Virus record (IMG/VR): IMGVR_UViG_3300043395_001834
Span: 1-41,897 of that record
Length of the DNA: 41,897 bases
Strand: one strand, 5' to 3'
From: a virus
Part shown: piece after piece, positions 1-41,897 of the stretch
Layout of the letters: the number at the start of each line of letters is the position of its first letter
Position numbering within the stretch: position 1 is the stretch's first letter
Program-made: the position numbers and the translations under genes
The notes under the pieces: model-generated
Told to the model about the DNA's origin: nothing
Seen by the model: only the letters and a program-made list of their open reading frames with translations
The model's database searches: none

Positions 1-24
1 TGATTTGCATAGTGCAGCAAGTGA
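1..24. repeat. 24-bp terminal direct repeat, left copy
   Basis: Bases 1-24 are identical to the last 24 bases of the window. The simplest reading is the overlap left when a circular or terminally redundant genome is assembled into a linear contig. It is far shorter than the direct terminal repeats of T7-like phages, which are typically hundreds of bases, so it probably does not mark physical genome ends. The minus-strand gene at the right end starts inside this repeat, and its upstream region continues at bases 11 onward here. Confidence 0.9.
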
Positions 25-42
25 CTTGATTAGTGGTAATGA

Positions 43-204
43 CTAGGCGGTGTGCTTTTTCAGGAACTCGACCAGCAAGCGATGCGCTTCGCCGGCATCG
101 GCAATGAACTGACCGTTGTAGTGGAAGCCTTCCTCGTCAACACGGATGACTTCCTTGCCACGCTCGCTAAGCGTGATCTCGGAGCGGTATTCTTCTTGGG
201 TCAT
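43..204 (-). CDS. small hypothetical protein, 53 aa
   Basis: A 53-codon ORF from an ATG at 204 to a TAG at 43-45. The product is acidic in the middle and ends in a lysine-containing tail; it begins MTQEEYRSEITLSERGKEV. It has no membrane segment or cysteine motif, and I do not recognise a family. Dense, well-formed codons and its position between two other minus-strand genes support it as real. Across the circular junction the next gene downstream is the 59-aa gene at 41704-41883. No strong Shine-Dalgarno sequence precedes the ATG. Function unknown. Confidence 0.6.
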   Translation of the reverse strand: MTQEEYRSEITLSERGKEVIRVDEEGFHYNGQFIADAGEAHRLLVEFLKKHTA

Positions 205-324
205 GGTTTCTAGGGAACTGTGGCCAGGGGCAGGAGGTGCAAACTCGCTGCCCCACCACTATACGCTTGACGCGGGCGATCAGACCATATTGGTGACATC
301 AACAAAATGGTCTAGTGAGTAGGA
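205..324 (-). other. intergenic region with two inverted repeats
   Basis: This 120-base gap lies between two minus-strand genes. It holds two perfect inverted repeats: 227-233 with 248-254 (GGGGCAG/CTGCCCC), and 282-288 with 307-313 (AGACCAT/ATGGTCT). Neither is followed by a T run on the minus strand, so they are not clear intrinsic terminators. They could be RNA-processing or stability hairpins at the end of the tail-fibre operon. Confidence 0.4.
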
Positions 325-612
325 CTACGCGGCCGTGGGCTCCTCCACTGGGATAGGTGTCAAATCAGGCTCTGGTGCTACAAAAACATCCAGCTCCGAA
401 TCGTAGGTGTCACCTGCTCCGGCATAACGGCCACGGAACTTGGCGTTGTAGGAGGTCTGCACCCAGCGGGTGTCTTGCCCGTAGAGCGATTGACAGAAGG
501 CGATGCCAACGGCTTCTGATTCTTGGCCGGTAGGGTCAAGACATTCGGTGTTGCCAACGACGATCACGCGAGTGACAACGTTGCTGGCGTCAAGTTCTGC
601 GAAGTGTGCCAT
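325..612 (-). CDS. tail-fibre-associated conserved cyanophage protein, 95 aa
   Basis: The 95-aa product begins MAHFAELDASNVVTRVIVVG and contains a SEAVGIAFCQSLYG stretch and a TSYNAKFRGRYAGAGDTYD stretch. This composition is familiar to me from a conserved short protein that cyanophages, including T4-like ones, carry beside tail-fibre genes. It ends in a proline/glutamate-rich tail. Here it follows the glycine-rich adhesin with a 5-nt gap, so it sits in the tail-fibre operon. A role in fibre structure or assembly is inferred from position; no catalytic motif is visible. Confidence 0.7.
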   Translation of the reverse strand: MAHFAELDASNVVTRVIVVGNTECLDPTGQESEAVGIAFCQSLYGQDTRWVQTSYNAKFRGRYAGAGDTYDSELDVFVAPEPDLTPIPVEEPTAA

Positions 613-617
613 TGTGA

Positions 618-1493
618 CTAAGCGAAGGTGATAGAACCACTTCCGGTGAATCTATAGACCCGGAAACCTGTTCGAGTTGGTGTAGTGGGCGAGCCTGTCG
701 TAGTGGCTGCGTTATAGGAGCTGGAATAAGCCACAACAACGACACCAGAGCCGCCTGCATGATTGCCAGAAACACCGGCACCACCACCTGAGCCACTGTT
801 TGCCGCTCCTGAGTCTCGACCGTATCCGCTGTCGGGTCTAATTTGAAAAGCTGGTCCACTTACTGATGCTCCCTCGCCTCCAAACGCATATTTTGTTTCA
901 CTGCCAGTGATTGACAGTATGACGCCAGGCCCACCTTGATTGGCTAAGTTGGTTGTAGGACCACCTGCATAAATTGCAGAGCCACCAGGGCCTCCAGCTC
1001 CACCGCCACCGCCGCCACTGTTCGATACTGGGTTGCCGCCAACGTAGCCGAGATCTTGGATGACTGTTGTGCTATCTGCATAAATCTTGTCACTGACAGC
1101 AATGTTGTTGTAAAAGGCAAGCCTGCCCGGAACAGTACCACCGGAAGCATACAAAGTGCTGTTATGAGTGCCGCCAGCCCCTGACCCGCCAGACAAGCCA
1201 GCAGCATAAACGCTCGCTCCGCCGCCGCCGGGAGCGAGAATTAACGAGCCAAATGATGAACTGCTGCCAGTTGCTCCAGCAGCACCACCCCCACCAATGG
1301 TAATTGTATAAGAGACAGAAGGAACAACATATAATCCCTGAATATAAACCACTCTTCCCGCGCCGCCTCCACCACCGCTTTTATCGTTACTAAATACCGA
1401 CCCTCCACCACCGGCCACAACAAGCAGTTCAATCGGAATGGCGTTGGATGGAACCCCGCCGCTAGAGCCGAAAAACTGAGTAAGAGTAGACAT
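618..1493 (-). CDS. glycine-rich tail adhesin / fibre tip protein
   Basis: The 291-aa product has a short N-terminal part (about residues 1-25), then many poly-glycine runs separated by short hydrophobic or polar segments. It ends in a VYRFTGSGSITF-type strand, a C-terminus typical of glycine-rich phage adhesins. Such proteins act at the distal end of tail fibres in receptor recognition; this role is inferred from the family. The ATG overlaps the tail-fibre stop codon by one base (TAATG), indicating translational coupling. Base composition looks AT-richer than the flanking virion genes, with more ATA, GTA and TTA codons, consistent with exchange of a host-range module. A secreted glycine-rich structural protein is the alternative. 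Confidence 0.7.
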   Translation of the reverse strand: MSTLTQFFGSSGGVPSNAIPIELLVVAGGGGSVFSNDKSGGGGGAGRVVYIQGLYVVPSVSYTITIGGGGAAGATGSSSSFGSLILAPGGGGASVYAAGLSGGSGAGGTHNSTLYASGGTVPGRLAFYNNIAVSDKIYADSTTVIQDLGYVGGNPVSNSGGGGGGAGGPGGSAIYAGGPTTNLANQGGPGVILSITGSETKYAFGGEGASVSGPAFQIRPDSGYGRDSGAANSGSGGGAGVSGNHAGGSGVVVVAYSSSYNAATTTGSPTTPTRTGFRVYRFTGSGSITFA

Positions 1494-3052
1494 TACAGAA
1501 CCCTCCAGCCACGAGTGGCATCAACGTAGTAGAAAGTGACGGTTGCATCCGCCTTGTCAATGGTCATGTTCTCTGCAAGGGACATAATGTTGGAGCCGTT
1601 GCGTGCAACAACGGTATTGGTGAAGCTGCCTCCAATGGTGATAGACACCTCAGAGCCAGCAGCGGGTGTGGCCGGAAGCGTGATCGTTAAACCTGAGGCT
1701 GTGACAGTGCAACGCTCCCGATTGGCAAGCGTTTTGTTGATTGCCGTGGTGGTGATGCTGTACTGCGTTTCATAAGTAGAAGCAGCGGCGCTAGTTGTCA
1801 AGTAGCCGCTAATTGATGCTCCGGCTGGGATAGTGACCGTTCCAGTGAATGTCGGACTCGCAAGCGGTGCATAAGTTGAACTTGCAGAGGTCGTCGTCAG
1901 GTAAGACGACATGCCAGCTTGAGTCTGGTAGGTGCTCGCTGCAGTGGCAGTCGTGAGATACGACGACATGCCAGCTTGAGTCTGGTAGGTGCTCGCTGCA
2001 GTGGCAGTCGTGAGATACGACGACATGCCAGCTTGAGTCTGGTAGGTGCTCGCTGCAGTCGAAGTCGTGAGATACGACGACATACCAGATTGACTTTGAT
2101 ACCTTCCGTCTGGATCATTTGGAAAGTATCGCGTCCAAATCCAAGTTGATGATGACGAGCTATAGTATATTTCGACTGATAAAGCAGAGCTCCCAACAAA
2201 ACCCCCAGGAACACCTGTAAGTGGCGTGAAGCTTTCAATGCCTGTCGAGTTTGTGATTCTTACAGCAGTACCGTTTGTTGGGCTACCTGGAATCGAAGCG
2301 ACGTTGGTAACAGTTATGTAAGGAAGAACCGCAGAGACAGCAGCTAATGCCGAGCTGGCGGTTGAGTTGGCATTGTTCGCTGTGGTAACCGCACCATTCG
2401 CCGTATTAACTGCACTGTTGGCAGTGGTGACGGCTGTTGCCGAATTGGACAGCGCAGTGGCCGAGTCGGACAGGGCTGTCGCGCTCTGCGAGAGCGCTGT
2501 GCTGCTATTCGACGAGGCCGTCGCGCTTGCGGACAACGCGCTATTAGCCGTGGCCGTGGCAGCTGCCGAAGCGGACAAAGCGCTATTCGCCGTTGCAGTT
2601 GCGCTCGTGGCCGAGATAGAAGCCGCAGCAGCAGTGGCGCTTGCTGCATCGGCCACGACAGCCGACTGATCGCCCTGGTCGTACCTCTCCTGGCTGAGAT
2701 AGGTGTTGAACAGGGTGTCGTCGTTGAGCTGATCAGCCGTCAGCAGTGATGACGACTGAAAGGTGACATAGGCGGACGTTGAAGGCGTAATCCTCTGGAC
2801 CTTGACCCATTCACCGCTAGAGATCCCAGTGACCAAGCGGGCAACAGTACCGCTGCTCACAAAGTCCCACTGCGATGGTCGCGTCAGCTCAGTCCACGTA
2901 CTGCCCTGGTTGGAGCTTTTGTAGACATGAACATGAGACGGCTGCAGATATGCAATGGGATTGCCAGTCGTTGAAGTCAGCGCAAAGTCAACAGCGCCAG
3001 CCGTGCCGGCCGTGTAGATGTTCCCGCTGTATGTGAACGAAGGCGCTGTCAC
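1493..3052 (-). CDS. tail fibre protein with T7 gp17-like N-terminus
   Basis: The 519-aa product has an N-terminal domain (about residues 1-135) of the T7 tail-fibre type: a strand-rich start, then a SLLTADQLNDDTLFNTYLSQ segment. This is the part that anchors fibres to the tail. A long alanine/serine/threonine-rich region with heptad-like ANSALSAS repeats follows (about 145-245), likely a trimeric coiled coil. Three to four near-identical 19-residue GMSSYLTT...STYQTQ units come next (about 320-390), then a beta-rich C-terminal domain. The start is GTG at 3052, preceded by AAGGA. Downstream the glycine-rich adhesin is coupled by a 1-base overlap. Confidence 0.88.
   Translation of the reverse strand: MTAPSFTYSGNIYTAGTAGAVDFALTSTTGNPIAYLQPSHVHVYKSSNQGSTWTELTRPSQWDFVSSGTVARLVTGISSGEWVKVQRITPSTSAYVTFQSSSLLTADQLNDDTLFNTYLSQERYDQGDQSAVVADAASATAAAASISATSATATANSALSASAAATATANSALSASATASSNSSTALSQSATALSDSATALSNSATAVTTANSAVNTANGAVTTANNANSTASSALAAVSAVLPYITVTNVASIPGSPTNGTAVRITNSTGIESFTPLTGVPGGFVGSSALSVEIYYSSSSSTWIWTRYFPNDPDGRYQSQSGMSSYLTTSTAASTYQTQAGMSSYLTTATAASTYQTQAGMSSYLTTATAASTYQTQAGMSSYLTTTSASSTYAPLASPTFTGTVTIPAGASISGYLTTSAAASTYETQYSITTTAINKTLANRERCTVTASGLTITLPATPAAGSEVSITIGGSFTNTVVARNGSNIMSLAENMTIDKADATVTFYYVDATRGWRVL
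1903..2095 (-). repeat. 57-bp tandem repeats in the tail fibre gene
   Basis: The unit starting CGACATGCCAGCTTGAG (plus-strand reading) recurs every 57 bases, giving three close copies and a diverged edge copy. Each encodes a 19-residue fibre repeat. The middle copies are almost identical at the nucleotide level, which implies recent duplication or conversion. In-frame gain or loss of units would change shaft length. Confidence 0.85.
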
Positions 3053-3085
3053 TGGGCATCCTTATCACTTGTGTCAAGGCTACCG

Positions 3086-5947
3086 CTAATAGCCACGACG
3101 AGCACGTTCGTACAAGGCGTCAATCTGTTGATTGATTGTTGATGCTTCACTTGCATTATTCGCCATTGCAGCGTTGCGGCTGCCCTCAAGAAGCATGTAA
3201 CGCTCACGCAGGCCAGCGTTGCCCTGAATCACCTTGTTATATGCAACGTCGTAGTAGTCATTGATGAGGCTGTCCAGCCCCCGCTCGATCTTCGTGCGAA
3301 TGTCCATAAACGCCGCACCACGCTTGTCCACATAGGACTGGACCTCAGGCCGATTGCGGTACTCCAGGACTGCCTGGGCCAGCGTCTTGCCACCAATCCT
3401 GATCGTGGCCATCTCGCGGTTCAACTCCTGCTGCTCCCTGACTGTGACCTTCAACCCAGAGGAAGTCGGGCTCTTCTCGGTGTAGGCGCCCTTGATCTCA
3501 AAGATCGCCTGCCAAGCTGCATCTGCGCCTCGCTTTCCACGGGGAAGGAAGGGGATCGCCATCTGCAGTGGGTTCAACCCACCAGGCCCCTCGCCTGGGT
3601 AAGTCGGCACCGGCTCCCCTGTGATCTGATCAATCAACAACGGTGTGGCCCCACCAGCTCCTGGAATCCGGTCGGTGAGTCTGGCGAAGATCCCTGTGCC
3701 GAAGGTGTCCTCGTGGACTCGCATCACTTCCGCGAAGGTCGCCCCCTGGTAGGCGTGCTTGTAGGGGTCAACGATCTTGTCCACGTAGTTGAGTAGTCCG
3801 CCGAAGGGCGTCTGCGTCGCCGCGTAGTTCTGCACCAGCTTTGCGGCCTTGGTCCCAGCCACGAGGTTCTTATCGCTGAGCGTGTCCATCACGTCGTTGA
3901 TGCCACGCAGGAAGGTCGCCTGGTACAGGCCAGTGACCATGATTCCGGCCATGGCCGCCACCCATTCCTCCTGTGCTGCCTGAGGGACATAGGCGCTGTA
4001 CTGGCCCATGTCAGCGGCCATCCGCAGGATTCCTGCAACAGGCTCGCCAAACCGATCAAAGGGAATCTCGGTGTCGCCCAGCTTGAGGACATAGGGCCGG
4101 TTACCCGCGTTCTCCCATGCCTTTTGCGCTGCGCTCCCACGGCCGCCTGCTGACCAGCGCCCAGGTCCGCCGCCAACAATCTGACCATCCATGGCCATGC
4201 CATAGAACGCCGCGGCCAGCGTCGTGGTGAACGCGATCTGACCAGCAACACGGAAGGTCTCGCCAGGGTCCTTAAGTAGCTCCTGCTGAATAGCGATGAC
4301 CGACGCAGTGGGGTTGAACCCTGCACCAGCAATGGCTTTGCTCGCATTCATCACAGCGCCGAAGCCCGTTGACTCAACGAACCCTTGCTTGAGGATGTTC
4401 AGCGGTGTCCGCACGAACGGGACAAATGGCCGCAGATACGGAGCGGTCTGCAGCAGGTTGTTGACCTTCTGCGCAATGGGGTTCAGCTCCTGGAATGTGG
4501 CTCGGTCAGCCTCTGCCGAGATCCCGTTCATCAAGTTGTAAGCGCTGTCGAGCTTGTACTTCTCCCAGAGCTCAGGCTTGTGCAGGTTGAATGCTGCATT
4601 GGCCTCTCGCTGGATGAAGCCCTCCAGGGCTGCCTTGTCTTTCAGGTCAACGCCTTCACGAGCAGCACGTTGCACCGCTCGGGCCGCCACCTCGCCGCGG
4701 ATCACCAGGTGCTTGGCGAACTCGTCTGTTCCCAGCAGTGCGCGAGACGGAAGGCGCAGCGCCTGGCCAAGCGTGTCCACGGTGTCCATCAGACCATCAC
4801 TGACCTCAACCCCACGCCGCGCCATTAGCTCTTCCAGCTTGGCGCCAGTGATTGCGGCGTTGATCCCAGTCTCTGCTCCGGCCTGGTAGAGGGTGGTCTC
4901 AGTCTTGGCAGCGTGCCAGCCCAGCTCCAACGCATCACGCCATGCCACACGCATTGCCGACAAAGCCGCAGCAGCTTCAGTCGCCGCCTGTTCAGCCATC
5001 TGCTTTCCGGCAATGCCAGTGGCTGCATAAGCACTGGCCGCGCCGAGTTGAAGCATGGGCCGAGCAACAGCCCAGACCACACCGGCTGCGTTCGTGACGA
5101 AGGTGCCAGGGGCAGACAGCAACCCGTTAATGAACACCTCAGTCCAGGCGTTGCCTGCGATCTCCAGGCTCATGGATGACTTGGCGATCTTGAGCGGGTC
5201 GTCGAGGAACTTGACCCGCTTGGCCAGGCTGATCAGCTCGTTGACACCTTCAACCTTCTGCTGCCCGTCACCCTGCAACTTGGCCGCGATCTCTCGGAAC
5301 TTGTCTTGGTACTGGCCAACGTTGCCTAGTCGATCAGTGGTCTCCTGCAGGAAGCGATCCGCGTCCCTGGTTGCATTGCCTGCACCTTGGCGCAAAGCCT
5401 GGATCCGCAGGCCGCGGCCATAGGACTGATCCCAACCAAGGACATAACCGCCAAAGCGGGACAGGTGCTGCATCTGCTGGGCAAACACCATGCCTTCCAT
5501 GGTGGCGTTTTCGCCAGCGCTGACCTTGCGGAGGAAATTGTCGGCCGCCTGCTTAATGCCACCAGCTGTTGAATCCAAATAATTCTTGGTGACGGCAGCC
5601 GCAATGCCTTCCTCTTCCCCACCCACCATGGCGGGCTTGTACACCACATCCCTGGCCCCTTCTGCCGCCGCCGCCTTGGTGGCTTTCTTGTCAACACGAA
5701 GCCAACCCATCTTGCGGTAGTAGTCAGTCAGATCAGCCCAGTTCATGGGCAACATCTGCTGCAAATGCTTCACCAGCTTTTGCGTGGTTTCTGCATCGAA
5801 GCCTTCACGCTGCTTTGTGTAGAGGCCAGACGCTTCAGCCGACTTAAGGGCGGCAACGAAATACTCACCACGATCCGCGGCTTCTGACCTCTCGATGAAA
5901 CGAGGAGGAGCGTAGGGGCTGGGGTTAGCACATGCGACGCGGGCCAT
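3086..5947 (-). CDS. large internal virion protein, C-terminal gp16-like
   Basis: A 953-aa product resembling the large internal (ejected) virion proteins of T7-like cyanophages. Recognisable stretches are a LRPFVPFVRTPLNILKQGF segment near the middle and, further on, a hydrophobic FTTTLAAAFYGMAMDG segment followed by glycine-rich sequence and a KLGDTEIPFDRFGEPV stretch. In T7 the internal core proteins are ejected into the cell envelope to extend the tail for DNA entry; that role is inferred here. The ATG overlaps the stop of the preceding giant gene (TGATG). I do not see a clear lysozyme-type active site in it. Confidence 0.75.
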   Translation of the reverse strand: MARVACANPSPYAPPRFIERSEAADRGEYFVAALKSAEASGLYTKQREGFDAETTQKLVKHLQQMLPMNWADLTDYYRKMGWLRVDKKATKAAAAEGARDVVYKPAMVGGEEEGIAAAVTKNYLDSTAGGIKQAADNFLRKVSAGENATMEGMVFAQQMQHLSRFGGYVLGWDQSYGRGLRIQALRQGAGNATRDADRFLQETTDRLGNVGQYQDKFREIAAKLQGDGQQKVEGVNELISLAKRVKFLDDPLKIAKSSMSLEIAGNAWTEVFINGLLSAPGTFVTNAAGVVWAVARPMLQLGAASAYAATGIAGKQMAEQAATEAAAALSAMRVAWRDALELGWHAAKTETTLYQAGAETGINAAITGAKLEELMARRGVEVSDGLMDTVDTLGQALRLPSRALLGTDEFAKHLVIRGEVAARAVQRAAREGVDLKDKAALEGFIQREANAAFNLHKPELWEKYKLDSAYNLMNGISAEADRATFQELNPIAQKVNNLLQTAPYLRPFVPFVRTPLNILKQGFVESTGFGAVMNASKAIAGAGFNPTASVIAIQQELLKDPGETFRVAGQIAFTTTLAAAFYGMAMDGQIVGGGPGRWSAGGRGSAAQKAWENAGNRPYVLKLGDTEIPFDRFGEPVAGILRMAADMGQYSAYVPQAAQEEWVAAMAGIMVTGLYQATFLRGINDVMDTLSDKNLVAGTKAAKLVQNYAATQTPFGGLLNYVDKIVDPYKHAYQGATFAEVMRVHEDTFGTGIFARLTDRIPGAGGATPLLIDQITGEPVPTYPGEGPGGLNPLQMAIPFLPRGKRGADAAWQAIFEIKGAYTEKSPTSSGLKVTVREQQELNREMATIRIGGKTLAQAVLEYRNRPEVQSYVDKRGAAFMDIRTKIERGLDSLINDYYDVAYNKVIQGNAGLRERYMLLEGSRNAAMANNASEASTINQQIDALYERARRGY

Positions 5948-8900
5948 CAGAAGTCCTCACAATGCAATCCACCGTTATCCAGGGTGGTTCTGGTGTCGCT
6001 GACAAGGCCATCAACGAATCGCTGCGCTCTTGCCTGAGGCTCAAGCAGCTTCATCTCGGTGTCGAGCTTGTCGGCCAAGTTGCGCAATGCACGCAGCTTG
6101 GGGCTGCTCTTAATGTCACCAGCTTCCTTGAGCACGTCACGGATGCCGTTCTGCAAGGCGAACATGTCGCCCTGCGTCAACTCAAAGGTGCGCTTTTGTG
6201 GCCCAAGGTCGTTGATGTTGAAGAACGCTTGCTCGCCACGGCGTGCCAGCCATGCTTGATCGAGCTTCTGATCCAGGCTGGGCAGGATGCCCTGGACCGC
6301 TCGGATCTGCGCGTCCGTCAGCTTCACCTTCCCTGCAATCTCTGAGTCGTAGACCGGGTTGCCAATGGTCACGTTCATCGCCTCATCGGCAGCATCAGCT
6401 TCCATTTGCCTTGCCCGTGCGAGCAGTGCATCGCGGTTGTCACGCAGTTGCTTTTCAGCAAGTTGATCAGCCTGACGCTTTGTTGTTGTGCGTCCAATCA
6501 TCTCTCCATTCTCATCAAATACTTCCCAGCCTCTGCCTATTTCAGCCTTGCGCACCTCAGGAACTGGAACGCTGTCAAGGGTTGTGCCCAACATTTCGCG
6601 CACAACCGTCTGGTCATCCATCAGTCCCTGCAAGGCCTGCGCATCTGCTGCAGTCAGTCGCAGTTCCTCTGCAGCATCGAACTGGCTGAGGTTCTGGCCA
6701 GCACGCAGGGCTTCCTCCTGAGCAGCGACCGTTGCCTGGTCAACTTTCAGCTCAGGTGGCATCGCAGCCTGTTGGGCCTCCCACTGGTCGTAAGCGTCAC
6801 GGGCTTCCTTTGCAGCCAGGTTGTCCTGCACCTCGGGACGCATCTGAGGATTGCCGTTGACCAGCTCCTTGTTCCAGAGCCACTCCTGGTAACGGTTCAA
6901 CTCATCGAGCTTGGCCGCCTGATCCGTCACCAGGTCCCCCCGGTCAAGGTCGGCAGCGGTCTTGCGGTTGAAGCGGACGGCCATGGTGTCCGGGTCAATC
7001 GACGCCCAGCCCTCCTGCAGGCCACGGTCATACAGGAAGTTCATCCACACCGAATCCGATGCAGGCACCACGCCATAGCGGTTGGCTGCAGGGCGGAAGG
7101 TGGCGATGTACTCCAGTGCATCCACTCGCGTGCGCGGCATGATCTGCCGCACTTGCGACTGCAGCTCCTCCATGGAGCGCATGATTCCGTCAGGGCCTTC
7201 AATGAAAGTGAGCTCCTGCGCTTCCATGAATGCCTTGAAGGCATCACGCTCAAAAGCGCTGCGAATCGTCTGCGGGGTGACGGTCACCTCTGGCGGCCGC
7301 GGCCCAAGGTCAACAATCTGAGCAGGTTCAATTCCGCCAACCCGAACAGGCTCAGCAGCAGCTAGCTGTTGAACGGGCGCCAACTCACCCACACCTTCCA
7401 GGCGTCGCAGCGATTGCTGCACCCGCGGATCCAACTCGGCCTCGGGTAACCGAGCCTTCTCTTCCAGCCAGGCCTTGTAAGCCGACAGATCGTCAGGCCC
7501 GCCCTGGGACGCAGGACTGGGCATGGCCCCTTGTGCTGCAAACTGCTGCAGTGCAGGGTTTCCCCCGGCCTGGGGCGGCATGAACTGCTCGTTGGGCGCC
7601 CGCTCCAGCAGCCACTGCTGGTACAGCGGGTCCTCATTCAGCTGGCTGGCAAGCCCTTCCATCTGCGCCAACCGGTTCTGCACCGGGCTGGCCATGTCAG
7701 CCGGCACGCCTTCAGTCGGCGGCATTGGCCGCTGATCGAAAGGAACCATGGCGCCACCAGGTTCAGTTGCGGCTTGACGCGCTTGCGCCTGCTGCATGTC
7801 CTGCAGGAACTGGTTCTTGGTCTCTTGTGTGCGGCGGGCTTGATCAACCTGGAACTGCAGGTCGGTCATGGCGCCTGGCATCCGCACGCCGCTGACTCGA
7901 CCTTGCGCGGCCAGGGTTCGGCCAATGCTCTCCCCAATCTCCTGGCTGCTGGCGTTCAGTGCCTCAACAATCAGCCGACGCTCGCCCTCGCCGGCAGTAC
8001 GGAAGTTGCGGGCGTACTTGTACACCCTGTACTGGTCGATGATCCCGTTCAGGACCGGAGCCATCACCAGACCCTCCAGCATCTGCTTGGCCTTGCGGGT
8101 CAGCGCACTGTCTTCCGCATAGGTCGCAGTGGTGTTGCCCAGCCCCCGCAGGAAGTCCACGTTGCTGGACGCCAGCAGATCGCCAAAGGTCTCGTCAAAC
8201 TCTGCGTCGCCTTCGCCGTAGACGTTAAACGCAGCAAAGGCATCCCATGCCAAGGCTTCCCCAACAGTGCGGATCCGAGCGCCAGGGGTGCCCTTGCCGA
8301 GCTGCGTCCATGCCTTGGCTGACTGGCGAACGTCATCCATCCAGCTGCCGACCTCAGGCACGGACTTCGCCACGTCCTGATAGGTCAGGCTCAACCAGTC
8401 ATTCCTGATGGCACGGCTCGCTGCCTTCTGTGCTGCAGTGCCTTTCTGGAAGGTCTTTTCAACCTGCCCAAGGGCAGTCGCTGCAGTGCTGGCTTTCTTG
8501 GCGTTGGCTAGATCATCGAGCTTGGTGAAGACACTGGCCGCGCCAGCCGCCATGTCGCCAACACCACCCAGCGCCTTGACTTTCCCTGCTGCACCAAGGG
8601 CTTTGGCAGGGACGCTGAACGCCAGCTTGGGCAGCGTGGTGACCATCGTCCCGAGCCGAACCAAGTTGCTAACGGCTTGGCCCGCCTTGGTCTCAGTGCG
8701 GAACGTGTCGCGGCGCCACTGCGTCCATGGGTTGTCACTGTCGTCGAAGACATTGACGGTCGGATCCAGCTCGCCAGTCGTTGCCAAGCTCGTGGCCTGG
8801 CGGACCACATCCGCAACACCTAAGCCAAGGTCAACGAAGTCAGTCCCAAGACCGACGACTGCATTGGCCGCAATCTTGCCAAGGTCACCGAAGAACTGGC

Positions 8901-9111
8901 CAGCGTTCTGCGCAACGTCAGGGCGCTGATCGCCACCCTGCTGAACCGCCATCTCATCAGCCTTGAGCTGATTCTTTTGCTGCTGCTGGTACTGCCACTG
9001 CACCTCACCGGCGTAGTCCAGCCCTTGTGGGGCAGCAAGAACAGCTGTTGATGCGCTGCTGGGCTCATCAAACACCCACTGCTGCTTCTCTGAATCCCAA
9101 CGAGCAGCCAT
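5947..9111 (-). CDS. giant internal virion protein, 1054 aa
   Basis: A 1054-aa product lying between the gp15-like and gp16-like genes and coupled to both by 1-base stop/start overlaps. The N-terminal ~130 residues include a glycine/valine-rich stretch (NAVVGLGTDFVDLGLGVADV) of possible membrane-interacting type. Residues ~430-640 are rich in proline, glutamine and alanine, and the rest is largely predicted helical with many Q, A and D. No enzyme motif is evident. From size, position and coupling it is most likely a core protein ejected with the genome. Together with its downstream partner it could correspond to a gp16 split into two polypeptides. Confidence 0.65.
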   Translation of the reverse strand: MAARWDSEKQQWVFDEPSSASTAVLAAPQGLDYAGEVQWQYQQQQKNQLKADEMAVQQGGDQRPDVAQNAGQFFGDLGKIAANAVVGLGTDFVDLGLGVADVVRQATSLATTGELDPTVNVFDDSDNPWTQWRRDTFRTETKAGQAVSNLVRLGTMVTTLPKLAFSVPAKALGAAGKVKALGGVGDMAAGAASVFTKLDDLANAKKASTAATALGQVEKTFQKGTAAQKAASRAIRNDWLSLTYQDVAKSVPEVGSWMDDVRQSAKAWTQLGKGTPGARIRTVGEALAWDAFAAFNVYGEGDAEFDETFGDLLASSNVDFLRGLGNTTATYAEDSALTRKAKQMLEGLVMAPVLNGIIDQYRVYKYARNFRTAGEGERRLIVEALNASSQEIGESIGRTLAAQGRVSGVRMPGAMTDLQFQVDQARRTQETKNQFLQDMQQAQARQAATEPGGAMVPFDQRPMPPTEGVPADMASPVQNRLAQMEGLASQLNEDPLYQQWLLERAPNEQFMPPQAGGNPALQQFAAQGAMPSPASQGGPDDLSAYKAWLEEKARLPEAELDPRVQQSLRRLEGVGELAPVQQLAAAEPVRVGGIEPAQIVDLGPRPPEVTVTPQTIRSAFERDAFKAFMEAQELTFIEGPDGIMRSMEELQSQVRQIMPRTRVDALEYIATFRPAANRYGVVPASDSVWMNFLYDRGLQEGWASIDPDTMAVRFNRKTAADLDRGDLVTDQAAKLDELNRYQEWLWNKELVNGNPQMRPEVQDNLAAKEARDAYDQWEAQQAAMPPELKVDQATVAAQEEALRAGQNLSQFDAAEELRLTAADAQALQGLMDDQTVVREMLGTTLDSVPVPEVRKAEIGRGWEVFDENGEMIGRTTTKRQADQLAEKQLRDNRDALLARARQMEADAADEAMNVTIGNPVYDSEIAGKVKLTDAQIRAVQGILPSLDQKLDQAWLARRGEQAFFNINDLGPQKRTFELTQGDMFALQNGIRDVLKEAGDIKSSPKLRALRNLADKLDTEMKLLEPQARAQRFVDGLVSDTRTTLDNGGLHCEDF

Positions 9112-12062
9112 CAGACTCTCCTCCTGTAATCGAAAGTGCCGGCCCTGGATCTCTGGTCAGCCAGGAGACGGGAGTAGTTGTTGCCAAAACCGCCAGCCTC
9201 TAGTCGGCCAGTGGCTGGGTTGAAGAACGCATCAGCTCTGGCCTTGGCGATGGACTCGATGGTCACGCCTGCTTGGATGATGCGCGGCAGTCGCTTGAGA
9301 AAGTCAGGCAGCGCGGCAGGGGCCTGAACGGCCAAGTCGAGGGCGTTGAACAGGAGGCGATTGAATCCAACGCTGTTGGCAGCAATACCCATGCGCTGCA
9401 GCAGCGGAGTGACCTTGACCGCCGTGCTGGTCAGGACGCCCATCCAACGGCGGTCACTGGCCTGGGGGGATCCACCTTGCTGGCCAGACACCGTGCCAAC
9501 GTTCAGCTTTCCATTGCCCGGATCACGGTGGCCGTAATAGGCCTTGGTGTAACCACCGTCTGCGGTGCGGGTCCCTTCATTGATCCCGATGGCGACCATG
9601 ATCGGGTGCATGTCACTGCGAATCGCCAGAGGGACAGGCGCTGCAGGGGCCGATGCCACAACCTGAGGCAAGGCAGGCGTCTCAACAGTGACTGGCCGCT
9701 CATTGCGCCAGATCGCAGCCAGTGCAGACAGGTTCTCGCTGTTGATCACCATGTCTGCCAGGTTTGGCTTTGGCCCTTCAGGCGCCGCAGCCGTCGGCTG
9801 CTGCACTCGGGCAAGCAATGCAAGCCCTCCACCAATGACCTGCTGAGGTACAGCCTGTGGCGCGGTGCGACGCGGAGCCTGCTGTTGCGTCTGTTGCTGG
9901 GACTTCGCGGGAGAGGCAGAGGAGCTTGGCTTTGGCGCTGGGCTCGATGCTCCCTGGGAGCCGCCCATGTCAATGCCCAGTTTTCCAAGCAACGAAGACA
10001 GACTCGACAGTGCATTGCCGGGCTGGATCATGCCCATCCCGAATGCACTCATCGGGATAGCCATTGGCGTCTGACCGGATGTGCCCTTGGTTCGAGGGCC
10101 GCTGACAGGCGGGATCCGTTGGATCATCTGCCTGTACGTGTCCTGTGGGTTCGGGAACGCTTTTTCTCCCTTCTCGTTCTTGACCGCACCAATGCGATTG
10201 AGGAAGTATTTCTGAACGTTCCGGTAATCAAGTGGCACGCCACGAGCCCGTGCGCCGTCAATGACGCTTTGCGGGAAGATGCCAATGGTCTGATAGCCGC
10301 TACCCCCACGCGACATCATGTTTGCTTGAACCTCGTTGACTTCATTCATCACGCGCTGATTGAAGCTGAGGCCTTCTGGCTCTGACGTTCCAGTGCTTTT
10401 CATTTTGCTGGTCCGCAGCGCTTCCAATTCGTTACGGAAGAAGTCCAGTGTTTCTTCCCTGCTGACCGGCTTGCTGGAGTTACGGATCCGCTCCTCTGTT
10501 TGCTTGGTGGCCTGAATCCGCAACTTGCGGCGGTTCTCTTCCAGTAGCTCCTGAGCGTTGGCGCCCTGGAATGCTGGCTGCTTCAGCTGCTGCCGAGTGA
10601 TCTGTTGAGCGGCGTCCTCAATGAGGTCGCTGCTTTCATTTCGCGCCATCGCAACGTTCGCCATGCGCGAATCGGCAGGCTGAGTGTTGCGGTTCATCAG
10701 ACTGATCTTCTGCTGAACCGTCAGGTTGGAGGCCCTAATGCGCCGAGCAAACTCGCTCTGATTCCGGTTCGGATCGTTGAGGCCCTGTTCCAGGTCGAGC
10801 TGCATCTCCAGCTGAGCCTGGGTGGGCTGCTGGCCGTAGCTCTGCATCTGGCCACTCATCGAGACCAACGCCGACAGCGTTTCAGCGTTGTTGGCCAGCT
10901 GAGGCAGCATCGCTTCCAGCTGCGCACGAGCTGCTTCATCCCCTTGGGCCATGCGCGTGAATAACGGAAGCGCTTGGTTCAGTGCCTGCTTCTTCTGGTA
11001 CTCCTCGGCTAGTGGCTTCAGATTGGTCTGGGCGTCAGAGATAAATGCACCAAATGTCTTGCCAGCATCGTTGATCGGAATGTCGTACAGATCGACCGGC
11101 GAAGCAGTGCCCTCGCCCAACACGATGCCTTTGTCCTGGAGTGCTGCCGCTTGGCGCAACAATGCGTCTGCCTTGTCGAAGTCGCCCCTGCTTGTGTAGA
11201 AGCCGATGCGCTCTGAATACGCTTGAGCCAAACGAACTGCAAACTCATTTGCTGTATAGACCCCTTCCTCCGAGAACTTCTTGTAGGTGTCTTTTACATA
11301 TTGCCTCTGCGCATCCTCAATCTTGATTCGCAGATCAGGGCTATCGGGCTGAGCGCGAACAGCGTTCTCTCTGTACGCGGTCATGCCTTCGATCTGCGTC
11401 GCCAAGAAGCGCGTGTTCTTAACGTCCTGATCACTAGCGATGTTCTTGACCAAGGCCTCGTAGCTCTGGCCCTTGACGGTCGCCTCTATCTGCAGGATCT
11501 GAGGAGCGAACGGGGCAACGTATTCAGGCCCAACAGCTGTCAGGCCAGATCGTTCTGCAGCTGAATCACGCAGCCTTGCGTACTCTTTCGCCTTGTCCTC
11601 GCTCGACGCCTGAGGGTTCTTCAGGAGCGAACTATTGCCCACATCGACGGCCAGGGCTTGTCCGTACAACGAAACAGCGCCCTGAGCAAGAGATTGATTC
11701 GCTAAATCTTGCGCCCTTGGGCTCAGCGCCCGCAGGGTCTGGCGCATGTTGGCGTCGCCACTGCGCAGCAGGGTCTGGCCATCTGTTGTCTGGAAGAGCT
11801 CGCCAACTTGCTCCTTTGCCTGCTGATCCAGATAGGCGTTGTAGATAGGAGCTGCTGTCTCGGTGAACTTATCCAAGAAGCTGGCGACTTCAGCAAAACC
11901 CTGACCAGCGTTCTTGCCCGCGATAGCCGCGTTGCGGTTGTCATAGAGCGCACCGGAGGGGCCAACGCTGACGCGCTGATCTGGTGCGCCAGACACCCGG
12001 TTGGGCATCGACGGCTTGAAGAAAGCGTTGACCTCGCTGGTCCCAGGGCGGCTGTAAGTCAT
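9111..12062 (-). CDS. gp15-like internal virion protein with C-terminal peptidoglycan hydrolase-like domain
   Basis: A 983-aa product. Residues 1 to ~650 are long, helical and glutamine/alanine-rich, as expected of a gp15-type core protein. Residues ~650-810 are a low-complexity linker rich in P, S, Q and A. From about residue 816 to the end is a compact domain with GINEGTRTADGGYTKAYYGH, a D-R-R-W motif and GRLEAGGFGNNYSR. I associate this domain with lysozyme-like wall hydrolases in cyanophages and cyanobacteria; Glu828 in the first motif is the candidate catalytic residue. A virion wall hydrolase would open the host peptidoglycan at infection. In T7 that activity lies in gp16, so its placement differs here. 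First gene of the leftward IVP operon. Confidence 0.75.
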   Translation of the reverse strand: MTYSRPGTSEVNAFFKPSMPNRVSGAPDQRVSVGPSGALYDNRNAAIAGKNAGQGFAEVASFLDKFTETAAPIYNAYLDQQAKEQVGELFQTTDGQTLLRSGDANMRQTLRALSPRAQDLANQSLAQGAVSLYGQALAVDVGNSSLLKNPQASSEDKAKEYARLRDSAAERSGLTAVGPEYVAPFAPQILQIEATVKGQSYEALVKNIASDQDVKNTRFLATQIEGMTAYRENAVRAQPDSPDLRIKIEDAQRQYVKDTYKKFSEEGVYTANEFAVRLAQAYSERIGFYTSRGDFDKADALLRQAAALQDKGIVLGEGTASPVDLYDIPINDAGKTFGAFISDAQTNLKPLAEEYQKKQALNQALPLFTRMAQGDEAARAQLEAMLPQLANNAETLSALVSMSGQMQSYGQQPTQAQLEMQLDLEQGLNDPNRNQSEFARRIRASNLTVQQKISLMNRNTQPADSRMANVAMARNESSDLIEDAAQQITRQQLKQPAFQGANAQELLEENRRKLRIQATKQTEERIRNSSKPVSREETLDFFRNELEALRTSKMKSTGTSEPEGLSFNQRVMNEVNEVQANMMSRGGSGYQTIGIFPQSVIDGARARGVPLDYRNVQKYFLNRIGAVKNEKGEKAFPNPQDTYRQMIQRIPPVSGPRTKGTSGQTPMAIPMSAFGMGMIQPGNALSSLSSLLGKLGIDMGGSQGASSPAPKPSSSASPAKSQQQTQQQAPRRTAPQAVPQQVIGGGLALLARVQQPTAAAPEGPKPNLADMVINSENLSALAAIWRNERPVTVETPALPQVVASAPAAPVPLAIRSDMHPIMVAIGINEGTRTADGGYTKAYYGHRDPGNGKLNVGTVSGQQGGSPQASDRRWMGVLTSTAVKVTPLLQRMGIAANSVGFNRLLFNALDLAVQAPAALPDFLKRLPRIIQAGVTIESIAKARADAFFNPATGRLEAGGFGNNYSRLLADQRSRAGTFDYRRRV

Positions 12063-12068
12063 GGGTTA

Positions 12069-12119
12069 TCAGCAGCCTTTCTTGCCACCACCCTTGCCTT
12101 TGCCTCCTTTACGTGCCAT
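12069..12119 (-). CDS. possible 16-aa Lys/Gly-rich microprotein
   Basis: An ATG at 12119 opens 16 codons rich in lysine and glycine and ending in Gly-Cys, 6 bases before the gp15-like start. The sequence upstream of the gp15-like gene is read as this ORF, and its AAAGGAGG stretch could also act as a distant ribosome site. Such tiny basic ORFs are easily spurious. It is listed because no other gene covers the segment and the Lys/Gly pattern is regular. Confidence 0.3.
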   Translation of the reverse strand: MARKGGKGKGGGKKGC

Positions 12120-12126
12120 TGGTTGA

Positions 12127-12399
12127 ATGGTGTCAAGTACAACCGCAAGCTACCGCATGTCACGCGCTTCGGAAGCCCTGCTGGCGCAAATCCATGGGCT
12201 AGTTGGTCAAGAAATTGTGTCGTTGCTGCACTCGGATGATCCACGAGAGCGCATTGCGGGGCTGGATCGTGCAATGCGTTTTCTTAAAGACAATAACATC
12301 ACAAGCACAATAGAAGCATCAGTGCCAATTCAGCAGATACAAGATTCCTTGCCAAGCCACGAAGAGCTTGAGAGACTGATGACCATGACCCCTGATTAG
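12127..12399 (+). CDS. terminase small subunit (gp18-like)
   Basis: The ORF of up to 90 aa starts at ATG 12127; an ATG at 12157 (MSRASEALLAQ) is an equally good start. It is mostly helical, with a GLDRAMRFLKDNNITS segment and an acidic C-terminus (SHEELERLM). This matches the small terminase pattern of T7-like cyanophages, in which an 'A-I-R-F-L-K-D-N-x-I-T' helix is characteristic. The small terminase recognises the packaging site and recruits the large subunit. Unusually, it is on the opposite strand from, and 1.5 kb away from, the large terminase. It is followed after 2 nt by a virion-type gene. Confidence 0.7.
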   Translation: MVSSTTASYRMSRASEALLAQIHGLVGQEIVSLLHSDDPRERIAGLDRAMRFLKDNNITSTIEASVPIQQIQDSLPSHEELERLMTMTPD

Positions 12400-12401
12400 C
12401 C

Positions 12402-13139
12402 ATGACCCGCTATACGGATCCAACAAGTCCTCTGACCGGACAGGTCACGATGACCAGTGATACCACTTACGCCAAGTATGAGGTCTGCGGTCCAGACGGC
12501 GGCTCTGTCCCTGTGACCCTCGATGGTGGATCAGTCACCATTGACAACATCACTGTTCCCACAAGCGTCACTGTCAACAACACCTCAGGTTCGCCTGTCC
12601 CTGTTTCAGATGCAGGCGGAGCCCTGACGATTGATGACGGCGGCGGAAGCATCACTGTTGACGGCCCACTGACTGACACTCAGCTGCGAGCCACTGCCGT
12701 CCCCGTCTCTGGGCCTCTCACTGATACCCAGCTGAGGGCAACGGCGGTTCCCGTCTCTGGGCCACTGACCAACGCTCAGCTCCGCGCCAGCGACGTTCCT
12801 GTCTCCGGTCCATTGACCGATGCGCAGCTGCGAGCCAGCGCCTTTGCCGTAACCAGTGGCGTAGCGGCTCGCACCCTCACAACGTCTTCCATCAGCGGCA
12901 CATCGACCAGCACCCTGATCCTGGCCAGCAATGCCAACCGGAAAGGCCTGACCGTCTCCAACATCAGCTCCAGCAAGCTGTACCTGTCATTCAGCAACCC
13001 GGCCACCGTTGCCAACTGCTTTGTCGAAGTGCAGCCAGGCGCGTTCCTGCTGTTTGACCAGCAGCTGATCGCCACCAACGCCATCTACGGCATTTGGGCA
13101 AACGCCACGGGCGCCGCTCAGGTCACTGAGTTCGTCTGA
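12402..13139 (+). CDS. virion structural protein with four 16-residue repeats
   Basis: A 245-aa product rich in threonine, valine and serine. Residues ~88-151 are four tandem 16-residue units of the form GPLTDxQLRAxxVPVS, a repeat type seen in phage head-fibre or decoration-like proteins. The C-terminal ~85 residues form a beta-rich domain (RKGLTVSNISSSKLYLSF onward), probably the folded exposed part. There are no signal peptide or membrane segments. It sits between the small terminase and other small virion-like genes, so a capsid decoration or fibre role is likely but inferred. Its TGA overlaps the next ATG by one base. Confidence 0.65.
   Translation: MTRYTDPTSPLTGQVTMTSDTTYAKYEVCGPDGGSVPVTLDGGSVTIDNITVPTSVTVNNTSGSPVPVSDAGGALTIDDGGGSITVDGPLTDTQLRATAVPVSGPLTDTQLRATAVPVSGPLTNAQLRASDVPVSGPLTDAQLRASAFAVTSGVAARTLTTSSISGTSTSTLILASNANRKGLTVSNISSSKLYLSFSNPATVANCFVEVQPGAFLLFDQQLIATNAIYGIWANATGAAQVTEFV
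12663..12854 (+). repeat. four 48-bp in-frame repeats
   Basis: Units at 12663-12710, 12711-12758, 12759-12806 and 12807-12854 each encode a 16-residue LTDxQLRA repeat. Protein identity is high while many third codon positions differ, so these are old duplications kept by selection on the protein. Confidence 0.85.
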
Positions 13140-13306
13140 TGCGGTACTACAACCCTGCTCCAGAAGGTTCCAGCAGCCCAGGAGTAGCGGCTGGTGGCTT
13201 GGAGAATCAGGTGCTGCGCAAAGCCAGTGACCTGAACTTCGACACCGAGTGGGCGTACCTGGCAGTGGAGCCTCGCTTTAAGGCTCTGACGATCACCACT
13301 CAGTAA
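13139..13306 (+). CDS. small hypothetical protein, 55 aa
   Basis: The ATG at 13139 overlaps the preceding stop (TGATG) and a TAA closes it at 13304-13306. The 55-aa product begins MRYYNPAPEGSSSPG and continues through a QVLRKASDLNFDTEW stretch. Coupling to the preceding virion gene and normal codon use indicate a real gene. A minor virion component is possible; no motif allows a function to be named. Confidence 0.65.
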   Translation: MRYYNPAPEGSSSPGVAAGGLENQVLRKASDLNFDTEWAYLAVEPRFKALTITTQ

Positions 13307-13326
13307 CCCTGCGGCATGACCGCAAG

Positions 13327-13548
13327 TTGACAGCCGCCTACAGCCACATTCTGCTAACGGGAAGCGCCGTTGCTTTGCAGCGTGCAGTCACCCTTGCCCC
13401 TGAGCCAGGTGCATTTGCGCTGACGGGCCTTGATCAAGCAGTAACTGCCTCCCGGACACTGATTGCTTTGGCCGGAGCATTTGAGCTGTTGCCCTCTTAT
13501 GTCTCCCTGCCGCCTTCTGGCGCCACCAGGTACATCTTCACAACGTAA
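13327..13548 (+). CDS. small virion-like protein, 73 aa
   Basis: The product contains SHILLTGSAVALQRA and PGAFALTGLDQAVTA, two copies of an 'A-G-x-F-x-L-T-G' beta-repeat that is common in minor phage structural proteins. The only plausible start in frame is TTG at 13327, which is also the first base of a TTGACAGC sequence related to the recurrent boundary motif. The reading frame stays open upstream, so the true start is uncertain. Probably co-transcribed with the preceding + strand genes. Confidence 0.5.
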   Translation: MTAAYSHILLTGSAVALQRAVTLAPEPGAFALTGLDQAVTASRTLIALAGAFELLPSYVSLPPSGATRYIFTT

Positions 13549-13573
13549 GGCGAACCAGCTAAGACATAGACAC

Positions 13574-13587
13574 TTGACAGTGCTCAA
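13574..13587 (+). promoter_or_regulatory. boundary motif copy (TTGACAGTGCTCAA)
   Basis: Matches the recurrent 14-mer at 12 of 14 positions, in the direction of the downstream 44-aa gene, whose ATG begins 2 bases later. There is no -10 box at the proper distance, so this is not an ordinary sigma70 promoter. Confidence 0.55.
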
Positions 13588-13589
13588 GC

Positions 13590-13724
13590 ATGGCCGTCCG
13601 CTCCAAGACCGGCACGGGGTCAGTCCCTCGTAAGGAACCCGTCCACCACAAGAGCACGCAAGGAAGTGGCCGCGGCAGTCGCGTCAAGCCACGCCGCAAG
13701 GCCTATCGCGGCCAGGGGCGTTAG
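13590..13724 (+). CDS. small basic conserved phage protein, 44 aa
   Basis: The 44-aa, strongly basic product starts MAVRSKTGTGSVPRKEPVHH and ends RRKAYRGQGR. Short proteins with this 'S-x-P-R-K-E-P-V-H-H-K...Y-R-G-Q-G-R' pattern are conserved in many T7-like and other tailed phages, which is why I accept so small a gene. The function is unknown; nucleic-acid binding or a virion role is possible given the charge. Its TAG overlaps the stop of the convergent minus-strand 53-aa gene by two bases. No Shine-Dalgarno sequence is visible. Confidence 0.7.
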   Translation: MAVRSKTGTGSVPRKEPVHHKSTQGSGRGSRVKPRRKAYRGQGR

Positions 13725-13882
13725 GTCACCTTCCAAGGCAGCGTCCCGTATTTCCGTGCTAACCCGGTGTAGCAGCAGTGCATCGGGTGGCACTCATGCT
13801 GTCTTCCGTCCAGTCTGTACAGCTTTTCCAGCCACTCCAGGCGGCGCTCATCTTCAACGCGCCACTTCGGGTTGTAGGTCAT
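13721..13882 (-). CDS. conserved small protein downstream of terminase, 53 aa
   Basis: An ATG at 13882 opens 53 codons to a TAA at 13721-13723. The product begins MTYNPKWRVEDERRLEWLEK and contains HPMHCCYTGLARKYG, with two adjacent cysteines. Proteins of this shape sit beside the large terminase in T7-like cyanophages. It is the last gene of the terminase operon, separated from terL by 25 bases that hold an exact boundary motif. Function unknown. Confidence 0.65.
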   Translation of the reverse strand: MTYNPKWRVEDERRLEWLEKLYRLDGRQHECHPMHCCYTGLARKYGTLPWKVT

Positions 13883-13890
13883 CACGACTG

Positions 13891-13904
13891 TTGAACGCTG
13901 TCAA
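13891..13904 (-). promoter_or_regulatory. boundary motif copy, exact TTGACAGCGTTCAA on minus strand
   Basis: One of two perfect copies of the 14-mer. It lies in the gap between the end of terL and the following minus-strand gene and points along transcription. Confidence 0.6.
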
Positions 13905-13907
13905 ACG

Positions 13908-15626
13908 CTAGATCCAGCTGGTGCCTTGGCCAGCGTCAGCCACACGCGCCTGCTCCAAGCTCATGCCCATGGCCATGCGGTCTGGTGTCATGACGACGTG
14001 GCCATTCCAATCAGCGAGCATGGCCTCCAGCATTTCGACGCTGCGTGCTTCACGCCGCACCAGTTGATCCTGCGCAGCTTGCTGCTGGAACCACTGGATG
14101 CACATGGCCCAGGCATCCAGGCGGTCATCGTGCAGCAGGCTGCCGCGATCTGCTGTAAGCCGCGTCATTTGGTAGAAGAGGCTGTAGGAGCTGTCCTTGT
14201 CTTCAACAGCAGCCTTCAGTAGTTCTGCATCAGCCTCAACAACACGCCGATCCACCACCATCCGGTGTGTCTGCATCACCGGGGCGAGGGTGTCGATGAT
14301 CCGCAGCTCCTTCCGCTGGTTGGAGCGGATCGGCTCCACCCGGCACTGCGCCCCGGCTTTCACCAGGTAGGGCTTGAGCAGCTGGGCGTAGACCTCCAGA
14401 CCGCCGAAGTTCGTCTCGACCAGGATCTCGTTGACTCCATGCTGCTTGGCCAACGAGGCGATCTTCTCCCACAAGCTCTCGCCAACGCCCCCCAGGCGTC
14501 CACCGGACTCCATCAGGAAGTAGTTGCCAGCCCATGCCTTGACGATTGCCCAGGCGAACTCGTCACTGCCTCCACCCGAGGGATCGAGGGCCATGACCGT
14601 GGGGACTTCCCCCACAGGCACTGTGCCTTCAATTTGCGATGGGCGGTAGAAGCGCGGGTCATGGGACATGCCCACGCAGGGCAGATCGTCCAACGCCAGG
14701 TGCTTGCCCTTCTCATGGGTCACCACCTCCGGTAGGTGCCCATCAACCGTCATCACCATCAGGTCGCCACACCGCAGCGGGTAGCGCTCAATGTCACTGA
14801 GGGTGGCGTCCAGCAGGAACTGCAGCTTCCACTGCATGGGCGACATGGATAGCTCGCGCTGCAGTAGCTCGTCCTCGGAGAAACGAGTGTCTGTAGGCCG
14901 GCCATTGGCTACGCCAACACGCCGCTCAATCAATGGCGCCAATGCTCCGCGGTAAGGCGTCGGGTCAACAGGGACCCGTGCTGGCCACATCCGCATGTCG
15001 TAGTGCAGGTCTCGCTGCAGGGCGAAGTAGATCGAGTCCGTGCTGCTGTGCGGCGTACCCAGGTAGACGATCTCTGGCCCATCGCCTGGCTTGAGGATGG
15101 CCTCCAACTCGTTGAGGCTGTTGCGTAGCTTCTCCCGTTGCACCTGCGTCAGACAGGTCTGCGGTGTTTCGCAGTCATCAACCAGGATCGTGCTGGCACG
15201 AGAGCCCGTGATCTGACCCGTGATTCCCGCAGCGCGGACACTCGGGCTCTGCTCGATGTTCAAGCAGGTCCCAACGTCGAAATTGATCCTGGAGTAGCGC
15301 CCGTCATGGCTGTCGGGCTGCATGTGCTTCAACCACGGCACTCGGCCGATGGTCTGCAACATCCAGGCCGTCATGGCTTCTGACCTGGACATGGAAGCAC
15401 TGATGATCAAGCACTTCTCATTTGGATCCTGATACAGCTTCCACAGCAAGTACATGGCACTCAACGTGCTCTTGCCACATCCACGGAACGCTGCAATCAC
15501 ACGTCTCTTTGGCCCATGCTGCAAATAGTCCAGAATCTGCAGCTGTACTGGCGTTGGCGTTTCCGCCATTCCCAACTCACGCATCAACATCGTCGTGAAC
15601 TGGGGCAGGGGTATGGCCTGCGTCAC
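13908..15626 (-). CDS. terL: terminase large subunit (gp19-like)
   Basis: A 572-aa DNA packaging motor. The N-terminal ATPase has Walker A FRGCGKST (residues ~47-54) and Walker B STILVDDCE (~146-154). The C-terminal nuclease has an acidic metal site in MALDPSGGGSDEF (Asp349) and a later DDRLDAWAM segment. It drives ATP-dependent packaging into the prohead through the portal and cuts the concatemer. The start is GTG at 15626, overlapping the preceding TGA, with a GGGAGG-like site upstream. Length matches the T7 gp19 family (about 580 aa). It is on the strand opposite to portal and small terminase. Confidence 0.93.
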   Translation of the reverse strand: MTQAIPLPQFTTMLMRELGMAETPTPVQLQILDYLQHGPKRRVIAAFRGCGKSTLSAMYLLWKLYQDPNEKCLIISASMSRSEAMTAWMLQTIGRVPWLKHMQPDSHDGRYSRINFDVGTCLNIEQSPSVRAAGITGQITGSRASTILVDDCETPQTCLTQVQREKLRNSLNELEAILKPGDGPEIVYLGTPHSSTDSIYFALQRDLHYDMRMWPARVPVDPTPYRGALAPLIERRVGVANGRPTDTRFSEDELLQRELSMSPMQWKLQFLLDATLSDIERYPLRCGDLMVMTVDGHLPEVVTHEKGKHLALDDLPCVGMSHDPRFYRPSQIEGTVPVGEVPTVMALDPSGGGSDEFAWAIVKAWAGNYFLMESGGRLGGVGESLWEKIASLAKQHGVNEILVETNFGGLEVYAQLLKPYLVKAGAQCRVEPIRSNQRKELRIIDTLAPVMQTHRMVVDRRVVEADAELLKAAVEDKDSSYSLFYQMTRLTADRGSLLHDDRLDAWAMCIQWFQQQAAQDQLVRREARSVEMLEAMLADWNGHVVMTPDRMAMGMSLEQARVADAGQGTSWI

Positions 15627-15769
15627 TTCTTCTTCCGCCTCCCTTTCTTCTTCTGTTGAACGCTGTCAACAGGCTGACACAACCTTTCCTCCCTGATCAC
15701 CGCCACTAGCTCCTGGTACCCAGGCGCATCAGGAACCCCTCCCTTCAACAAGATCTCCGTCCAGTTCAC
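15623..15769 (-). CDS. small Lys-rich protein upstream of terL, 48 aa
   Basis: GTG at 15769 overlaps the preceding gene's stop (GTGA), and its own TGA overlaps the terL GTG. The 48-aa product starts MNWTEILLKGGVPDAPGYQE and ends in a Lys/Arg-rich tail. Tight double coupling strongly suggests a translated gene. The exact boundary motif at 15656-15669 lies inside it and encodes Val-Asp-Ser-Val-Gln. Function unknown. Confidence 0.6.
   Translation of the reverse strand: MNWTEILLKGGVPDAPGYQELVAVIREERLCQPVDSVQQKKKGRRKKK
15656..15669 (-). promoter_or_regulatory. boundary motif copy, exact TTGACAGCGTTCAA on minus strand
   Basis: The second perfect copy, 30 bases upstream of the terL start and inside the 3' half of the small upstream gene. 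It points along terL transcription. There is no -10 box at 17 bases. Confidence 0.6.
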
Positions 15770-16071
15770 GCACCCTTGCCCCGCAGCTCCGCCTTCAACC
15801 GCCTCACCTCATCCAGCAAGGCTGCGCTCTCCACCGTCAAATGCACCACTGGGCCGCTCCGTGGCGGACCCCCCTGAATCCCCAGCAGCTCCCGCTGCCT
15901 CTTCTTCAGCCTTCCCCACACCATCTTCCTGCCATGCCCCAGGTTCCCCCACTCCTCCCTCATCCAGAACAACGTCTCATCCACTTCCTTCAAGTTCATG
16001 TGAGGCACTACTCGCGCTAAATCTCCCAGCTTCTTCCCGCACCTCGTGTAATTAACCTCGCTCCAGGCCAC
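15766..16071 (-). CDS. hypothetical protein, first gene of leftward arm, 101 aa
   Basis: A 101-aa basic product, GTG start at 16071. Residues ~20-70 are helical with many charged residues (LKEVDETLFWMREEWGNLG, KKRQRELLG); the C-terminus has a second helix (ALLDEVRRLKAELRG) that may form a coiled coil. Coupling to the small gene before terL makes it part of the terminase operon. It might act in packaging, but I do not recognise the family. It is the promoter-proximal gene of the leftward arm, next to the non-coding divergence region. Confidence 0.6.
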   Translation of the reverse strand: MAWSEVNYTRCGKKLGDLARVVPHMNLKEVDETLFWMREEWGNLGHGRKMVWGRLKKRQRELLGIQGGPPRSGPVVHLTVESAALLDEVRRLKAELRGKGA

Positions 16072-16104
16072 TGCTCATCACGCTAATCACGTCCCCCAAC
16101 ACTA

Positions 16105-16118
16105 TCAAACCCTGTCAA
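16105..16118 (-). promoter_or_regulatory. boundary motif copy, leftward (TTGACAGGGTTTGA)
   Basis: Eleven of 14 matches, 34 bases before the first gene of the leftward arm and pointing toward it. Confidence 0.4.
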
Positions 16119-16337
16119 CCATCACAATCACTCAATCAATATCCCTTATGCCCTCCCCGCTTCTGTATCCCCCTGAACCTAAATCGCTGAAAACCCTATT
16201 GACTTCATATGATAGTGTTCCTGCATCACCAGGAGCCCCTCGCTGAACCCGACGCACTCCACCAACCTCGGCTCAGCTCAACTCCACAGCTCCACCAACC
16301 GCGACTCCCGCTCCTAATTCCCAAGCGGCTGAACGCT

Positions 16338-16370
16338 CACACGCCCTCGCGTGTGTTCCCCCATAGGGGG
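16338..16370. repeat. two adjacent perfect hairpins
   Basis: CACACG (16338-16343) pairs with CGTGTG (16350-16355) around a 6-base loop. CCCCC (16358-16362) pairs with GGGGG (16366-16370) around ATA. They lie 2 bases apart in non-coding DNA. Confidence 0.7.
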
Positions 16371-16404
16371 TGCGTCACCGAACACCAGGGCGCACGCAAC
16401 CAGC

Positions 16405-16437
16405 CTGGTGATCACTGGGGTTCCAGCGGATCACCAG
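16405..16437. repeat. 9-bp perfect inverted repeat with nested hairpin
   Basis: CTGGTGATC (16405-16413) pairs with GATCACCAG (16429-16437). Inside the loop CTGG (16415-16418) pairs with CCAG (16423-16426), so the whole segment can fold as one long imperfect hairpin or cruciform. It may be a protein-binding site in an origin or at the packaging site. Confidence 0.7.
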
Positions 16438-16493
16438 TCCGTTGGGTTCGCAACCAACCTCAAGTGCAGGGGAATTCGGGTGCATTAACACGC

Positions 16494-16516
16494 ATGAGTT
16501 GCACTTGCAAACTCAT
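16494..16516. repeat. 7-bp perfect inverted repeat
   Basis: ATGAGTT (16494-16500) pairs with AACTCAT (16510-16516); the stem extends by GCA/TGC with one bulged base. It marks the end of the hairpin cluster just before the composition switch. Confidence 0.6.
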
Positions 16517-16540
16517 ACCCAAGCCCGACCCGGGGCATGA

Positions 16541-16634
16541 GGGGAGAGGTGATGAGGGGGGAGGGGTGGGGGTGATGCTTAGGGAGGTGAAGGGGAGATG
16601 AGGTGGGAGGCACTTAGGGGGTGGAACTAAGAGG
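16541..16634 (+). other. G-tract block with G-quadruplex potential
   Basis: Many runs of 3-6 G separated by one to a few bases on the + strand, for example GGGGGGAGGGGTGGGGG (16556-16572). This fits G-quadruplex-forming sequence, although one loop in each set of four tracts is longer than the strict 7-base rule. Confidence 0.45.
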
Positions 16635-16915
16635 GGTGAAGGGAGGAGTGAGGGCGTAGCAGGGAGCCGGCGGGAGCCGGCGACAAGCCCGAGCGATTCC
16701 CGGCACCTGAATGAGGGTGAGATTGAGGTGTTGGTTGTTGTTGTTTAAGGCTGTTGTTGGCTGTTGATAGGAGAGACAACAGGAGATGAGAGGGAGATAC
16801 AGGGGGAGTGAGGTGATGGGAGTGAGGTGGGGAGAGGTTGAGATTGCAGAGTCCGGTGGGAATGCAACCAAGGGGGAGGGAGGGGAGGTGAGCTCGCTTG
16901 CTCCTGGCCTGAGCG

Positions 16916-16932
16916 CGGCCGCAGGGCGGCCG
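16916..16932. repeat. GC-rich perfect hairpin
   Basis: CGGCCGC (16916-16922) pairs with GCGGCCG (16926-16932) around AGG. There is no T tract on either side, so it is not an intrinsic terminator. Confidence 0.55.
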
Positions 16933-16995
16933 GCTCCGGGACGGCCATCCGCGGCGCTCGGCACCTGGTGGGTGGAGGTTGCGGGAGCTCACCTG

Positions 16996-17009
16996 TTGAC
17001 AGCAGGCAA
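16996..17009 (+). promoter_or_regulatory. boundary motif copy / possible early rightward promoter
   Basis: TTGACAGCAGGCAA matches the motif at 11 of 14 positions. TTGACA is also a consensus -35 box; 17 bases later is TCTCAT (17019-17024), a 4/6 match to -10. It is the best-placed candidate promoter for the early cassette that starts at 17075. Confidence 0.45.
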
Positions 17010-17028
17010 GGTGTGTGATCTCATTGGT

Positions 17029-17065
17029 GCATGAGGTGTCGTTGCCTCATGCGTGAACCTTGCAA
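17029..17065 (+). promoter_or_regulatory. leader hairpin and first CCTTGCAA box
   Basis: GCATGAGG (17029-17036) pairs perfectly with CCTCATGC (17045-17052), immediately followed by GTGAACCTTGCAA (17053-17065). The box ends 9 bases before the ATG at 17075. This is the first member of the box series that precedes the small early genes. Confidence 0.5.
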
Positions 17066-17074
17066 CCACAGCCA

Positions 17075-17293
17075 ATGACCGCCACCTACACCGCCACCAC
17101 GCTTAACGGCCAGACCGTGAAGCGCAGCAGCAAGACCCGCACCTACACCCATTGCGTCGTTAACGGCAGCGAGGCTGTCACCTGGTGCGGCAGCCTGCAG
17201 CTGGCTCAAAAACAGCTGGCGAAGTATCAGCGCACTCCTGCCGCAACCGTGTGTGGCGTGCAATTCGCCATTGCGGAAGCTGTTGAGATCTGA
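17075..17293 (+). CDS. small early protein, 72 aa
   Basis: The 72-aa product begins MTATYTATTLNGQTVKRSSK and continues TRTYTHCVV, then a helix LQLAQKQLAKYQRT. The threonine/tyrosine-rich beta pattern followed by a helix resembles a short protein I associate with picocyanobacteria and their phages; the role is unknown. I chose ATG 17075 over an in-frame TTG at 17060 because the latter lies inside the CCTTGCAA box. First gene of the rightward arm. Confidence 0.55.
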   Translation: MTATYTATTLNGQTVKRSSKTRTYTHCVVNGSEAVTWCGSLQLAQKQLAKYQRTPAATVCGVQFAIAEAVEI

Positions 17294-17302
17294 TCCCTGA
17301 CG

Positions 17303-17365
17303 CTCCTACTGAGGCCAGCCGGCCTCTCTAGGGGCCTCATTGGCTCCCTGTTGTGAACCTTGCAT
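17303..17365 (+). promoter_or_regulatory. structured leader element, copy 1, plus box
   Basis: CTCCTA (17303-17308) pairs with TAGGGG (17329-17334), enclosing GAGGCC (17311-17316)/GGCCTC (17321-17326). The 3' strand of the outer stem can instead pair as GGGGCC with a downstream GGCTCC (about 17342-17347), so the two stems exclude each other. GTGAACCTTGCA (17353-17364) follows and ends 9 bases before the ATG at 17374. Confidence 0.6.
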
Positions 17366-17373
17366 TTGATCTC

Positions 17374-18030
17374 ATGGCCATCGTTTCAGTTGATCAGCGC
17401 TGGTGGGACTGCCCCACCCTTGACACCGCTCAACACCTGGAGGCGACTCTGGGAACGCCACTTGAACTGCCCGAGCACCTGGAGGCAGGCGGATGGGCGA
17501 CTGAGCAAGAGGACGCGCTTTGCCGCTGGTTTGCTCGCCTGACCCACCAGCAGTATGAGCACGTACTGAGAGACAACACCTACAACTCGGAGAATGACCT
17601 CTCAGAGAACTTTGTGTTCTCTGTGTTCGCTCCTGTTGATCGCAGCGACTGGCTCTACTGCGACGACGTGTTCATCGTTGTTGAAACGCACCTTGGTGGC
17701 GATGTGCGCGGCAACTATGGGCCGTTTCAGGTCTTCAGGGTTGACAGCCCGGCAGAGTCTGGGTTCCTGGATTGGACTGTGGGCTGGTGGGCTGAGCCGA
17801 TCAACCCAGACTCTGTGGATCACCTGGCAAAGCTTGAGGACCGCGAGCTTCAACGGGCAAACGATGAGATGGGCCAGGGTTGGAGCTCGCATCCCACCAG
17901 CCACATCCGGGAGCTTCTGTGGCCCAACACTGAGCCCACCTGGAGTGAGCGGCTTGGTTGCTACGTGGCCAGGCTTCGGGACGTGGACTTTGCCGTTCGC
18001 CTGCAACCTGCTGAGCCTTTCTACGGGTGA
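17374..18030 (+). CDS. hypothetical early protein, 218 aa
   Basis: An acidic, tryptophan-rich soluble product of 218 aa with no membrane segments. It includes WWDCPTLDTAQHLEATLG near the start, FVFSVFAPVDRSDWLYCDD in the middle and EPTWSERLGCYVARLRD near the end. I do not recognise a family. I chose ATG 17374 rather than GTG 17353 because GTG 17353 begins the conserved box and the box-to-start spacing then agrees with its neighbours. It is the largest gene of the early cassette and is flanked by structured leader copies on both sides. Confidence 0.6.
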   Translation: MAIVSVDQRWWDCPTLDTAQHLEATLGTPLELPEHLEAGGWATEQEDALCRWFARLTHQQYEHVLRDNTYNSENDLSENFVFSVFAPVDRSDWLYCDDVFIVVETHLGGDVRGNYGPFQVFRVDSPAESGFLDWTVGWWAEPINPDSVDHLAKLEDRELQRANDEMGQGWSSHPTSHIRELLWPNTEPTWSERLGCYVARLRDVDFAVRLQPAEPFYG

Positions 18031-18085
18031 GTGCTGCCTTCCTGTTGCCTGCGCTCAACAGCTGAGCGTAGGCAGCCTTCTGAAG

Positions 18086-18151
18086 CTCCTCCGGAGGCCC
18101 TGGCGGCCTCCCTAGGGGCCTCTCCCGGCTCCTGACGTGAACACCTTGCAA
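18086..18151 (+). promoter_or_regulatory. structured leader element, copy 2, plus box
   Basis: GGAGGCC (18093-18099) pairs with GGCCTCC (18105-18111), inside an outer stem CTCCT (18086-18090) with AGGGG (18114-18118). The alternative GGGGCC/GGCTCC stem is present downstream. ACACCTTGCAA ends at 18151, 9 bases before a GTG at 18161. Confidence 0.6.
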
Positions 18152-18160
18152 TCCCTGGCC

Positions 18161-18337
18161 GTGGCCTACGTCTCACGCTTTGAACTCTCCGGACCGCAGG
18201 CAGCAGCGCTGCTAGCCGCGCTGGATCAACTCACCGGAACGCAGCTTTTCAGCCTGCTGCCCGCAACGCAGCAGGAGCTGAGGTCAGCTCGCCAGCGGTT
18301 GCGCAGCGAGCTGACGCGATCTCTTTATTGCCGCTGA
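18161..18337 (+). CDS. small early protein, 58 aa
   Basis: A helical 58-aa product (GTG at 18161; an in-frame GTG at 18137 would add eight residues encoded by the box). It contains ELSGPQAAALLAALDQLTG and ends with an Arg-rich helix (ELRSARQRLRSELTRSLYCR). Alternating hydrophobic and charged residues suggest a helix-turn or coiled-coil fold. The start was chosen by the constant box-to-start spacing. Function unknown. Confidence 0.45.
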   Translation: MAYVSRFELSGPQAAALLAALDQLTGTQLFSLLPATQQELRSARQRLRSELTRSLYCR

Positions 18338-18348
18338 TCAACCACGTC

Positions 18349-18361
18349 GCACACCTTGCAA
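18349..18361 (+). promoter_or_regulatory. CACCTTGCAA box
   Basis: GCACACCTTGCAA ends 8 bases before ATG 18370. The preceding 15 bases (CCGCTGATCAACCAC) recur before the next gene, where the box is CATCCTGCAA (18657-18666), ending 10 bases before ATG 18677. Confidence 0.5.
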
Positions 18362-18369
18362 TTCCTTCA

Positions 18370-18642
18370 ATGAACACCGCAACCACTGACGCCAGCATCA
18401 CAGCCCGTCACCTGCTGGCCGAATCAACCCGCCGCTGTGATTACCAGCCCTATCAGGCCTACGTGCTAGCCCGCCTGGCCGAAAAGGGAGATGCCGGGTT
18501 TTCGGGCATGTTTTCCCGTGTTGGTGACCTGCTGCAGGCTGCGCAAGAGCTGCAGCGCGAGGGCCTCATTGGCACCATCACCTGCCACGAGTCGCGGATC
18601 ACAGGTCATGCACTTTTCACCGCTACCGCATCAATCCGCTGA
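18370..18642 (+). CDS. small early protein, 90 aa
   Basis: A 90-aa product: TARHLLAESTRRCDYQPYQ, then YVLARLAEKGDAGF, then a helix VGDLLQAAQELQREG, then ITCHESRITGHALFTAT. The helix-rich body ending in a beta hairpin has the look of a small winged-helix DNA-binding fold, but I cannot assign a family. The start was set by the box spacing. It is closely followed by another box-led gene. Confidence 0.55.
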   Translation: MNTATTDASITARHLLAESTRRCDYQPYQAYVLARLAEKGDAGFSGMFSRVGDLLQAAQELQREGLIGTITCHESRITGHALFTATASIR

Positions 18643-18676
18643 TCAACCACGCCGAACATCCTGCAACTGCCGAATC

Positions 18677-18937
18677 ATGCCGAAACTCACCGCTATTCCA
18701 GCCGCAACGCCAGTGCAACTCTGGCCAGCCGAAACCGCTCCCAGCGCTCAGCTTATGGCTGACATACGGGCCGGGATCCGCACGCTTGATTCCTTAGGCG
18801 CAACGGATCACGCCGACTACTGGGCGCAGGAGTTGCACGACGTGGCCGGCTACCCAATCGAGCGGCGCTGGACCCCTGGCGCTTTGCGGTTGATCGAGCG
18901 GGACGTGATGCAGGCCGAGATTGAAGCGCTTGCCTGA
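18677..18937 (+). CDS. small early protein, 86 aa
   Basis: The 86-aa product starts MPKLTAIPAATPVQLWPAET and continues with DIRAGIRTLDSLGATDHADY, YPIERRWTPGALRLIERDVM and an acidic end. Soluble, helical; no family recognised. Its box is a variant (CCTGCAA). It ends two bases before the third structured leader copy. Confidence 0.55.
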   Translation: MPKLTAIPAATPVQLWPAETAPSAQLMADIRAGIRTLDSLGATDHADYWAQELHDVAGYPIERRWTPGALRLIERDVMQAEIEALA

Positions 18938-18939
18938 CG

Positions 18940-19003
18940 CTCCTACGGAGGCCCTTCGGGGCTTCCCTAGGAGCCTCATTGGGCTCCCTGTTGCACCTTG
19001 CAA
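18940..19003 (+). promoter_or_regulatory. structured leader element, copy 3, plus box
   Basis: The best-formed copy. CTCCTA (18940-18945) pairs exactly with TAGGAG (18968-18973). Inside, GGAGGCCC (18947-18954) pairs with GGGCTTCC (18959-18966) around a TTCG tetraloop. GGAGCC (18970-18975) can instead pair with GGCTCC (18982-18987), which breaks the outer stem. GCACCTTGCAA ends at 19003, 8 bases before ATG 19012. There is no T tract, so it is not a simple terminator. Confidence 0.65.
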
Positions 19004-19011
19004 TCCCGAAC

Positions 19012-19170
19012 ATGCACACCAGAGCAAATCCGCGGCTGACCGTCGTGCTGCCGCCTGTTGTATTTGATCGCGTCATGCGCCTATCTACTCAACAGGGCCG
19101 AAGCATGAGTAACCTAGTTGCACACTTAGTAGAGAACGCCTTAGAGCGTCATAAGCCAGACACACAATGA
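19012..19170 (+). CDS. ribbon-helix-helix (CopG/Arc-type) regulator, 52 aa
   Basis: A 52-aa product with the classic layout: a short beta strand PRLTVVLPP (residues 7-15), helix one VFDRVMRLSTQQG (17-29), turn RSMS, and helix two NLVAHLVENALERH (34-47). Dimers of this fold bind DNA through the paired N-terminal strands. It is led by the third structured element, which suggests regulated expression, and lies just upstream of two small exported proteins. A role in control of the early cassette is inferred. Confidence 0.7.
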   Translation: MHTRANPRLTVVLPPVVFDRVMRLSTQQGRSMSNLVAHLVENALERHKPDTQ

Positions 19171-19412
19171 AGCAGCACTTTTGCACCGTGGCGGCCGCAC
19201 TGGCCGCCTTTCTTCAGGCCTCGGTCTGGGCTTATCCGCCAACTAGCGGATACGGCCAACCTGTGACGCCTTATGGGCAGCCATGGGGCCAATCCCAGCA
19301 GCAGCAGATCAACAGCCTTCAGCAGCAGATCTACAGCATTCAGGATCAACGGATGAAGAACTGCGTGAACAGCAAATCCACCTACTGCGGCTGGGATAAG
19401 GGGGGTTGGTGA
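19167..19412 (+). CDS. small exported protein, Gln-rich, 81 aa
   Basis: The start overlaps the RHH stop (ATGA). Residues 1-22 form a signal peptide: basic MKQH, hydrophobic VAAALAAFLQASV, cleavage near WAY. The mature part is rich in G, P, Y and Q, with a glutamine-rich helix (QQQQINSLQQQIYSIQDQR) and two cysteines near the C-terminus (residues ~66 and 74) that could form a disulfide in the periplasm. The function is unknown; a periplasmic or envelope-acting early protein is plausible. Confidence 0.6.
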   Translation: MKQHFCTVAAALAAFLQASVWAYPPTSGYGQPVTPYGQPWGQSQQQQINSLQQQIYSIQDQRMKNCVNSKSTYCGWDKGGW

Positions 19413-19582
19413 TGGACACTGAAACCCTCGTGGCACACCATGTTGAGGCCTTAATTGGCCTCGGCTGGAGGTGGGAAGGCCGCGGCCTCGTGCCGTCTTT
19501 TGATGCCAAGAACTTGACTGCGTTCGATAGTCAAAAGCTGGCCAGTGAAACTGTTAATTTTCCTCTGGGGGATGAAAAGTGA
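19412..19582 (+). CDS. small hypothetical protein, 56 aa
   Basis: ATG 19412 shares a base with the preceding stop (TGATG); the TGA at 19580-19582 overlaps the next GTG. The 56-aa product contains HHVEALIGLGWRWEGRGLVP, a possible short helix-turn-strand fold. The tight coupling on both sides supports translation. No family recognised. Confidence 0.55.
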   Translation: MDTETLVAHHVEALIGLGWRWEGRGLVPSFDAKNLTAFDSQKLASETVNFPLGDEK

Positions 19583-19788
19583 AGGCTCCGCACTTCCTTG
19601 GTTTAGTCATTGGCTTAACTGTTTCTGCACTTTCTGTAGCTTCCGGTGATTCACAGTTCTTTACCGCGGAACACGCCGAAATCTGGCGTGAGCATCTGGT
19701 TGCCCGTGGACTTCTACCTGAGCGTCTCCCGGAGCCGCAAACGTTTGCTAGAGGTCCCCACCATGGCTTTTCACAATGGGGCTACTAG
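19579..19788 (+). CDS. small exported protein, 69 aa
   Basis: GTG 19579 overlaps the previous stop (GTGA). Residues ~5-22 (HFLGLVIGLTVSALSVAS) form a signal peptide or N-terminal membrane anchor; the rest is short and hydrophilic with FTAEHAEIWREHLVARGLLP. It could act in the periplasm or membrane. Local composition is AT-richer than the surroundings. No family recognised. Confidence 0.5.
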   Translation: MKAPHFLGLVIGLTVSALSVASGDSQFFTAEHAEIWREHLVARGLLPERLPEPQTFARGPHHGFSQWGY

Positions 19789-19884
19789 AGCAGTGCGATT
19801 TGAGTGCTGCATTCTGCTGCACATGTGCCTTATTGTGGACTTTATTCCCGTCAGACTTAATGCTTTTTCAAGGCGTAAGTGACG

Positions 19885-19898
19885 TTGAATGCAGTCAA
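19885..19898 (-). promoter_or_regulatory. boundary motif copy upstream of marR-like gene
   Basis: On the minus strand TTGACTGCATTCAA, 12 of 14 matches, 57 bases before the MarR-like ATG and oriented against its transcription. The surrounding gap (19789-19955) also holds TTGACTTAGGTTGACATT, a direct repeat of TTGAC, and a CACCTTGCA box touching the start codon. Confidence 0.5.
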
Positions 19899-19955
19899 GC
19901 AATGCTGCCAATGCTCAACGGTTGACTTAGGTTGACATTGCGAGAGCACCTTGCA

Positions 19956-20306
19956 ATGTCAAACCTATCCAAGCTCCACGCGGCAATGCGTTTTTGCCGA
20001 CGTGAGCATGCCCAGTTGCGGGCCAGTCAGCTTGAGCTGTTGCTGGCCATTGCCCTGAAGCCGGGTCAAACCCAGTCCGAGCTTGCTGCGGACTGCAGCC
20101 TGACTCTTTCCGCTGTCTCCCGAGCAGTGGATGTTCTGGGTTCTAAGGGGCGTAGCGATCAGATCAGCAACGCCACCATGCACTGGATTGAAACCCGCGA
20201 CAACCCGCATGACGAAAGGATCAAGCAGGTTTATTTGACTAAGAAAGGCACCGATTTTCTGCACCTTCTGGAGATGATTAGCTATGGCGGTACGGTTTCG
20301 GAGTGA
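19956..20306 (+). CDS. MarR-family winged-helix regulator, 116 aa
   Basis: The 116-aa product has a helix-turn-helix region QSELAADCSLTLSAVSRAVDVL (about residues 40-61), followed by the winged segment characteristic of MarR proteins, RDNPHDERIKQVYLTKKG (about 81-98), with the D-x-R-x5-LT-x-x-G pattern. MarR dimers bind near-palindromic operators of roughly 14-20 bp. It overlaps the integrase start by 23 bases, so the two are co-expressed. I chose ATG 19956; an in-frame TTG at 19932 is possible. A lysis-lysogeny or early-gene repressor role is inferred from context. Confidence 0.8.
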   Translation: MSNLSKLHAAMRFCRREHAQLRASQLELLLAIALKPGQTQSELAADCSLTLSAVSRAVDVLGSKGRSDQISNATMHWIETRDNPHDERIKQVYLTKKGTDFLHLLEMISYGGTVSE

Positions 20307-21312
20307 CCGCAATAAGTGGTTCGCTCAAATCACAACTGAAACAGGCCGAATCTCGAAGTCATTCGAGACCGAACAGGAGGCCGCGCAATGGGAGGCCGCG
20401 GCCAAGGCCGCCATGGCTCAACAGCTGAAGGCCCAGGAGGTCAAGGAGGTGGCGCCTGCCACCGGCTCTGTTGGCCAGCTAGTTCGCTTGTGCGAGCGGT
20501 TGGACTGGGCAGGGAAGGATCCCTCGCAGCTTCAGAACGCGCAGCGCCTGGCCCGGTTGCTGGGCTCTGACACCCACATCAGCGAGCTCACCATGGCCCG
20601 CCTCGATGATCTGGTGGCCGAACTTCGGATCGCGGGGCCAGGGGGTGAGCCCCTGAGCAACACCACCATCAGGAAGTACCTGAACGCGGCCAGCGTCATG
20701 TTGAAGCGAGCCTGCCGGCTGGGCTTCATCAATCAGATGCCCCTCATGCCCGAGGGGCGGACCTTGCCGCTGCCGGAGCCACGCGATCTGGTGATTCCAG
20801 ACGAGTGGTTCGGGGCCATGCTCGACGCGATGGAAAAACGGGAGCACCGCATGGCTGTGGCACTCACCCTGTTCCTGCGTCGCGTTGGTTGCCGTGTGGG
20901 CGAGGCGCTGGACCTGACCTGGGACAGGGTGGACCTTGGGGCACGAACATTACAGTTTGTGAAAACCAAGGGAGCCATGCCTCGTCGCATTCCGATGGAT
21001 GACGAGGTGCTTTCCATCGTCAAGGCGATGAAGGCCAGGGGTGGCAGCAAGGTCTTCCGGATCTCGTACTGGTGGTACCTGTGCAACTACAACGATGCCA
21101 AGCATGAGGCTTGCGATGCCCTCGGCTTAGGTGACACTGTGCGACGCGAATGGGTCATCCACACGCTGCGCCACACCAGAATCACCGAGCTGGCACGTCT
21201 TGGCTGGCAGGCCCCTGCGATCCAGCAGTGGGCAGGCCACAAGAACCTGGCCGTCACCCAGCGGTACATCCACGCCGCCGGTATCAACCTTCAGGAGCTC
21301 CTCCAATGTTGA
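20284..21312 (+). CDS. int: tyrosine recombinase (integrase)
   Basis: A 342-aa tyrosine recombinase. It has an N-terminal arm-binding-like region (1-60), a SAM-like core-binding helix bundle (~62-155), and a catalytic domain with Arg204 (GCRVGEAL), Lys near 227-229, His293-x-x-Arg296 (HTLRHT), His319 (WAGHK) and the nucleophile Tyr328 (RYIHA). The full catalytic set is present, so it should be active. The tRNA-like attP lies directly downstream. Its presence next to the RNA polymerase gene recalls P-SSP7-type cyanopodoviruses. The stop codon overlaps a boundary motif copy. Confidence 0.93.
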   Translation: MAVRFRSDRNKWFAQITTETGRISKSFETEQEAAQWEAAAKAAMAQQLKAQEVKEVAPATGSVGQLVRLCERLDWAGKDPSQLQNAQRLARLLGSDTHISELTMARLDDLVAELRIAGPGGEPLSNTTIRKYLNAASVMLKRACRLGFINQMPLMPEGRTLPLPEPRDLVIPDEWFGAMLDAMEKREHRMAVALTLFLRRVGCRVGEALDLTWDRVDLGARTLQFVKTKGAMPRRIPMDDEVLSIVKAMKARGGSKVFRISYWWYLCNYNDAKHEACDALGLGDTVRREWVIHTLRHTRITELARLGWQAPAIQQWAGHKNLAVTQRYIHAAGINLQELLQC

Positions 21313-21322
21313 ACGCTGTCTA
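21309..21322 (-). promoter_or_regulatory. boundary motif copy at the int stop codon
   Basis: The minus strand reads TAGACAGCGTTCAA, 12 of 14 matches, oriented against int and RNAP transcription, at the left edge of the attP region. Confidence 0.5.
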
Positions 21323-21339
21323 GTACCTGAGACTTGGTT

Positions 21340-21449
21340 GCAACCAGAGCAACCAAAATGCAACCAAACCGCCCAAAACCCTTGTGGGGGTCTAGCAATC
21401 TGGTGAATGCAGCGGACTCATAATCCGAGCAAAGATTGCCAGTAGGCAA
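21340..21449 (+). other. candidate attP with 5'-half tRNA(CAT) and arm repeats
   Basis: Three GCAACC repeats at 21340, 21349 and 21360 look like integrase arm-type sites. A segment from about 21386 to 21427 resembles the 5' half of a tRNA: a D-arm-like part with GGTGAATGC, then a perfect anticodon arm CGGA(CTCATAA)TCCG at 21413-21427 with anticodon CAT. Sequence after the anticodon arm lacks the GGTTCGA T-arm, so this is not a complete tRNA gene. An inverted repeat TTGCC/GGCAA (21436-21440/21445-21449) follows. This is what an attP core matching a host tRNA anticodon arm would look like. Confidence 0.65.
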
Positions 21450-21491
21450 GAAGCCAGCCCTCACAGGGGATCCCCACTGAGATCTCCGAGA

Positions 21492-23876
21492 ATGGCCGAT
21501 CAACAATCAAACGCTGTCAAGCAACCGCCGCAACCACAGCTTGAGCTCGAAGAATGGTGCAGATCCACTGGCGCAAGCCGCGTACTTCGTGACGGTTGGC
21601 AGAAGGGGGCCAGCGGAACAATCATCCAGCGTCTTGCCAATCTGTACCTGCAAAAGGTCCAGGAGATCTATGAGAAGTCGAAGCATTCTCCGGGTCGTCA
21701 GCGTCACATTTGGGCCCTGATGCACAGCTCTGAGGCCGTCAAACATGTGGCCTTGGAGAGCTTTGCCTACCTGCTCGGCAACCTCAACGATGAGCGGCCT
21801 TACAACCAGATCTGCACCGTCATCGGCAAGCGTGCTGAGTACGTCCTTTGGTTGACCCACCCCTCATGGGGGAAGGGCCTCCACCTGCAGGGCCTGCGGC
21901 TGGCCAGCAACAACGACCTGTCGATGGGGCTGATCCGCAAGCGGCTCCGTGATAAAGGCTTCCGCAAGGCCGCGGCCTACCGCGAGCTGTCCCATGTGGA
22001 GCGGGCTGCCCTGGGCGCCTTCTTTGTTGAGTGCGTGGCCGAGAGCACGCGGATGCTGGAGATCTACGTGACCACCCAGTTCCGCAAGACCGTGAAGATG
22101 GTCCGCTACAGCCAGCTGTACTGGGACTACCTCAAGCGTTGGCGGGAGGCCGCCGTCCTTTTCCGGCCCCTGTACATGCCGATGATCCAGCCGCCGCGGC
22201 CGTGGCCTGGCCATACCGGAGGTGGGTACCTGAGCATCGGCTCAACGGTGAGCACCGTGGCCTGGGAGCGGTGGCCTGAGGTCAGCAAGCGGATGCTGCC
22301 TTGCGTGCTCAACAGCATCAACCTGCTGCAGGACCAGGCCTACCAGCTGGACCATGCCCAGGTCGCTCTGACAGAAGCCTGTTGGAACCTCGGCCACGAG
22401 ATCGGTGCGTTGCCCAAGCGTGATCGCATCTCGGAGCCCGTTGATGCGGAGTTCAGGGAGCAGGGCCTAGGTCCTTCTGCCTACTGGAAGGCGGTATGGA
22501 AGTGGAAGTCGGACCAGCGGAAGGACAGCCAACGGTCCCGCTTCATCAATGCACTGATCGCATACCACCGGCTGGAGGAAGCGCCCGCGATCTGGTTCGT
22601 GTGGCACATGGACCACCGCGGCCGGCTCTACAGCCGTGGAGCACAGCTCAACATCCAAGGCCCTGACCACCTGCGCTGCATGACGCAGTTCCAGGAGCGC
22701 AGCCCAATCAAGGGGCACGAGAAGGCCTTTGCCTGGAGCCTGGGCGAGGCGGTTGGCACAGCCCCCCACCCTCAGGACCGGCTGAACTACCTGGAGCTCA
22801 TGTCGCCCGTACTGGCCAGGGTCGGCGGCGATCCGCTGGGCAACGTTGGCTATTGGGAGCAGGCGAAGGAGCCCTGGCGACTGATCCAGCTGTGCCGTGA
22901 CTGGTTCCACTACACGCAGGACCCCAGCTACTGCAGCGGGACGATCCACTGGTTGGACCAGACCTGCTCAGGCTGGGGTCATGTGGCCTGCCTGACAGGC
23001 GACGGGATCCTGGCTCAGTACACCAACGTGATCGGCAGCAAGCCGGCTGACCTGTACCTGGGCATCGGTCGCCTGGTTGAGACCAGGATCCGCTGGCAGT
23101 GCGAGCAAGAGCATCCAGAGAACAAGCTGAAGGCCTACCACTGGTGGCGTGAGCATCAGATCCCCAGGTCCCTGTGGAAGAAGACGCTGATGCCGGTGAT
23201 CTACGGCCGCAGCTACCTCAGCCTGGCCGAGGCCATCAAGATCTACCTGCGCGATGAGGTCGGGGACTTCCTGACCGACGAAGGGCTGCGCGTTCTGGAT
23301 CTGGCGTTAGTCCTGGCCACCACGGTCAATGCAGTGGTGGCGGAGGCGCTGCCACATGTGAAGGGACTGAGCCGCTGGCTCACTCACCTGAGCAACCTGC
23401 AAATAGATGCAGGCCTCAGACCGTATTGGTTCACGCCCAATGGCATGGCGATTGAGTCCTATCAGTCAGCCACCGAGCGGGACACCATCGAGTTGAACCT
23501 GGCAAAGCGAACGATCCGAGTGAACCTTTCGGACAACTCAGGTTGTAAGCCTGACAAGCGCAAGACCGCTCGGAAGCTTGTGCCTGACTACATCCACAGC
23601 ATGGATGCAGCGTTCCTGCAGCGCTTTGTATCGCACTGGGGGACGTACAAGCATCCGATCTCCACGATTCATGACTGCTTCGGCACCACCTTGGAGCATG
23701 TTGAAACGCTGCAGTCAGAGCTCAACGACCAGTGGCATCGGTTCTACTCGGTGGACTGGCTGACCAAGCATCAGGGAATGGTCGAATCCCTTGTGGGGCA
23801 AGAGGTCTTGGCGCCTCCGATCATCGGCACCCTGGACAGAAGCCGCATTGGTGAAAACAGCTACCTTTTCTGTTGA
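21492..23876 (+). CDS. T7-like single-subunit RNA polymerase
   Basis: A 794-aa DNA-directed RNA polymerase of the T7 family (T7 enzyme 883 aa). Key parts: WFVWHMDHRGRLYSRG (~368-383); motif A WLDQTCSGWGH with Asp489 (T7 D537); motif B KKTLMPVIYG with Lys563 and Tyr571 (T7 K631/Y639); motif C STIHDCFGT with Asp728 (T7 D812); and a conserved PDYIHSMDAAFLQ helix. It transcribes the phage middle and late genes from its own promoters. The N-terminus is shorter than in T7. The first codons contain a boundary motif copy (21507-21520). It is followed by a host-type promoter before SSB. Confidence 0.96.
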   Translation: MADQQSNAVKQPPQPQLELEEWCRSTGASRVLRDGWQKGASGTIIQRLANLYLQKVQEIYEKSKHSPGRQRHIWALMHSSEAVKHVALESFAYLLGNLNDERPYNQICTVIGKRAEYVLWLTHPSWGKGLHLQGLRLASNNDLSMGLIRKRLRDKGFRKAAAYRELSHVERAALGAFFVECVAESTRMLEIYVTTQFRKTVKMVRYSQLYWDYLKRWREAAVLFRPLYMPMIQPPRPWPGHTGGGYLSIGSTVSTVAWERWPEVSKRMLPCVLNSINLLQDQAYQLDHAQVALTEACWNLGHEIGALPKRDRISEPVDAEFREQGLGPSAYWKAVWKWKSDQRKDSQRSRFINALIAYHRLEEAPAIWFVWHMDHRGRLYSRGAQLNIQGPDHLRCMTQFQERSPIKGHEKAFAWSLGEAVGTAPHPQDRLNYLELMSPVLARVGGDPLGNVGYWEQAKEPWRLIQLCRDWFHYTQDPSYCSGTIHWLDQTCSGWGHVACLTGDGILAQYTNVIGSKPADLYLGIGRLVETRIRWQCEQEHPENKLKAYHWWREHQIPRSLWKKTLMPVIYGRSYLSLAEAIKIYLRDEVGDFLTDEGLRVLDLALVLATTVNAVVAEALPHVKGLSRWLTHLSNLQIDAGLRPYWFTPNGMAIESYQSATERDTIELNLAKRTIRVNLSDNSGCKPDKRKTARKLVPDYIHSMDAAFLQRFVSHWGTYKHPISTIHDCFGTTLEHVETLQSELNDQWHRFYSVDWLTKHQGMVESLVGQEVLAPPIIGTLDRSRIGENSYLFC
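21507..21520 (-). promoter_or_regulatory. boundary motif copy in the RNAP 5' end
   Basis: The minus strand reads TTGACAGCGTTTGA, 12 of 14 matches, 15 bases into the RNAP gene and opposite to its transcription. With the copy at 21309-21322 it brackets the attP segment. Confidence 0.45.
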
Positions 23877-23883
23877 TGCTTTG

Positions 23884-23912
23884 TTGACAGCATTCAACAT
23901 TGCCTCTATCAT
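23884..23912 (+). promoter_or_regulatory. sigma70-type promoter overlapped by boundary motif
   Basis: TTGACA (23884-23889), a 17-base spacer and TATCAT (23907-23912) make a near-consensus host promoter in the gap after the RNAP gene. The 14-mer TTGACAGCATTCAA (23884-23897, 13 of 14) covers the -35 box, so a protein bound there would block or replace host polymerase. It should drive SSB and the replication genes; AGGAG precedes the SSB GTG. Confidence 0.7.
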
Positions 23913-23992
23913 CTAGCCCAGCGGGCATTGGTGGTGAGCTTCGGTCCACGCCATGTAAGACCCGCCCATCCACGTTTCATCAGGAGTAATTC

Positions 23993-24586
23993 GTGCCCAA
24001 CCTGGTCACACCAATCGGCGCCATGGTCTTCGGCAACGTCGTCGAACCACGCGAAAACCCCAACAGCGGCAAGGTCGAATGGAACCTTGGCTTCGTTCTG
24101 AGCCTTGAGGATTCCGACTCGATCATCCAGAACATTCAGGCTGCAGTCGCTGCCAAACGTGCAGCCAACCCGAAGTTCCCAGCGACAGACGACAAGCTGC
24201 GCTTCCCCTACAAGCCCAGCATGAAGCGCAACGAAGAAGGCGAGCTGGAGCCTGATCCCGAGAACCTTCTCTGGAACTTCAAGCGCAACACCACCTATCA
24301 GACCAAGACAGGCGAGCAGAAAACCAACACCCCGCCTGCCCTGTACGACAGCCTGGGTCGCATCGTGACTGGCACCATCCCCCGCGTGCCTGCTGGGACG
24401 ACGGGCAAGGTCGTCTACGACATTTACGTGTACGACATGCCCGGCTCCAAGGGCGTGTCCCTACAGATCAAGGGCTTCCAGGTTGCCGAGCTCAAGAAGA
24501 CCGAGGAAGAACTGCCCCCCATCGAAGGCGGCTGGGTACCCGAGGAGATCGACTCCATCGCCGCAGCCCTAGCCGCCGATGCTTGA
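23993..24586 (+). CDS. single-stranded DNA-binding protein
   Basis: A 197-aa protein of the type annotated as ssDNA-binding protein in cyanopodoviruses, placed between RNAP and endonuclease I as T7 gp2.5 is. It has a beta-rich body (VEWNLGFVLSLEDSDSI, KVVYDIYVYDMPGSKGVSLQ) and an acidic C-terminal region (KKTEEELPPIEGGW...PEEIDS), typical of SSBs that recruit partners through their tails. GTG start at 23993 with AGGAG 6 bases upstream. It overlaps the endonuclease start by 8 bases. Confidence 0.75.
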   Translation: MPNLVTPIGAMVFGNVVEPRENPNSGKVEWNLGFVLSLEDSDSIIQNIQAAVAAKRAANPKFPATDDKLRFPYKPSMKRNEEGELEPDPENLLWNFKRNTTYQTKTGEQKTNTPPALYDSLGRIVTGTIPRVPAGTTGKVVYDIYVYDMPGSKGVSLQIKGFQVAELKKTEEELPPIEGGWVPEEIDSIAAALAADA

Positions 24587-25118
24587 CCGGTACAACCGGC
24601 GAGTACGCAACAAGCACGACAAGGAGCGTCGCTCAAAGCTTGAGGACGAAGTGGAGCAGGCCCTGATCAACCAGGGCTACTCCCCTGAGTACGAGAGCGA
24701 AAGATTCTCCTACGTTCTGCACCGCAAGTACCGCCCCGACTTCAAGGTGGGCTCTGTGTATGTGGAGGTGAAGGGCTGGTGGCCACCGGCTGAACGATCC
24801 AAGTTCTTGGCGGTGATCCTCAACAACCCTGGCCTGCCCATCTTTGTTGCGCTGCAACGTCCCACATTGACGTTGAACAAGCAAAGCAAAACCACCTACG
24901 CCGAGTGGTGCTCTAAGCACGGCATTGCTTGGTGCCCCATCCCCATTCCACCTGACTTCATGAAGCAATGGCAAGAGGGAGCACGACCCACATTCCATGT
25001 CCCAACGAAGAATGTGGAAGCTCGGACGCAGCAACCGAGTACCCAGACGGTTCTATTTACTGCTTCTCCTGTCAACAGCGCTTTACCAGCGACGGACAAC
25101 CATGGAAGCCCAACGTGA
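24579..25118 (+). CDS. endonuclease I (T7 gp3-like Holliday junction resolvase)
   Basis: A 179-aa product with the T7 endonuclease I active site: an N-terminal helix LEDEVEQALINQG (Glu24), then YRPDFKVGSVYVEVKG giving Asp54, Glu63 and Lys65, matching T7 E20, D55, E65 and K67. It cleaves branched DNA and helps degrade host DNA and resolve packaging intermediates. It is about 30 residues longer than the T7 enzyme; the extra C-terminal tail is read in a different frame from the start of the primase-helicase gene, over 151 bases. Confidence 0.88.
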   Translation: MLDRYNRRVRNKHDKERRSKLEDEVEQALINQGYSPEYESERFSYVLHRKYRPDFKVGSVYVEVKGWWPPAERSKFLAVILNNPGLPIFVALQRPTLTLNKQSKTTYAEWCSKHGIAWCPIPIPPDFMKQWQEGARPTFHVPTKNVEARTQQPSTQTVLFTASPVNSALPATDNHGSPT

Positions 25119-26626
25119 ACGGCACTGCTAAGCGCCTGCTTGGCGGCCTGCCACGCAATGACAGCGTGACTGTCAAGACCAGCCTGCTGACAGGCAAGGT
25201 CTCTGGCCTTTCGTCCCGAAAGATCTCAGAGCGAACCTGTCGGATGTATGGCTACGACTCGGCTTCCTACCGAGGCCAGCCCGCACAGCTGGCCAACTAC
25301 CGAGACGAGAACGGCCTCACCGTTGCGCAGCACATCCGCTACGGGGAGAAGCAGTTTGCCTGGCTGGGCCGGGAGAAGGGCCTCAAGATCCAACTCTTCG
25401 GTCAGCACCTAGGCAGCGACGGAACGCTCGTCCTTACCGAGGGCGAGATCGACGCGATGACTGTGTACGAATGCCTCTACAAGCATCGCCACCAAAGCAA
25501 GTTTGTAGTTGCATCAATCCCTGATGGAGCAGCCTCGGCTAAAAAGTCCTGCACAGATCAGCTCACTTACATCCTGGGCTTCAAGCGCGTTGTCATCTTC
25601 ATGGACAACGACGAACCCGGCCGCAAGGCTGCTACTGATCTGGCTGCACTTATCGGCCCTACTGCTGCTATCGCAGGAGGCTTCCCTTACAAGGACGCCA
25701 ACGAAGCCTGGATGGGGGATGACTACAACGCCATCCTTGAAGCCATCAACAACGCAAGGCGCCATCGCCCGGAGGCGATTGTCCATGCGCCAGAACTGCT
25801 CAACAAGATCCTCAACCCCGAGCGCCGCTTCGGCCTGCCCTACCCCTGGGCGGGTTGGAATCGAATGACCGAAGGGATGAAAGCCGGGCAGCTGGTGATG
25901 ATCTCTGGCGGGACCGGCATCGGCAAGAGCCTGTTCACACGCAGCATTGCGCTGCACTTATGCAGGGATCACCAGGTCAAGGTCGCTTACATCGGCCTTG
26001 AAGAAAGCTGTGACACCAGCCTTGAGCGCATGTTGTCGGAGCAGATGGGCCTACCACTCCATCTCGACAAGCCTGAGGAGCGGAAGGCCAGGGATCCTGA
26101 GTCCATCAAGGAGGCGATGGATGCTTTTGCAGACAACCTCTTCTTGCTGGACAAGTTCGGCAGCGAAGACTTTGACTCTTTTGTTGCCACCGTTAAACAT
26201 TATGTCCTGGGAGAACAATGTCAAGTTGTTGTCCTTGATCACTTCTCGCTTCTGGCTGATGGTATTGCCCTTGGCACTGATCAGCGTCGGGCTATTGATC
26301 GCTGCATCAAGGATCTCAAGACGCTCTGCGTCGAGCTCAACTTCACCATGGTTGTCGTCTGCCACCTATCGAGATCGGGAGGCATTGGCCCGGCGCACGA
26401 AGAAGGCGGCGAGCCCACGCTTGCCGAACTACGAGGATCTCATTCCCTAGCTCAAATCCCAGATTTCGTTGTCATGTTGCAGCGGAACCCCAGGGCCGAG
26501 GACAAGGAGGAAGCCAACACCACAACGTGTTGGTTGAAGAAGAACCGGGTAAAGGGGGAGCTGGGCCCCATGTGCAAGCTCAAGTACCTGCCAACTTTCT
26601 GCCGGTTCCATGAAACGGACCTCTAG
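24968..26626 (+). CDS. DNA primase-helicase (T7 gp4-like)
   Basis: A 552-aa bifunctional protein. N-terminal zinc-binding motif with Cys11, Cys16, Cys32 and Cys35; TOPRIM primase domain with LVLTEGEIDAM (Glu158) and DNDEPGRK (213-220); RecA-like helicase domain with Walker A GGTGIGKS (314-321), then VVVLDHFSLL and VVVCHLSR. It unwinds the fork and primes lagging-strand synthesis. The full-length zinc form is clear from ATG 24968, even though this lies inside the endonuclease frame. No phage DNA polymerase follows it, so it must work with a host polymerase. Confidence 0.95.
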   Translation: MARGSTTHIPCPNEECGSSDAATEYPDGSIYCFSCQQRFTSDGQPWKPNVNGTAKRLLGGLPRNDSVTVKTSLLTGKVSGLSSRKISERTCRMYGYDSASYRGQPAQLANYRDENGLTVAQHIRYGEKQFAWLGREKGLKIQLFGQHLGSDGTLVLTEGEIDAMTVYECLYKHRHQSKFVVASIPDGAASAKKSCTDQLTYILGFKRVVIFMDNDEPGRKAATDLAALIGPTAAIAGGFPYKDANEAWMGDDYNAILEAINNARRHRPEAIVHAPELLNKILNPERRFGLPYPWAGWNRMTEGMKAGQLVMISGGTGIGKSLFTRSIALHLCRDHQVKVAYIGLEESCDTSLERMLSEQMGLPLHLDKPEERKARDPESIKEAMDAFADNLFLLDKFGSEDFDSFVATVKHYVLGEQCQVVVLDHFSLLADGIALGTDQRRAIDRCIKDLKTLCVELNFTMVVVCHLSRSGGIGPAHEEGGEPTLAELRGSHSLAQIPDFVVMLQRNPRAEDKEEANTTTCWLKKNRVKGELGPMCKLKYLPTFCRFHETDL

Positions 26627-26849
26627 CAACATCATCAGCTCCGAGGGATACAACCCGATCAACCGGGGCCGCACATTTTCCGATGATCCCAAGCACCCAC
26701 TATGGAAGATCAAAGTTCTATTCCCAACGGCAAAGCCGATGATCGAAGTGATCAAGGCGCCGACCAAGCAGGCAGCGCTGCAGTACGCCAGGACGAAGTA
26801 CCCGGAAGCCAAGGTCTCTTTGGTCACTACGTCTCCACTGCGCCGCTAG
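26610..26849 (+). CDS. small replication-region protein, 79 aa
   Basis: A basic 79-aa product overlapping the primase stop by 17 bases. It starts MKRTSSNIISSEGYNPINRG and then has WKIKVLFPTAKPMIEVIKAP and QAALQYARTKYPEAKVSLV, a beta-helix-beta pattern I associate with small conserved cyanophage proteins. It occupies the first part of the slot where DNA polymerase is normally found. Function unknown. Confidence 0.6.
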   Translation: MKRTSSNIISSEGYNPINRGRTFSDDPKHPLWKIKVLFPTAKPMIEVIKAPTKQAALQYARTKYPEAKVSLVTTSPLRR

Positions 26850-27067
26850 AGGCCGACAGCAAGTACGCCGTCTACGGGTCATTCCTCAACACGATGTACG
26901 ACAACGCAGTCCGCCAATTCAACAACGAACCCATTTCCGATCATGGCCAAACCTCGTTCGCCCGAGCCTTCTGGAACGGATACGGTGCCGCAGCCGCAAT
27001 CCTGCGAGACACCATCCGGAGCTATCCCATTGATCCAAAGGTGCATGGACGCTTATTGGTTCCCTGA
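26702..27067 (+). CDS. small protein in the polymerase slot, start unresolved
   Basis: The frame is open from ATG 26702 to TGA 27067, but the first ~50 residues read as a shadow of the preceding gene. The convincing part begins near 26840 with KYAVYGSFLNTMYDNAVRQF and FARAFWNGYGAAAAILRDTI. The first canonical start after the overlap is ATG 26894, which would give only 57 aa and cut off conserved-looking sequence. Either a long overlap, a rare start codon or frameshifting is used. Soluble, helical; function unknown. Confidence 0.45.
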   Translation: MEDQSSIPNGKADDRSDQGADQAGSAAVRQDEVPGSQGLFGHYVSTAPLEADSKYAVYGSFLNTMYDNAVRQFNNEPISDHGQTSFARAFWNGYGAAAAILRDTIRSYPIDPKVHGRLLVP

Positions 27068-27284
27068 TTCAAGGTATGCGCTCTCTGATTGGGTGCGTAT
27101 GGCGTCATCGCTCAAGATCGTCGCAGACGAAATCGAGCAGTGGTCGTTGGATTCTCAACGAAAAGGGTGTGATCTCGTCGCCCTCGCTATACGTGGCGTG
27201 GCCGAGCGCATACGAGATGCGGCAGATGGAAAAGACCCTGCACCGCGCATCGGCACAGATCGTGGAAGACAGCTGGCTGAGTGA
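27045..27284 (+). CDS. small protein in the polymerase slot, 79 aa
   Basis: ATG 27045 opens a 79-aa frame overlapping the previous gene by 23 bases. It begins MDAYWFPDSRYALSDWVRMA and continues SSLKIVADEIEQWSLDS with a helix AIRGVAERIRDAADG. Charge and hydrophobic spacing fit a small helical bundle. No family recognised; probably translationally coupled with its neighbours. Confidence 0.5.
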   Translation: MDAYWFPDSRYALSDWVRMASSLKIVADEIEQWSLDSQRKGCDLVALAIRGVAERIRDAADGKDPAPRIGTDRGRQLAE

Positions 27285-27468
27285 CACGGTTCATGCCCAG
27301 CGCGTCACCCGTAACGGGATGAGCAGCGTCTTTATCGGCGGCGTCGGCACTGACACCGCTGTCTTCTACAGCCTGCGCGAACTGGCCGAGTGGTTCGTCG
27401 AACACGGCATTGATCCAGATGATCCTGTCTGGATGTACTTAGAACACCTTGCCTCCAATGGAGATTAA
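27217..27468 (+). CDS. small protein in the polymerase slot, 83 aa
   Basis: ATG 27217 (or 27226) opens a frame overlapping the previous gene by 68 bases. The 83-aa product has DTVHAQRVTRNGMSSVFIGG and SLRELAEWFVEHGIDPDDPV, an acidic helical C-terminus. Codon quality is good after the overlap. No family recognised. Confidence 0.5.
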   Translation: MRQMEKTLHRASAQIVEDSWLSDTVHAQRVTRNGMSSVFIGGVGTDTAVFYSLRELAEWFVEHGIDPDDPVWMYLEHLASNGD

Positions 27469-27470
27469 CA

Positions 27471-27731
27471 ATGGGGTTATCAGCAACAGGGCCCAACTGC
27501 CCCAGCTGTGGCGCCTGGATCACCAAGGTGATCCTGTCCAAGCTGGATGATGAATGCAGCTACATCATCCGGCGCCGTCACTGCCAATACTGCGATCACA
27601 GGTTCTACAGCAGACAGGCAACCGAGGAGCTTGTTGACATCAAGTGGGTGTCAGGAGCCAAGGGGAGTGGGACCATCCCCAAGATCATCAAGGTTCTGCC
27701 GACCCCGATGAAAGCTCGGAGGGTGGCATGA
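27471..27731 (+). CDS. zinc-ribbon protein, NrdR-N-like, 86 aa
   Basis: An 86-aa product with CPSCG near residue 10 and CQYC near residue 38, the second following IIRRRH and followed by DHRFYSRQ. This is the zinc-ribbon pattern of the NrdR N-terminal domain (C-x-x-C-G ... RRR-x-C-x-x-C-x-x-R-F). There is no ATP-cone domain, so it is not a full NrdR. It may bind nucleic acid or regulate nucleotide or replication genes. Its stop overlaps the exonuclease start (ATGA). Confidence 0.65.
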   Translation: MGLSATGPNCPSCGAWITKVILSKLDDECSYIIRRRHCQYCDHRFYSRQATEELVDIKWVSGAKGSGTIPKIIKVLPTPMKARRVA

Positions 27732-28564
27732 GGATCTTGCTTGATTCCGACATGCTCCTCTTCAAGGTTGCCATGGCAACTGAGGTCGAGGTCCAGCTGG
27801 GTGACGACGTGTGGACTCGGCACAGCGAACTGCCTGAAGCGCGAGACCTTTATTGGCAAGGCGTGCGGCAACTGTGCGAGGCGTACTCAGTGACACTTGA
27901 CGACGTATGGCACTGCTTCACGGAAGCCAGTGCCTTCAGGAAAGATGTGTTCCCTGGGTACAAGGCCAATCGCAAGGGCAAGCCCAAGCCGATTGGCTAC
28001 AAGCAGTTGAAGGCCGAGTTACTGGCGGAGCCCACAGCGTTTTGTTTCCACCAGATCGAGGCAGACGATCTGATTGGGATCTTCGCCACGATGCCCGAGG
28101 CAGAGGATGACCCTGTTGTTATCGCTGCACGCGACAAAGACTTGATGCAGATTCCTGGCACCCATGTATGGTTCGATGAAGGACAGAAGGTTGATGACGA
28201 ACGTGGACTCGTGGTTCAACGAATCAATGGTCTCGTCGTCCAGACGAACACGCTCGAACATGCCGAGCGGTTCACCTACCAGCAGTACCTATCGGGTGAC
28301 CCGACCGATGGAATACCGGGTTGTCCAGGGCTCGGCCCGGTTAGTGCAGCACGAATCGCCAAAGACCTTGACATCTCGCAGCCGCTGGATTGTTGGGAAA
28401 CTGTTGTTCGCACGTATGAACAGGCGCAGGTCAAGAAGAAACTTGATCTATACGTCGCATCCGAATACGCAACGCAACAAGCGCGACTAGCTCGCATACT
28501 CCGGCATGGCGAGTATGACTTCGACACTCACACCGTCAAGCTATGGAATCCCCCGACACACTGA
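27728..28564 (+). CDS. 5'-3' exonuclease (T7 gp6-like, FEN family)
   Basis: A 278-aa flap-endonuclease-family exonuclease, close to T7 gp6 length (300 aa). Metal-binding acids are in ILLDSDMLLFK (N-terminus), FHQIEADDLIG (middle) and VIAARDKDLMQIPG. A helix-hairpin-helix-like GDPTDGIPGCPGLGPVSAARI follows. It degrades host DNA and removes primers. I chose ATG 27728, which overlaps the zinc-ribbon stop. Confidence 0.92.
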   Translation: MRILLDSDMLLFKVAMATEVEVQLGDDVWTRHSELPEARDLYWQGVRQLCEAYSVTLDDVWHCFTEASAFRKDVFPGYKANRKGKPKPIGYKQLKAELLAEPTAFCFHQIEADDLIGIFATMPEAEDDPVVIAARDKDLMQIPGTHVWFDEGQKVDDERGLVVQRINGLVVQTNTLEHAERFTYQQYLSGDPTDGIPGCPGLGPVSAARIAKDLDISQPLDCWETVVRTYEQAQVKKKLDLYVASEYATQQARLARILRHGEYDFDTHTVKLWNPPTH

Positions 28565-28725
28565 AGCGCATCATTGCGAAGCGTCTTGATGATGAGTTGC
28601 TTGATGCTCTTGATCAGTTGTTTCCCGAGAGAACGCCGGAGCTGAATGACTCTGTTGATCAGATTCGGTACGCTTCAGGACAACGATCTGTCATTCGTTT
28701 TCTTAGGGGGCTGACTGATGGCTAA
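28543..28725 (+). CDS. small protein between exonuclease and virion genes, 60 aa
   Basis: The 60-aa product begins MESPDTLKRIIAKRLDDELL and contains DALDQLFPERTPELNDSVDQ and GQRSVIRFLRGL. It is acidic and helical. It overlaps the exonuclease by 22 bases and the next gene by 8. Small ORFs are common at this point of T7-like cyanophage maps. Function unknown. Confidence 0.6.
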   Translation: MESPDTLKRIIAKRLDDELLDALDQLFPERTPELNDSVDQIRYASGQRSVIRFLRGLTDG

Positions 28726-29890
28726 GAAGGGCGGCGGCGGTGGCGGCGGCAATCGCGGCGGTGGTGGCGGTGGCTCTTCAGCTCCGGCGCGATCCTCAGG
28801 TGGCGGTGGTGGCGGGTCATCGGCTCCCGCGCGGTCTTCCGGTGGTGGCGGAGGAGGCGGTGGTGGTGGCGGCGGAAGTGTTGCTTCCGCTGTCCGCAAT
28901 GTTGGCCCCGTCATCAGCAACTCTGAGGCTCGCCAAATTGCCAATCAGACCGGCAAGACTGTTGCCCAGGTCATGGCAAAGGCCACCCAAGCCGGGGTGG
29001 GCATTGGCTCTGGCCTAGTCAACCAGTACAACGCTGGTCGCCTTGGCCCCGTTGCCAATACCAGCCCTCTTGCCATGAACGCCGGCGGTAATACCGCTCG
29101 CGTTGCCCAAGCCCTGGCTCCGCTGCAGAACTTGCAGATGAACAAGGGCACTGCTTACTACGGCAGCAGCCAGTACAACGTTCCTTCCACCCAGACCAGA
29201 AGTGTCAACGGTGGCTCGACCAACATTGCTGGCGGCACTACATACAACCCCATCGTTCTGCCTCGTGGTGGCACAGCTGCTGCTCGTAACTCAGGCATGG
29301 CGACCGGAGGCGGTGGCGCAGGTGGTGGTGGCGGCGGTGGCGGTGCAGGAGGCGGAGGTGGTGGCGGTGGTGGCAATGGGCGCGGCGGTGGCCGCGGCAC
29401 CATGAACTACATCAACCGCCAGTTCGATGCCTACAAGGACTGGGCACAAACCACTATCGACACCCTGGCTACAGGCCAAGACACTCTGAACCAGCAGATC
29501 CTTGACCTGCAGGCCCGAAACGAACAGAACGTCGCTGACATTGTTTCGACATTCAACGACCAACTCGCTGCTTCACAGACTTCTGCAGACGAGCAGATCG
29601 CCAGTCTGCAGAAGTCTGTGAAGCAGCAAGACCAGCAGTTCCAGCAGGCGAACCTGGCTCAACAACAGCAGGCAGCTGCTGCTCAGGCTGCCTACGAAGA
29701 GCAGCGCCGCCAGGCGGAAGCGTTGTCTCGGGCATACGTCCCGAACATGGAGCCAACCGTTTCCAACCTCACTTACGGCAGCAACAGACGACAGCAGAAA
29801 GACGAGAACGCCAATCTCCTGTCCAGCCTGTCGATGTTGACTCCATCTAGCTCCGTTTCGCCCACCCTCGCCGGCTTGCAAATCGCATGA
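28718..29890 (+). CDS. glycine-rich virion-associated protein upstream of portal
   Basis: A 390-aa product: N-terminal poly-glycine blocks with two SSAPARSSGG repeats (about residues 1-55), a QTGKTVAQVMAKATQAG helix, a central low-complexity region, a second poly-glycine block (~190-225), then a long helical/coiled-coil region (~230-345) with many Q and A, and a structured C-terminus. It couples to the portal by ATGA, so a head-tail or core structural role is likely but inferred. The GGC/GGT microsatellites are prone to length change. Confidence 0.55.
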   Translation: MAKKGGGGGGGNRGGGGGGSSAPARSSGGGGGGSSAPARSSGGGGGGGGGGGGSVASAVRNVGPVISNSEARQIANQTGKTVAQVMAKATQAGVGIGSGLVNQYNAGRLGPVANTSPLAMNAGGNTARVAQALAPLQNLQMNKGTAYYGSSQYNVPSTQTRSVNGGSTNIAGGTTYNPIVLPRGGTAAARNSGMATGGGGAGGGGGGGGAGGGGGGGGGNGRGGGRGTMNYINRQFDAYKDWAQTTIDTLATGQDTLNQQILDLQARNEQNVADIVSTFNDQLAASQTSADEQIASLQKSVKQQDQQFQQANLAQQQQAAAAQAAYEEQRRQAEALSRAYVPNMEPTVSNLTYGSNRRQQKDENANLLSSLSMLTPSSSVSPTLAGLQIA

Positions 29891-31476
29891 ACAACACTGC
29901 TCAATCGCGCTGGAAGGATCTTGAGCCGTACCGGAGCTTGTACCTCCGCCGTGCGATTGATGCCAGCAAGCTGACGATTCCCACCCTTATCCCTGAGTCT
30001 GACCAGAACGACAGCTGGGCAGGCGACCGATACAACAGCATCCCCAGCCTGTACCAAGGGGCTGGAGCCAGGGGCGTCAACAGCCTCAGCGCCAAGCTGC
30101 TGCTTGCACTCATGCCACCGAGTCAGCCCTTCTTCCGGCTGACCATCGACAAGGGAAAGATCCAGCAGTACCTGGAGCAGCGTGGCGGGCAAGAGGAGCA
30201 ACTGCTTAGCCAGCTCGATCAAGCGTTGTCCGATCTGGAGCGGCAAGTGCTGCGCCGGCTGGATCAACTGCAAGCTCGCTCGGCCTTGTTTGAAGCGGTC
30301 AAGCACTTGATCGTTGGCGGCAACGCCCTGCTGTACATCGGCGCTGATGCAATCCGCATGTACACGCTGCGGTCGTTCTGCGTTGATCGTGACCCGGAAG
30401 GGAACGTCACCGAGATCGTGGTGCGTGAGCAGGTGGCCGAGCGCTACATGCCAGTGCGTGAGCCCAAAGAGTCGGGCGAGGGTGAGAGCGATGAGCGGGA
30501 GGATGTGTACACCCACATCAACATCAGCCCCCAGGACAACCGCGTTGAGTGGTACCAGGAGTACGACGGGGAGAAGCTGGCTGGCAGCGCTGGCTTCAGC
30601 TCCTTGGAGACCAGCCCTTGGGTAGTCCTCAGGCTTCGGAAGGTGGCGGGTGAAAGCTACGGCCGTGGCCTTGTCGAGGAGGTGCTGGGCGATCTGCAGA
30701 GCCTGGAGTCCCTGAGTAAGGCCGTGGTGCAGGGTGCTCTGATCAGTGCCAAGGCACTGTTCCTGGTCAACCCCAATGGCACCACCCGCGCTGACGTGCT
30801 GGCTCGTGCGGAGAACGGTGCAATTGTTGCTGGCAACGCCGCTGACGTTGAAGCCTTGCAGGTGCAGAAGTCTTCGGACATGTCGGTTGCCCTGCAGGCG
30901 ATGCAGTTGCTGGAGCGCAGGCTGAGCTACACGTTCCTTGCCGATGAAGCCATCCAGCGTGACGCGGAACGAGTGACTGCCGAAGAGATCAGGTTGATGG
31001 CCGAGAGCCTGGAGCGTGGCCTGGCTGGGGTGTACTCCATGCTCAGCGCAGAACTACAGCTGCCACTGATCCGCAGGGTGATGCACCTGATGGAGCGCGA
31101 GGGGGATATTCCTCCAGTTCCGAAAGGTCTTGTCGAGCCTCAGGTCACTACCGGCCTGGAGGCGATTGGCCGCGGCAATGACAAGCAACGGCTGACAACG
31201 TTCCTGCAAACAGTGGCCGCTTCTATTGGGCCTGAGCAGTTCTTGCAATACATCAACCCCAGCGAATTGATCCGTCGTTTCGCTGCGGCAGACGGCATTG
31301 ATACAGCTGGTCTGGTCAAGGATGATCAGGAGCTGCAGGCTGAGCAAGCACAGCAACAGCAGGCTATGTTGGCACAACAACTCGCACAAGGAGCGATCCA
31401 GAGTGGAGCAACGGCGACGCCGCAACCCAGCGGAGCAGCAGCTGGCGGACTTGATCAAGGACCAGTCGCAGCCTGA
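29887..31476 (+). CDS. portal (head-tail connector) protein, gp8-like
   Basis: A 529-aa portal of the T7 gp8 type (536 aa in T7). Recognisable stretches: WAGDRYNSIPSLYQGAGARG near the N-terminus, LLALMPPSQPFFRL, VGGNALLYIG and DAERVTAEEIRLMAESLERG. The C-terminal end is glutamine/alanine-rich. The dodecameric ring is the docking point for terminase and the tail. Codons near the 3' end are overlapped by a small gene in another frame. Confidence 0.95.
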   Translation: MNNTAQSRWKDLEPYRSLYLRRAIDASKLTIPTLIPESDQNDSWAGDRYNSIPSLYQGAGARGVNSLSAKLLLALMPPSQPFFRLTIDKGKIQQYLEQRGGQEEQLLSQLDQALSDLERQVLRRLDQLQARSALFEAVKHLIVGGNALLYIGADAIRMYTLRSFCVDRDPEGNVTEIVVREQVAERYMPVREPKESGEGESDEREDVYTHINISPQDNRVEWYQEYDGEKLAGSAGFSSLETSPWVVLRLRKVAGESYGRGLVEEVLGDLQSLESLSKAVVQGALISAKALFLVNPNGTTRADVLARAENGAIVAGNAADVEALQVQKSSDMSVALQAMQLLERRLSYTFLADEAIQRDAERVTAEEIRLMAESLERGLAGVYSMLSAELQLPLIRRVMHLMEREGDIPPVPKGLVEPQVTTGLEAIGRGNDKQRLTTFLQTVAASIGPEQFLQYINPSELIRRFAAADGIDTAGLVKDDQELQAEQAQQQQAMLAQQLAQGAIQSGATATPQPSGAAAGGLDQGPVAA

Positions 31477-31582
31477 AGAACCATCTTCCGTTGACCAAAG
31501 CTTGACAGTAGGCAAGGGGTCGCATACGCAGCCCCTGCCTGACGGCGGCCACATGATCATTCGGAATGGATTCAATGTCTGA
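31403..31582 (+). CDS. small protein overlapping portal 3' end, 59 aa
   Basis: GTG 31403 preceded by AAGGAG opens a 59-codon frame that overlaps the portal by 74 bases and the scaffold by 17. The basic N-terminus (MEQRRRRNPAEQQLADLIKD) is followed by GKGSHTQPLPDGGHMIIRNG. The good ribosome site and the non-random C-terminus support translation. Possibly a minor virion or assembly factor; function unknown. Confidence 0.55.
   Translation: MEQRRRRNPAEQQLADLIKDQSQPEEPSSVDQSLTVGKGSHTQPLPDGGHMIIRNGFNV
31502..31515 (+). promoter_or_regulatory. boundary motif copy upstream of scaffold gene
   Basis: TTGACAGTAGGCAA, 10 of 14 matches and close to the copy at 16996, in the direction of the scaffold and capsid genes, 51 bases before the scaffold ATG. 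There is no -10 box. Confidence 0.4.
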
Positions 31583-32276
31583 AGTTGCATTCACCAGTGA
31601 AGCTGGCAGCCCGGCTGAAGTCAGCGCTGCAGCCGAGGAATCAGCCAAGGTTGAAGCAGCCCGAGCTGAGCTCTACGACGAAGCTTCTGGCTCCCAGGGG
31701 CAAGGGGATGGGCTGATTCTTGGGAAATACCAATCAACTGAGGATCTCGCCCAGGCGTACCTGAACCTGCAAAGGGAGTTCAGCCGCGTCAAGAATGGCC
31801 AGCAACCCAGTGATCCAGCACCCCAGCAGCAGGAGTCTGTTGATCAGTACGACGACGACACCGAGGCTGGTGTTGATCAAGGGGGGATTGACCCGGCCGC
31901 CGCAGCCGCCATCCGCAACTCAGTGCTTGAGCAGGCGGGTGGCGAGGCGGAGTATCAACGCCTTTCCACTTGGGCTGTGAACAATCTGCCTCCCGAAAGG
32001 ACAGAGGCATACAACGCGGCCCTCGCGTCTGGCGACGAGGCGGCAATCATCAACAGCCTCAAAGGACTGCAGTACGACTACATGATGCAGAACGGCTATG
32101 AGCCCAAGCTCACAGGTGGTCGTGCTCCCGTGAATGAGGTGCGTGGTTTCACGTCGCGTTACCAGGTGACGGAAGCAATGGCGGATCCGCGATACGAAAA
32201 GGACGCGGGATACCGTCAGGAAGTGGAGCGTCGGATTGCTGCATCCCCCGATTCCATTTTCGGTTTCCAGAAGTAG
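31566..32276 (+). CDS. capsid assembly scaffold protein, gp9-like
   Basis: A 236-aa acidic protein directly between portal and capsid, the T7 gp9 position. Features: alanine/glutamate-rich N-terminus, GKYQSTEDLAQAYLNLQREF, a disordered acidic middle (QQQESVDQYDDDTEAG), and a C-terminal GFTSRYQVTEAMADPRYE segment typical of cyanopodovirus scaffolds. It guides prohead assembly and is then removed. Confidence 0.88.
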   Translation: MDSMSEVAFTSEAGSPAEVSAAAEESAKVEAARAELYDEASGSQGQGDGLILGKYQSTEDLAQAYLNLQREFSRVKNGQQPSDPAPQQQESVDQYDDDTEAGVDQGGIDPAAAAAIRNSVLEQAGGEAEYQRLSTWAVNNLPPERTEAYNAALASGDEAAIINSLKGLQYDYMMQNGYEPKLTGGRAPVNEVRGFTSRYQVTEAMADPRYEKDAGYRQEVERRIAASPDSIFGFQK

Positions 32277-32287
32277 GGGCTATAAAT

Positions 32288-32321
32288 AGGAGCAGATCAA
32301 CCAACCAAGTGATCTGCTCCT
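32288..32321 (+). other. 12-bp perfect hairpin between scaffold and capsid genes
   Basis: AGGAGCAGATCA (32288-32299) pairs perfectly with TGATCTGCTCCT (32310-32321) around a 10-base loop. There is no T tract, so an RNase III-type processing or mRNA-stabilising hairpin for the abundant capsid message is more likely than termination. GGTTAATCAACC (32379-32390), a second small dyad, lies in the rest of the gap; GGAG precedes the capsid ATG. Confidence 0.7.
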
Positions 32322-32420
32322 GGGCCGGTGCGCCGATACCCCAGAGACGCGACGTTGGTGAAGGCAAGACGCCTCAGTGGTTAATCAACCGCACACCTTT
32401 CATCAACTTGGAGCCGCATC

Positions 32421-33458
32421 ATGGCTGCACCTAACGCAACACTGTCCCGTCCTGGTGCTATTAACAACACCACAGGCACGTGGGCTCAAGATAATGCCTT
32501 GTTCCTCAAGGTGTTCTCAGGAGAAGTTCTGACCAGTTTCGAGAGAAACTGCATCTTCGATGGCCTGGTGCAAACCCGCACCATCCAAAACGGGAAGAGC
32601 GCACAGTTTCCCGTGACGGGCCGTTTCACCAGTCGCTACATGACTCCCGGTGAAATGCTGACCGGTCAGGGCAACATGGCCCAGAACGAAGTGGTCATCA
32701 AGATCGACGACCTGCTAATTGCAGATGCCTCGATCTTCGACCTCGACGAGGCCAAGAATCACTACGACATTCGCTCGATCTACTCGGTCGAATTGGGCAG
32801 GGCCATGGCCCGGAGCTACGACAAGCGTCTGGCTCGCGTGCTGACCCTGGCTGCTCGCACCAGCACCAGCGACCTCACTGCCAACCTGCCTACCGGTCTG
32901 TCTCCTGACGATCCGTATCGCGTTGGCACTCGCATCGACATCAACAAGGCCACTCCTACCCCGGATGATCTTGTTGCTTCGGTGTTCGCTGCTGCTCAAG
33001 CTCTGGATCAAAAGGACATCCCTGCTGACGGCCGCGTGCTTGTGTGCAGCCCCGATGTTTATTACACACTGATCCAGTCTTCTCGGGCCGTGAACAGTGA
33101 CTTCAACCAGCCTGGCGCCAACGGTGGTTATGCCTCTGGTCAGATCTCTCGTCTGGCTGGCTTCACCATCCTGAGCAGCAACCACATCCAGCAAGGCAAC
33201 GTCACTGCACCCACCGGCGAGCAGGGCTACACCTTCGGCGGTGTGGACACCGTGCTGTCTTCTGTGAACATGAGCACCACCAAGATGCTCGCCTTCCAGA
33301 AGGGTGCTGTTGGTGTTGTCAAGCTGCGTGATCTGACCATGCAGATGACTGGCAATGACTACGCCGTGACTCACCAAGCCACGTTGATGGTGTCGAAGAT
33401 GGCATACGGTGCAGGTCCACTGCGCCCTGAAGCCGTCGTCGAAATCCACAACGGTTGA
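32421..33458 (+). CDS. major capsid protein, gp10A-like
   Basis: A 345-aa protein, essentially the length of T7 gp10A. It starts MAAPNATLSRPGAINNTTGT and includes VFSGEVLTSFERNCIFDGLV, KSAQFPVTGRFTSRYMTPGE and DDLLIADASIFDLDEAKNHY, all typical of T7-like capsid proteins (HK97 fold). It forms the icosahedral shell. It is preceded by a strong hairpin and followed by an intrinsic terminator. Confidence 0.96.
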   Translation: MAAPNATLSRPGAINNTTGTWAQDNALFLKVFSGEVLTSFERNCIFDGLVQTRTIQNGKSAQFPVTGRFTSRYMTPGEMLTGQGNMAQNEVVIKIDDLLIADASIFDLDEAKNHYDIRSIYSVELGRAMARSYDKRLARVLTLAARTSTSDLTANLPTGLSPDDPYRVGTRIDINKATPTPDDLVASVFAAAQALDQKDIPADGRVLVCSPDVYYTLIQSSRAVNSDFNQPGANGGYASGQISRLAGFTILSSNHIQQGNVTAPTGEQGYTFGGVDTVLSSVNMSTTKMLAFQKGAVGVVKLRDLTMQMTGNDYAVTHQATLMVSKMAYGAGPLRPEAVVEIHNG

Positions 33459-33482
33459 GTTCGGTCAAGTTATTGGCAGGAT

Positions 33483-33506
33483 GGGGGCAGCGATGCCCCC
33501 TTTTTT
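33483..33506 (+). terminator. intrinsic terminator after capsid gene
   Basis: GGGGGCA (33483-33489) and TGCCCCC (33494-33500) form a 7-bp GC-rich stem with a GCGA loop, followed by TTTTTT (33501-33506). It corresponds in position to the T7 T-phi terminator. The next gene's ATG begins only one base after the T tract. Confidence 0.92.
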
Positions 33507-33507
33507 C

Positions 33508-33993
33508 ATGGCAACGACAATCACCACGATCAATCCACCAAGCACTGTCACTGCACTTGGTTGGAACTGGCAAGATCAACAGAGCATCAATCCGCTTGGC
33601 GCTCAAGCTGTAGTGACCCTGGCCGCTGGCTTGGCCACTGGCACCCGCGCAGATGGTTCCGCCAAGACTGCCGACGCTTATCGCGTTACTGGCGTCAATG
33701 GCATCGTTGGCCCTGGTGGCTGGAAAGGAAACGGCGGCGTGCCTGGTGCCGCAGTAACCGCCAGCGCTGTGGCTGTGATCAACAACGGCGCAAGCGGTGC
33801 AACGAACAAGACCGGCGTTGCCACGGTGGGTGGCAGCGGCACTGGCCTCACAGTCAACCTGACTGCAAGTGGCGGTGTTGTGGCTTCTGCTGCTGTCAAT
33901 GCAGCAGGCACTGGCTACCGCGCTGGTGATGTGGTCCGCGTAACCGCCACCGTTGCTGGCACTGGCGAAGACGTTCTCCTGCGCGTGAGCTGA
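33508..33993 (+). CDS. virion-type protein after capsid, possible decoration protein, 161 aa
   Basis: A 161-aa product rich in G, A, V and T: an N-terminal TTINPPSTVTALGWNWQDQQ, then VTLAAGLATGTRADG, with C-terminal repeats of the A-x-G-T-G-Y-R-A-G-D type seen in phage decoration or fibre domains. ATG 33508 is one base after the terminator T tract; ATG 33481, preceded by GGCAGG, is an alternative that would start inside the hairpin. The frame is also open back through the end of the capsid gene. The tail tube gene follows after one base. Confidence 0.6.
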   Translation: MATTITTINPPSTVTALGWNWQDQQSINPLGAQAVVTLAAGLATGTRADGSAKTADAYRVTGVNGIVGPGGWKGNGGVPGAAVTASAVAVINNGASGATNKTGVATVGGSGTGLTVNLTASGGVVASAAVNAAGTGYRAGDVVRVTATVAGTGEDVLLRVS

Positions 33994-33994
33994 G

Positions 33995-34621
33995 ATGACT
34001 GAGCTTGAGGCGATCAACACGCTGCTGTCCGTCATCGGGGAGGCGCCCATTGATCGCCTCAGCGACATCAGCGTCAACGAGATCACGGACAGCGCCCTGG
34101 CCCGCAAAGTGCTTGGGGAGATTGAGCGTGATGTGCAGGCCGAAGGCTGGTCGTGGAATACGGACCACGAGGTGCCGCTCCAGATGAATGCCAACAACGA
34201 GTTCCCCATTGGAGCTAGCGCGTTGTCTGTGCAGTTCTCACCAGCCCGCTACCCCGACATGCGGTATGTGGCACGGGGTAGCCGTGTCTACGACAAGCTG
34301 CAGCGGAAGTACGACTTCGGTACAGCGGGCATGTCACCGCTGTACGTGGATCGGATCGTGACCAGGCTGAGCTGGGATGAACTTCCTCATGCCGCTCAGC
34401 AGTACATCACGATCCGTGCAGCGCGGATCTATGCGGATCGCTACCTGAACAGCAACGCCATCTATGCGTACACCGTTCAGGATGAGGAATACGCCCGCGC
34501 GATGTTGATCAGAGACGAGGAGCGTCAACTGAGCAACAACCTGCTTTGGGGCAATGACCGTGGCGCCGGTCAAGGCCTTGGCTACATCCCTGCAGAGGGT
34601 GTCAACTACCGGAGAGTCTGA
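33995..34621 (+). CDS. tail tubular protein A, gp11-like
   Basis: A 208-aa protein (T7 gp11 196 aa) starting MTELEAINTLLSVIGEAPID with DSALARKVLGEIERDVQAEG and a C-terminal helix rich in Y and R. It forms the adaptor ring between portal and nozzle. Its TGA shares a base with the next ATG. Confidence 0.93.
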   Translation: MTELEAINTLLSVIGEAPIDRLSDISVNEITDSALARKVLGEIERDVQAEGWSWNTDHEVPLQMNANNEFPIGASALSVQFSPARYPDMRYVARGSRVYDKLQRKYDFGTAGMSPLYVDRIVTRLSWDELPHAAQQYITIRAARIYADRYLNSNAIYAYTVQDEEYARAMLIRDEERQLSNNLLWGNDRGAGQGLGYIPAEGVNYRRV

Positions 34622-37212
34622 TGCGTTCTAAATCTCGGCTGACCCCTCGCCGCGAGGTGAAATCCAGCTTGGTGCAGGCCAACGTTGACTCGTTGACCCA
34701 AGGCATTAGCCAACAGCCTGCTCACTTGCGACAGGTAGGCCAAGCCGAGAAGCAGGTCAACGCATGGAGCTCTCCTGTTGAAGGGCTGACCAAGAGGCGG
34801 CCCACCAAGTACGTGGCCAGGGTCAACTCCAGCCCGGTCACGGACTTCTTTATGGAGTTCATGCAGGTCACATCCGGCGAGGCGTACAGCCTGATGCTCT
34901 ACCCGGATGGGACAGGCATGAAGCTGCAGCTGATGAACAACGGCGTAGCTCCTGCCATTGATGTTCATGGCACAGGGCTGACGGCCTCAGCATCGCCTGG
35001 CGCTATTGACGTTGCTGCGTCGAGCTACCTCTACAACTCCGGCTCTGACTTCAGCGATAAGTATGTCTTCATCAACAGCGGCCCGTTGGGTCTGATGTTG
35101 AACCGAGAGAAGGTGACGGCGATGGACGCTGCCACCAAGACAGCAGCAGTCAACGAAGCGATCCTGTTCATTCAGGGTGTGGCCTACGAGATCACCTATC
35201 AGGTCAAGCTCAACGGCACCAACCTCACGGCCTACACCACCCCGGCTGCGACAGCTACGCCAAACACGATCAGCACCACGTTGGTCGCCAATAACCTGGC
35301 CACCACCATCGGGGCGGTGAGTGGCTTCTTGGTCACACAGGTCGGCCCCATTGTCTATGTCAAGAAGACGGACGGCAGCGACTTCACCATCAGCATTGAC
35401 GACGGCCGAAGCAACACGCTGGCACGGGCTATCAAGGGCAAGGTCAGCACTGTTGGACTGCTGCCAACACAGGCCTACAACGGGATGATCCTGCGCGTGG
35501 ACTCCAACCCAGGCGACAACCTGGACGACTACTGGGTGCAGTTCACGACTGACGACTCAAGCGTCAACATCGGTCCTGGTACTTGGCAAGAGGTCACACA
35601 GCCTGGCCAGCAGTACAAGCTGAGCGTGGACACCATGCCCCTGGTGATCTACCGGAAGGAGCCCAATGTCATCTTCGTTGGGCCTGCGGATGGAGCGACT
35701 CGATCACTGACCGTTGGTGCCACGACCTACAGCTTCACCTTCCCCAAGTGGGGTGAGCGGGATACGGGCAACTCCGTGACCGTCGAGACGCCCGCTTTTG
35801 TTGGGCAGAAGATCCGTGACCATGTGCTGTTCCGTGGTCGCTACGCCGTCTGCGCAGGCCAGACGGTGATGTTCAGCAAGACGGATGAGCCCTTCCGGTT
35901 CTTCCAGACCACCAGCACCCAGCTGTTGGATACGGACCCGTTTGATGTGAGGGCAAGTTCGGAGCGGGGCGAGGAGCTGAACTGGCTGCTGCCTATCGAC
36001 GAGTCACTCCTGGCCTTTAGCCAGTCGAGTCAGTTCCAAGTCAGGGCTGCTGACGTGGACGTGTTGACCCCACGGACGGCAACGATCCTGCGCTTGACCA
36101 ACATCGAGATGAACCCGTACCTGCGGCCGAAGATCGCTGGTCCGACGATCATCTTCTCAACCAAGGAAGCTGGCTACACAAACTTCAGGGAGTACCAGTT
36201 TGTTGATAACCAGCAGCGTCGTCTTGGCTTGAACTTGGGAAGCAGTCTTAACATCAGTCTTCACGCGCCCAAATACATCAAGGGAATTGCGACGCATTGG
36301 GATGTTGATGAGAGCCTTGACTACTTCCTATGCAGCACCCCAGGCGACAGGAAGAAGCTGTTCATTTACAAGTACCTGTATCAGTCGGCAGGGGCTGCCG
36401 CGGCCAAGTCGCAGTCCAGCTGGAGTGAGTGGACGTTTGATGGAGACATTCGCTTCCTCCGGTTCCTTGATGGTGACCTGTGGCTGGTGATGACCTACGC
36501 AGATGGGACCTACACCTGCACGATCTCGATTGATGAGCTGAGGGACACGACGGCCCCAGAGATCCTCCTAGACCGCAGACTGCAGTACCCAGAGTGCAAT
36601 AGCAACGCAGCCATCACAGACAACATCACGGCGACCTACAACGCGACCACGCAGTTGACCACGTTCACGATGCCCTACCAGATGCAGGGAGAGACCAAAG
36701 CGGTCATCCGTTTCGACAACACCAGGCTGAAGGGCTTGGAACTGGGCAAGGCCACCAGTGGCACCACCCTCGTTTGCACGGAGCGGGGCAACTACACAGC
36801 GGACAAGATCTCGTTTGGCCGGACCTACACGATGCAGTACGAGTTCAGCACCCCCTACACGCCGGAGAAGGATCAGGCTCGCAGCCGGGTCATCGGAGAC
36901 CTGGATGGCCGCCTGCAGGTTGCAACCTGGACAACGCACCACCAAGACACAGGCGAGTACGAGGTGGTCGTGAAGCGCCTCAACCGCAGCATGGACAGTC
37001 GTCAGCAGTTCAGGAGCAGAAGGCTGAACGTCCTGAACAACGCGGTCAGCACAGAATCAAGTGTGCTTGAGAATGGCAAGTTCAGAGTGCCTGTCTATTC
37101 CAAGAATGATCAATGCAGCGTGACTATTGAAAGCAGCAGCTGGTTACCAGTCACCATCACTGGTGCTTCATGGGAGGGCAATTACACTAATCGCAGCAGG
37201 AGTCTGAACTGA
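34621..37212 (+). CDS. tail tubular protein B, gp12-like
   Basis: An 863-aa nozzle protein (T7 gp12 794 aa). The N-terminal VDSLTQGISQQPAHLRQVGQ is the hallmark 'G-x-S-Q-Q-P-x-x-x-R' motif; the remainder is beta-rich with DEPFRFFQTTSTQLLDTDPF and LTNIEMNPYLRPKIAGPTII segments. It forms the distal tail tube. Coupled to gp11-like and to the following gene by 1-base overlaps. Confidence 0.94.
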   Translation: MRSKSRLTPRREVKSSLVQANVDSLTQGISQQPAHLRQVGQAEKQVNAWSSPVEGLTKRRPTKYVARVNSSPVTDFFMEFMQVTSGEAYSLMLYPDGTGMKLQLMNNGVAPAIDVHGTGLTASASPGAIDVAASSYLYNSGSDFSDKYVFINSGPLGLMLNREKVTAMDAATKTAAVNEAILFIQGVAYEITYQVKLNGTNLTAYTTPAATATPNTISTTLVANNLATTIGAVSGFLVTQVGPIVYVKKTDGSDFTISIDDGRSNTLARAIKGKVSTVGLLPTQAYNGMILRVDSNPGDNLDDYWVQFTTDDSSVNIGPGTWQEVTQPGQQYKLSVDTMPLVIYRKEPNVIFVGPADGATRSLTVGATTYSFTFPKWGERDTGNSVTVETPAFVGQKIRDHVLFRGRYAVCAGQTVMFSKTDEPFRFFQTTSTQLLDTDPFDVRASSERGEELNWLLPIDESLLAFSQSSQFQVRAADVDVLTPRTATILRLTNIEMNPYLRPKIAGPTIIFSTKEAGYTNFREYQFVDNQQRRLGLNLGSSLNISLHAPKYIKGIATHWDVDESLDYFLCSTPGDRKKLFIYKYLYQSAGAAAAKSQSSWSEWTFDGDIRFLRFLDGDLWLVMTYADGTYTCTISIDELRDTTAPEILLDRRLQYPECNSNAAITDNITATYNATTQLTTFTMPYQMQGETKAVIRFDNTRLKGLELGKATSGTTLVCTERGNYTADKISFGRTYTMQYEFSTPYTPEKDQARSRVIGDLDGRLQVATWTTHHQDTGEYEVVVKRLNRSMDSRQQFRSRRLNVLNNAVSTESSVLENGKFRVPVYSKNDQCSVTIESSSWLPVTITGASWEGNYTNRSRSLN

Positions 37213-38360
37213 TGCCATTCGGTATTGACGACGCCATCCTCTTTGGAGTCCTTAGCGGAGCCGGCAGCTCCATCTTTGGCAGCATGAGTCAGGGGGCAGC
37301 GGCTGACGCCCAGAACAAAGAGCAAGAGCGTATCGCCAAGGCGCAGTACAAGAGAGCGGTCCAGGAATACCGCATCCAGAACAAGCGGGACATTACCCAG
37401 TGGTACTGGGATCGCGCACGGGTTGAGCAGCTGCGCTTCAACGAGAAACAGACCGCGCTCGACCAGGCCACCTACGGGGCCAAGCTGATTGCCTCAGCGA
37501 CCGAGAACCTGGCCATCAACAGTCAGGCTCTCTACGACAAGTTCGTGACTGAGGAGCGGTTGCGGGCCACGCAGGTTGGCCTGGACTACCAGTACACCAC
37601 CAACAAGCTGGCGGCCGACAGCACCGAGGCTGTTCGCCAGTACATGCAGAACATCAACCAGACAGCACTGCAAAGCAATGCCACGGTTGCGAAGCTGAAC
37701 ACCGATACCCAGGAGTTGTTGGCCAGCCTTGCGCTGGAAGAACAGCGCGACTACCTGGGGTGGCAGCTCAACGTGTTGAGTGCTGCGGCCAAGGATGCAG
37801 AGGCCAAGGCTTCCGCTAGCGCTCGCCAGGGCGGCAGCAACACGTCCCGGAAGCTCGCAGTGCAGGCTGCCCAACAGCTCGGTCGCACCTGGTCCGAGAT
37901 GGATCAGAGGGCAAGGAGCAGAGACGTGAAGCTGGGCCTGCTCAACAGCGCCATGAAGAACGACGTGTCCCGTCAGCTGAGCCAGTACGCCCTGGCGATG
38001 CAGGATGACACCGAGAAGATCAAGTACACCAACCAGCGGTACATCAGCGACTACGGCCTGGCCAAGAGCCAAATGGAGTCACTGACCATCCCAAGCTTCC
38101 AGCTGGCTGAGAAGCAGTACGGACGTGAGCTGAAGAGCTTGCAGCTGCAGACGCGGCAAGCATTTGATGAGGCAACGACCAAGTACCGGGAGCAGACGTT
38201 CTTCGATCCGCTCAAGCCCATCCCTGGTCTGCGTCCCAAGTACATCGCACCGACCGCGATTGCTGGCCCAAGCGTCGGCTCCGTGATTGGCAATGCAATC
38301 CTCAGCGGGGTTCAAGGAGCTGCAACGTTCAGTGATCCCAAAACGTGGTTTGGCGGTTAA
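37212..38360 (+). CDS. internal virion protein, gp14-like
   Basis: A 382-aa protein after gp12-like, as T7 gp14. It starts with a glycine/hydrophobic segment (ILFGVLSGAGSSIFGSMSQG) that could insert in a membrane, then a very long alpha-helical, Q/A/K-rich coiled-coil region (residues ~35-310). It likely forms part of the ejected channel in the outer membrane. Its partners, the gp15- and gp16-like proteins, are encoded on the other arm. Confidence 0.82.
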   Translation: MPFGIDDAILFGVLSGAGSSIFGSMSQGAAADAQNKEQERIAKAQYKRAVQEYRIQNKRDITQWYWDRARVEQLRFNEKQTALDQATYGAKLIASATENLAINSQALYDKFVTEERLRATQVGLDYQYTTNKLAADSTEAVRQYMQNINQTALQSNATVAKLNTDTQELLASLALEEQRDYLGWQLNVLSAAAKDAEAKASASARQGGSNTSRKLAVQAAQQLGRTWSEMDQRARSRDVKLGLLNSAMKNDVSRQLSQYALAMQDDTEKIKYTNQRYISDYGLAKSQMESLTIPSFQLAEKQYGRELKSLQLQTRQAFDEATTKYREQTFFDPLKPIPGLRPKYIAPTAIAGPSVGSVIGNAILSGVQGAATFSDPKTWFGG

Positions 38361-38362
38361 GC

Positions 38363-38376
38363 TTGACAGCGTACAA
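38363..38376 (+). promoter_or_regulatory. boundary motif copy upstream of cyAbrB gene
   Basis: TTGACAGCGTACAA, 13 of 14 matches, in the short gap between the gp14-like stop and the cyAbrB ATG, ending 11 bases before that ATG and pointing along transcription. The base positions 17 after TTGACA read TTATGG, not a -10. Confidence 0.6.
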
Positions 38377-38387
38377 CTGTCATTCTT

Positions 38388-38789
38388 ATGGCAAAGCTGA
38401 AAGGGCAAGAACTGCTCAGTTATGTCCAGGCCAACGCTGGCACCGATGAAGGAGCAATCATCCAAGGCGCTGGCTACTACGGCTACCGCAACGGCAAGAT
38501 CAACCTGCAGCGCACCAAGTTCTATCGCGCAATCAGCCAAGCCAACGGTCTTGTAATTGGAGATCCCGTGCCCGACGAGCGTCCCGGCAAAGAACCCACC
38601 TTCCGCCTCAAGGTTGGCCCCAAAGGCTTAGTGCCTGTCGGCCGCGCCTACACCGAGCAGTGCAACATGAAGCCTGGCTCCTTCGTGAAAGTCGTCATCG
38701 AAGACGGCTGCGTGATCCTGGAGCCCGAGGATTCTGCACCTGCAGCCTGCCCTGCTCCACCTGTGGCAACTCTGGCAAGTGTTGCCTAA
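38388..38789 (+). CDS. cyAbrB-type transcriptional regulator, 133 aa
   Basis: The product matches the two-part layout of cyanobacterial AbrB proteins. The N-terminal half has LKGQELLSYVQANAGTDEGA, a GYYGYRNGKINLQRTKFYRA segment and ANGLVIGD. The C-terminal half has FRLKVGPKGLVPVGRAYTEQ and KPGSFVKVVIEDGCVILEPE, the swapped-hairpin-like DNA-binding part of cyAbrB. In cyanobacteria these regulators control carbon and nitrogen metabolism genes. It is a single-gene unit within virion genes, flanked by a boundary motif and an intrinsic terminator, like a moron. Reprogramming of host transcription is inferred. Confidence 0.82.
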   Translation: MAKLKGQELLSYVQANAGTDEGAIIQGAGYYGYRNGKINLQRTKFYRAISQANGLVIGDPVPDERPGKEPTFRLKVGPKGLVPVGRAYTEQCNMKPGSFVKVVIEDGCVILEPEDSAPAACPAPPVATLASVA

Positions 38790-38810
38790 CTTCAACCAAG
38801 GGGAGATCTT

Positions 38811-38835
38811 GAGGGGTAACAGGCCCCTCTTTTTT
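38811..38835 (+). terminator. intrinsic terminator after cyAbrB gene
   Basis: GAGGGG (38811-38816) pairs with CCCCTC (38824-38829) around a 7-base loop, followed by TTTTTT (38830-38835). The endolysin ATG is at 38841, five bases after the T tract. Confidence 0.9.
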
Positions 38836-38840
38836 ATGCC

Positions 38841-39977
38841 ATGGGGATCAAGGACGTGCAGTTCACCTCAGATCGCTGGCTCCAGTTCTGGGACAACTAC
38901 AAGGGGCTCGACCACCAGGTCAACGCCATCCGCAAGCTTGGCAACCATATCAACGAGGCCGATCCATGCCTGCTGACTGAATCGGCTGACTGGGTAACGA
39001 CGTGGAGCTCTCCAGTTGTTGACCTGCCCAATACCTGGGAGGGCGTTGAGGCGGCCGCCAAAGCAGCGGGAGCTCGCTGGTATTCCTTGGTCGCTGCGCA
39101 GTGGGCCCTTGAATCAGGACACGGGAAGCACACAAGCGGCCGCCATAACTACTTCGGATTGAAGGGTCCCGGTTCTTCGCGCAAGACCACAGAAGTGGTC
39201 AACGGCAAGACCATCACGATCACCGATGAGTTCCTCGACTTCCGCAGCCTGCAGGAATGCGTGGAGTATCTGGTTGATCGGTGGTATCGGGACTTCACCG
39301 CTAACGGCAAGACCTACAAAGGGGTCAACAACTGCAGCAGCGCCGAGGTCGCAGCGCGTGAACTGCAGCGCCAGGGCTATGCGACGAATCCCGGCTATGC
39401 AGATCGCCTCATTGCGCTGTTGCGGGAGCATCGCCCCAGTCAAGGTGAAGCCCTTCCACGCAATCCGTTGAATGTGCGCTGGCAAAGCCAGCTGGACAAC
39501 AAGAGTGGCCAGGGCAGCCGCGAGTGTTTCTCAAGCTCTTGCGCCATGCTCGCAATGTTCTGGGGCAAGGTCGTTGGCGATGACGCCTACAACGCCATCC
39601 GCCAGAAGTACGGGGACAGCACCTCTGCCCAGGCGCAGCTTGCAGCACTTCGCTCCCTTGGCCTGCGGGCCGACTTCCATACCAATGGTTGCCCCAAGGT
39701 CTTGGAGGACGAGATCAACGCAGGCCGCCCTGTTGCTGTCGGTTGGTTGCATAAAGGTCCCGCATCAGCTGCCAGTGGGACGGGGCACTGGTCCGTTGTG
39801 ATCGGCTACACCGACATTGCCTGGATCCATAACGATCCCAACGGGGAGGCTTCCCTTGTCGGTGGTGGCTACACCAACAACACCAATGGGGCTGGCGTGA
39901 TCTACAGCCGCAAGAACTGGAATCCCCGCTGGATGCCAGGTGGCTCCGGTGGCTGGTATCTCACCTGCAAGCCATGA
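38841..39977 (+). CDS. two-domain endolysin: glucosaminidase plus C39-like peptidase
   Basis: A 378-aa lysis enzyme. Residues ~65-200 form a FlgJ/glucosaminidase-type domain with AAQWALESGHGKHTSGRHNY and FGLKG; Glu91 is the likely catalytic acid. Residues ~205-378 form a papain-like C39-type domain with RECFSSSCAMLA (Cys234), GTGHWSVVIGY (His316) and WIHNDPNGE. One part would cut glycan strands, the other cross-link peptides. There is no signal peptide, so it needs a holin; candidate membrane proteins lie 0.6-2 kb away on the opposite strand. ATG 38841 has no Shine-Dalgarno, being next to a terminator. Confidence 0.85.
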   Translation: MGIKDVQFTSDRWLQFWDNYKGLDHQVNAIRKLGNHINEADPCLLTESADWVTTWSSPVVDLPNTWEGVEAAAKAAGARWYSLVAAQWALESGHGKHTSGRHNYFGLKGPGSSRKTTEVVNGKTITITDEFLDFRSLQECVEYLVDRWYRDFTANGKTYKGVNNCSSAEVAARELQRQGYATNPGYADRLIALLREHRPSQGEALPRNPLNVRWQSQLDNKSGQGSRECFSSSCAMLAMFWGKVVGDDAYNAIRQKYGDSTSAQAQLAALRSLGLRADFHTNGCPKVLEDEINAGRPVAVGWLHKGPASAASGTGHWSVVIGYTDIAWIHNDPNGEASLVGGGYTNNTNGAGVIYSRKNWNPRWMPGGSGGWYLTCKP

Positions 39978-40306
39978 AACGCGAACGACTGCACCTCTCG
40001 ATCCATACCGTCATCGAGACAGGCCGTGACTGGAACGGTCGCTTTTACATCGTCTACGACAACGGTGCTGCAGTGTTTCGGCGCTGTCCGAAGGAAGTGC
40101 GGAAGTTCCTGAAGCTGCCGTCCAAGATTCCCATGAGGGAGGCCTACGACAGTTGGATCGCTTCACTGGAGGCAGCCGACGCCAACAGGAAGACCAAGCC
40201 TGTGGAGGAAGGGATGAGCGAGGAACTGTTGGCGACAGGCTTCGGGCCAGAGGTTCATGCGCTAGACGAGAGCGATCCCAACCACCAGACCCGCACGGTC
40301 ATTTAG
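39974..40306 (+). CDS. hypothetical protein, last gene of rightward arm, 110 aa
   Basis: A 110-aa product coupled to the endolysin by ATGA. Basic N-terminus with HTVIETGRDWNGRFYIVYDN, then KEVRKFLKLPSKIPMREAYD, ending in an acidic tail. It could assist lysis or be unrelated; no signal peptide or membrane segment is visible. Its end overlaps the convergent minus-strand gene by 8 bases. Confidence 0.6.
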   Translation: MKRERLHLSIHTVIETGRDWNGRFYIVYDNGAAVFRRCPKEVRKFLKLPSKIPMREAYDSWIASLEAADANRKTKPVEEGMSEELLATGFGPEVHALDESDPNHQTRTVI

Positions 40307-40517
40307 CCCTAGCGGCTTGCCAGGCTTCGCCCAAGTTCTCTGCTGCTTCCTGGGCAAACCAGCGTGCGATAGCAGTCTGCTGATGCCAGAGCGTATTCAG
40401 CAGCATTGCTGTGTTGAGGAGCCCCTCGTGGTCCCCAGATTCGTACAAGTCCAGCAAGGTCCGCTTGGTTGCTTCCTGCCGGAACTGCAGCTCCTGTCCA
40501 ACGACGAAGGGCTGCAT
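40299..40517 (-). CDS. hypothetical protein, end of leftward arm, 72 aa
   Basis: A 72-aa helical product: MQPFVVGQELQFRQEATKRT, LLDLYESGDHEGLLNTAMLL and a C-terminal AARWFAQ-like amphipathic helix. Soluble; no family recognised. It ends at the convergence point of the two arms, where I see no intrinsic terminator on either strand. Confidence 0.55.
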   Translation of the reverse strand: MQPFVVGQELQFRQEATKRTLLDLYESGDHEGLLNTAMLLNTLWHQQTAIARWFAQEAAENLGEAWQAARAK

Positions 40518-40520
40518 GAC

Positions 40521-40739
40521 CTACCTCTTGACCAGCGGGGAAATGACTCCAGCCAGCAGCTCAATAGCGCGGTACAGCTTGATGGCAAGTCGGCGGTAGT
40601 TGCTCAGCGCCTCGTTGTCCTTGGGTGTGGGTGTCATGTTGACGATGACAAGTGCAACCCCATGAATTGCTACTGCCAGTGCAACGTAGTCGGATAGACG
40701 GTCCACGCAGATGAGCGCATCTCGCCCAAACTTACTCAA
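40521..40739 (-). CDS. small membrane protein, holin candidate, 72 aa
   Basis: A 72-aa product with one hydrophobic segment, DYVALAVAIHGVALVIVNMT (residues ~17-36), followed by a PTPKDNEALSNYRRLAIKLY stretch and a second mildly hydrophobic helix ELLAGVISPLVKR. Proteins of this shape recur in cyanophages. Start TTG at 40739 overlaps the previous stop (TTGA), with AAGGG upstream. Size and position near the endolysin make it a holin candidate; not proven. Confidence 0.55.
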   Translation of the reverse strand: MSKFGRDALICVDRLSDYVALAVAIHGVALVIVNMTPTPKDNEALSNYRRLAIKLYRAIELLAGVISPLVKR

Positions 40740-40963
40740 CCCTTGCCTGTTGGCAAGGAACCTTGCTCAAGCTTCCTGATTCGTACCTCGTGATCACGCA
40801 GGTCGTCTTCAAGCAGATGAATGTCCTTCTGCAACTCAGACCTAAGCAGGCGCACCTCACTCAAGATTGCGTCCATCCCACGTTTCATCGAGCCGTGCTC
40901 AACCGCCATCTTCCATAGTGCGCCAACCCCGGCCACACCGATGACTGACGCAACCTCAAGCAC
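40736..40963 (-). CDS. small membrane-anchored coiled-coil protein, 75 aa
   Basis: The N-terminal hydrophobic segment LEVASVIGVAGVGALWKMAV (about 2-21) is followed by a charged heptad-like helix (ILSEVRLLRSELQKDIHLLE) to residue ~67. One membrane segment plus a coiled coil fits a spanin- or holin-accessory-like protein, possibly paired with the coupled downstream membrane protein. GTG 40963 lies only 7 bases after the U tract of a terminator; later ATG codons would delete the membrane segment. Confidence 0.5.
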   Translation of the reverse strand: MLEVASVIGVAGVGALWKMAVEHGSMKRGMDAILSEVRLLRSELQKDIHLLEDDLRDHEVRIRKLEQGSLPTGKG

Positions 40964-40970
40964 GGCTCTG

Positions 40971-41006
40971 AAAAAGCTGCCTTAAGCGTACCGAGCTCAA
41001 GGCAGC
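40971..41006 (-). terminator. intrinsic terminator on minus strand
   Basis: On the minus strand GCTGCCTT (41006-40999) pairs with AAGGCAGC (40983-40976), followed by TTTTT (40975-40971). It separates the upstream small genes from the membrane-protein pair. Confidence 0.82.
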
Positions 41007-41034
41007 CTGCTAGCTACGGTCTTAGTGAAGGTGA

Positions 41035-41313
41035 CTACTTGCCCCAGCGGGCGAGAACGGTGCGAAGACCCCTGAGCGTTACCTCGTCGGTATCGCCTCC
41101 TTCAGCCAGTGATGCTTCGTAGAACGCAAACAGCAACTCATCATCCGACGGCTCCACCGGCTCGGACTGGGCGAGGTAGGCGCGAGCTTCTTTCCATGCC
41201 TTGTGTGCGTTTTGCACCGTTGGGGCTGGCGTTTCGGCCTCTAAGTGCTCGGATAGATCATTCAGCGCATTAGAGAGTCGCTGGATCAAGTCGCGTGGGT
41301 TTGTGTCAATCAT
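41035..41313 (-). CDS. small hypothetical protein, 92 aa
   Basis: An acidic 92-aa product from ATG 41313: MIDTNPRDLIQRLSNALNDL, then a helix AHKAWKEARAYLAQ and PSDDELLFAFYEASLAEGGD. It is of a kind I associate with short cyanobacterial and cyanophage proteins of unknown function. It overlaps the preceding gene by 8 bases. An upstream in-frame ATG would add 19 residues encoded inside that gene and is less likely. Confidence 0.6.
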   Translation of the reverse strand: MIDTNPRDLIQRLSNALNDLSEHLEAETPAPTVQNAHKAWKEARAYLAQSEPVEPSDDELLFAFYEASLAEGGDTDEVTLRGLRTVLARWGK

Positions 41314-41551
41314 GGGTTTCAAGCTCGGCGGCGATGGCATGTAATGCGTCACGCGACCAGTTGATGCCAAGGCTATGCGCTGTATCGGGTTCTATTCGCC
41401 CTTCCCACTGGGCGGCTAATACCTGATCCGCAGCAGCTCGCATGGCGGCGGCAATGGCGTAACGGTCTTCGTGCTGCAGGGAAGGATCCCATGGACTCTT
41501 CCAGTAGGCATCCAGCACAGCCTGCGCGGCGGGGGAGAGGTCAGTCATCAC
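41306..41551 (-). CDS. small hypothetical protein, 81 aa
   Basis: The 81-aa product (GTG at 41551, or ATG at 41548) begins MMTDLSPAAQAVLDAYWKSP and has AIAAAMRAAADQVLAAQWEG. The 'M-T-D-L-S-P-A-A-Q-A-V-x-D-A' start is familiar from short proteins in Synechococcus/Cyanobium genomes and their phages. Soluble, helical; function unknown. Confidence 0.65.
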   Translation of the reverse strand: MMTDLSPAAQAVLDAYWKSPWDPSLQHEDRYAIAAAMRAAADQVLAAQWEGRIEPDTAHSLGINWSRDALHAIAAELETHD

Positions 41552-41702
41552 TCAGCCTCTGCTGCGGCACCGGCAACGCGTGGTGGGGGAGCCAGTGGGT
41601 GTAGCCCTCACCAGCGCCAGCGTCGTCCCCTTCAAGAACGGCGCTCCTGACCAGCCACCGGCGGCCCTGATCGTTTCTCTGTCTGGCATAGAAGTGAAGG
41701 TG
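41541..41702 (-). pseudogene. protein-like ORF without a canonical start
   Basis: This frame reads as convincing protein, with RRWLVRSAVLEGDDAGAGEG and YTHWLPHHALPVPQQRLSDD, and ends 11 bases inside the next gene. Yet no ATG, GTG or TTG lies between an upstream in-frame stop and this sequence. The alternative frame with an ATG (near 41693) gives a Thr/Arg-rich product that looks like a shadow. Either a non-standard start is used, a base is missing in the assembly, or the gene has lost its start. Confidence 0.4.
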
Positions 41703-41703
41703 A

Positions 41704-41883
41704 CTACAGGGCTTGGCTGAGAGGCATCATTTCGCCGTACATGACGCCATCCTCTAATGACCCAAGGACGAAGCATCCCCAGTAGATGCTTGACCGCCCC
41801 GTATAAGGATCAACAAAAGGATGCGTGACACTGTTACACCAGTGGATCGGCCCAACGTGTCCGTGGTCAGAAGTGATTTGCAT
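41704..41883 (-). CDS. small hypothetical protein across the contig junction, 59 aa
   Basis: ATG 41883 (inside the 24-bp terminal repeat) to TAG 41704-41706. The 59-aa product starts MQITSDHGHVGPIHWCNSVT and contains PYTGRSSIYWGCFVLGSLED and MYGEMMPLSQAL. It is tryptophan/cysteine-containing and probably a compact fold. Its upstream region is at the other end of the window, which supports circularity. Function unknown. Confidence 0.6.
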   Translation of the reverse strand: MQITSDHGHVGPIHWCNSVTHPFVDPYTGRSSIYWGCFVLGSLEDGVMYGEMMPLSQAL

Positions 41884-41897
41884 AGTGCAGCAAGTGA
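41874..41897. repeat. 24-bp terminal direct repeat, right copy
   Basis: Identical to bases 1-24; see the left copy. Removing one copy gives a 41,873-bp circle. Confidence 0.9.

Follow-up and report, generated by a model that had tools for sequence, protein, structure and literature searches.

Recurrent 14-bp inverted repeats in a T7-like phage family as probable operators of a phage-encoded MarR-family repressor

Genome organization and relatives

The window, by which we mean the whole stretch of DNA analyzed, spans a 41,897-base IMG/VR record from a T7-like phage (Autographiviridae). Genes for internal virion proteins, tail fibre, and terminase form a leftward block (1493-15626), and the rightward genes follow in the order small genes, marR (19956), integrase (20284), RNA polymerase (RNAP) (21492), ssb, endonuclease, primase/helicase, exonuclease, portal, scaffold, capsid, tail tube, AbrB-like gene, and endolysin. 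The product of marR (19956..20306, plus strand), a winged-helix protein of 116 amino acids, is our proposed repressor. The two genes after it encode a tyrosine integrase (20284..21312, plus strand) and a T7-type single-subunit RNAP (21492..23876, plus strand), and the marR-int-RNAP order was constant in the relatives' loci that we compared. Among named relatives, Krakvirus S39C11 (AP013549.1) is nearest; its RNAP is 43% identical, and its genes, those for MarR, integrase, RNAP, and AbrB among them, follow the same order.

An attP-like tRNA fragment lies upstream of the RNAP gene (21393..21430, plus strand), and its positions 21393-21427 are identical to Synechococcus phage S-H9-1; this 35-bp match would fit a cyanobacterial host. 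Across relatives (window 21393-21460; L010-L013 and L036), the fragment varies between Leu-TAA-like and CAT-anticodon-like forms, and a long stem can form between the RNAP leader and a segment upstream of attP. The AbrB-like regulator (38388-38789) belongs to the cyanobacterial type PF14250 and sits beside the endolysin gene in a position conserved in complete relatives. We noticed no T7-type DNA polymerase gene between primase/helicase and exonuclease in the window or in AP013549.1, where part of the small open reading frames was scanned. In three relatives (L074, L107, and L110), two MarR paralogues precede the integrase. Two scans of genomes for prophages returned a single contig (L074), binned as planctomycete, whose phage genes follow the order of the family, and no integrated copy was therefore seen. 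A scan for distant MarR homologues lacking an RNAP of the window's type brought back the same family alone.

A 14-bp inverted repeat at gene boundaries

The recurrent motif is a 14-bp inverted repeat, TTGMC-N4-GKCAA. All eight strong copies named in the original prediction were recovered with 0 to 2 mismatches (13574, 13891, 15656, 19885, 21309, 21507, 23884, and 38363), and its weaker copies carry three (16105 and 16996) or four (31502 and 13327). Its chance estimate of about 0.3 agrees with the 0.27 that we computed for up to 2 mismatches over the 14 positions, against which the window holds 12 copies. With up to 3 mismatches we counted 18 copies; dinucleotide shuffles gave 3.5, and none of 100 reached 18. 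The motif is real, and it is stronger than first stated: copies at 6565 (minus), 12123 (minus), 17420 (plus), and 19514 (plus) had been overlooked, as had three further palindromic relatives at 21436 (TTGCCAGTAGGCAA), 33455 (TTGAGTTCGGTCAA), and 40743 (TTGCCAACAGGCAA). In an unbiased search of all near-palindromic 14-mers, the motif was the top family in the window (12 versus 0.18 expected), and in an unbiased search of gene-boundary 18-mers it ranked top in the window and in two relatives (G005 and G006). A reversed pattern run as a control on ten relatives gave 29 matches versus 127 for the motif.

The information is confined to the 14 columns, with flanks at background, when 17 window sites are aligned by transcription. 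We scanned gene boundaries for TTGM-Nx-KCAA with x from 0 to 15 and obtained 89 matches for x = 6 and 3 to 20 for the other spacers. Since a spacer of 6 is the only enriched one among the 16 lengths, the motif is a fixed-spacing dyad. Coding sequence plausibly accounts for some internal matches, such as TTGCCACCGTTAAA at 26184 in the primase/helicase gene (prihel), yet an origin of the motif by chance or as a by-product of codon usage is hardly credible: for the set as a whole, it was refuted by the shuffles, the reversed-pattern control, and the spacer scan.

The claim that nearly all copies lie in gaps or at gene ends held as an enrichment: 12 of the 18 position weight matrix (PWM) sites fall in intergenic sequence or no more than 40 nt from a gene end, regions that make up 18% of the genome (P = 8e-6). 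Exceptions include 17420, 19514, and a site inside ivpB (6565..6578, minus strand) whose position is kept in relatives. On the left side of the window, a candidate operator lies between the divergent ivpC leader and orf12127 start (12123..12136, minus strand as match). Further sites lie 2 nt before orf13590 (13574..13587, plus strand), between the terL stop and orf13721 (13891..13904, minus strand), and at the orf15623 3' end, 30 nt before terL (15656..15669, minus strand); a weaker one is found upstream of the leftward operon (16105..16118, minus strand). In the lysogeny module, one site is upstream of marR (19885..19898, TTGAATGCAGTCAA), and three bracket the attachment site and the RNAP start. 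The first of these three overlaps the int stop codon (21309..21322, TTGAACGCTGTCTA), the second precedes the RNAP start by 56 nt (21436..21449), and the third is within the RNAP gene, 15 nt past its start (21507..21520, TCAAACGCTGTCAA). The remaining sites mostly overlap the starts or stops of other genes. They include sites in the portal/scaffold gap (31502..31515, plus strand, TTGACAGTAGGCAA), over the major capsid stop codon (33455..33468), 11 nt before the AbrB-like gene (38363..38376, plus strand), and at the orf40736 3' end (40743..40756).

Conservation in related phages

The same dyad occurs at fixed gene boundaries in more than 50 related sequences, with about 15 to 20 copies at orthologous boundaries, found in relatives whose RNAP identity is as low as about 40%. 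The motif was thus neither as frequent in shuffled sequence nor absent from relatives' boundaries, outcomes that the original prediction had named as speaking against it. We compared boundaries in ten near-complete or partial relatives, among which some genomes lack the site at some boundaries. On the left side and in the lysogeny module, the shared boundaries are ivpC/orf12127, terL upstream, marR upstream, the int stop, the RNAP leader, and RNAP codon 6. On the right side they are RNAP/ssb, portal/scaffold, the capsid stop, the AbrB start, and the orf40736 end, and the site inside ivpB is shared as well. Relative to the RNAP start, sites recur at about -172 (or -219), -55, +15, and +2393 in most of 54 loci, and most relatives have an equivalent of the 19885 site upstream of their own marR gene.

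The arm sequences drift by lineage. Krakvirus S39C11 has homologous sites, which its record does not annotate; the Krakvirus group carries TTGCC/GGCAA arms at several sites within one genome, and the L030-L032 group has the variant TTAAACGGTGGCAA. At RNAP codon 6, Ser is replaced by Leu in relatives with the dyad kept, and this swap points to a constraint on the DNA rather than on the protein. Two phages that share marR-int-RNAP, P-SSP7 and HTVC019P, gave no clear equivalent in an unbiased palindrome search. The L107-L109 group keeps MarR and has few sites by the same PWM, which counts against reading the motif as a MarR operator.

Overlap with promoters

The site in the RNAP/ssb gap (23884..23897, plus strand, TTGACAGCATTCAA) begins with TTGACA, which is followed after a 17-nt spacer by a TATCAT -10 box (23907..23912, plus strand). 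Over the 20 kb scanned, this pair scored highest against sigma70 (11 of 12 positions), and it would form the promoter of the ssb/replication operon. TANNNT lies 16 to 18 nt from the arm of the 23884-type site in 34 of 39 distinct loci and reads TATAAT in L074. Judged from sequence, a host sigma70-type promoter conserved family-wide uses the left arm at 23884 as its -35 box. A second site (16996..17009, plus strand, TTGACAGCAGGCAA) may overlap a weak candidate early promoter with an extended -10 (TGATCTCAT, 17019-17024), and this arrangement is kept in four relatives (G001-G003 and G010). At 16 to 18 nt, 8 of the 9 other boundary sites have no credible -10, 16996 being borderline. The earlier remark that a -10 accompanies only one or two copies was therefore correct, with 23884 as the clear case and 16996 as the weak one.

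The original prediction also named the promoter of the phage RNAP, short as in Syn5, as a candidate; such promoters would stand before each operon. This is a T7-like phage with its own RNAP, sites lie near many operon starts, and we found no other repeated promoter; a TATAA..GGAGCAG block upstream of the capsid gene mcp, met in that search, is single copy. The motif's core had been described as pointing along transcription, which is partly right. Outside the lysogeny module (11 genomes), 36 sites point along transcription, 19 against it, and 10 are symmetric. This moderate bias favors a promoter, is unexpected for a simple palindrome, and so counts against an operator. However, the orientation is mixed, and inside the module 4 sites point along and 18 against transcription, with conserved wrong-way copies at int and RNAP. 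Outside the module, both arms draw on one set of half-sites (TTGAC, TTGCC, and TTGAA), which makes the half-sites interchangeable in what are perfect or near-perfect dyads. There is no conserved +1, initiator, or flank, and 23884 shows host -35/-10 architecture instead. The specificity-loop region of RNAP differs between the window or L013 and L026, and the motif is identical.

Promoters of this type served as positive controls. A T7-type promoter can appear near-palindromic, as does TCACTCAAGGGTGA in Pasto, but its copies there all run one way and carry GGG; a real promoter thus looks different from the motif. The Syn5 RNAP promoter, ATTGGGCACCCGTAA (PMC3950665), is likewise short and from a cyanophage, and its resemblance to the motif is limited to the TTG/AA ends. 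The Syn5 genome has two exact copies on one strand, each followed by G, and no dyad network. Given the mixed orientation, interchangeable half-sites, and lack of an initiator, we regard the phage RNAP promoter as unlikely. It was rejected as the main reading on flank information, orientation, and the Pasto and Syn5 controls. The other suggestion of the original prediction, a repressor operator, is the one that the data support.

Candidate regulators

An inverted repeat with a single spacer and a shared set of arms suits a homodimer. The window MarR scores above the Pfam MarR_2 cutoff, PHROGs likewise place it in the MarR family, and 15 of 15 aligned family proteins match MarR_2. In its AlphaFold model (pLDDT 84), the window protein adopts the MarR topology, and Foldseek matched the model to MarR, MexR, and the MarR-operator complex 5h3r. 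We consider it probable that the 14-mers are operators of the phage's own homodimeric MarR-family repressor, encoded beside the integrase. Support for the operator reading comes from the dyad with one spacer, its sharp edges, interchangeable half-sites, and mixed orientation. The -35 overlap, the site ahead of marR, and the recurrence at equivalent boundaries in relatives support it as well. That MarR is the protein binding the dyads, and that its binding represses, we infer.

Alternatively, the dyads could be operators of another regulator, the AbrB-like protein or a CRP/FNR-type host factor. A site at the start of the AbrB-like gene (in several genomes 11 nt before it), a gene that complete relatives also keep, counts against MarR, and the 5-N4-5 geometry fits CRP/FNR; FNR boxes, TTGAT-N4-ATCAA, have the same geometry. 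However, lineage-by-lineage drift of the motif suits a phage-borne protein better than a host factor, and sites are concentrated around marR-int-RNAP. We give this alternative little probability. Binding sites for the integrase or an excision factor are more improbable still: three copies flank the attP-like fragment within 200 bp, but most lie far from it, at the same late-gene boundaries in relatives.

As every other complete relative has both genes, co-occurrence cannot separate MarR from RNAP. The exception is L014, in which int is present, marR was not detected, and, of the four lysogeny positions, only the 23884-type site is kept. As a marR knockout, L014 gives weak support, its missing sites lying largely inside deleted segments; this loss, in one lineage, is only suggestive of a link to MarR. 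The natural deletion (L014:2798-3850) has removed the attP region so that int nearly abuts RNAP, and its breakpoint resembles recombination between two copies of the candidate operator.

Proposed repression and comparison with known systems

We propose that the half-sites TTGAC, TTGCC, and TTGAA are bound by a homodimeric winged-helix repressor, most likely the phage MarR. On 23884, MarR would cover the -35 box and so keep the host-type promoter that drives the replication operon closed. Its binding to 21309, 21436, and 21507 would stop transcription around attP from entering RNAP. The 19885 site could let MarR control its own gene, and the site at 16996 may allow it to mask an early promoter. 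Where late genes start or stop, the copies lack a -10 and would act as roadblocks to read-through, that is, as stoperators. In a lysogen, MarR would thus close the replication promoter and block read-through into RNAP. A broader proposal is that in temperate T7-like phages a MarR dimer silences the whole lytic program by covering host promoters and by symmetric stoperator roadblocks genome-wide, an immunity unrelated to that of actinophages; we put this forward tentatively, at slightly less than an even chance.

Operators of MarR-family proteins are likewise TTGA-type inverted repeats bound by a winged-helix dimer. Examples are the CouR box of Rhodococcus, cATTGA-N5-TCAATg, which overlaps a -35 TTGAcA (PMC4737184) exactly as at 23884, and the SCO3205 operator TTnAAnnnTCAA (PMC3737563). 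The TTGA arms are separated by 5 nt in these and by 6 nt here, and the phage has many copies genome-wide, most of them away from promoters. The sites of the cluster A mycobacteriophage L5 are asymmetric 13-mers in strict orientation, bound by monomeric gp71 (PMC9283540 and PMC6550527). They share with the phage sites their number, their dispersal at gene gaps and ends, the small fraction in true promoters, and a motif that drifts by lineage. The phage network, in contrast, is a mixed-orientation dyad with an unrelated candidate repressor (MarR_2). Because the sites lack the defining asymmetry and strict orientation and the candidate repressor is not of the gp71 type, we do not class the network as an L5 stoperator system.

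LUZ100 and Pasto have the marR-int-RNAP order, and MarR was proposed to repress RNAP via sites flanking the RNAP promoter (PMC10134795, citing Boeckman 2022). The accessible part of that report proposes sites near RNAP only, describes no dispersed network, reports no binding site, and states that no stable lysogen was obtained. The idea that MarR controls RNAP in temperate T7-like phages thus predates this work; in the literature that we searched, we found no report of a genome-wide operator network, and the dispersed network seems new. MarR repression, if true, would explain how a T7-like virus could stay silent in its host and would bear on how temperate T7-like phages restrain a powerful polymerase. 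It is directly testable given a concrete sequence, a site list, and dozens of natural protein/operator variants, as is the use of roadblocks outside actinophages. The network would also predict mutual immunity, or its lack, among T7-like cyanophages of freshwater and marine origin.

RNA hairpins and other repeats

The transcript from the 23884 promoter would begin with an RNA hairpin in the ssb leader (GCNGGCATTG..P2..CATGTAAGNCCNGC; 23921..23965, plus strand), conserved across 24 distinct sequences and without a match in Rfam. In a MAFFT alignment of trimmed sequences, it shows 54 two-sided changes versus 15.5 when shuffled. Ninety-one percent of cells are paired (31 to 41% when slid), a figure that is favored because the structure was derived from the same sequences. 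The third stem pair covaries (C-G, U-A, and G-C) independently of that favoring. Most relatives keep the hairpin, and L093-L097 carry GGTGTTGGTTCAACCAACGG instead.

A conserved leader of about 110 nt precedes the capsid gene (window 32280-32420), with a strong hairpin (GGAGCAGATCA..TGATCTGCTCC) and TATAA in front; the region may comprise the promoter and leader of that gene. Immediately past the capsid gene, GGGGGCAGCGATGCCCCCTTTTTT (window 33483-33506) is placed like T7 T-phi and is conserved in relatives. A second repeat, (G)CACCTTGCAAT, lies directly ahead of several small early genes and of marR (window 17040-19960).

Follow-up and report, generated by a model that had tools for sequence, protein, structure and literature searches.

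In Synechocystis one cyAbrB is essential, and a silencing of foreign DNA was recently proposed for the cyAbrB proteins. T7 gp5.5, T4 Arn and MotB are phage antagonists of H-NS-type proteins, and neither they nor gp4/Mip of phage LUZ24 are known to be homologues of their targets. LUZ24 gp4/Mip neutralises the H-NS-type protein MvaT (PMC8501957). The cyanobacterial protein cyAbrB2 covers AT-rich DNA, including IS elements; it is described as similar to H-NS, with a suggested role in defence (PMC11368403), and glutathionylation of its residue C34 is reported to disrupt DNA binding (PMC13421787). The published cyAbrBs bind AT-rich DNA loosely, with no strict site, and cyAbrB1 and cyAbrB2 interact with each other.

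The nearest named relative of the phage studied here is the uncultured phage MedDCM-OCT-S39-C11 (AP013549, Krakvirus S39C11), whose record names the orthologue of the gene described below "AbrB family transcriptional regulator". The existence of an AbrB in a phage is therefore no novelty, while open-licence papers searched for cyanophage AbrB yielded nothing relevant. The window, i.e. the whole stretch of 41,897 bases that was analysed, is an IMG/VR virus record that also encodes a T7-type RNA polymerase, a tyrosine integrase, a primase-helicase, a portal, a Gp10A-like capsid protein, a nozzle protein and a terminase. Positions 38363-38835 hold a sequence motif, the abrB gene and a terminator together.

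The phage protein and its relation to host cyAbrB

The abrB gene (38388-38789, plus strand, ATG to TAA) encodes 133 amino acids, arranged as an N-domain (approximately residues 3-56), an AbrB domain (approximately 69-113) and an A/P-rich tail. A reading made from the sequence alone had recognised both halves of a cyanobacterial AbrB in it, and the profile comparisons agree: Pfam PF14250 matches residues 44-103 with 36.9 bits (cut-off 25; E 3.9e-9), which places the protein within cyAbrB and not outside it; host-only profiles find the N-half (E 4.8e-8) and, separately, the C-half (E 1.7e-7) among 3,276 unselected ORFs; and hhalign of the phage against the host alignments joins 111 columns (98.9%, E 2.7e-17). 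The 14 phage proteins in alignment A6 all match PF14250 as well, at E values of up to 1, and searches of PHROGs, NCBIfam and PADLOC gave no result for the 133-residue protein. On these profile matches, the ORF is almost certainly a full-length homologue of the cyAbrB family.

The predicted structure of the whole protein has low overall confidence (pLDDT 64). Within this limit the model of the C-domain resembles AbrB, SpoVT and MazE: Foldseek ranked AbrB, MazE and SpoVT chains 1-4 with probabilities of 0.94-0.98, but with E values of at least 0.18, residues 69-120 compared with Bacillus subtilis AbrB, SpoVT and MazE gave a VIA Z of 5.1 to AbrB, and a profile match to 2glw was obtained at E 4e-5. 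A likeness of the N-domain to a proteasome ATPase domain (E 0.24) was taken as chance.

The phage protein shares with cyAbrB1 (Sll0359) and cyAbrB2 (Sll0822) the full-length two-part layout, the AbrB-type C-domain and a similar size, and differs from them in four respects. (i) Its identity to host cyAbrBs is 24-35%, and a quick maximum-likelihood tree sets the phage proteins apart from both host clades, together on a single very long branch (SH-aLRT 99); the tree rests on 124 columns and carries a long-branch warning, and the order of clades within it is not trusted. (ii) The conserved host Cys of the CGY motif, C34 of cyAbrB2, is present in none of the 19 phage proteins, all of which have Ala, as against 83/83 non-picocyanobacterial hosts with the motif and 49/65 picocyanobacterial ones; the Cys is not strictly defining for cyAbrB, 13 of the 65 picocyanobacterial paralogues likewise having Ala. 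By its position, this Ala should make the phage copy blind to control by glutathionylation. (iii) A basic RK pair near the C-end of the host proteins is replaced by D-G or D-D in the phage proteins. (iv) The freshwater phages have the A/P-rich tail. The freshwater protein is basic (pI 8.4), while the marine version has a pI of 6.1 and has lost the net positive charge.

Identity to both picocyanobacterial clades is higher in the N-half than in the C-half (0.35 vs 0.29 and 0.30 vs 0.24), a small difference that is absent against non-picocyanobacterial cyanobacteria (0.28 vs 0.29) and reversed between the host clades themselves (0.42 for the N-half, 0.50 for the C-half). As to the host group, 43 bases at 21385-21427, between the integrase and RNA polymerase genes, agree base for base with a section of a picocyanobacterial tRNA-Met(CAT) gene and are likely, by this identity, an attachment site (attP) and a marker of the host group. 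A PF14250-type homologue occurs in 386 of 388 cyanobacterial genomes, and three Cyanobiaceae genomes (G392, G432 and G380) carry 9-13 copies, compared with about two in most cyanobacteria.

A recently captured host gene supplying extra host-type cyAbrB would have been easy to acquire from a host lineage with up to 13 paralogues, and host-like full-length cyAbrBs do occur in other viruses, namely the siphovirus-like contigs L090 (4044-4373) and L091. The separation of the phage proteins from all sampled host clades on a very long branch and the presence of abrB as a core gene of its lineage, not a patchy one (see below), make such an origin very improbable, and we rejected recent capture on the tree and the conserved presence. 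By the same branch, the phage proteins are not recent, near-identical mimics. The placement with cyAbrB1 or cyAbrB2 that the sequence-only reading had left to phylogeny thus went to neither clade. Its suggestion that the phage copy could redirect the carbon/nitrogen metabolism of the host, or mimic or titrate the host factor, has partial support: an action on host cyAbrB is plausible from the N-domains in other phages, the loss of the Cys and the published H-NS-like character of cyAbrB2.

The abrB unit and its neighbourhood

The upstream element TTGACAGCGTACAACT (38363-38378, plus strand) is a candidate promoter or operator. It contains the 14-mer TTGACAGCGTACAA (38363-38376), and exactly 11 bases lie between the end of the 14-mer and the ATG. 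Among the six closest relatives TTGACAGCGTACAACTGT is unchanged in five and differs by one base in the sixth (L007); farther freshwater relatives have TTGACACTGTTCAAC or TTGACACCGTACAAG in the same position. Marine relatives keep abrB, and a form of the motif stands at the beginning of the gene, mostly TTGACAGTTGTCAAC, which overlaps the start, and in L212 and L213 TTGACATCTTTCAACA instead. The motif is thus found 5' of every abrB inspected, in a diverged form in the marine lineage. Downstream, an intrinsic terminator, GAGGGGTAACAGGCCCCTC-TTTTTT (38811-38835, plus strand; 7-bp stem, T6), lies between abrB and the endolysin gene, its hairpin having a folding energy of -13 kcal/mol (z -2.8). Freshwater relatives have a G/C hairpin with a T-run 3' of abrB, constant in the stem and variable in the loop. 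The motif and terminator that had been read from this one sequence are therefore conserved features in the freshwater relatives, and this conservation firmly suggests that motif, gene and terminator are an autonomous unit, kept together across them. A hairpin at the start of abrB (38364-38382) was rejected because its folding signal is weak (z -1.4 to -1.8), and a consensus scan shows no sigma-70 promoter at abrB. Elsewhere in the window, a second strong terminator (GGGGGCAGCGATGCCCCC-TTTTTT, 33483-33506) lies right behind the capsid gene, placed like that of T7.

The unit had been placed between a gp14-like gene and an endolysin gene. The endolysin holds (38841-39977, plus strand, 378 aa; PHROG E 1.3e-124), and it begins 5 bases past the T-run of the terminator. 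The upstream ORF (37212-38360, plus strand, 382 aa) gave no significant match in the family search, and its gp14 label is for this reason by position only. The gp14-like gene occurs in 13 related freshwater contigs, each time with abrB behind it, whereas both genes are missing from the remaining 66 loci that have a related endolysin, some of them cut by contig ends; the near-relatives are metagenomic contigs and not isolates. In AP013549 abrB likewise follows the gene of the tail/gp14 region, and the two proteins belong to the same family; they are 43% identical, the AP013549 protein is acidic, and behind its gene, whose start TTGACAGTTGTCAAC overlaps, come lectin and fibre genes on the opposite strand and not an endolysin. 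Taken together, the comparisons of gene order indicate that abrB belongs to the core genes of a single cyanophage lineage, i.e. Krakvirus-like Autographiviridae and their freshwater kin. The gene is under strong purifying selection: dN/dS is 0.022-0.10 for freshwater pairs and 0.006-0.14 for marine pairs, one marine pair having zero amino-acid change. In the close relative L007 (6001-6344) 55 bases are missing from within abrB, between AACGGC repeats, so that the reading frame is lost; this is either a true lesion or an error of assembly.

Judged by gene order, abrB would be expressed late, as part of the virion operon. Its constancy there might also mean that the product is an AbrB-like nucleoid protein that is packaged or serves DNA condensation, and a second, siphovirus-like lineage does keep its host-like cyAbrB between the terL and portal genes (L090). 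Such a role in the virion or in DNA packaging is nevertheless improbable, since abrB has its own motif and terminator, which its structural neighbours lack, and a comparison with phage structural families gave no match.

The motif family and its candidate binders

The motif upstream of abrB belongs to a family of 12 sites in the window at no more than three mismatches to TTGACAGCGTTCAACA, against 0.4 expected. On the plus strand, a copy at 23884-23899 lies in the gap from the RNA polymerase gene to ssb and points toward ssb. Minus-strand copies lie upstream of terL in the same direction as terL (15654-15669), just beyond the terL stop and before the next minus-strand genes (13889-13904), upstream of a 983-aa gene of the virion region (12121-12136), upstream of a MarR-like gene in the opposite orientation (19883-19898) and at the 3' end of the integrase gene (21307-21322), where AP013549 also has a motif-like site. 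A further relative of the motif is found inside a 1054-aa gene, approximately 620-630 bases ahead of a 953-aa gene. Most sites are oriented toward the next gene, in a promoter-like manner. A tiny basic ORF, MARKGGKGKGGGKKGC (12062-12136), begins one base past the copy upstream of the 983-aa gene, and the first codons of MARKGGKGKGGGKKGC recur behind the motif in relatives.

These sites bear on a phage-only function, in which the protein would bind sites in phage DNA, possibly those of the 14-mer family, its own promoter included, and would time late transcription or lysis. The pattern TTGACANNGTNCAA tracks abrB, being present in 9/9 freshwater abrB-positive records and in 0/14 abrB-negative ones, and the motif precedes each inspected abrB. 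Moreover, TTGA-N6-TCAA occurs eight times at a spacing of 6, against 0.44 expected, a symmetry that fits what the operator of a dimer would show and would suit a dimeric protein. Against this, AP013549 has no match to the exact TTGACANNGTNCAA pattern, the published cyAbrBs do not recognise a strict site, and the abrB-positive phages are one clade with an RNA polymerase and a MarR-like protein of its own. The single-subunit phage RNA polymerase (21492-23876, plus strand), a candidate reader of the motif, is 44-100% identical within the abrB-positive clade and 23-30% outside it, and the MarR-like regulator (19932-20306, plus strand), a candidate binder, tracks the same clade. The co-occurrence of motif and abrB does not single out AbrB, because polymerase and MarR-like protein are equally clade-specific, and as candidate binders AbrB, the phage RNA polymerase and the MarR-like protein appear equally placed. 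A T7-type promoter reading is favoured by the same-direction sites upstream of ssb, terL, the 983-aa gene and abrB; the near-palindromic nature of the element counts against it, and no shared initiation sequence was seen after the motif sites in the flanks inspected. A regulator of the phage genome alone is a possibility that we hold with some doubt, but it comes close in probability to the action on the host proposed below.

cyAbrB N-domains in other cyanophages and a proposed action on the host

Host-based searches found N-domain modules of cyAbrB in other cyanophages. Prochlorococcus phage P-TIM68 (KM359505.1, 55868-56026) encodes a stand-alone N-domain of 52 residues, annotated as hypothetical, that is 52% identical to host residues 1-52, and an IMG/VR homologue (L336) is 83% identical to it. 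In a second arrangement a very acidic domain follows the N-domain, in S-B28 (MK016662.1, 40457-41017), in WH11-B (PV261923.1) and, from its listed match, in 7B11-B, as well as in two IMG/VR contigs, L338 and G001 (7042-7581), the latter closely related to the window phage and of the same layout. The acidic part has 30-31 acidic and 4-6 basic residues (pI 4.05-4.1). The WH11-B and 7B11-B proteins were deposited as "antirestriction protein"; the candidate ArdA homology of the acidic domain was rejected, with E 0.029 for S-B28 only and no match for its relatives, and "antirestriction" is for this reason not established. In gp246 of Synechococcus phage B23 (MN695335.1, 119353-119781) the N-domain is joined to an unrelated C-terminal part. 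What is new here is that unrelated cyanophages have only the N-domain of cyAbrB, by itself or linked to an acidic domain.

We propose that the phage protein acts on host cyAbrB complexes. It may oligomerise and bind DNA loosely, as host cyAbrB does, and through its N-domain it would join, or compete with, the abundant host cyAbrB1 and cyAbrB2. With neither the redox Cys nor part of the host basic surface, it would alter the coverage of DNA by the host cyAbrBs, which might relieve the silencing of phage genes or of chosen host genes or, else, hold the chromosome in a state favourable to the phage. The occurrence of N-domains in other phages, the loss of the Cys and the H-NS-like behaviour of cyAbrB2 (PMC11368403) make such an action plausible, and we favour it as the leading, though still tentative, reading.

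Several findings stand against this proposed action on host complexes. The phage protein retains its AbrB domain under selection and is thus more than a detached N-domain; the position within the virion operon points to an expression that would be late for anti-silencing; the freshwater protein is still basic; the N/C difference is small; and Ala also occurs in some host paralogues. We put the action on host cyAbrB forward as a proposal because the N-domain findings were made in other phages and the excess of N-half over C-half identity in this protein is small. A broader reading, to which we give somewhat guarded credence, is that cyAbrB is a common target of cyanophages, unrelated phages using its N-domain to enter and disarm the host complexes. 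Three forms might then be distinguished, again tentatively: a redox-blind full-length protein, the bare N-domain (P-TIM68), and the N-domain with an acidic, DNA-mimic-like domain.

By analogy with LUZ24 gp4, T7 gp5.5, Arn and MotB, the phage protein would act on a host protein that coats AT-rich DNA; unlike these, the window protein belongs to the family of its proposed target. The P-TIM68-type proteins resemble in design H-NST, a truncated H-NS homologue, whereas the window protein differs from H-NST in keeping its DNA-binding domain. If the proposal is true, the cyAbrB-directed proteins would be a cyanobacterial counterpart of the phage attack on H-NS, and the proposed role of cyAbrB in defence against foreign DNA would become directly testable. 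The small, unannotated N-domain-only and N-domain-acidic proteins of cyanophages are candidates for a function in host takeover.
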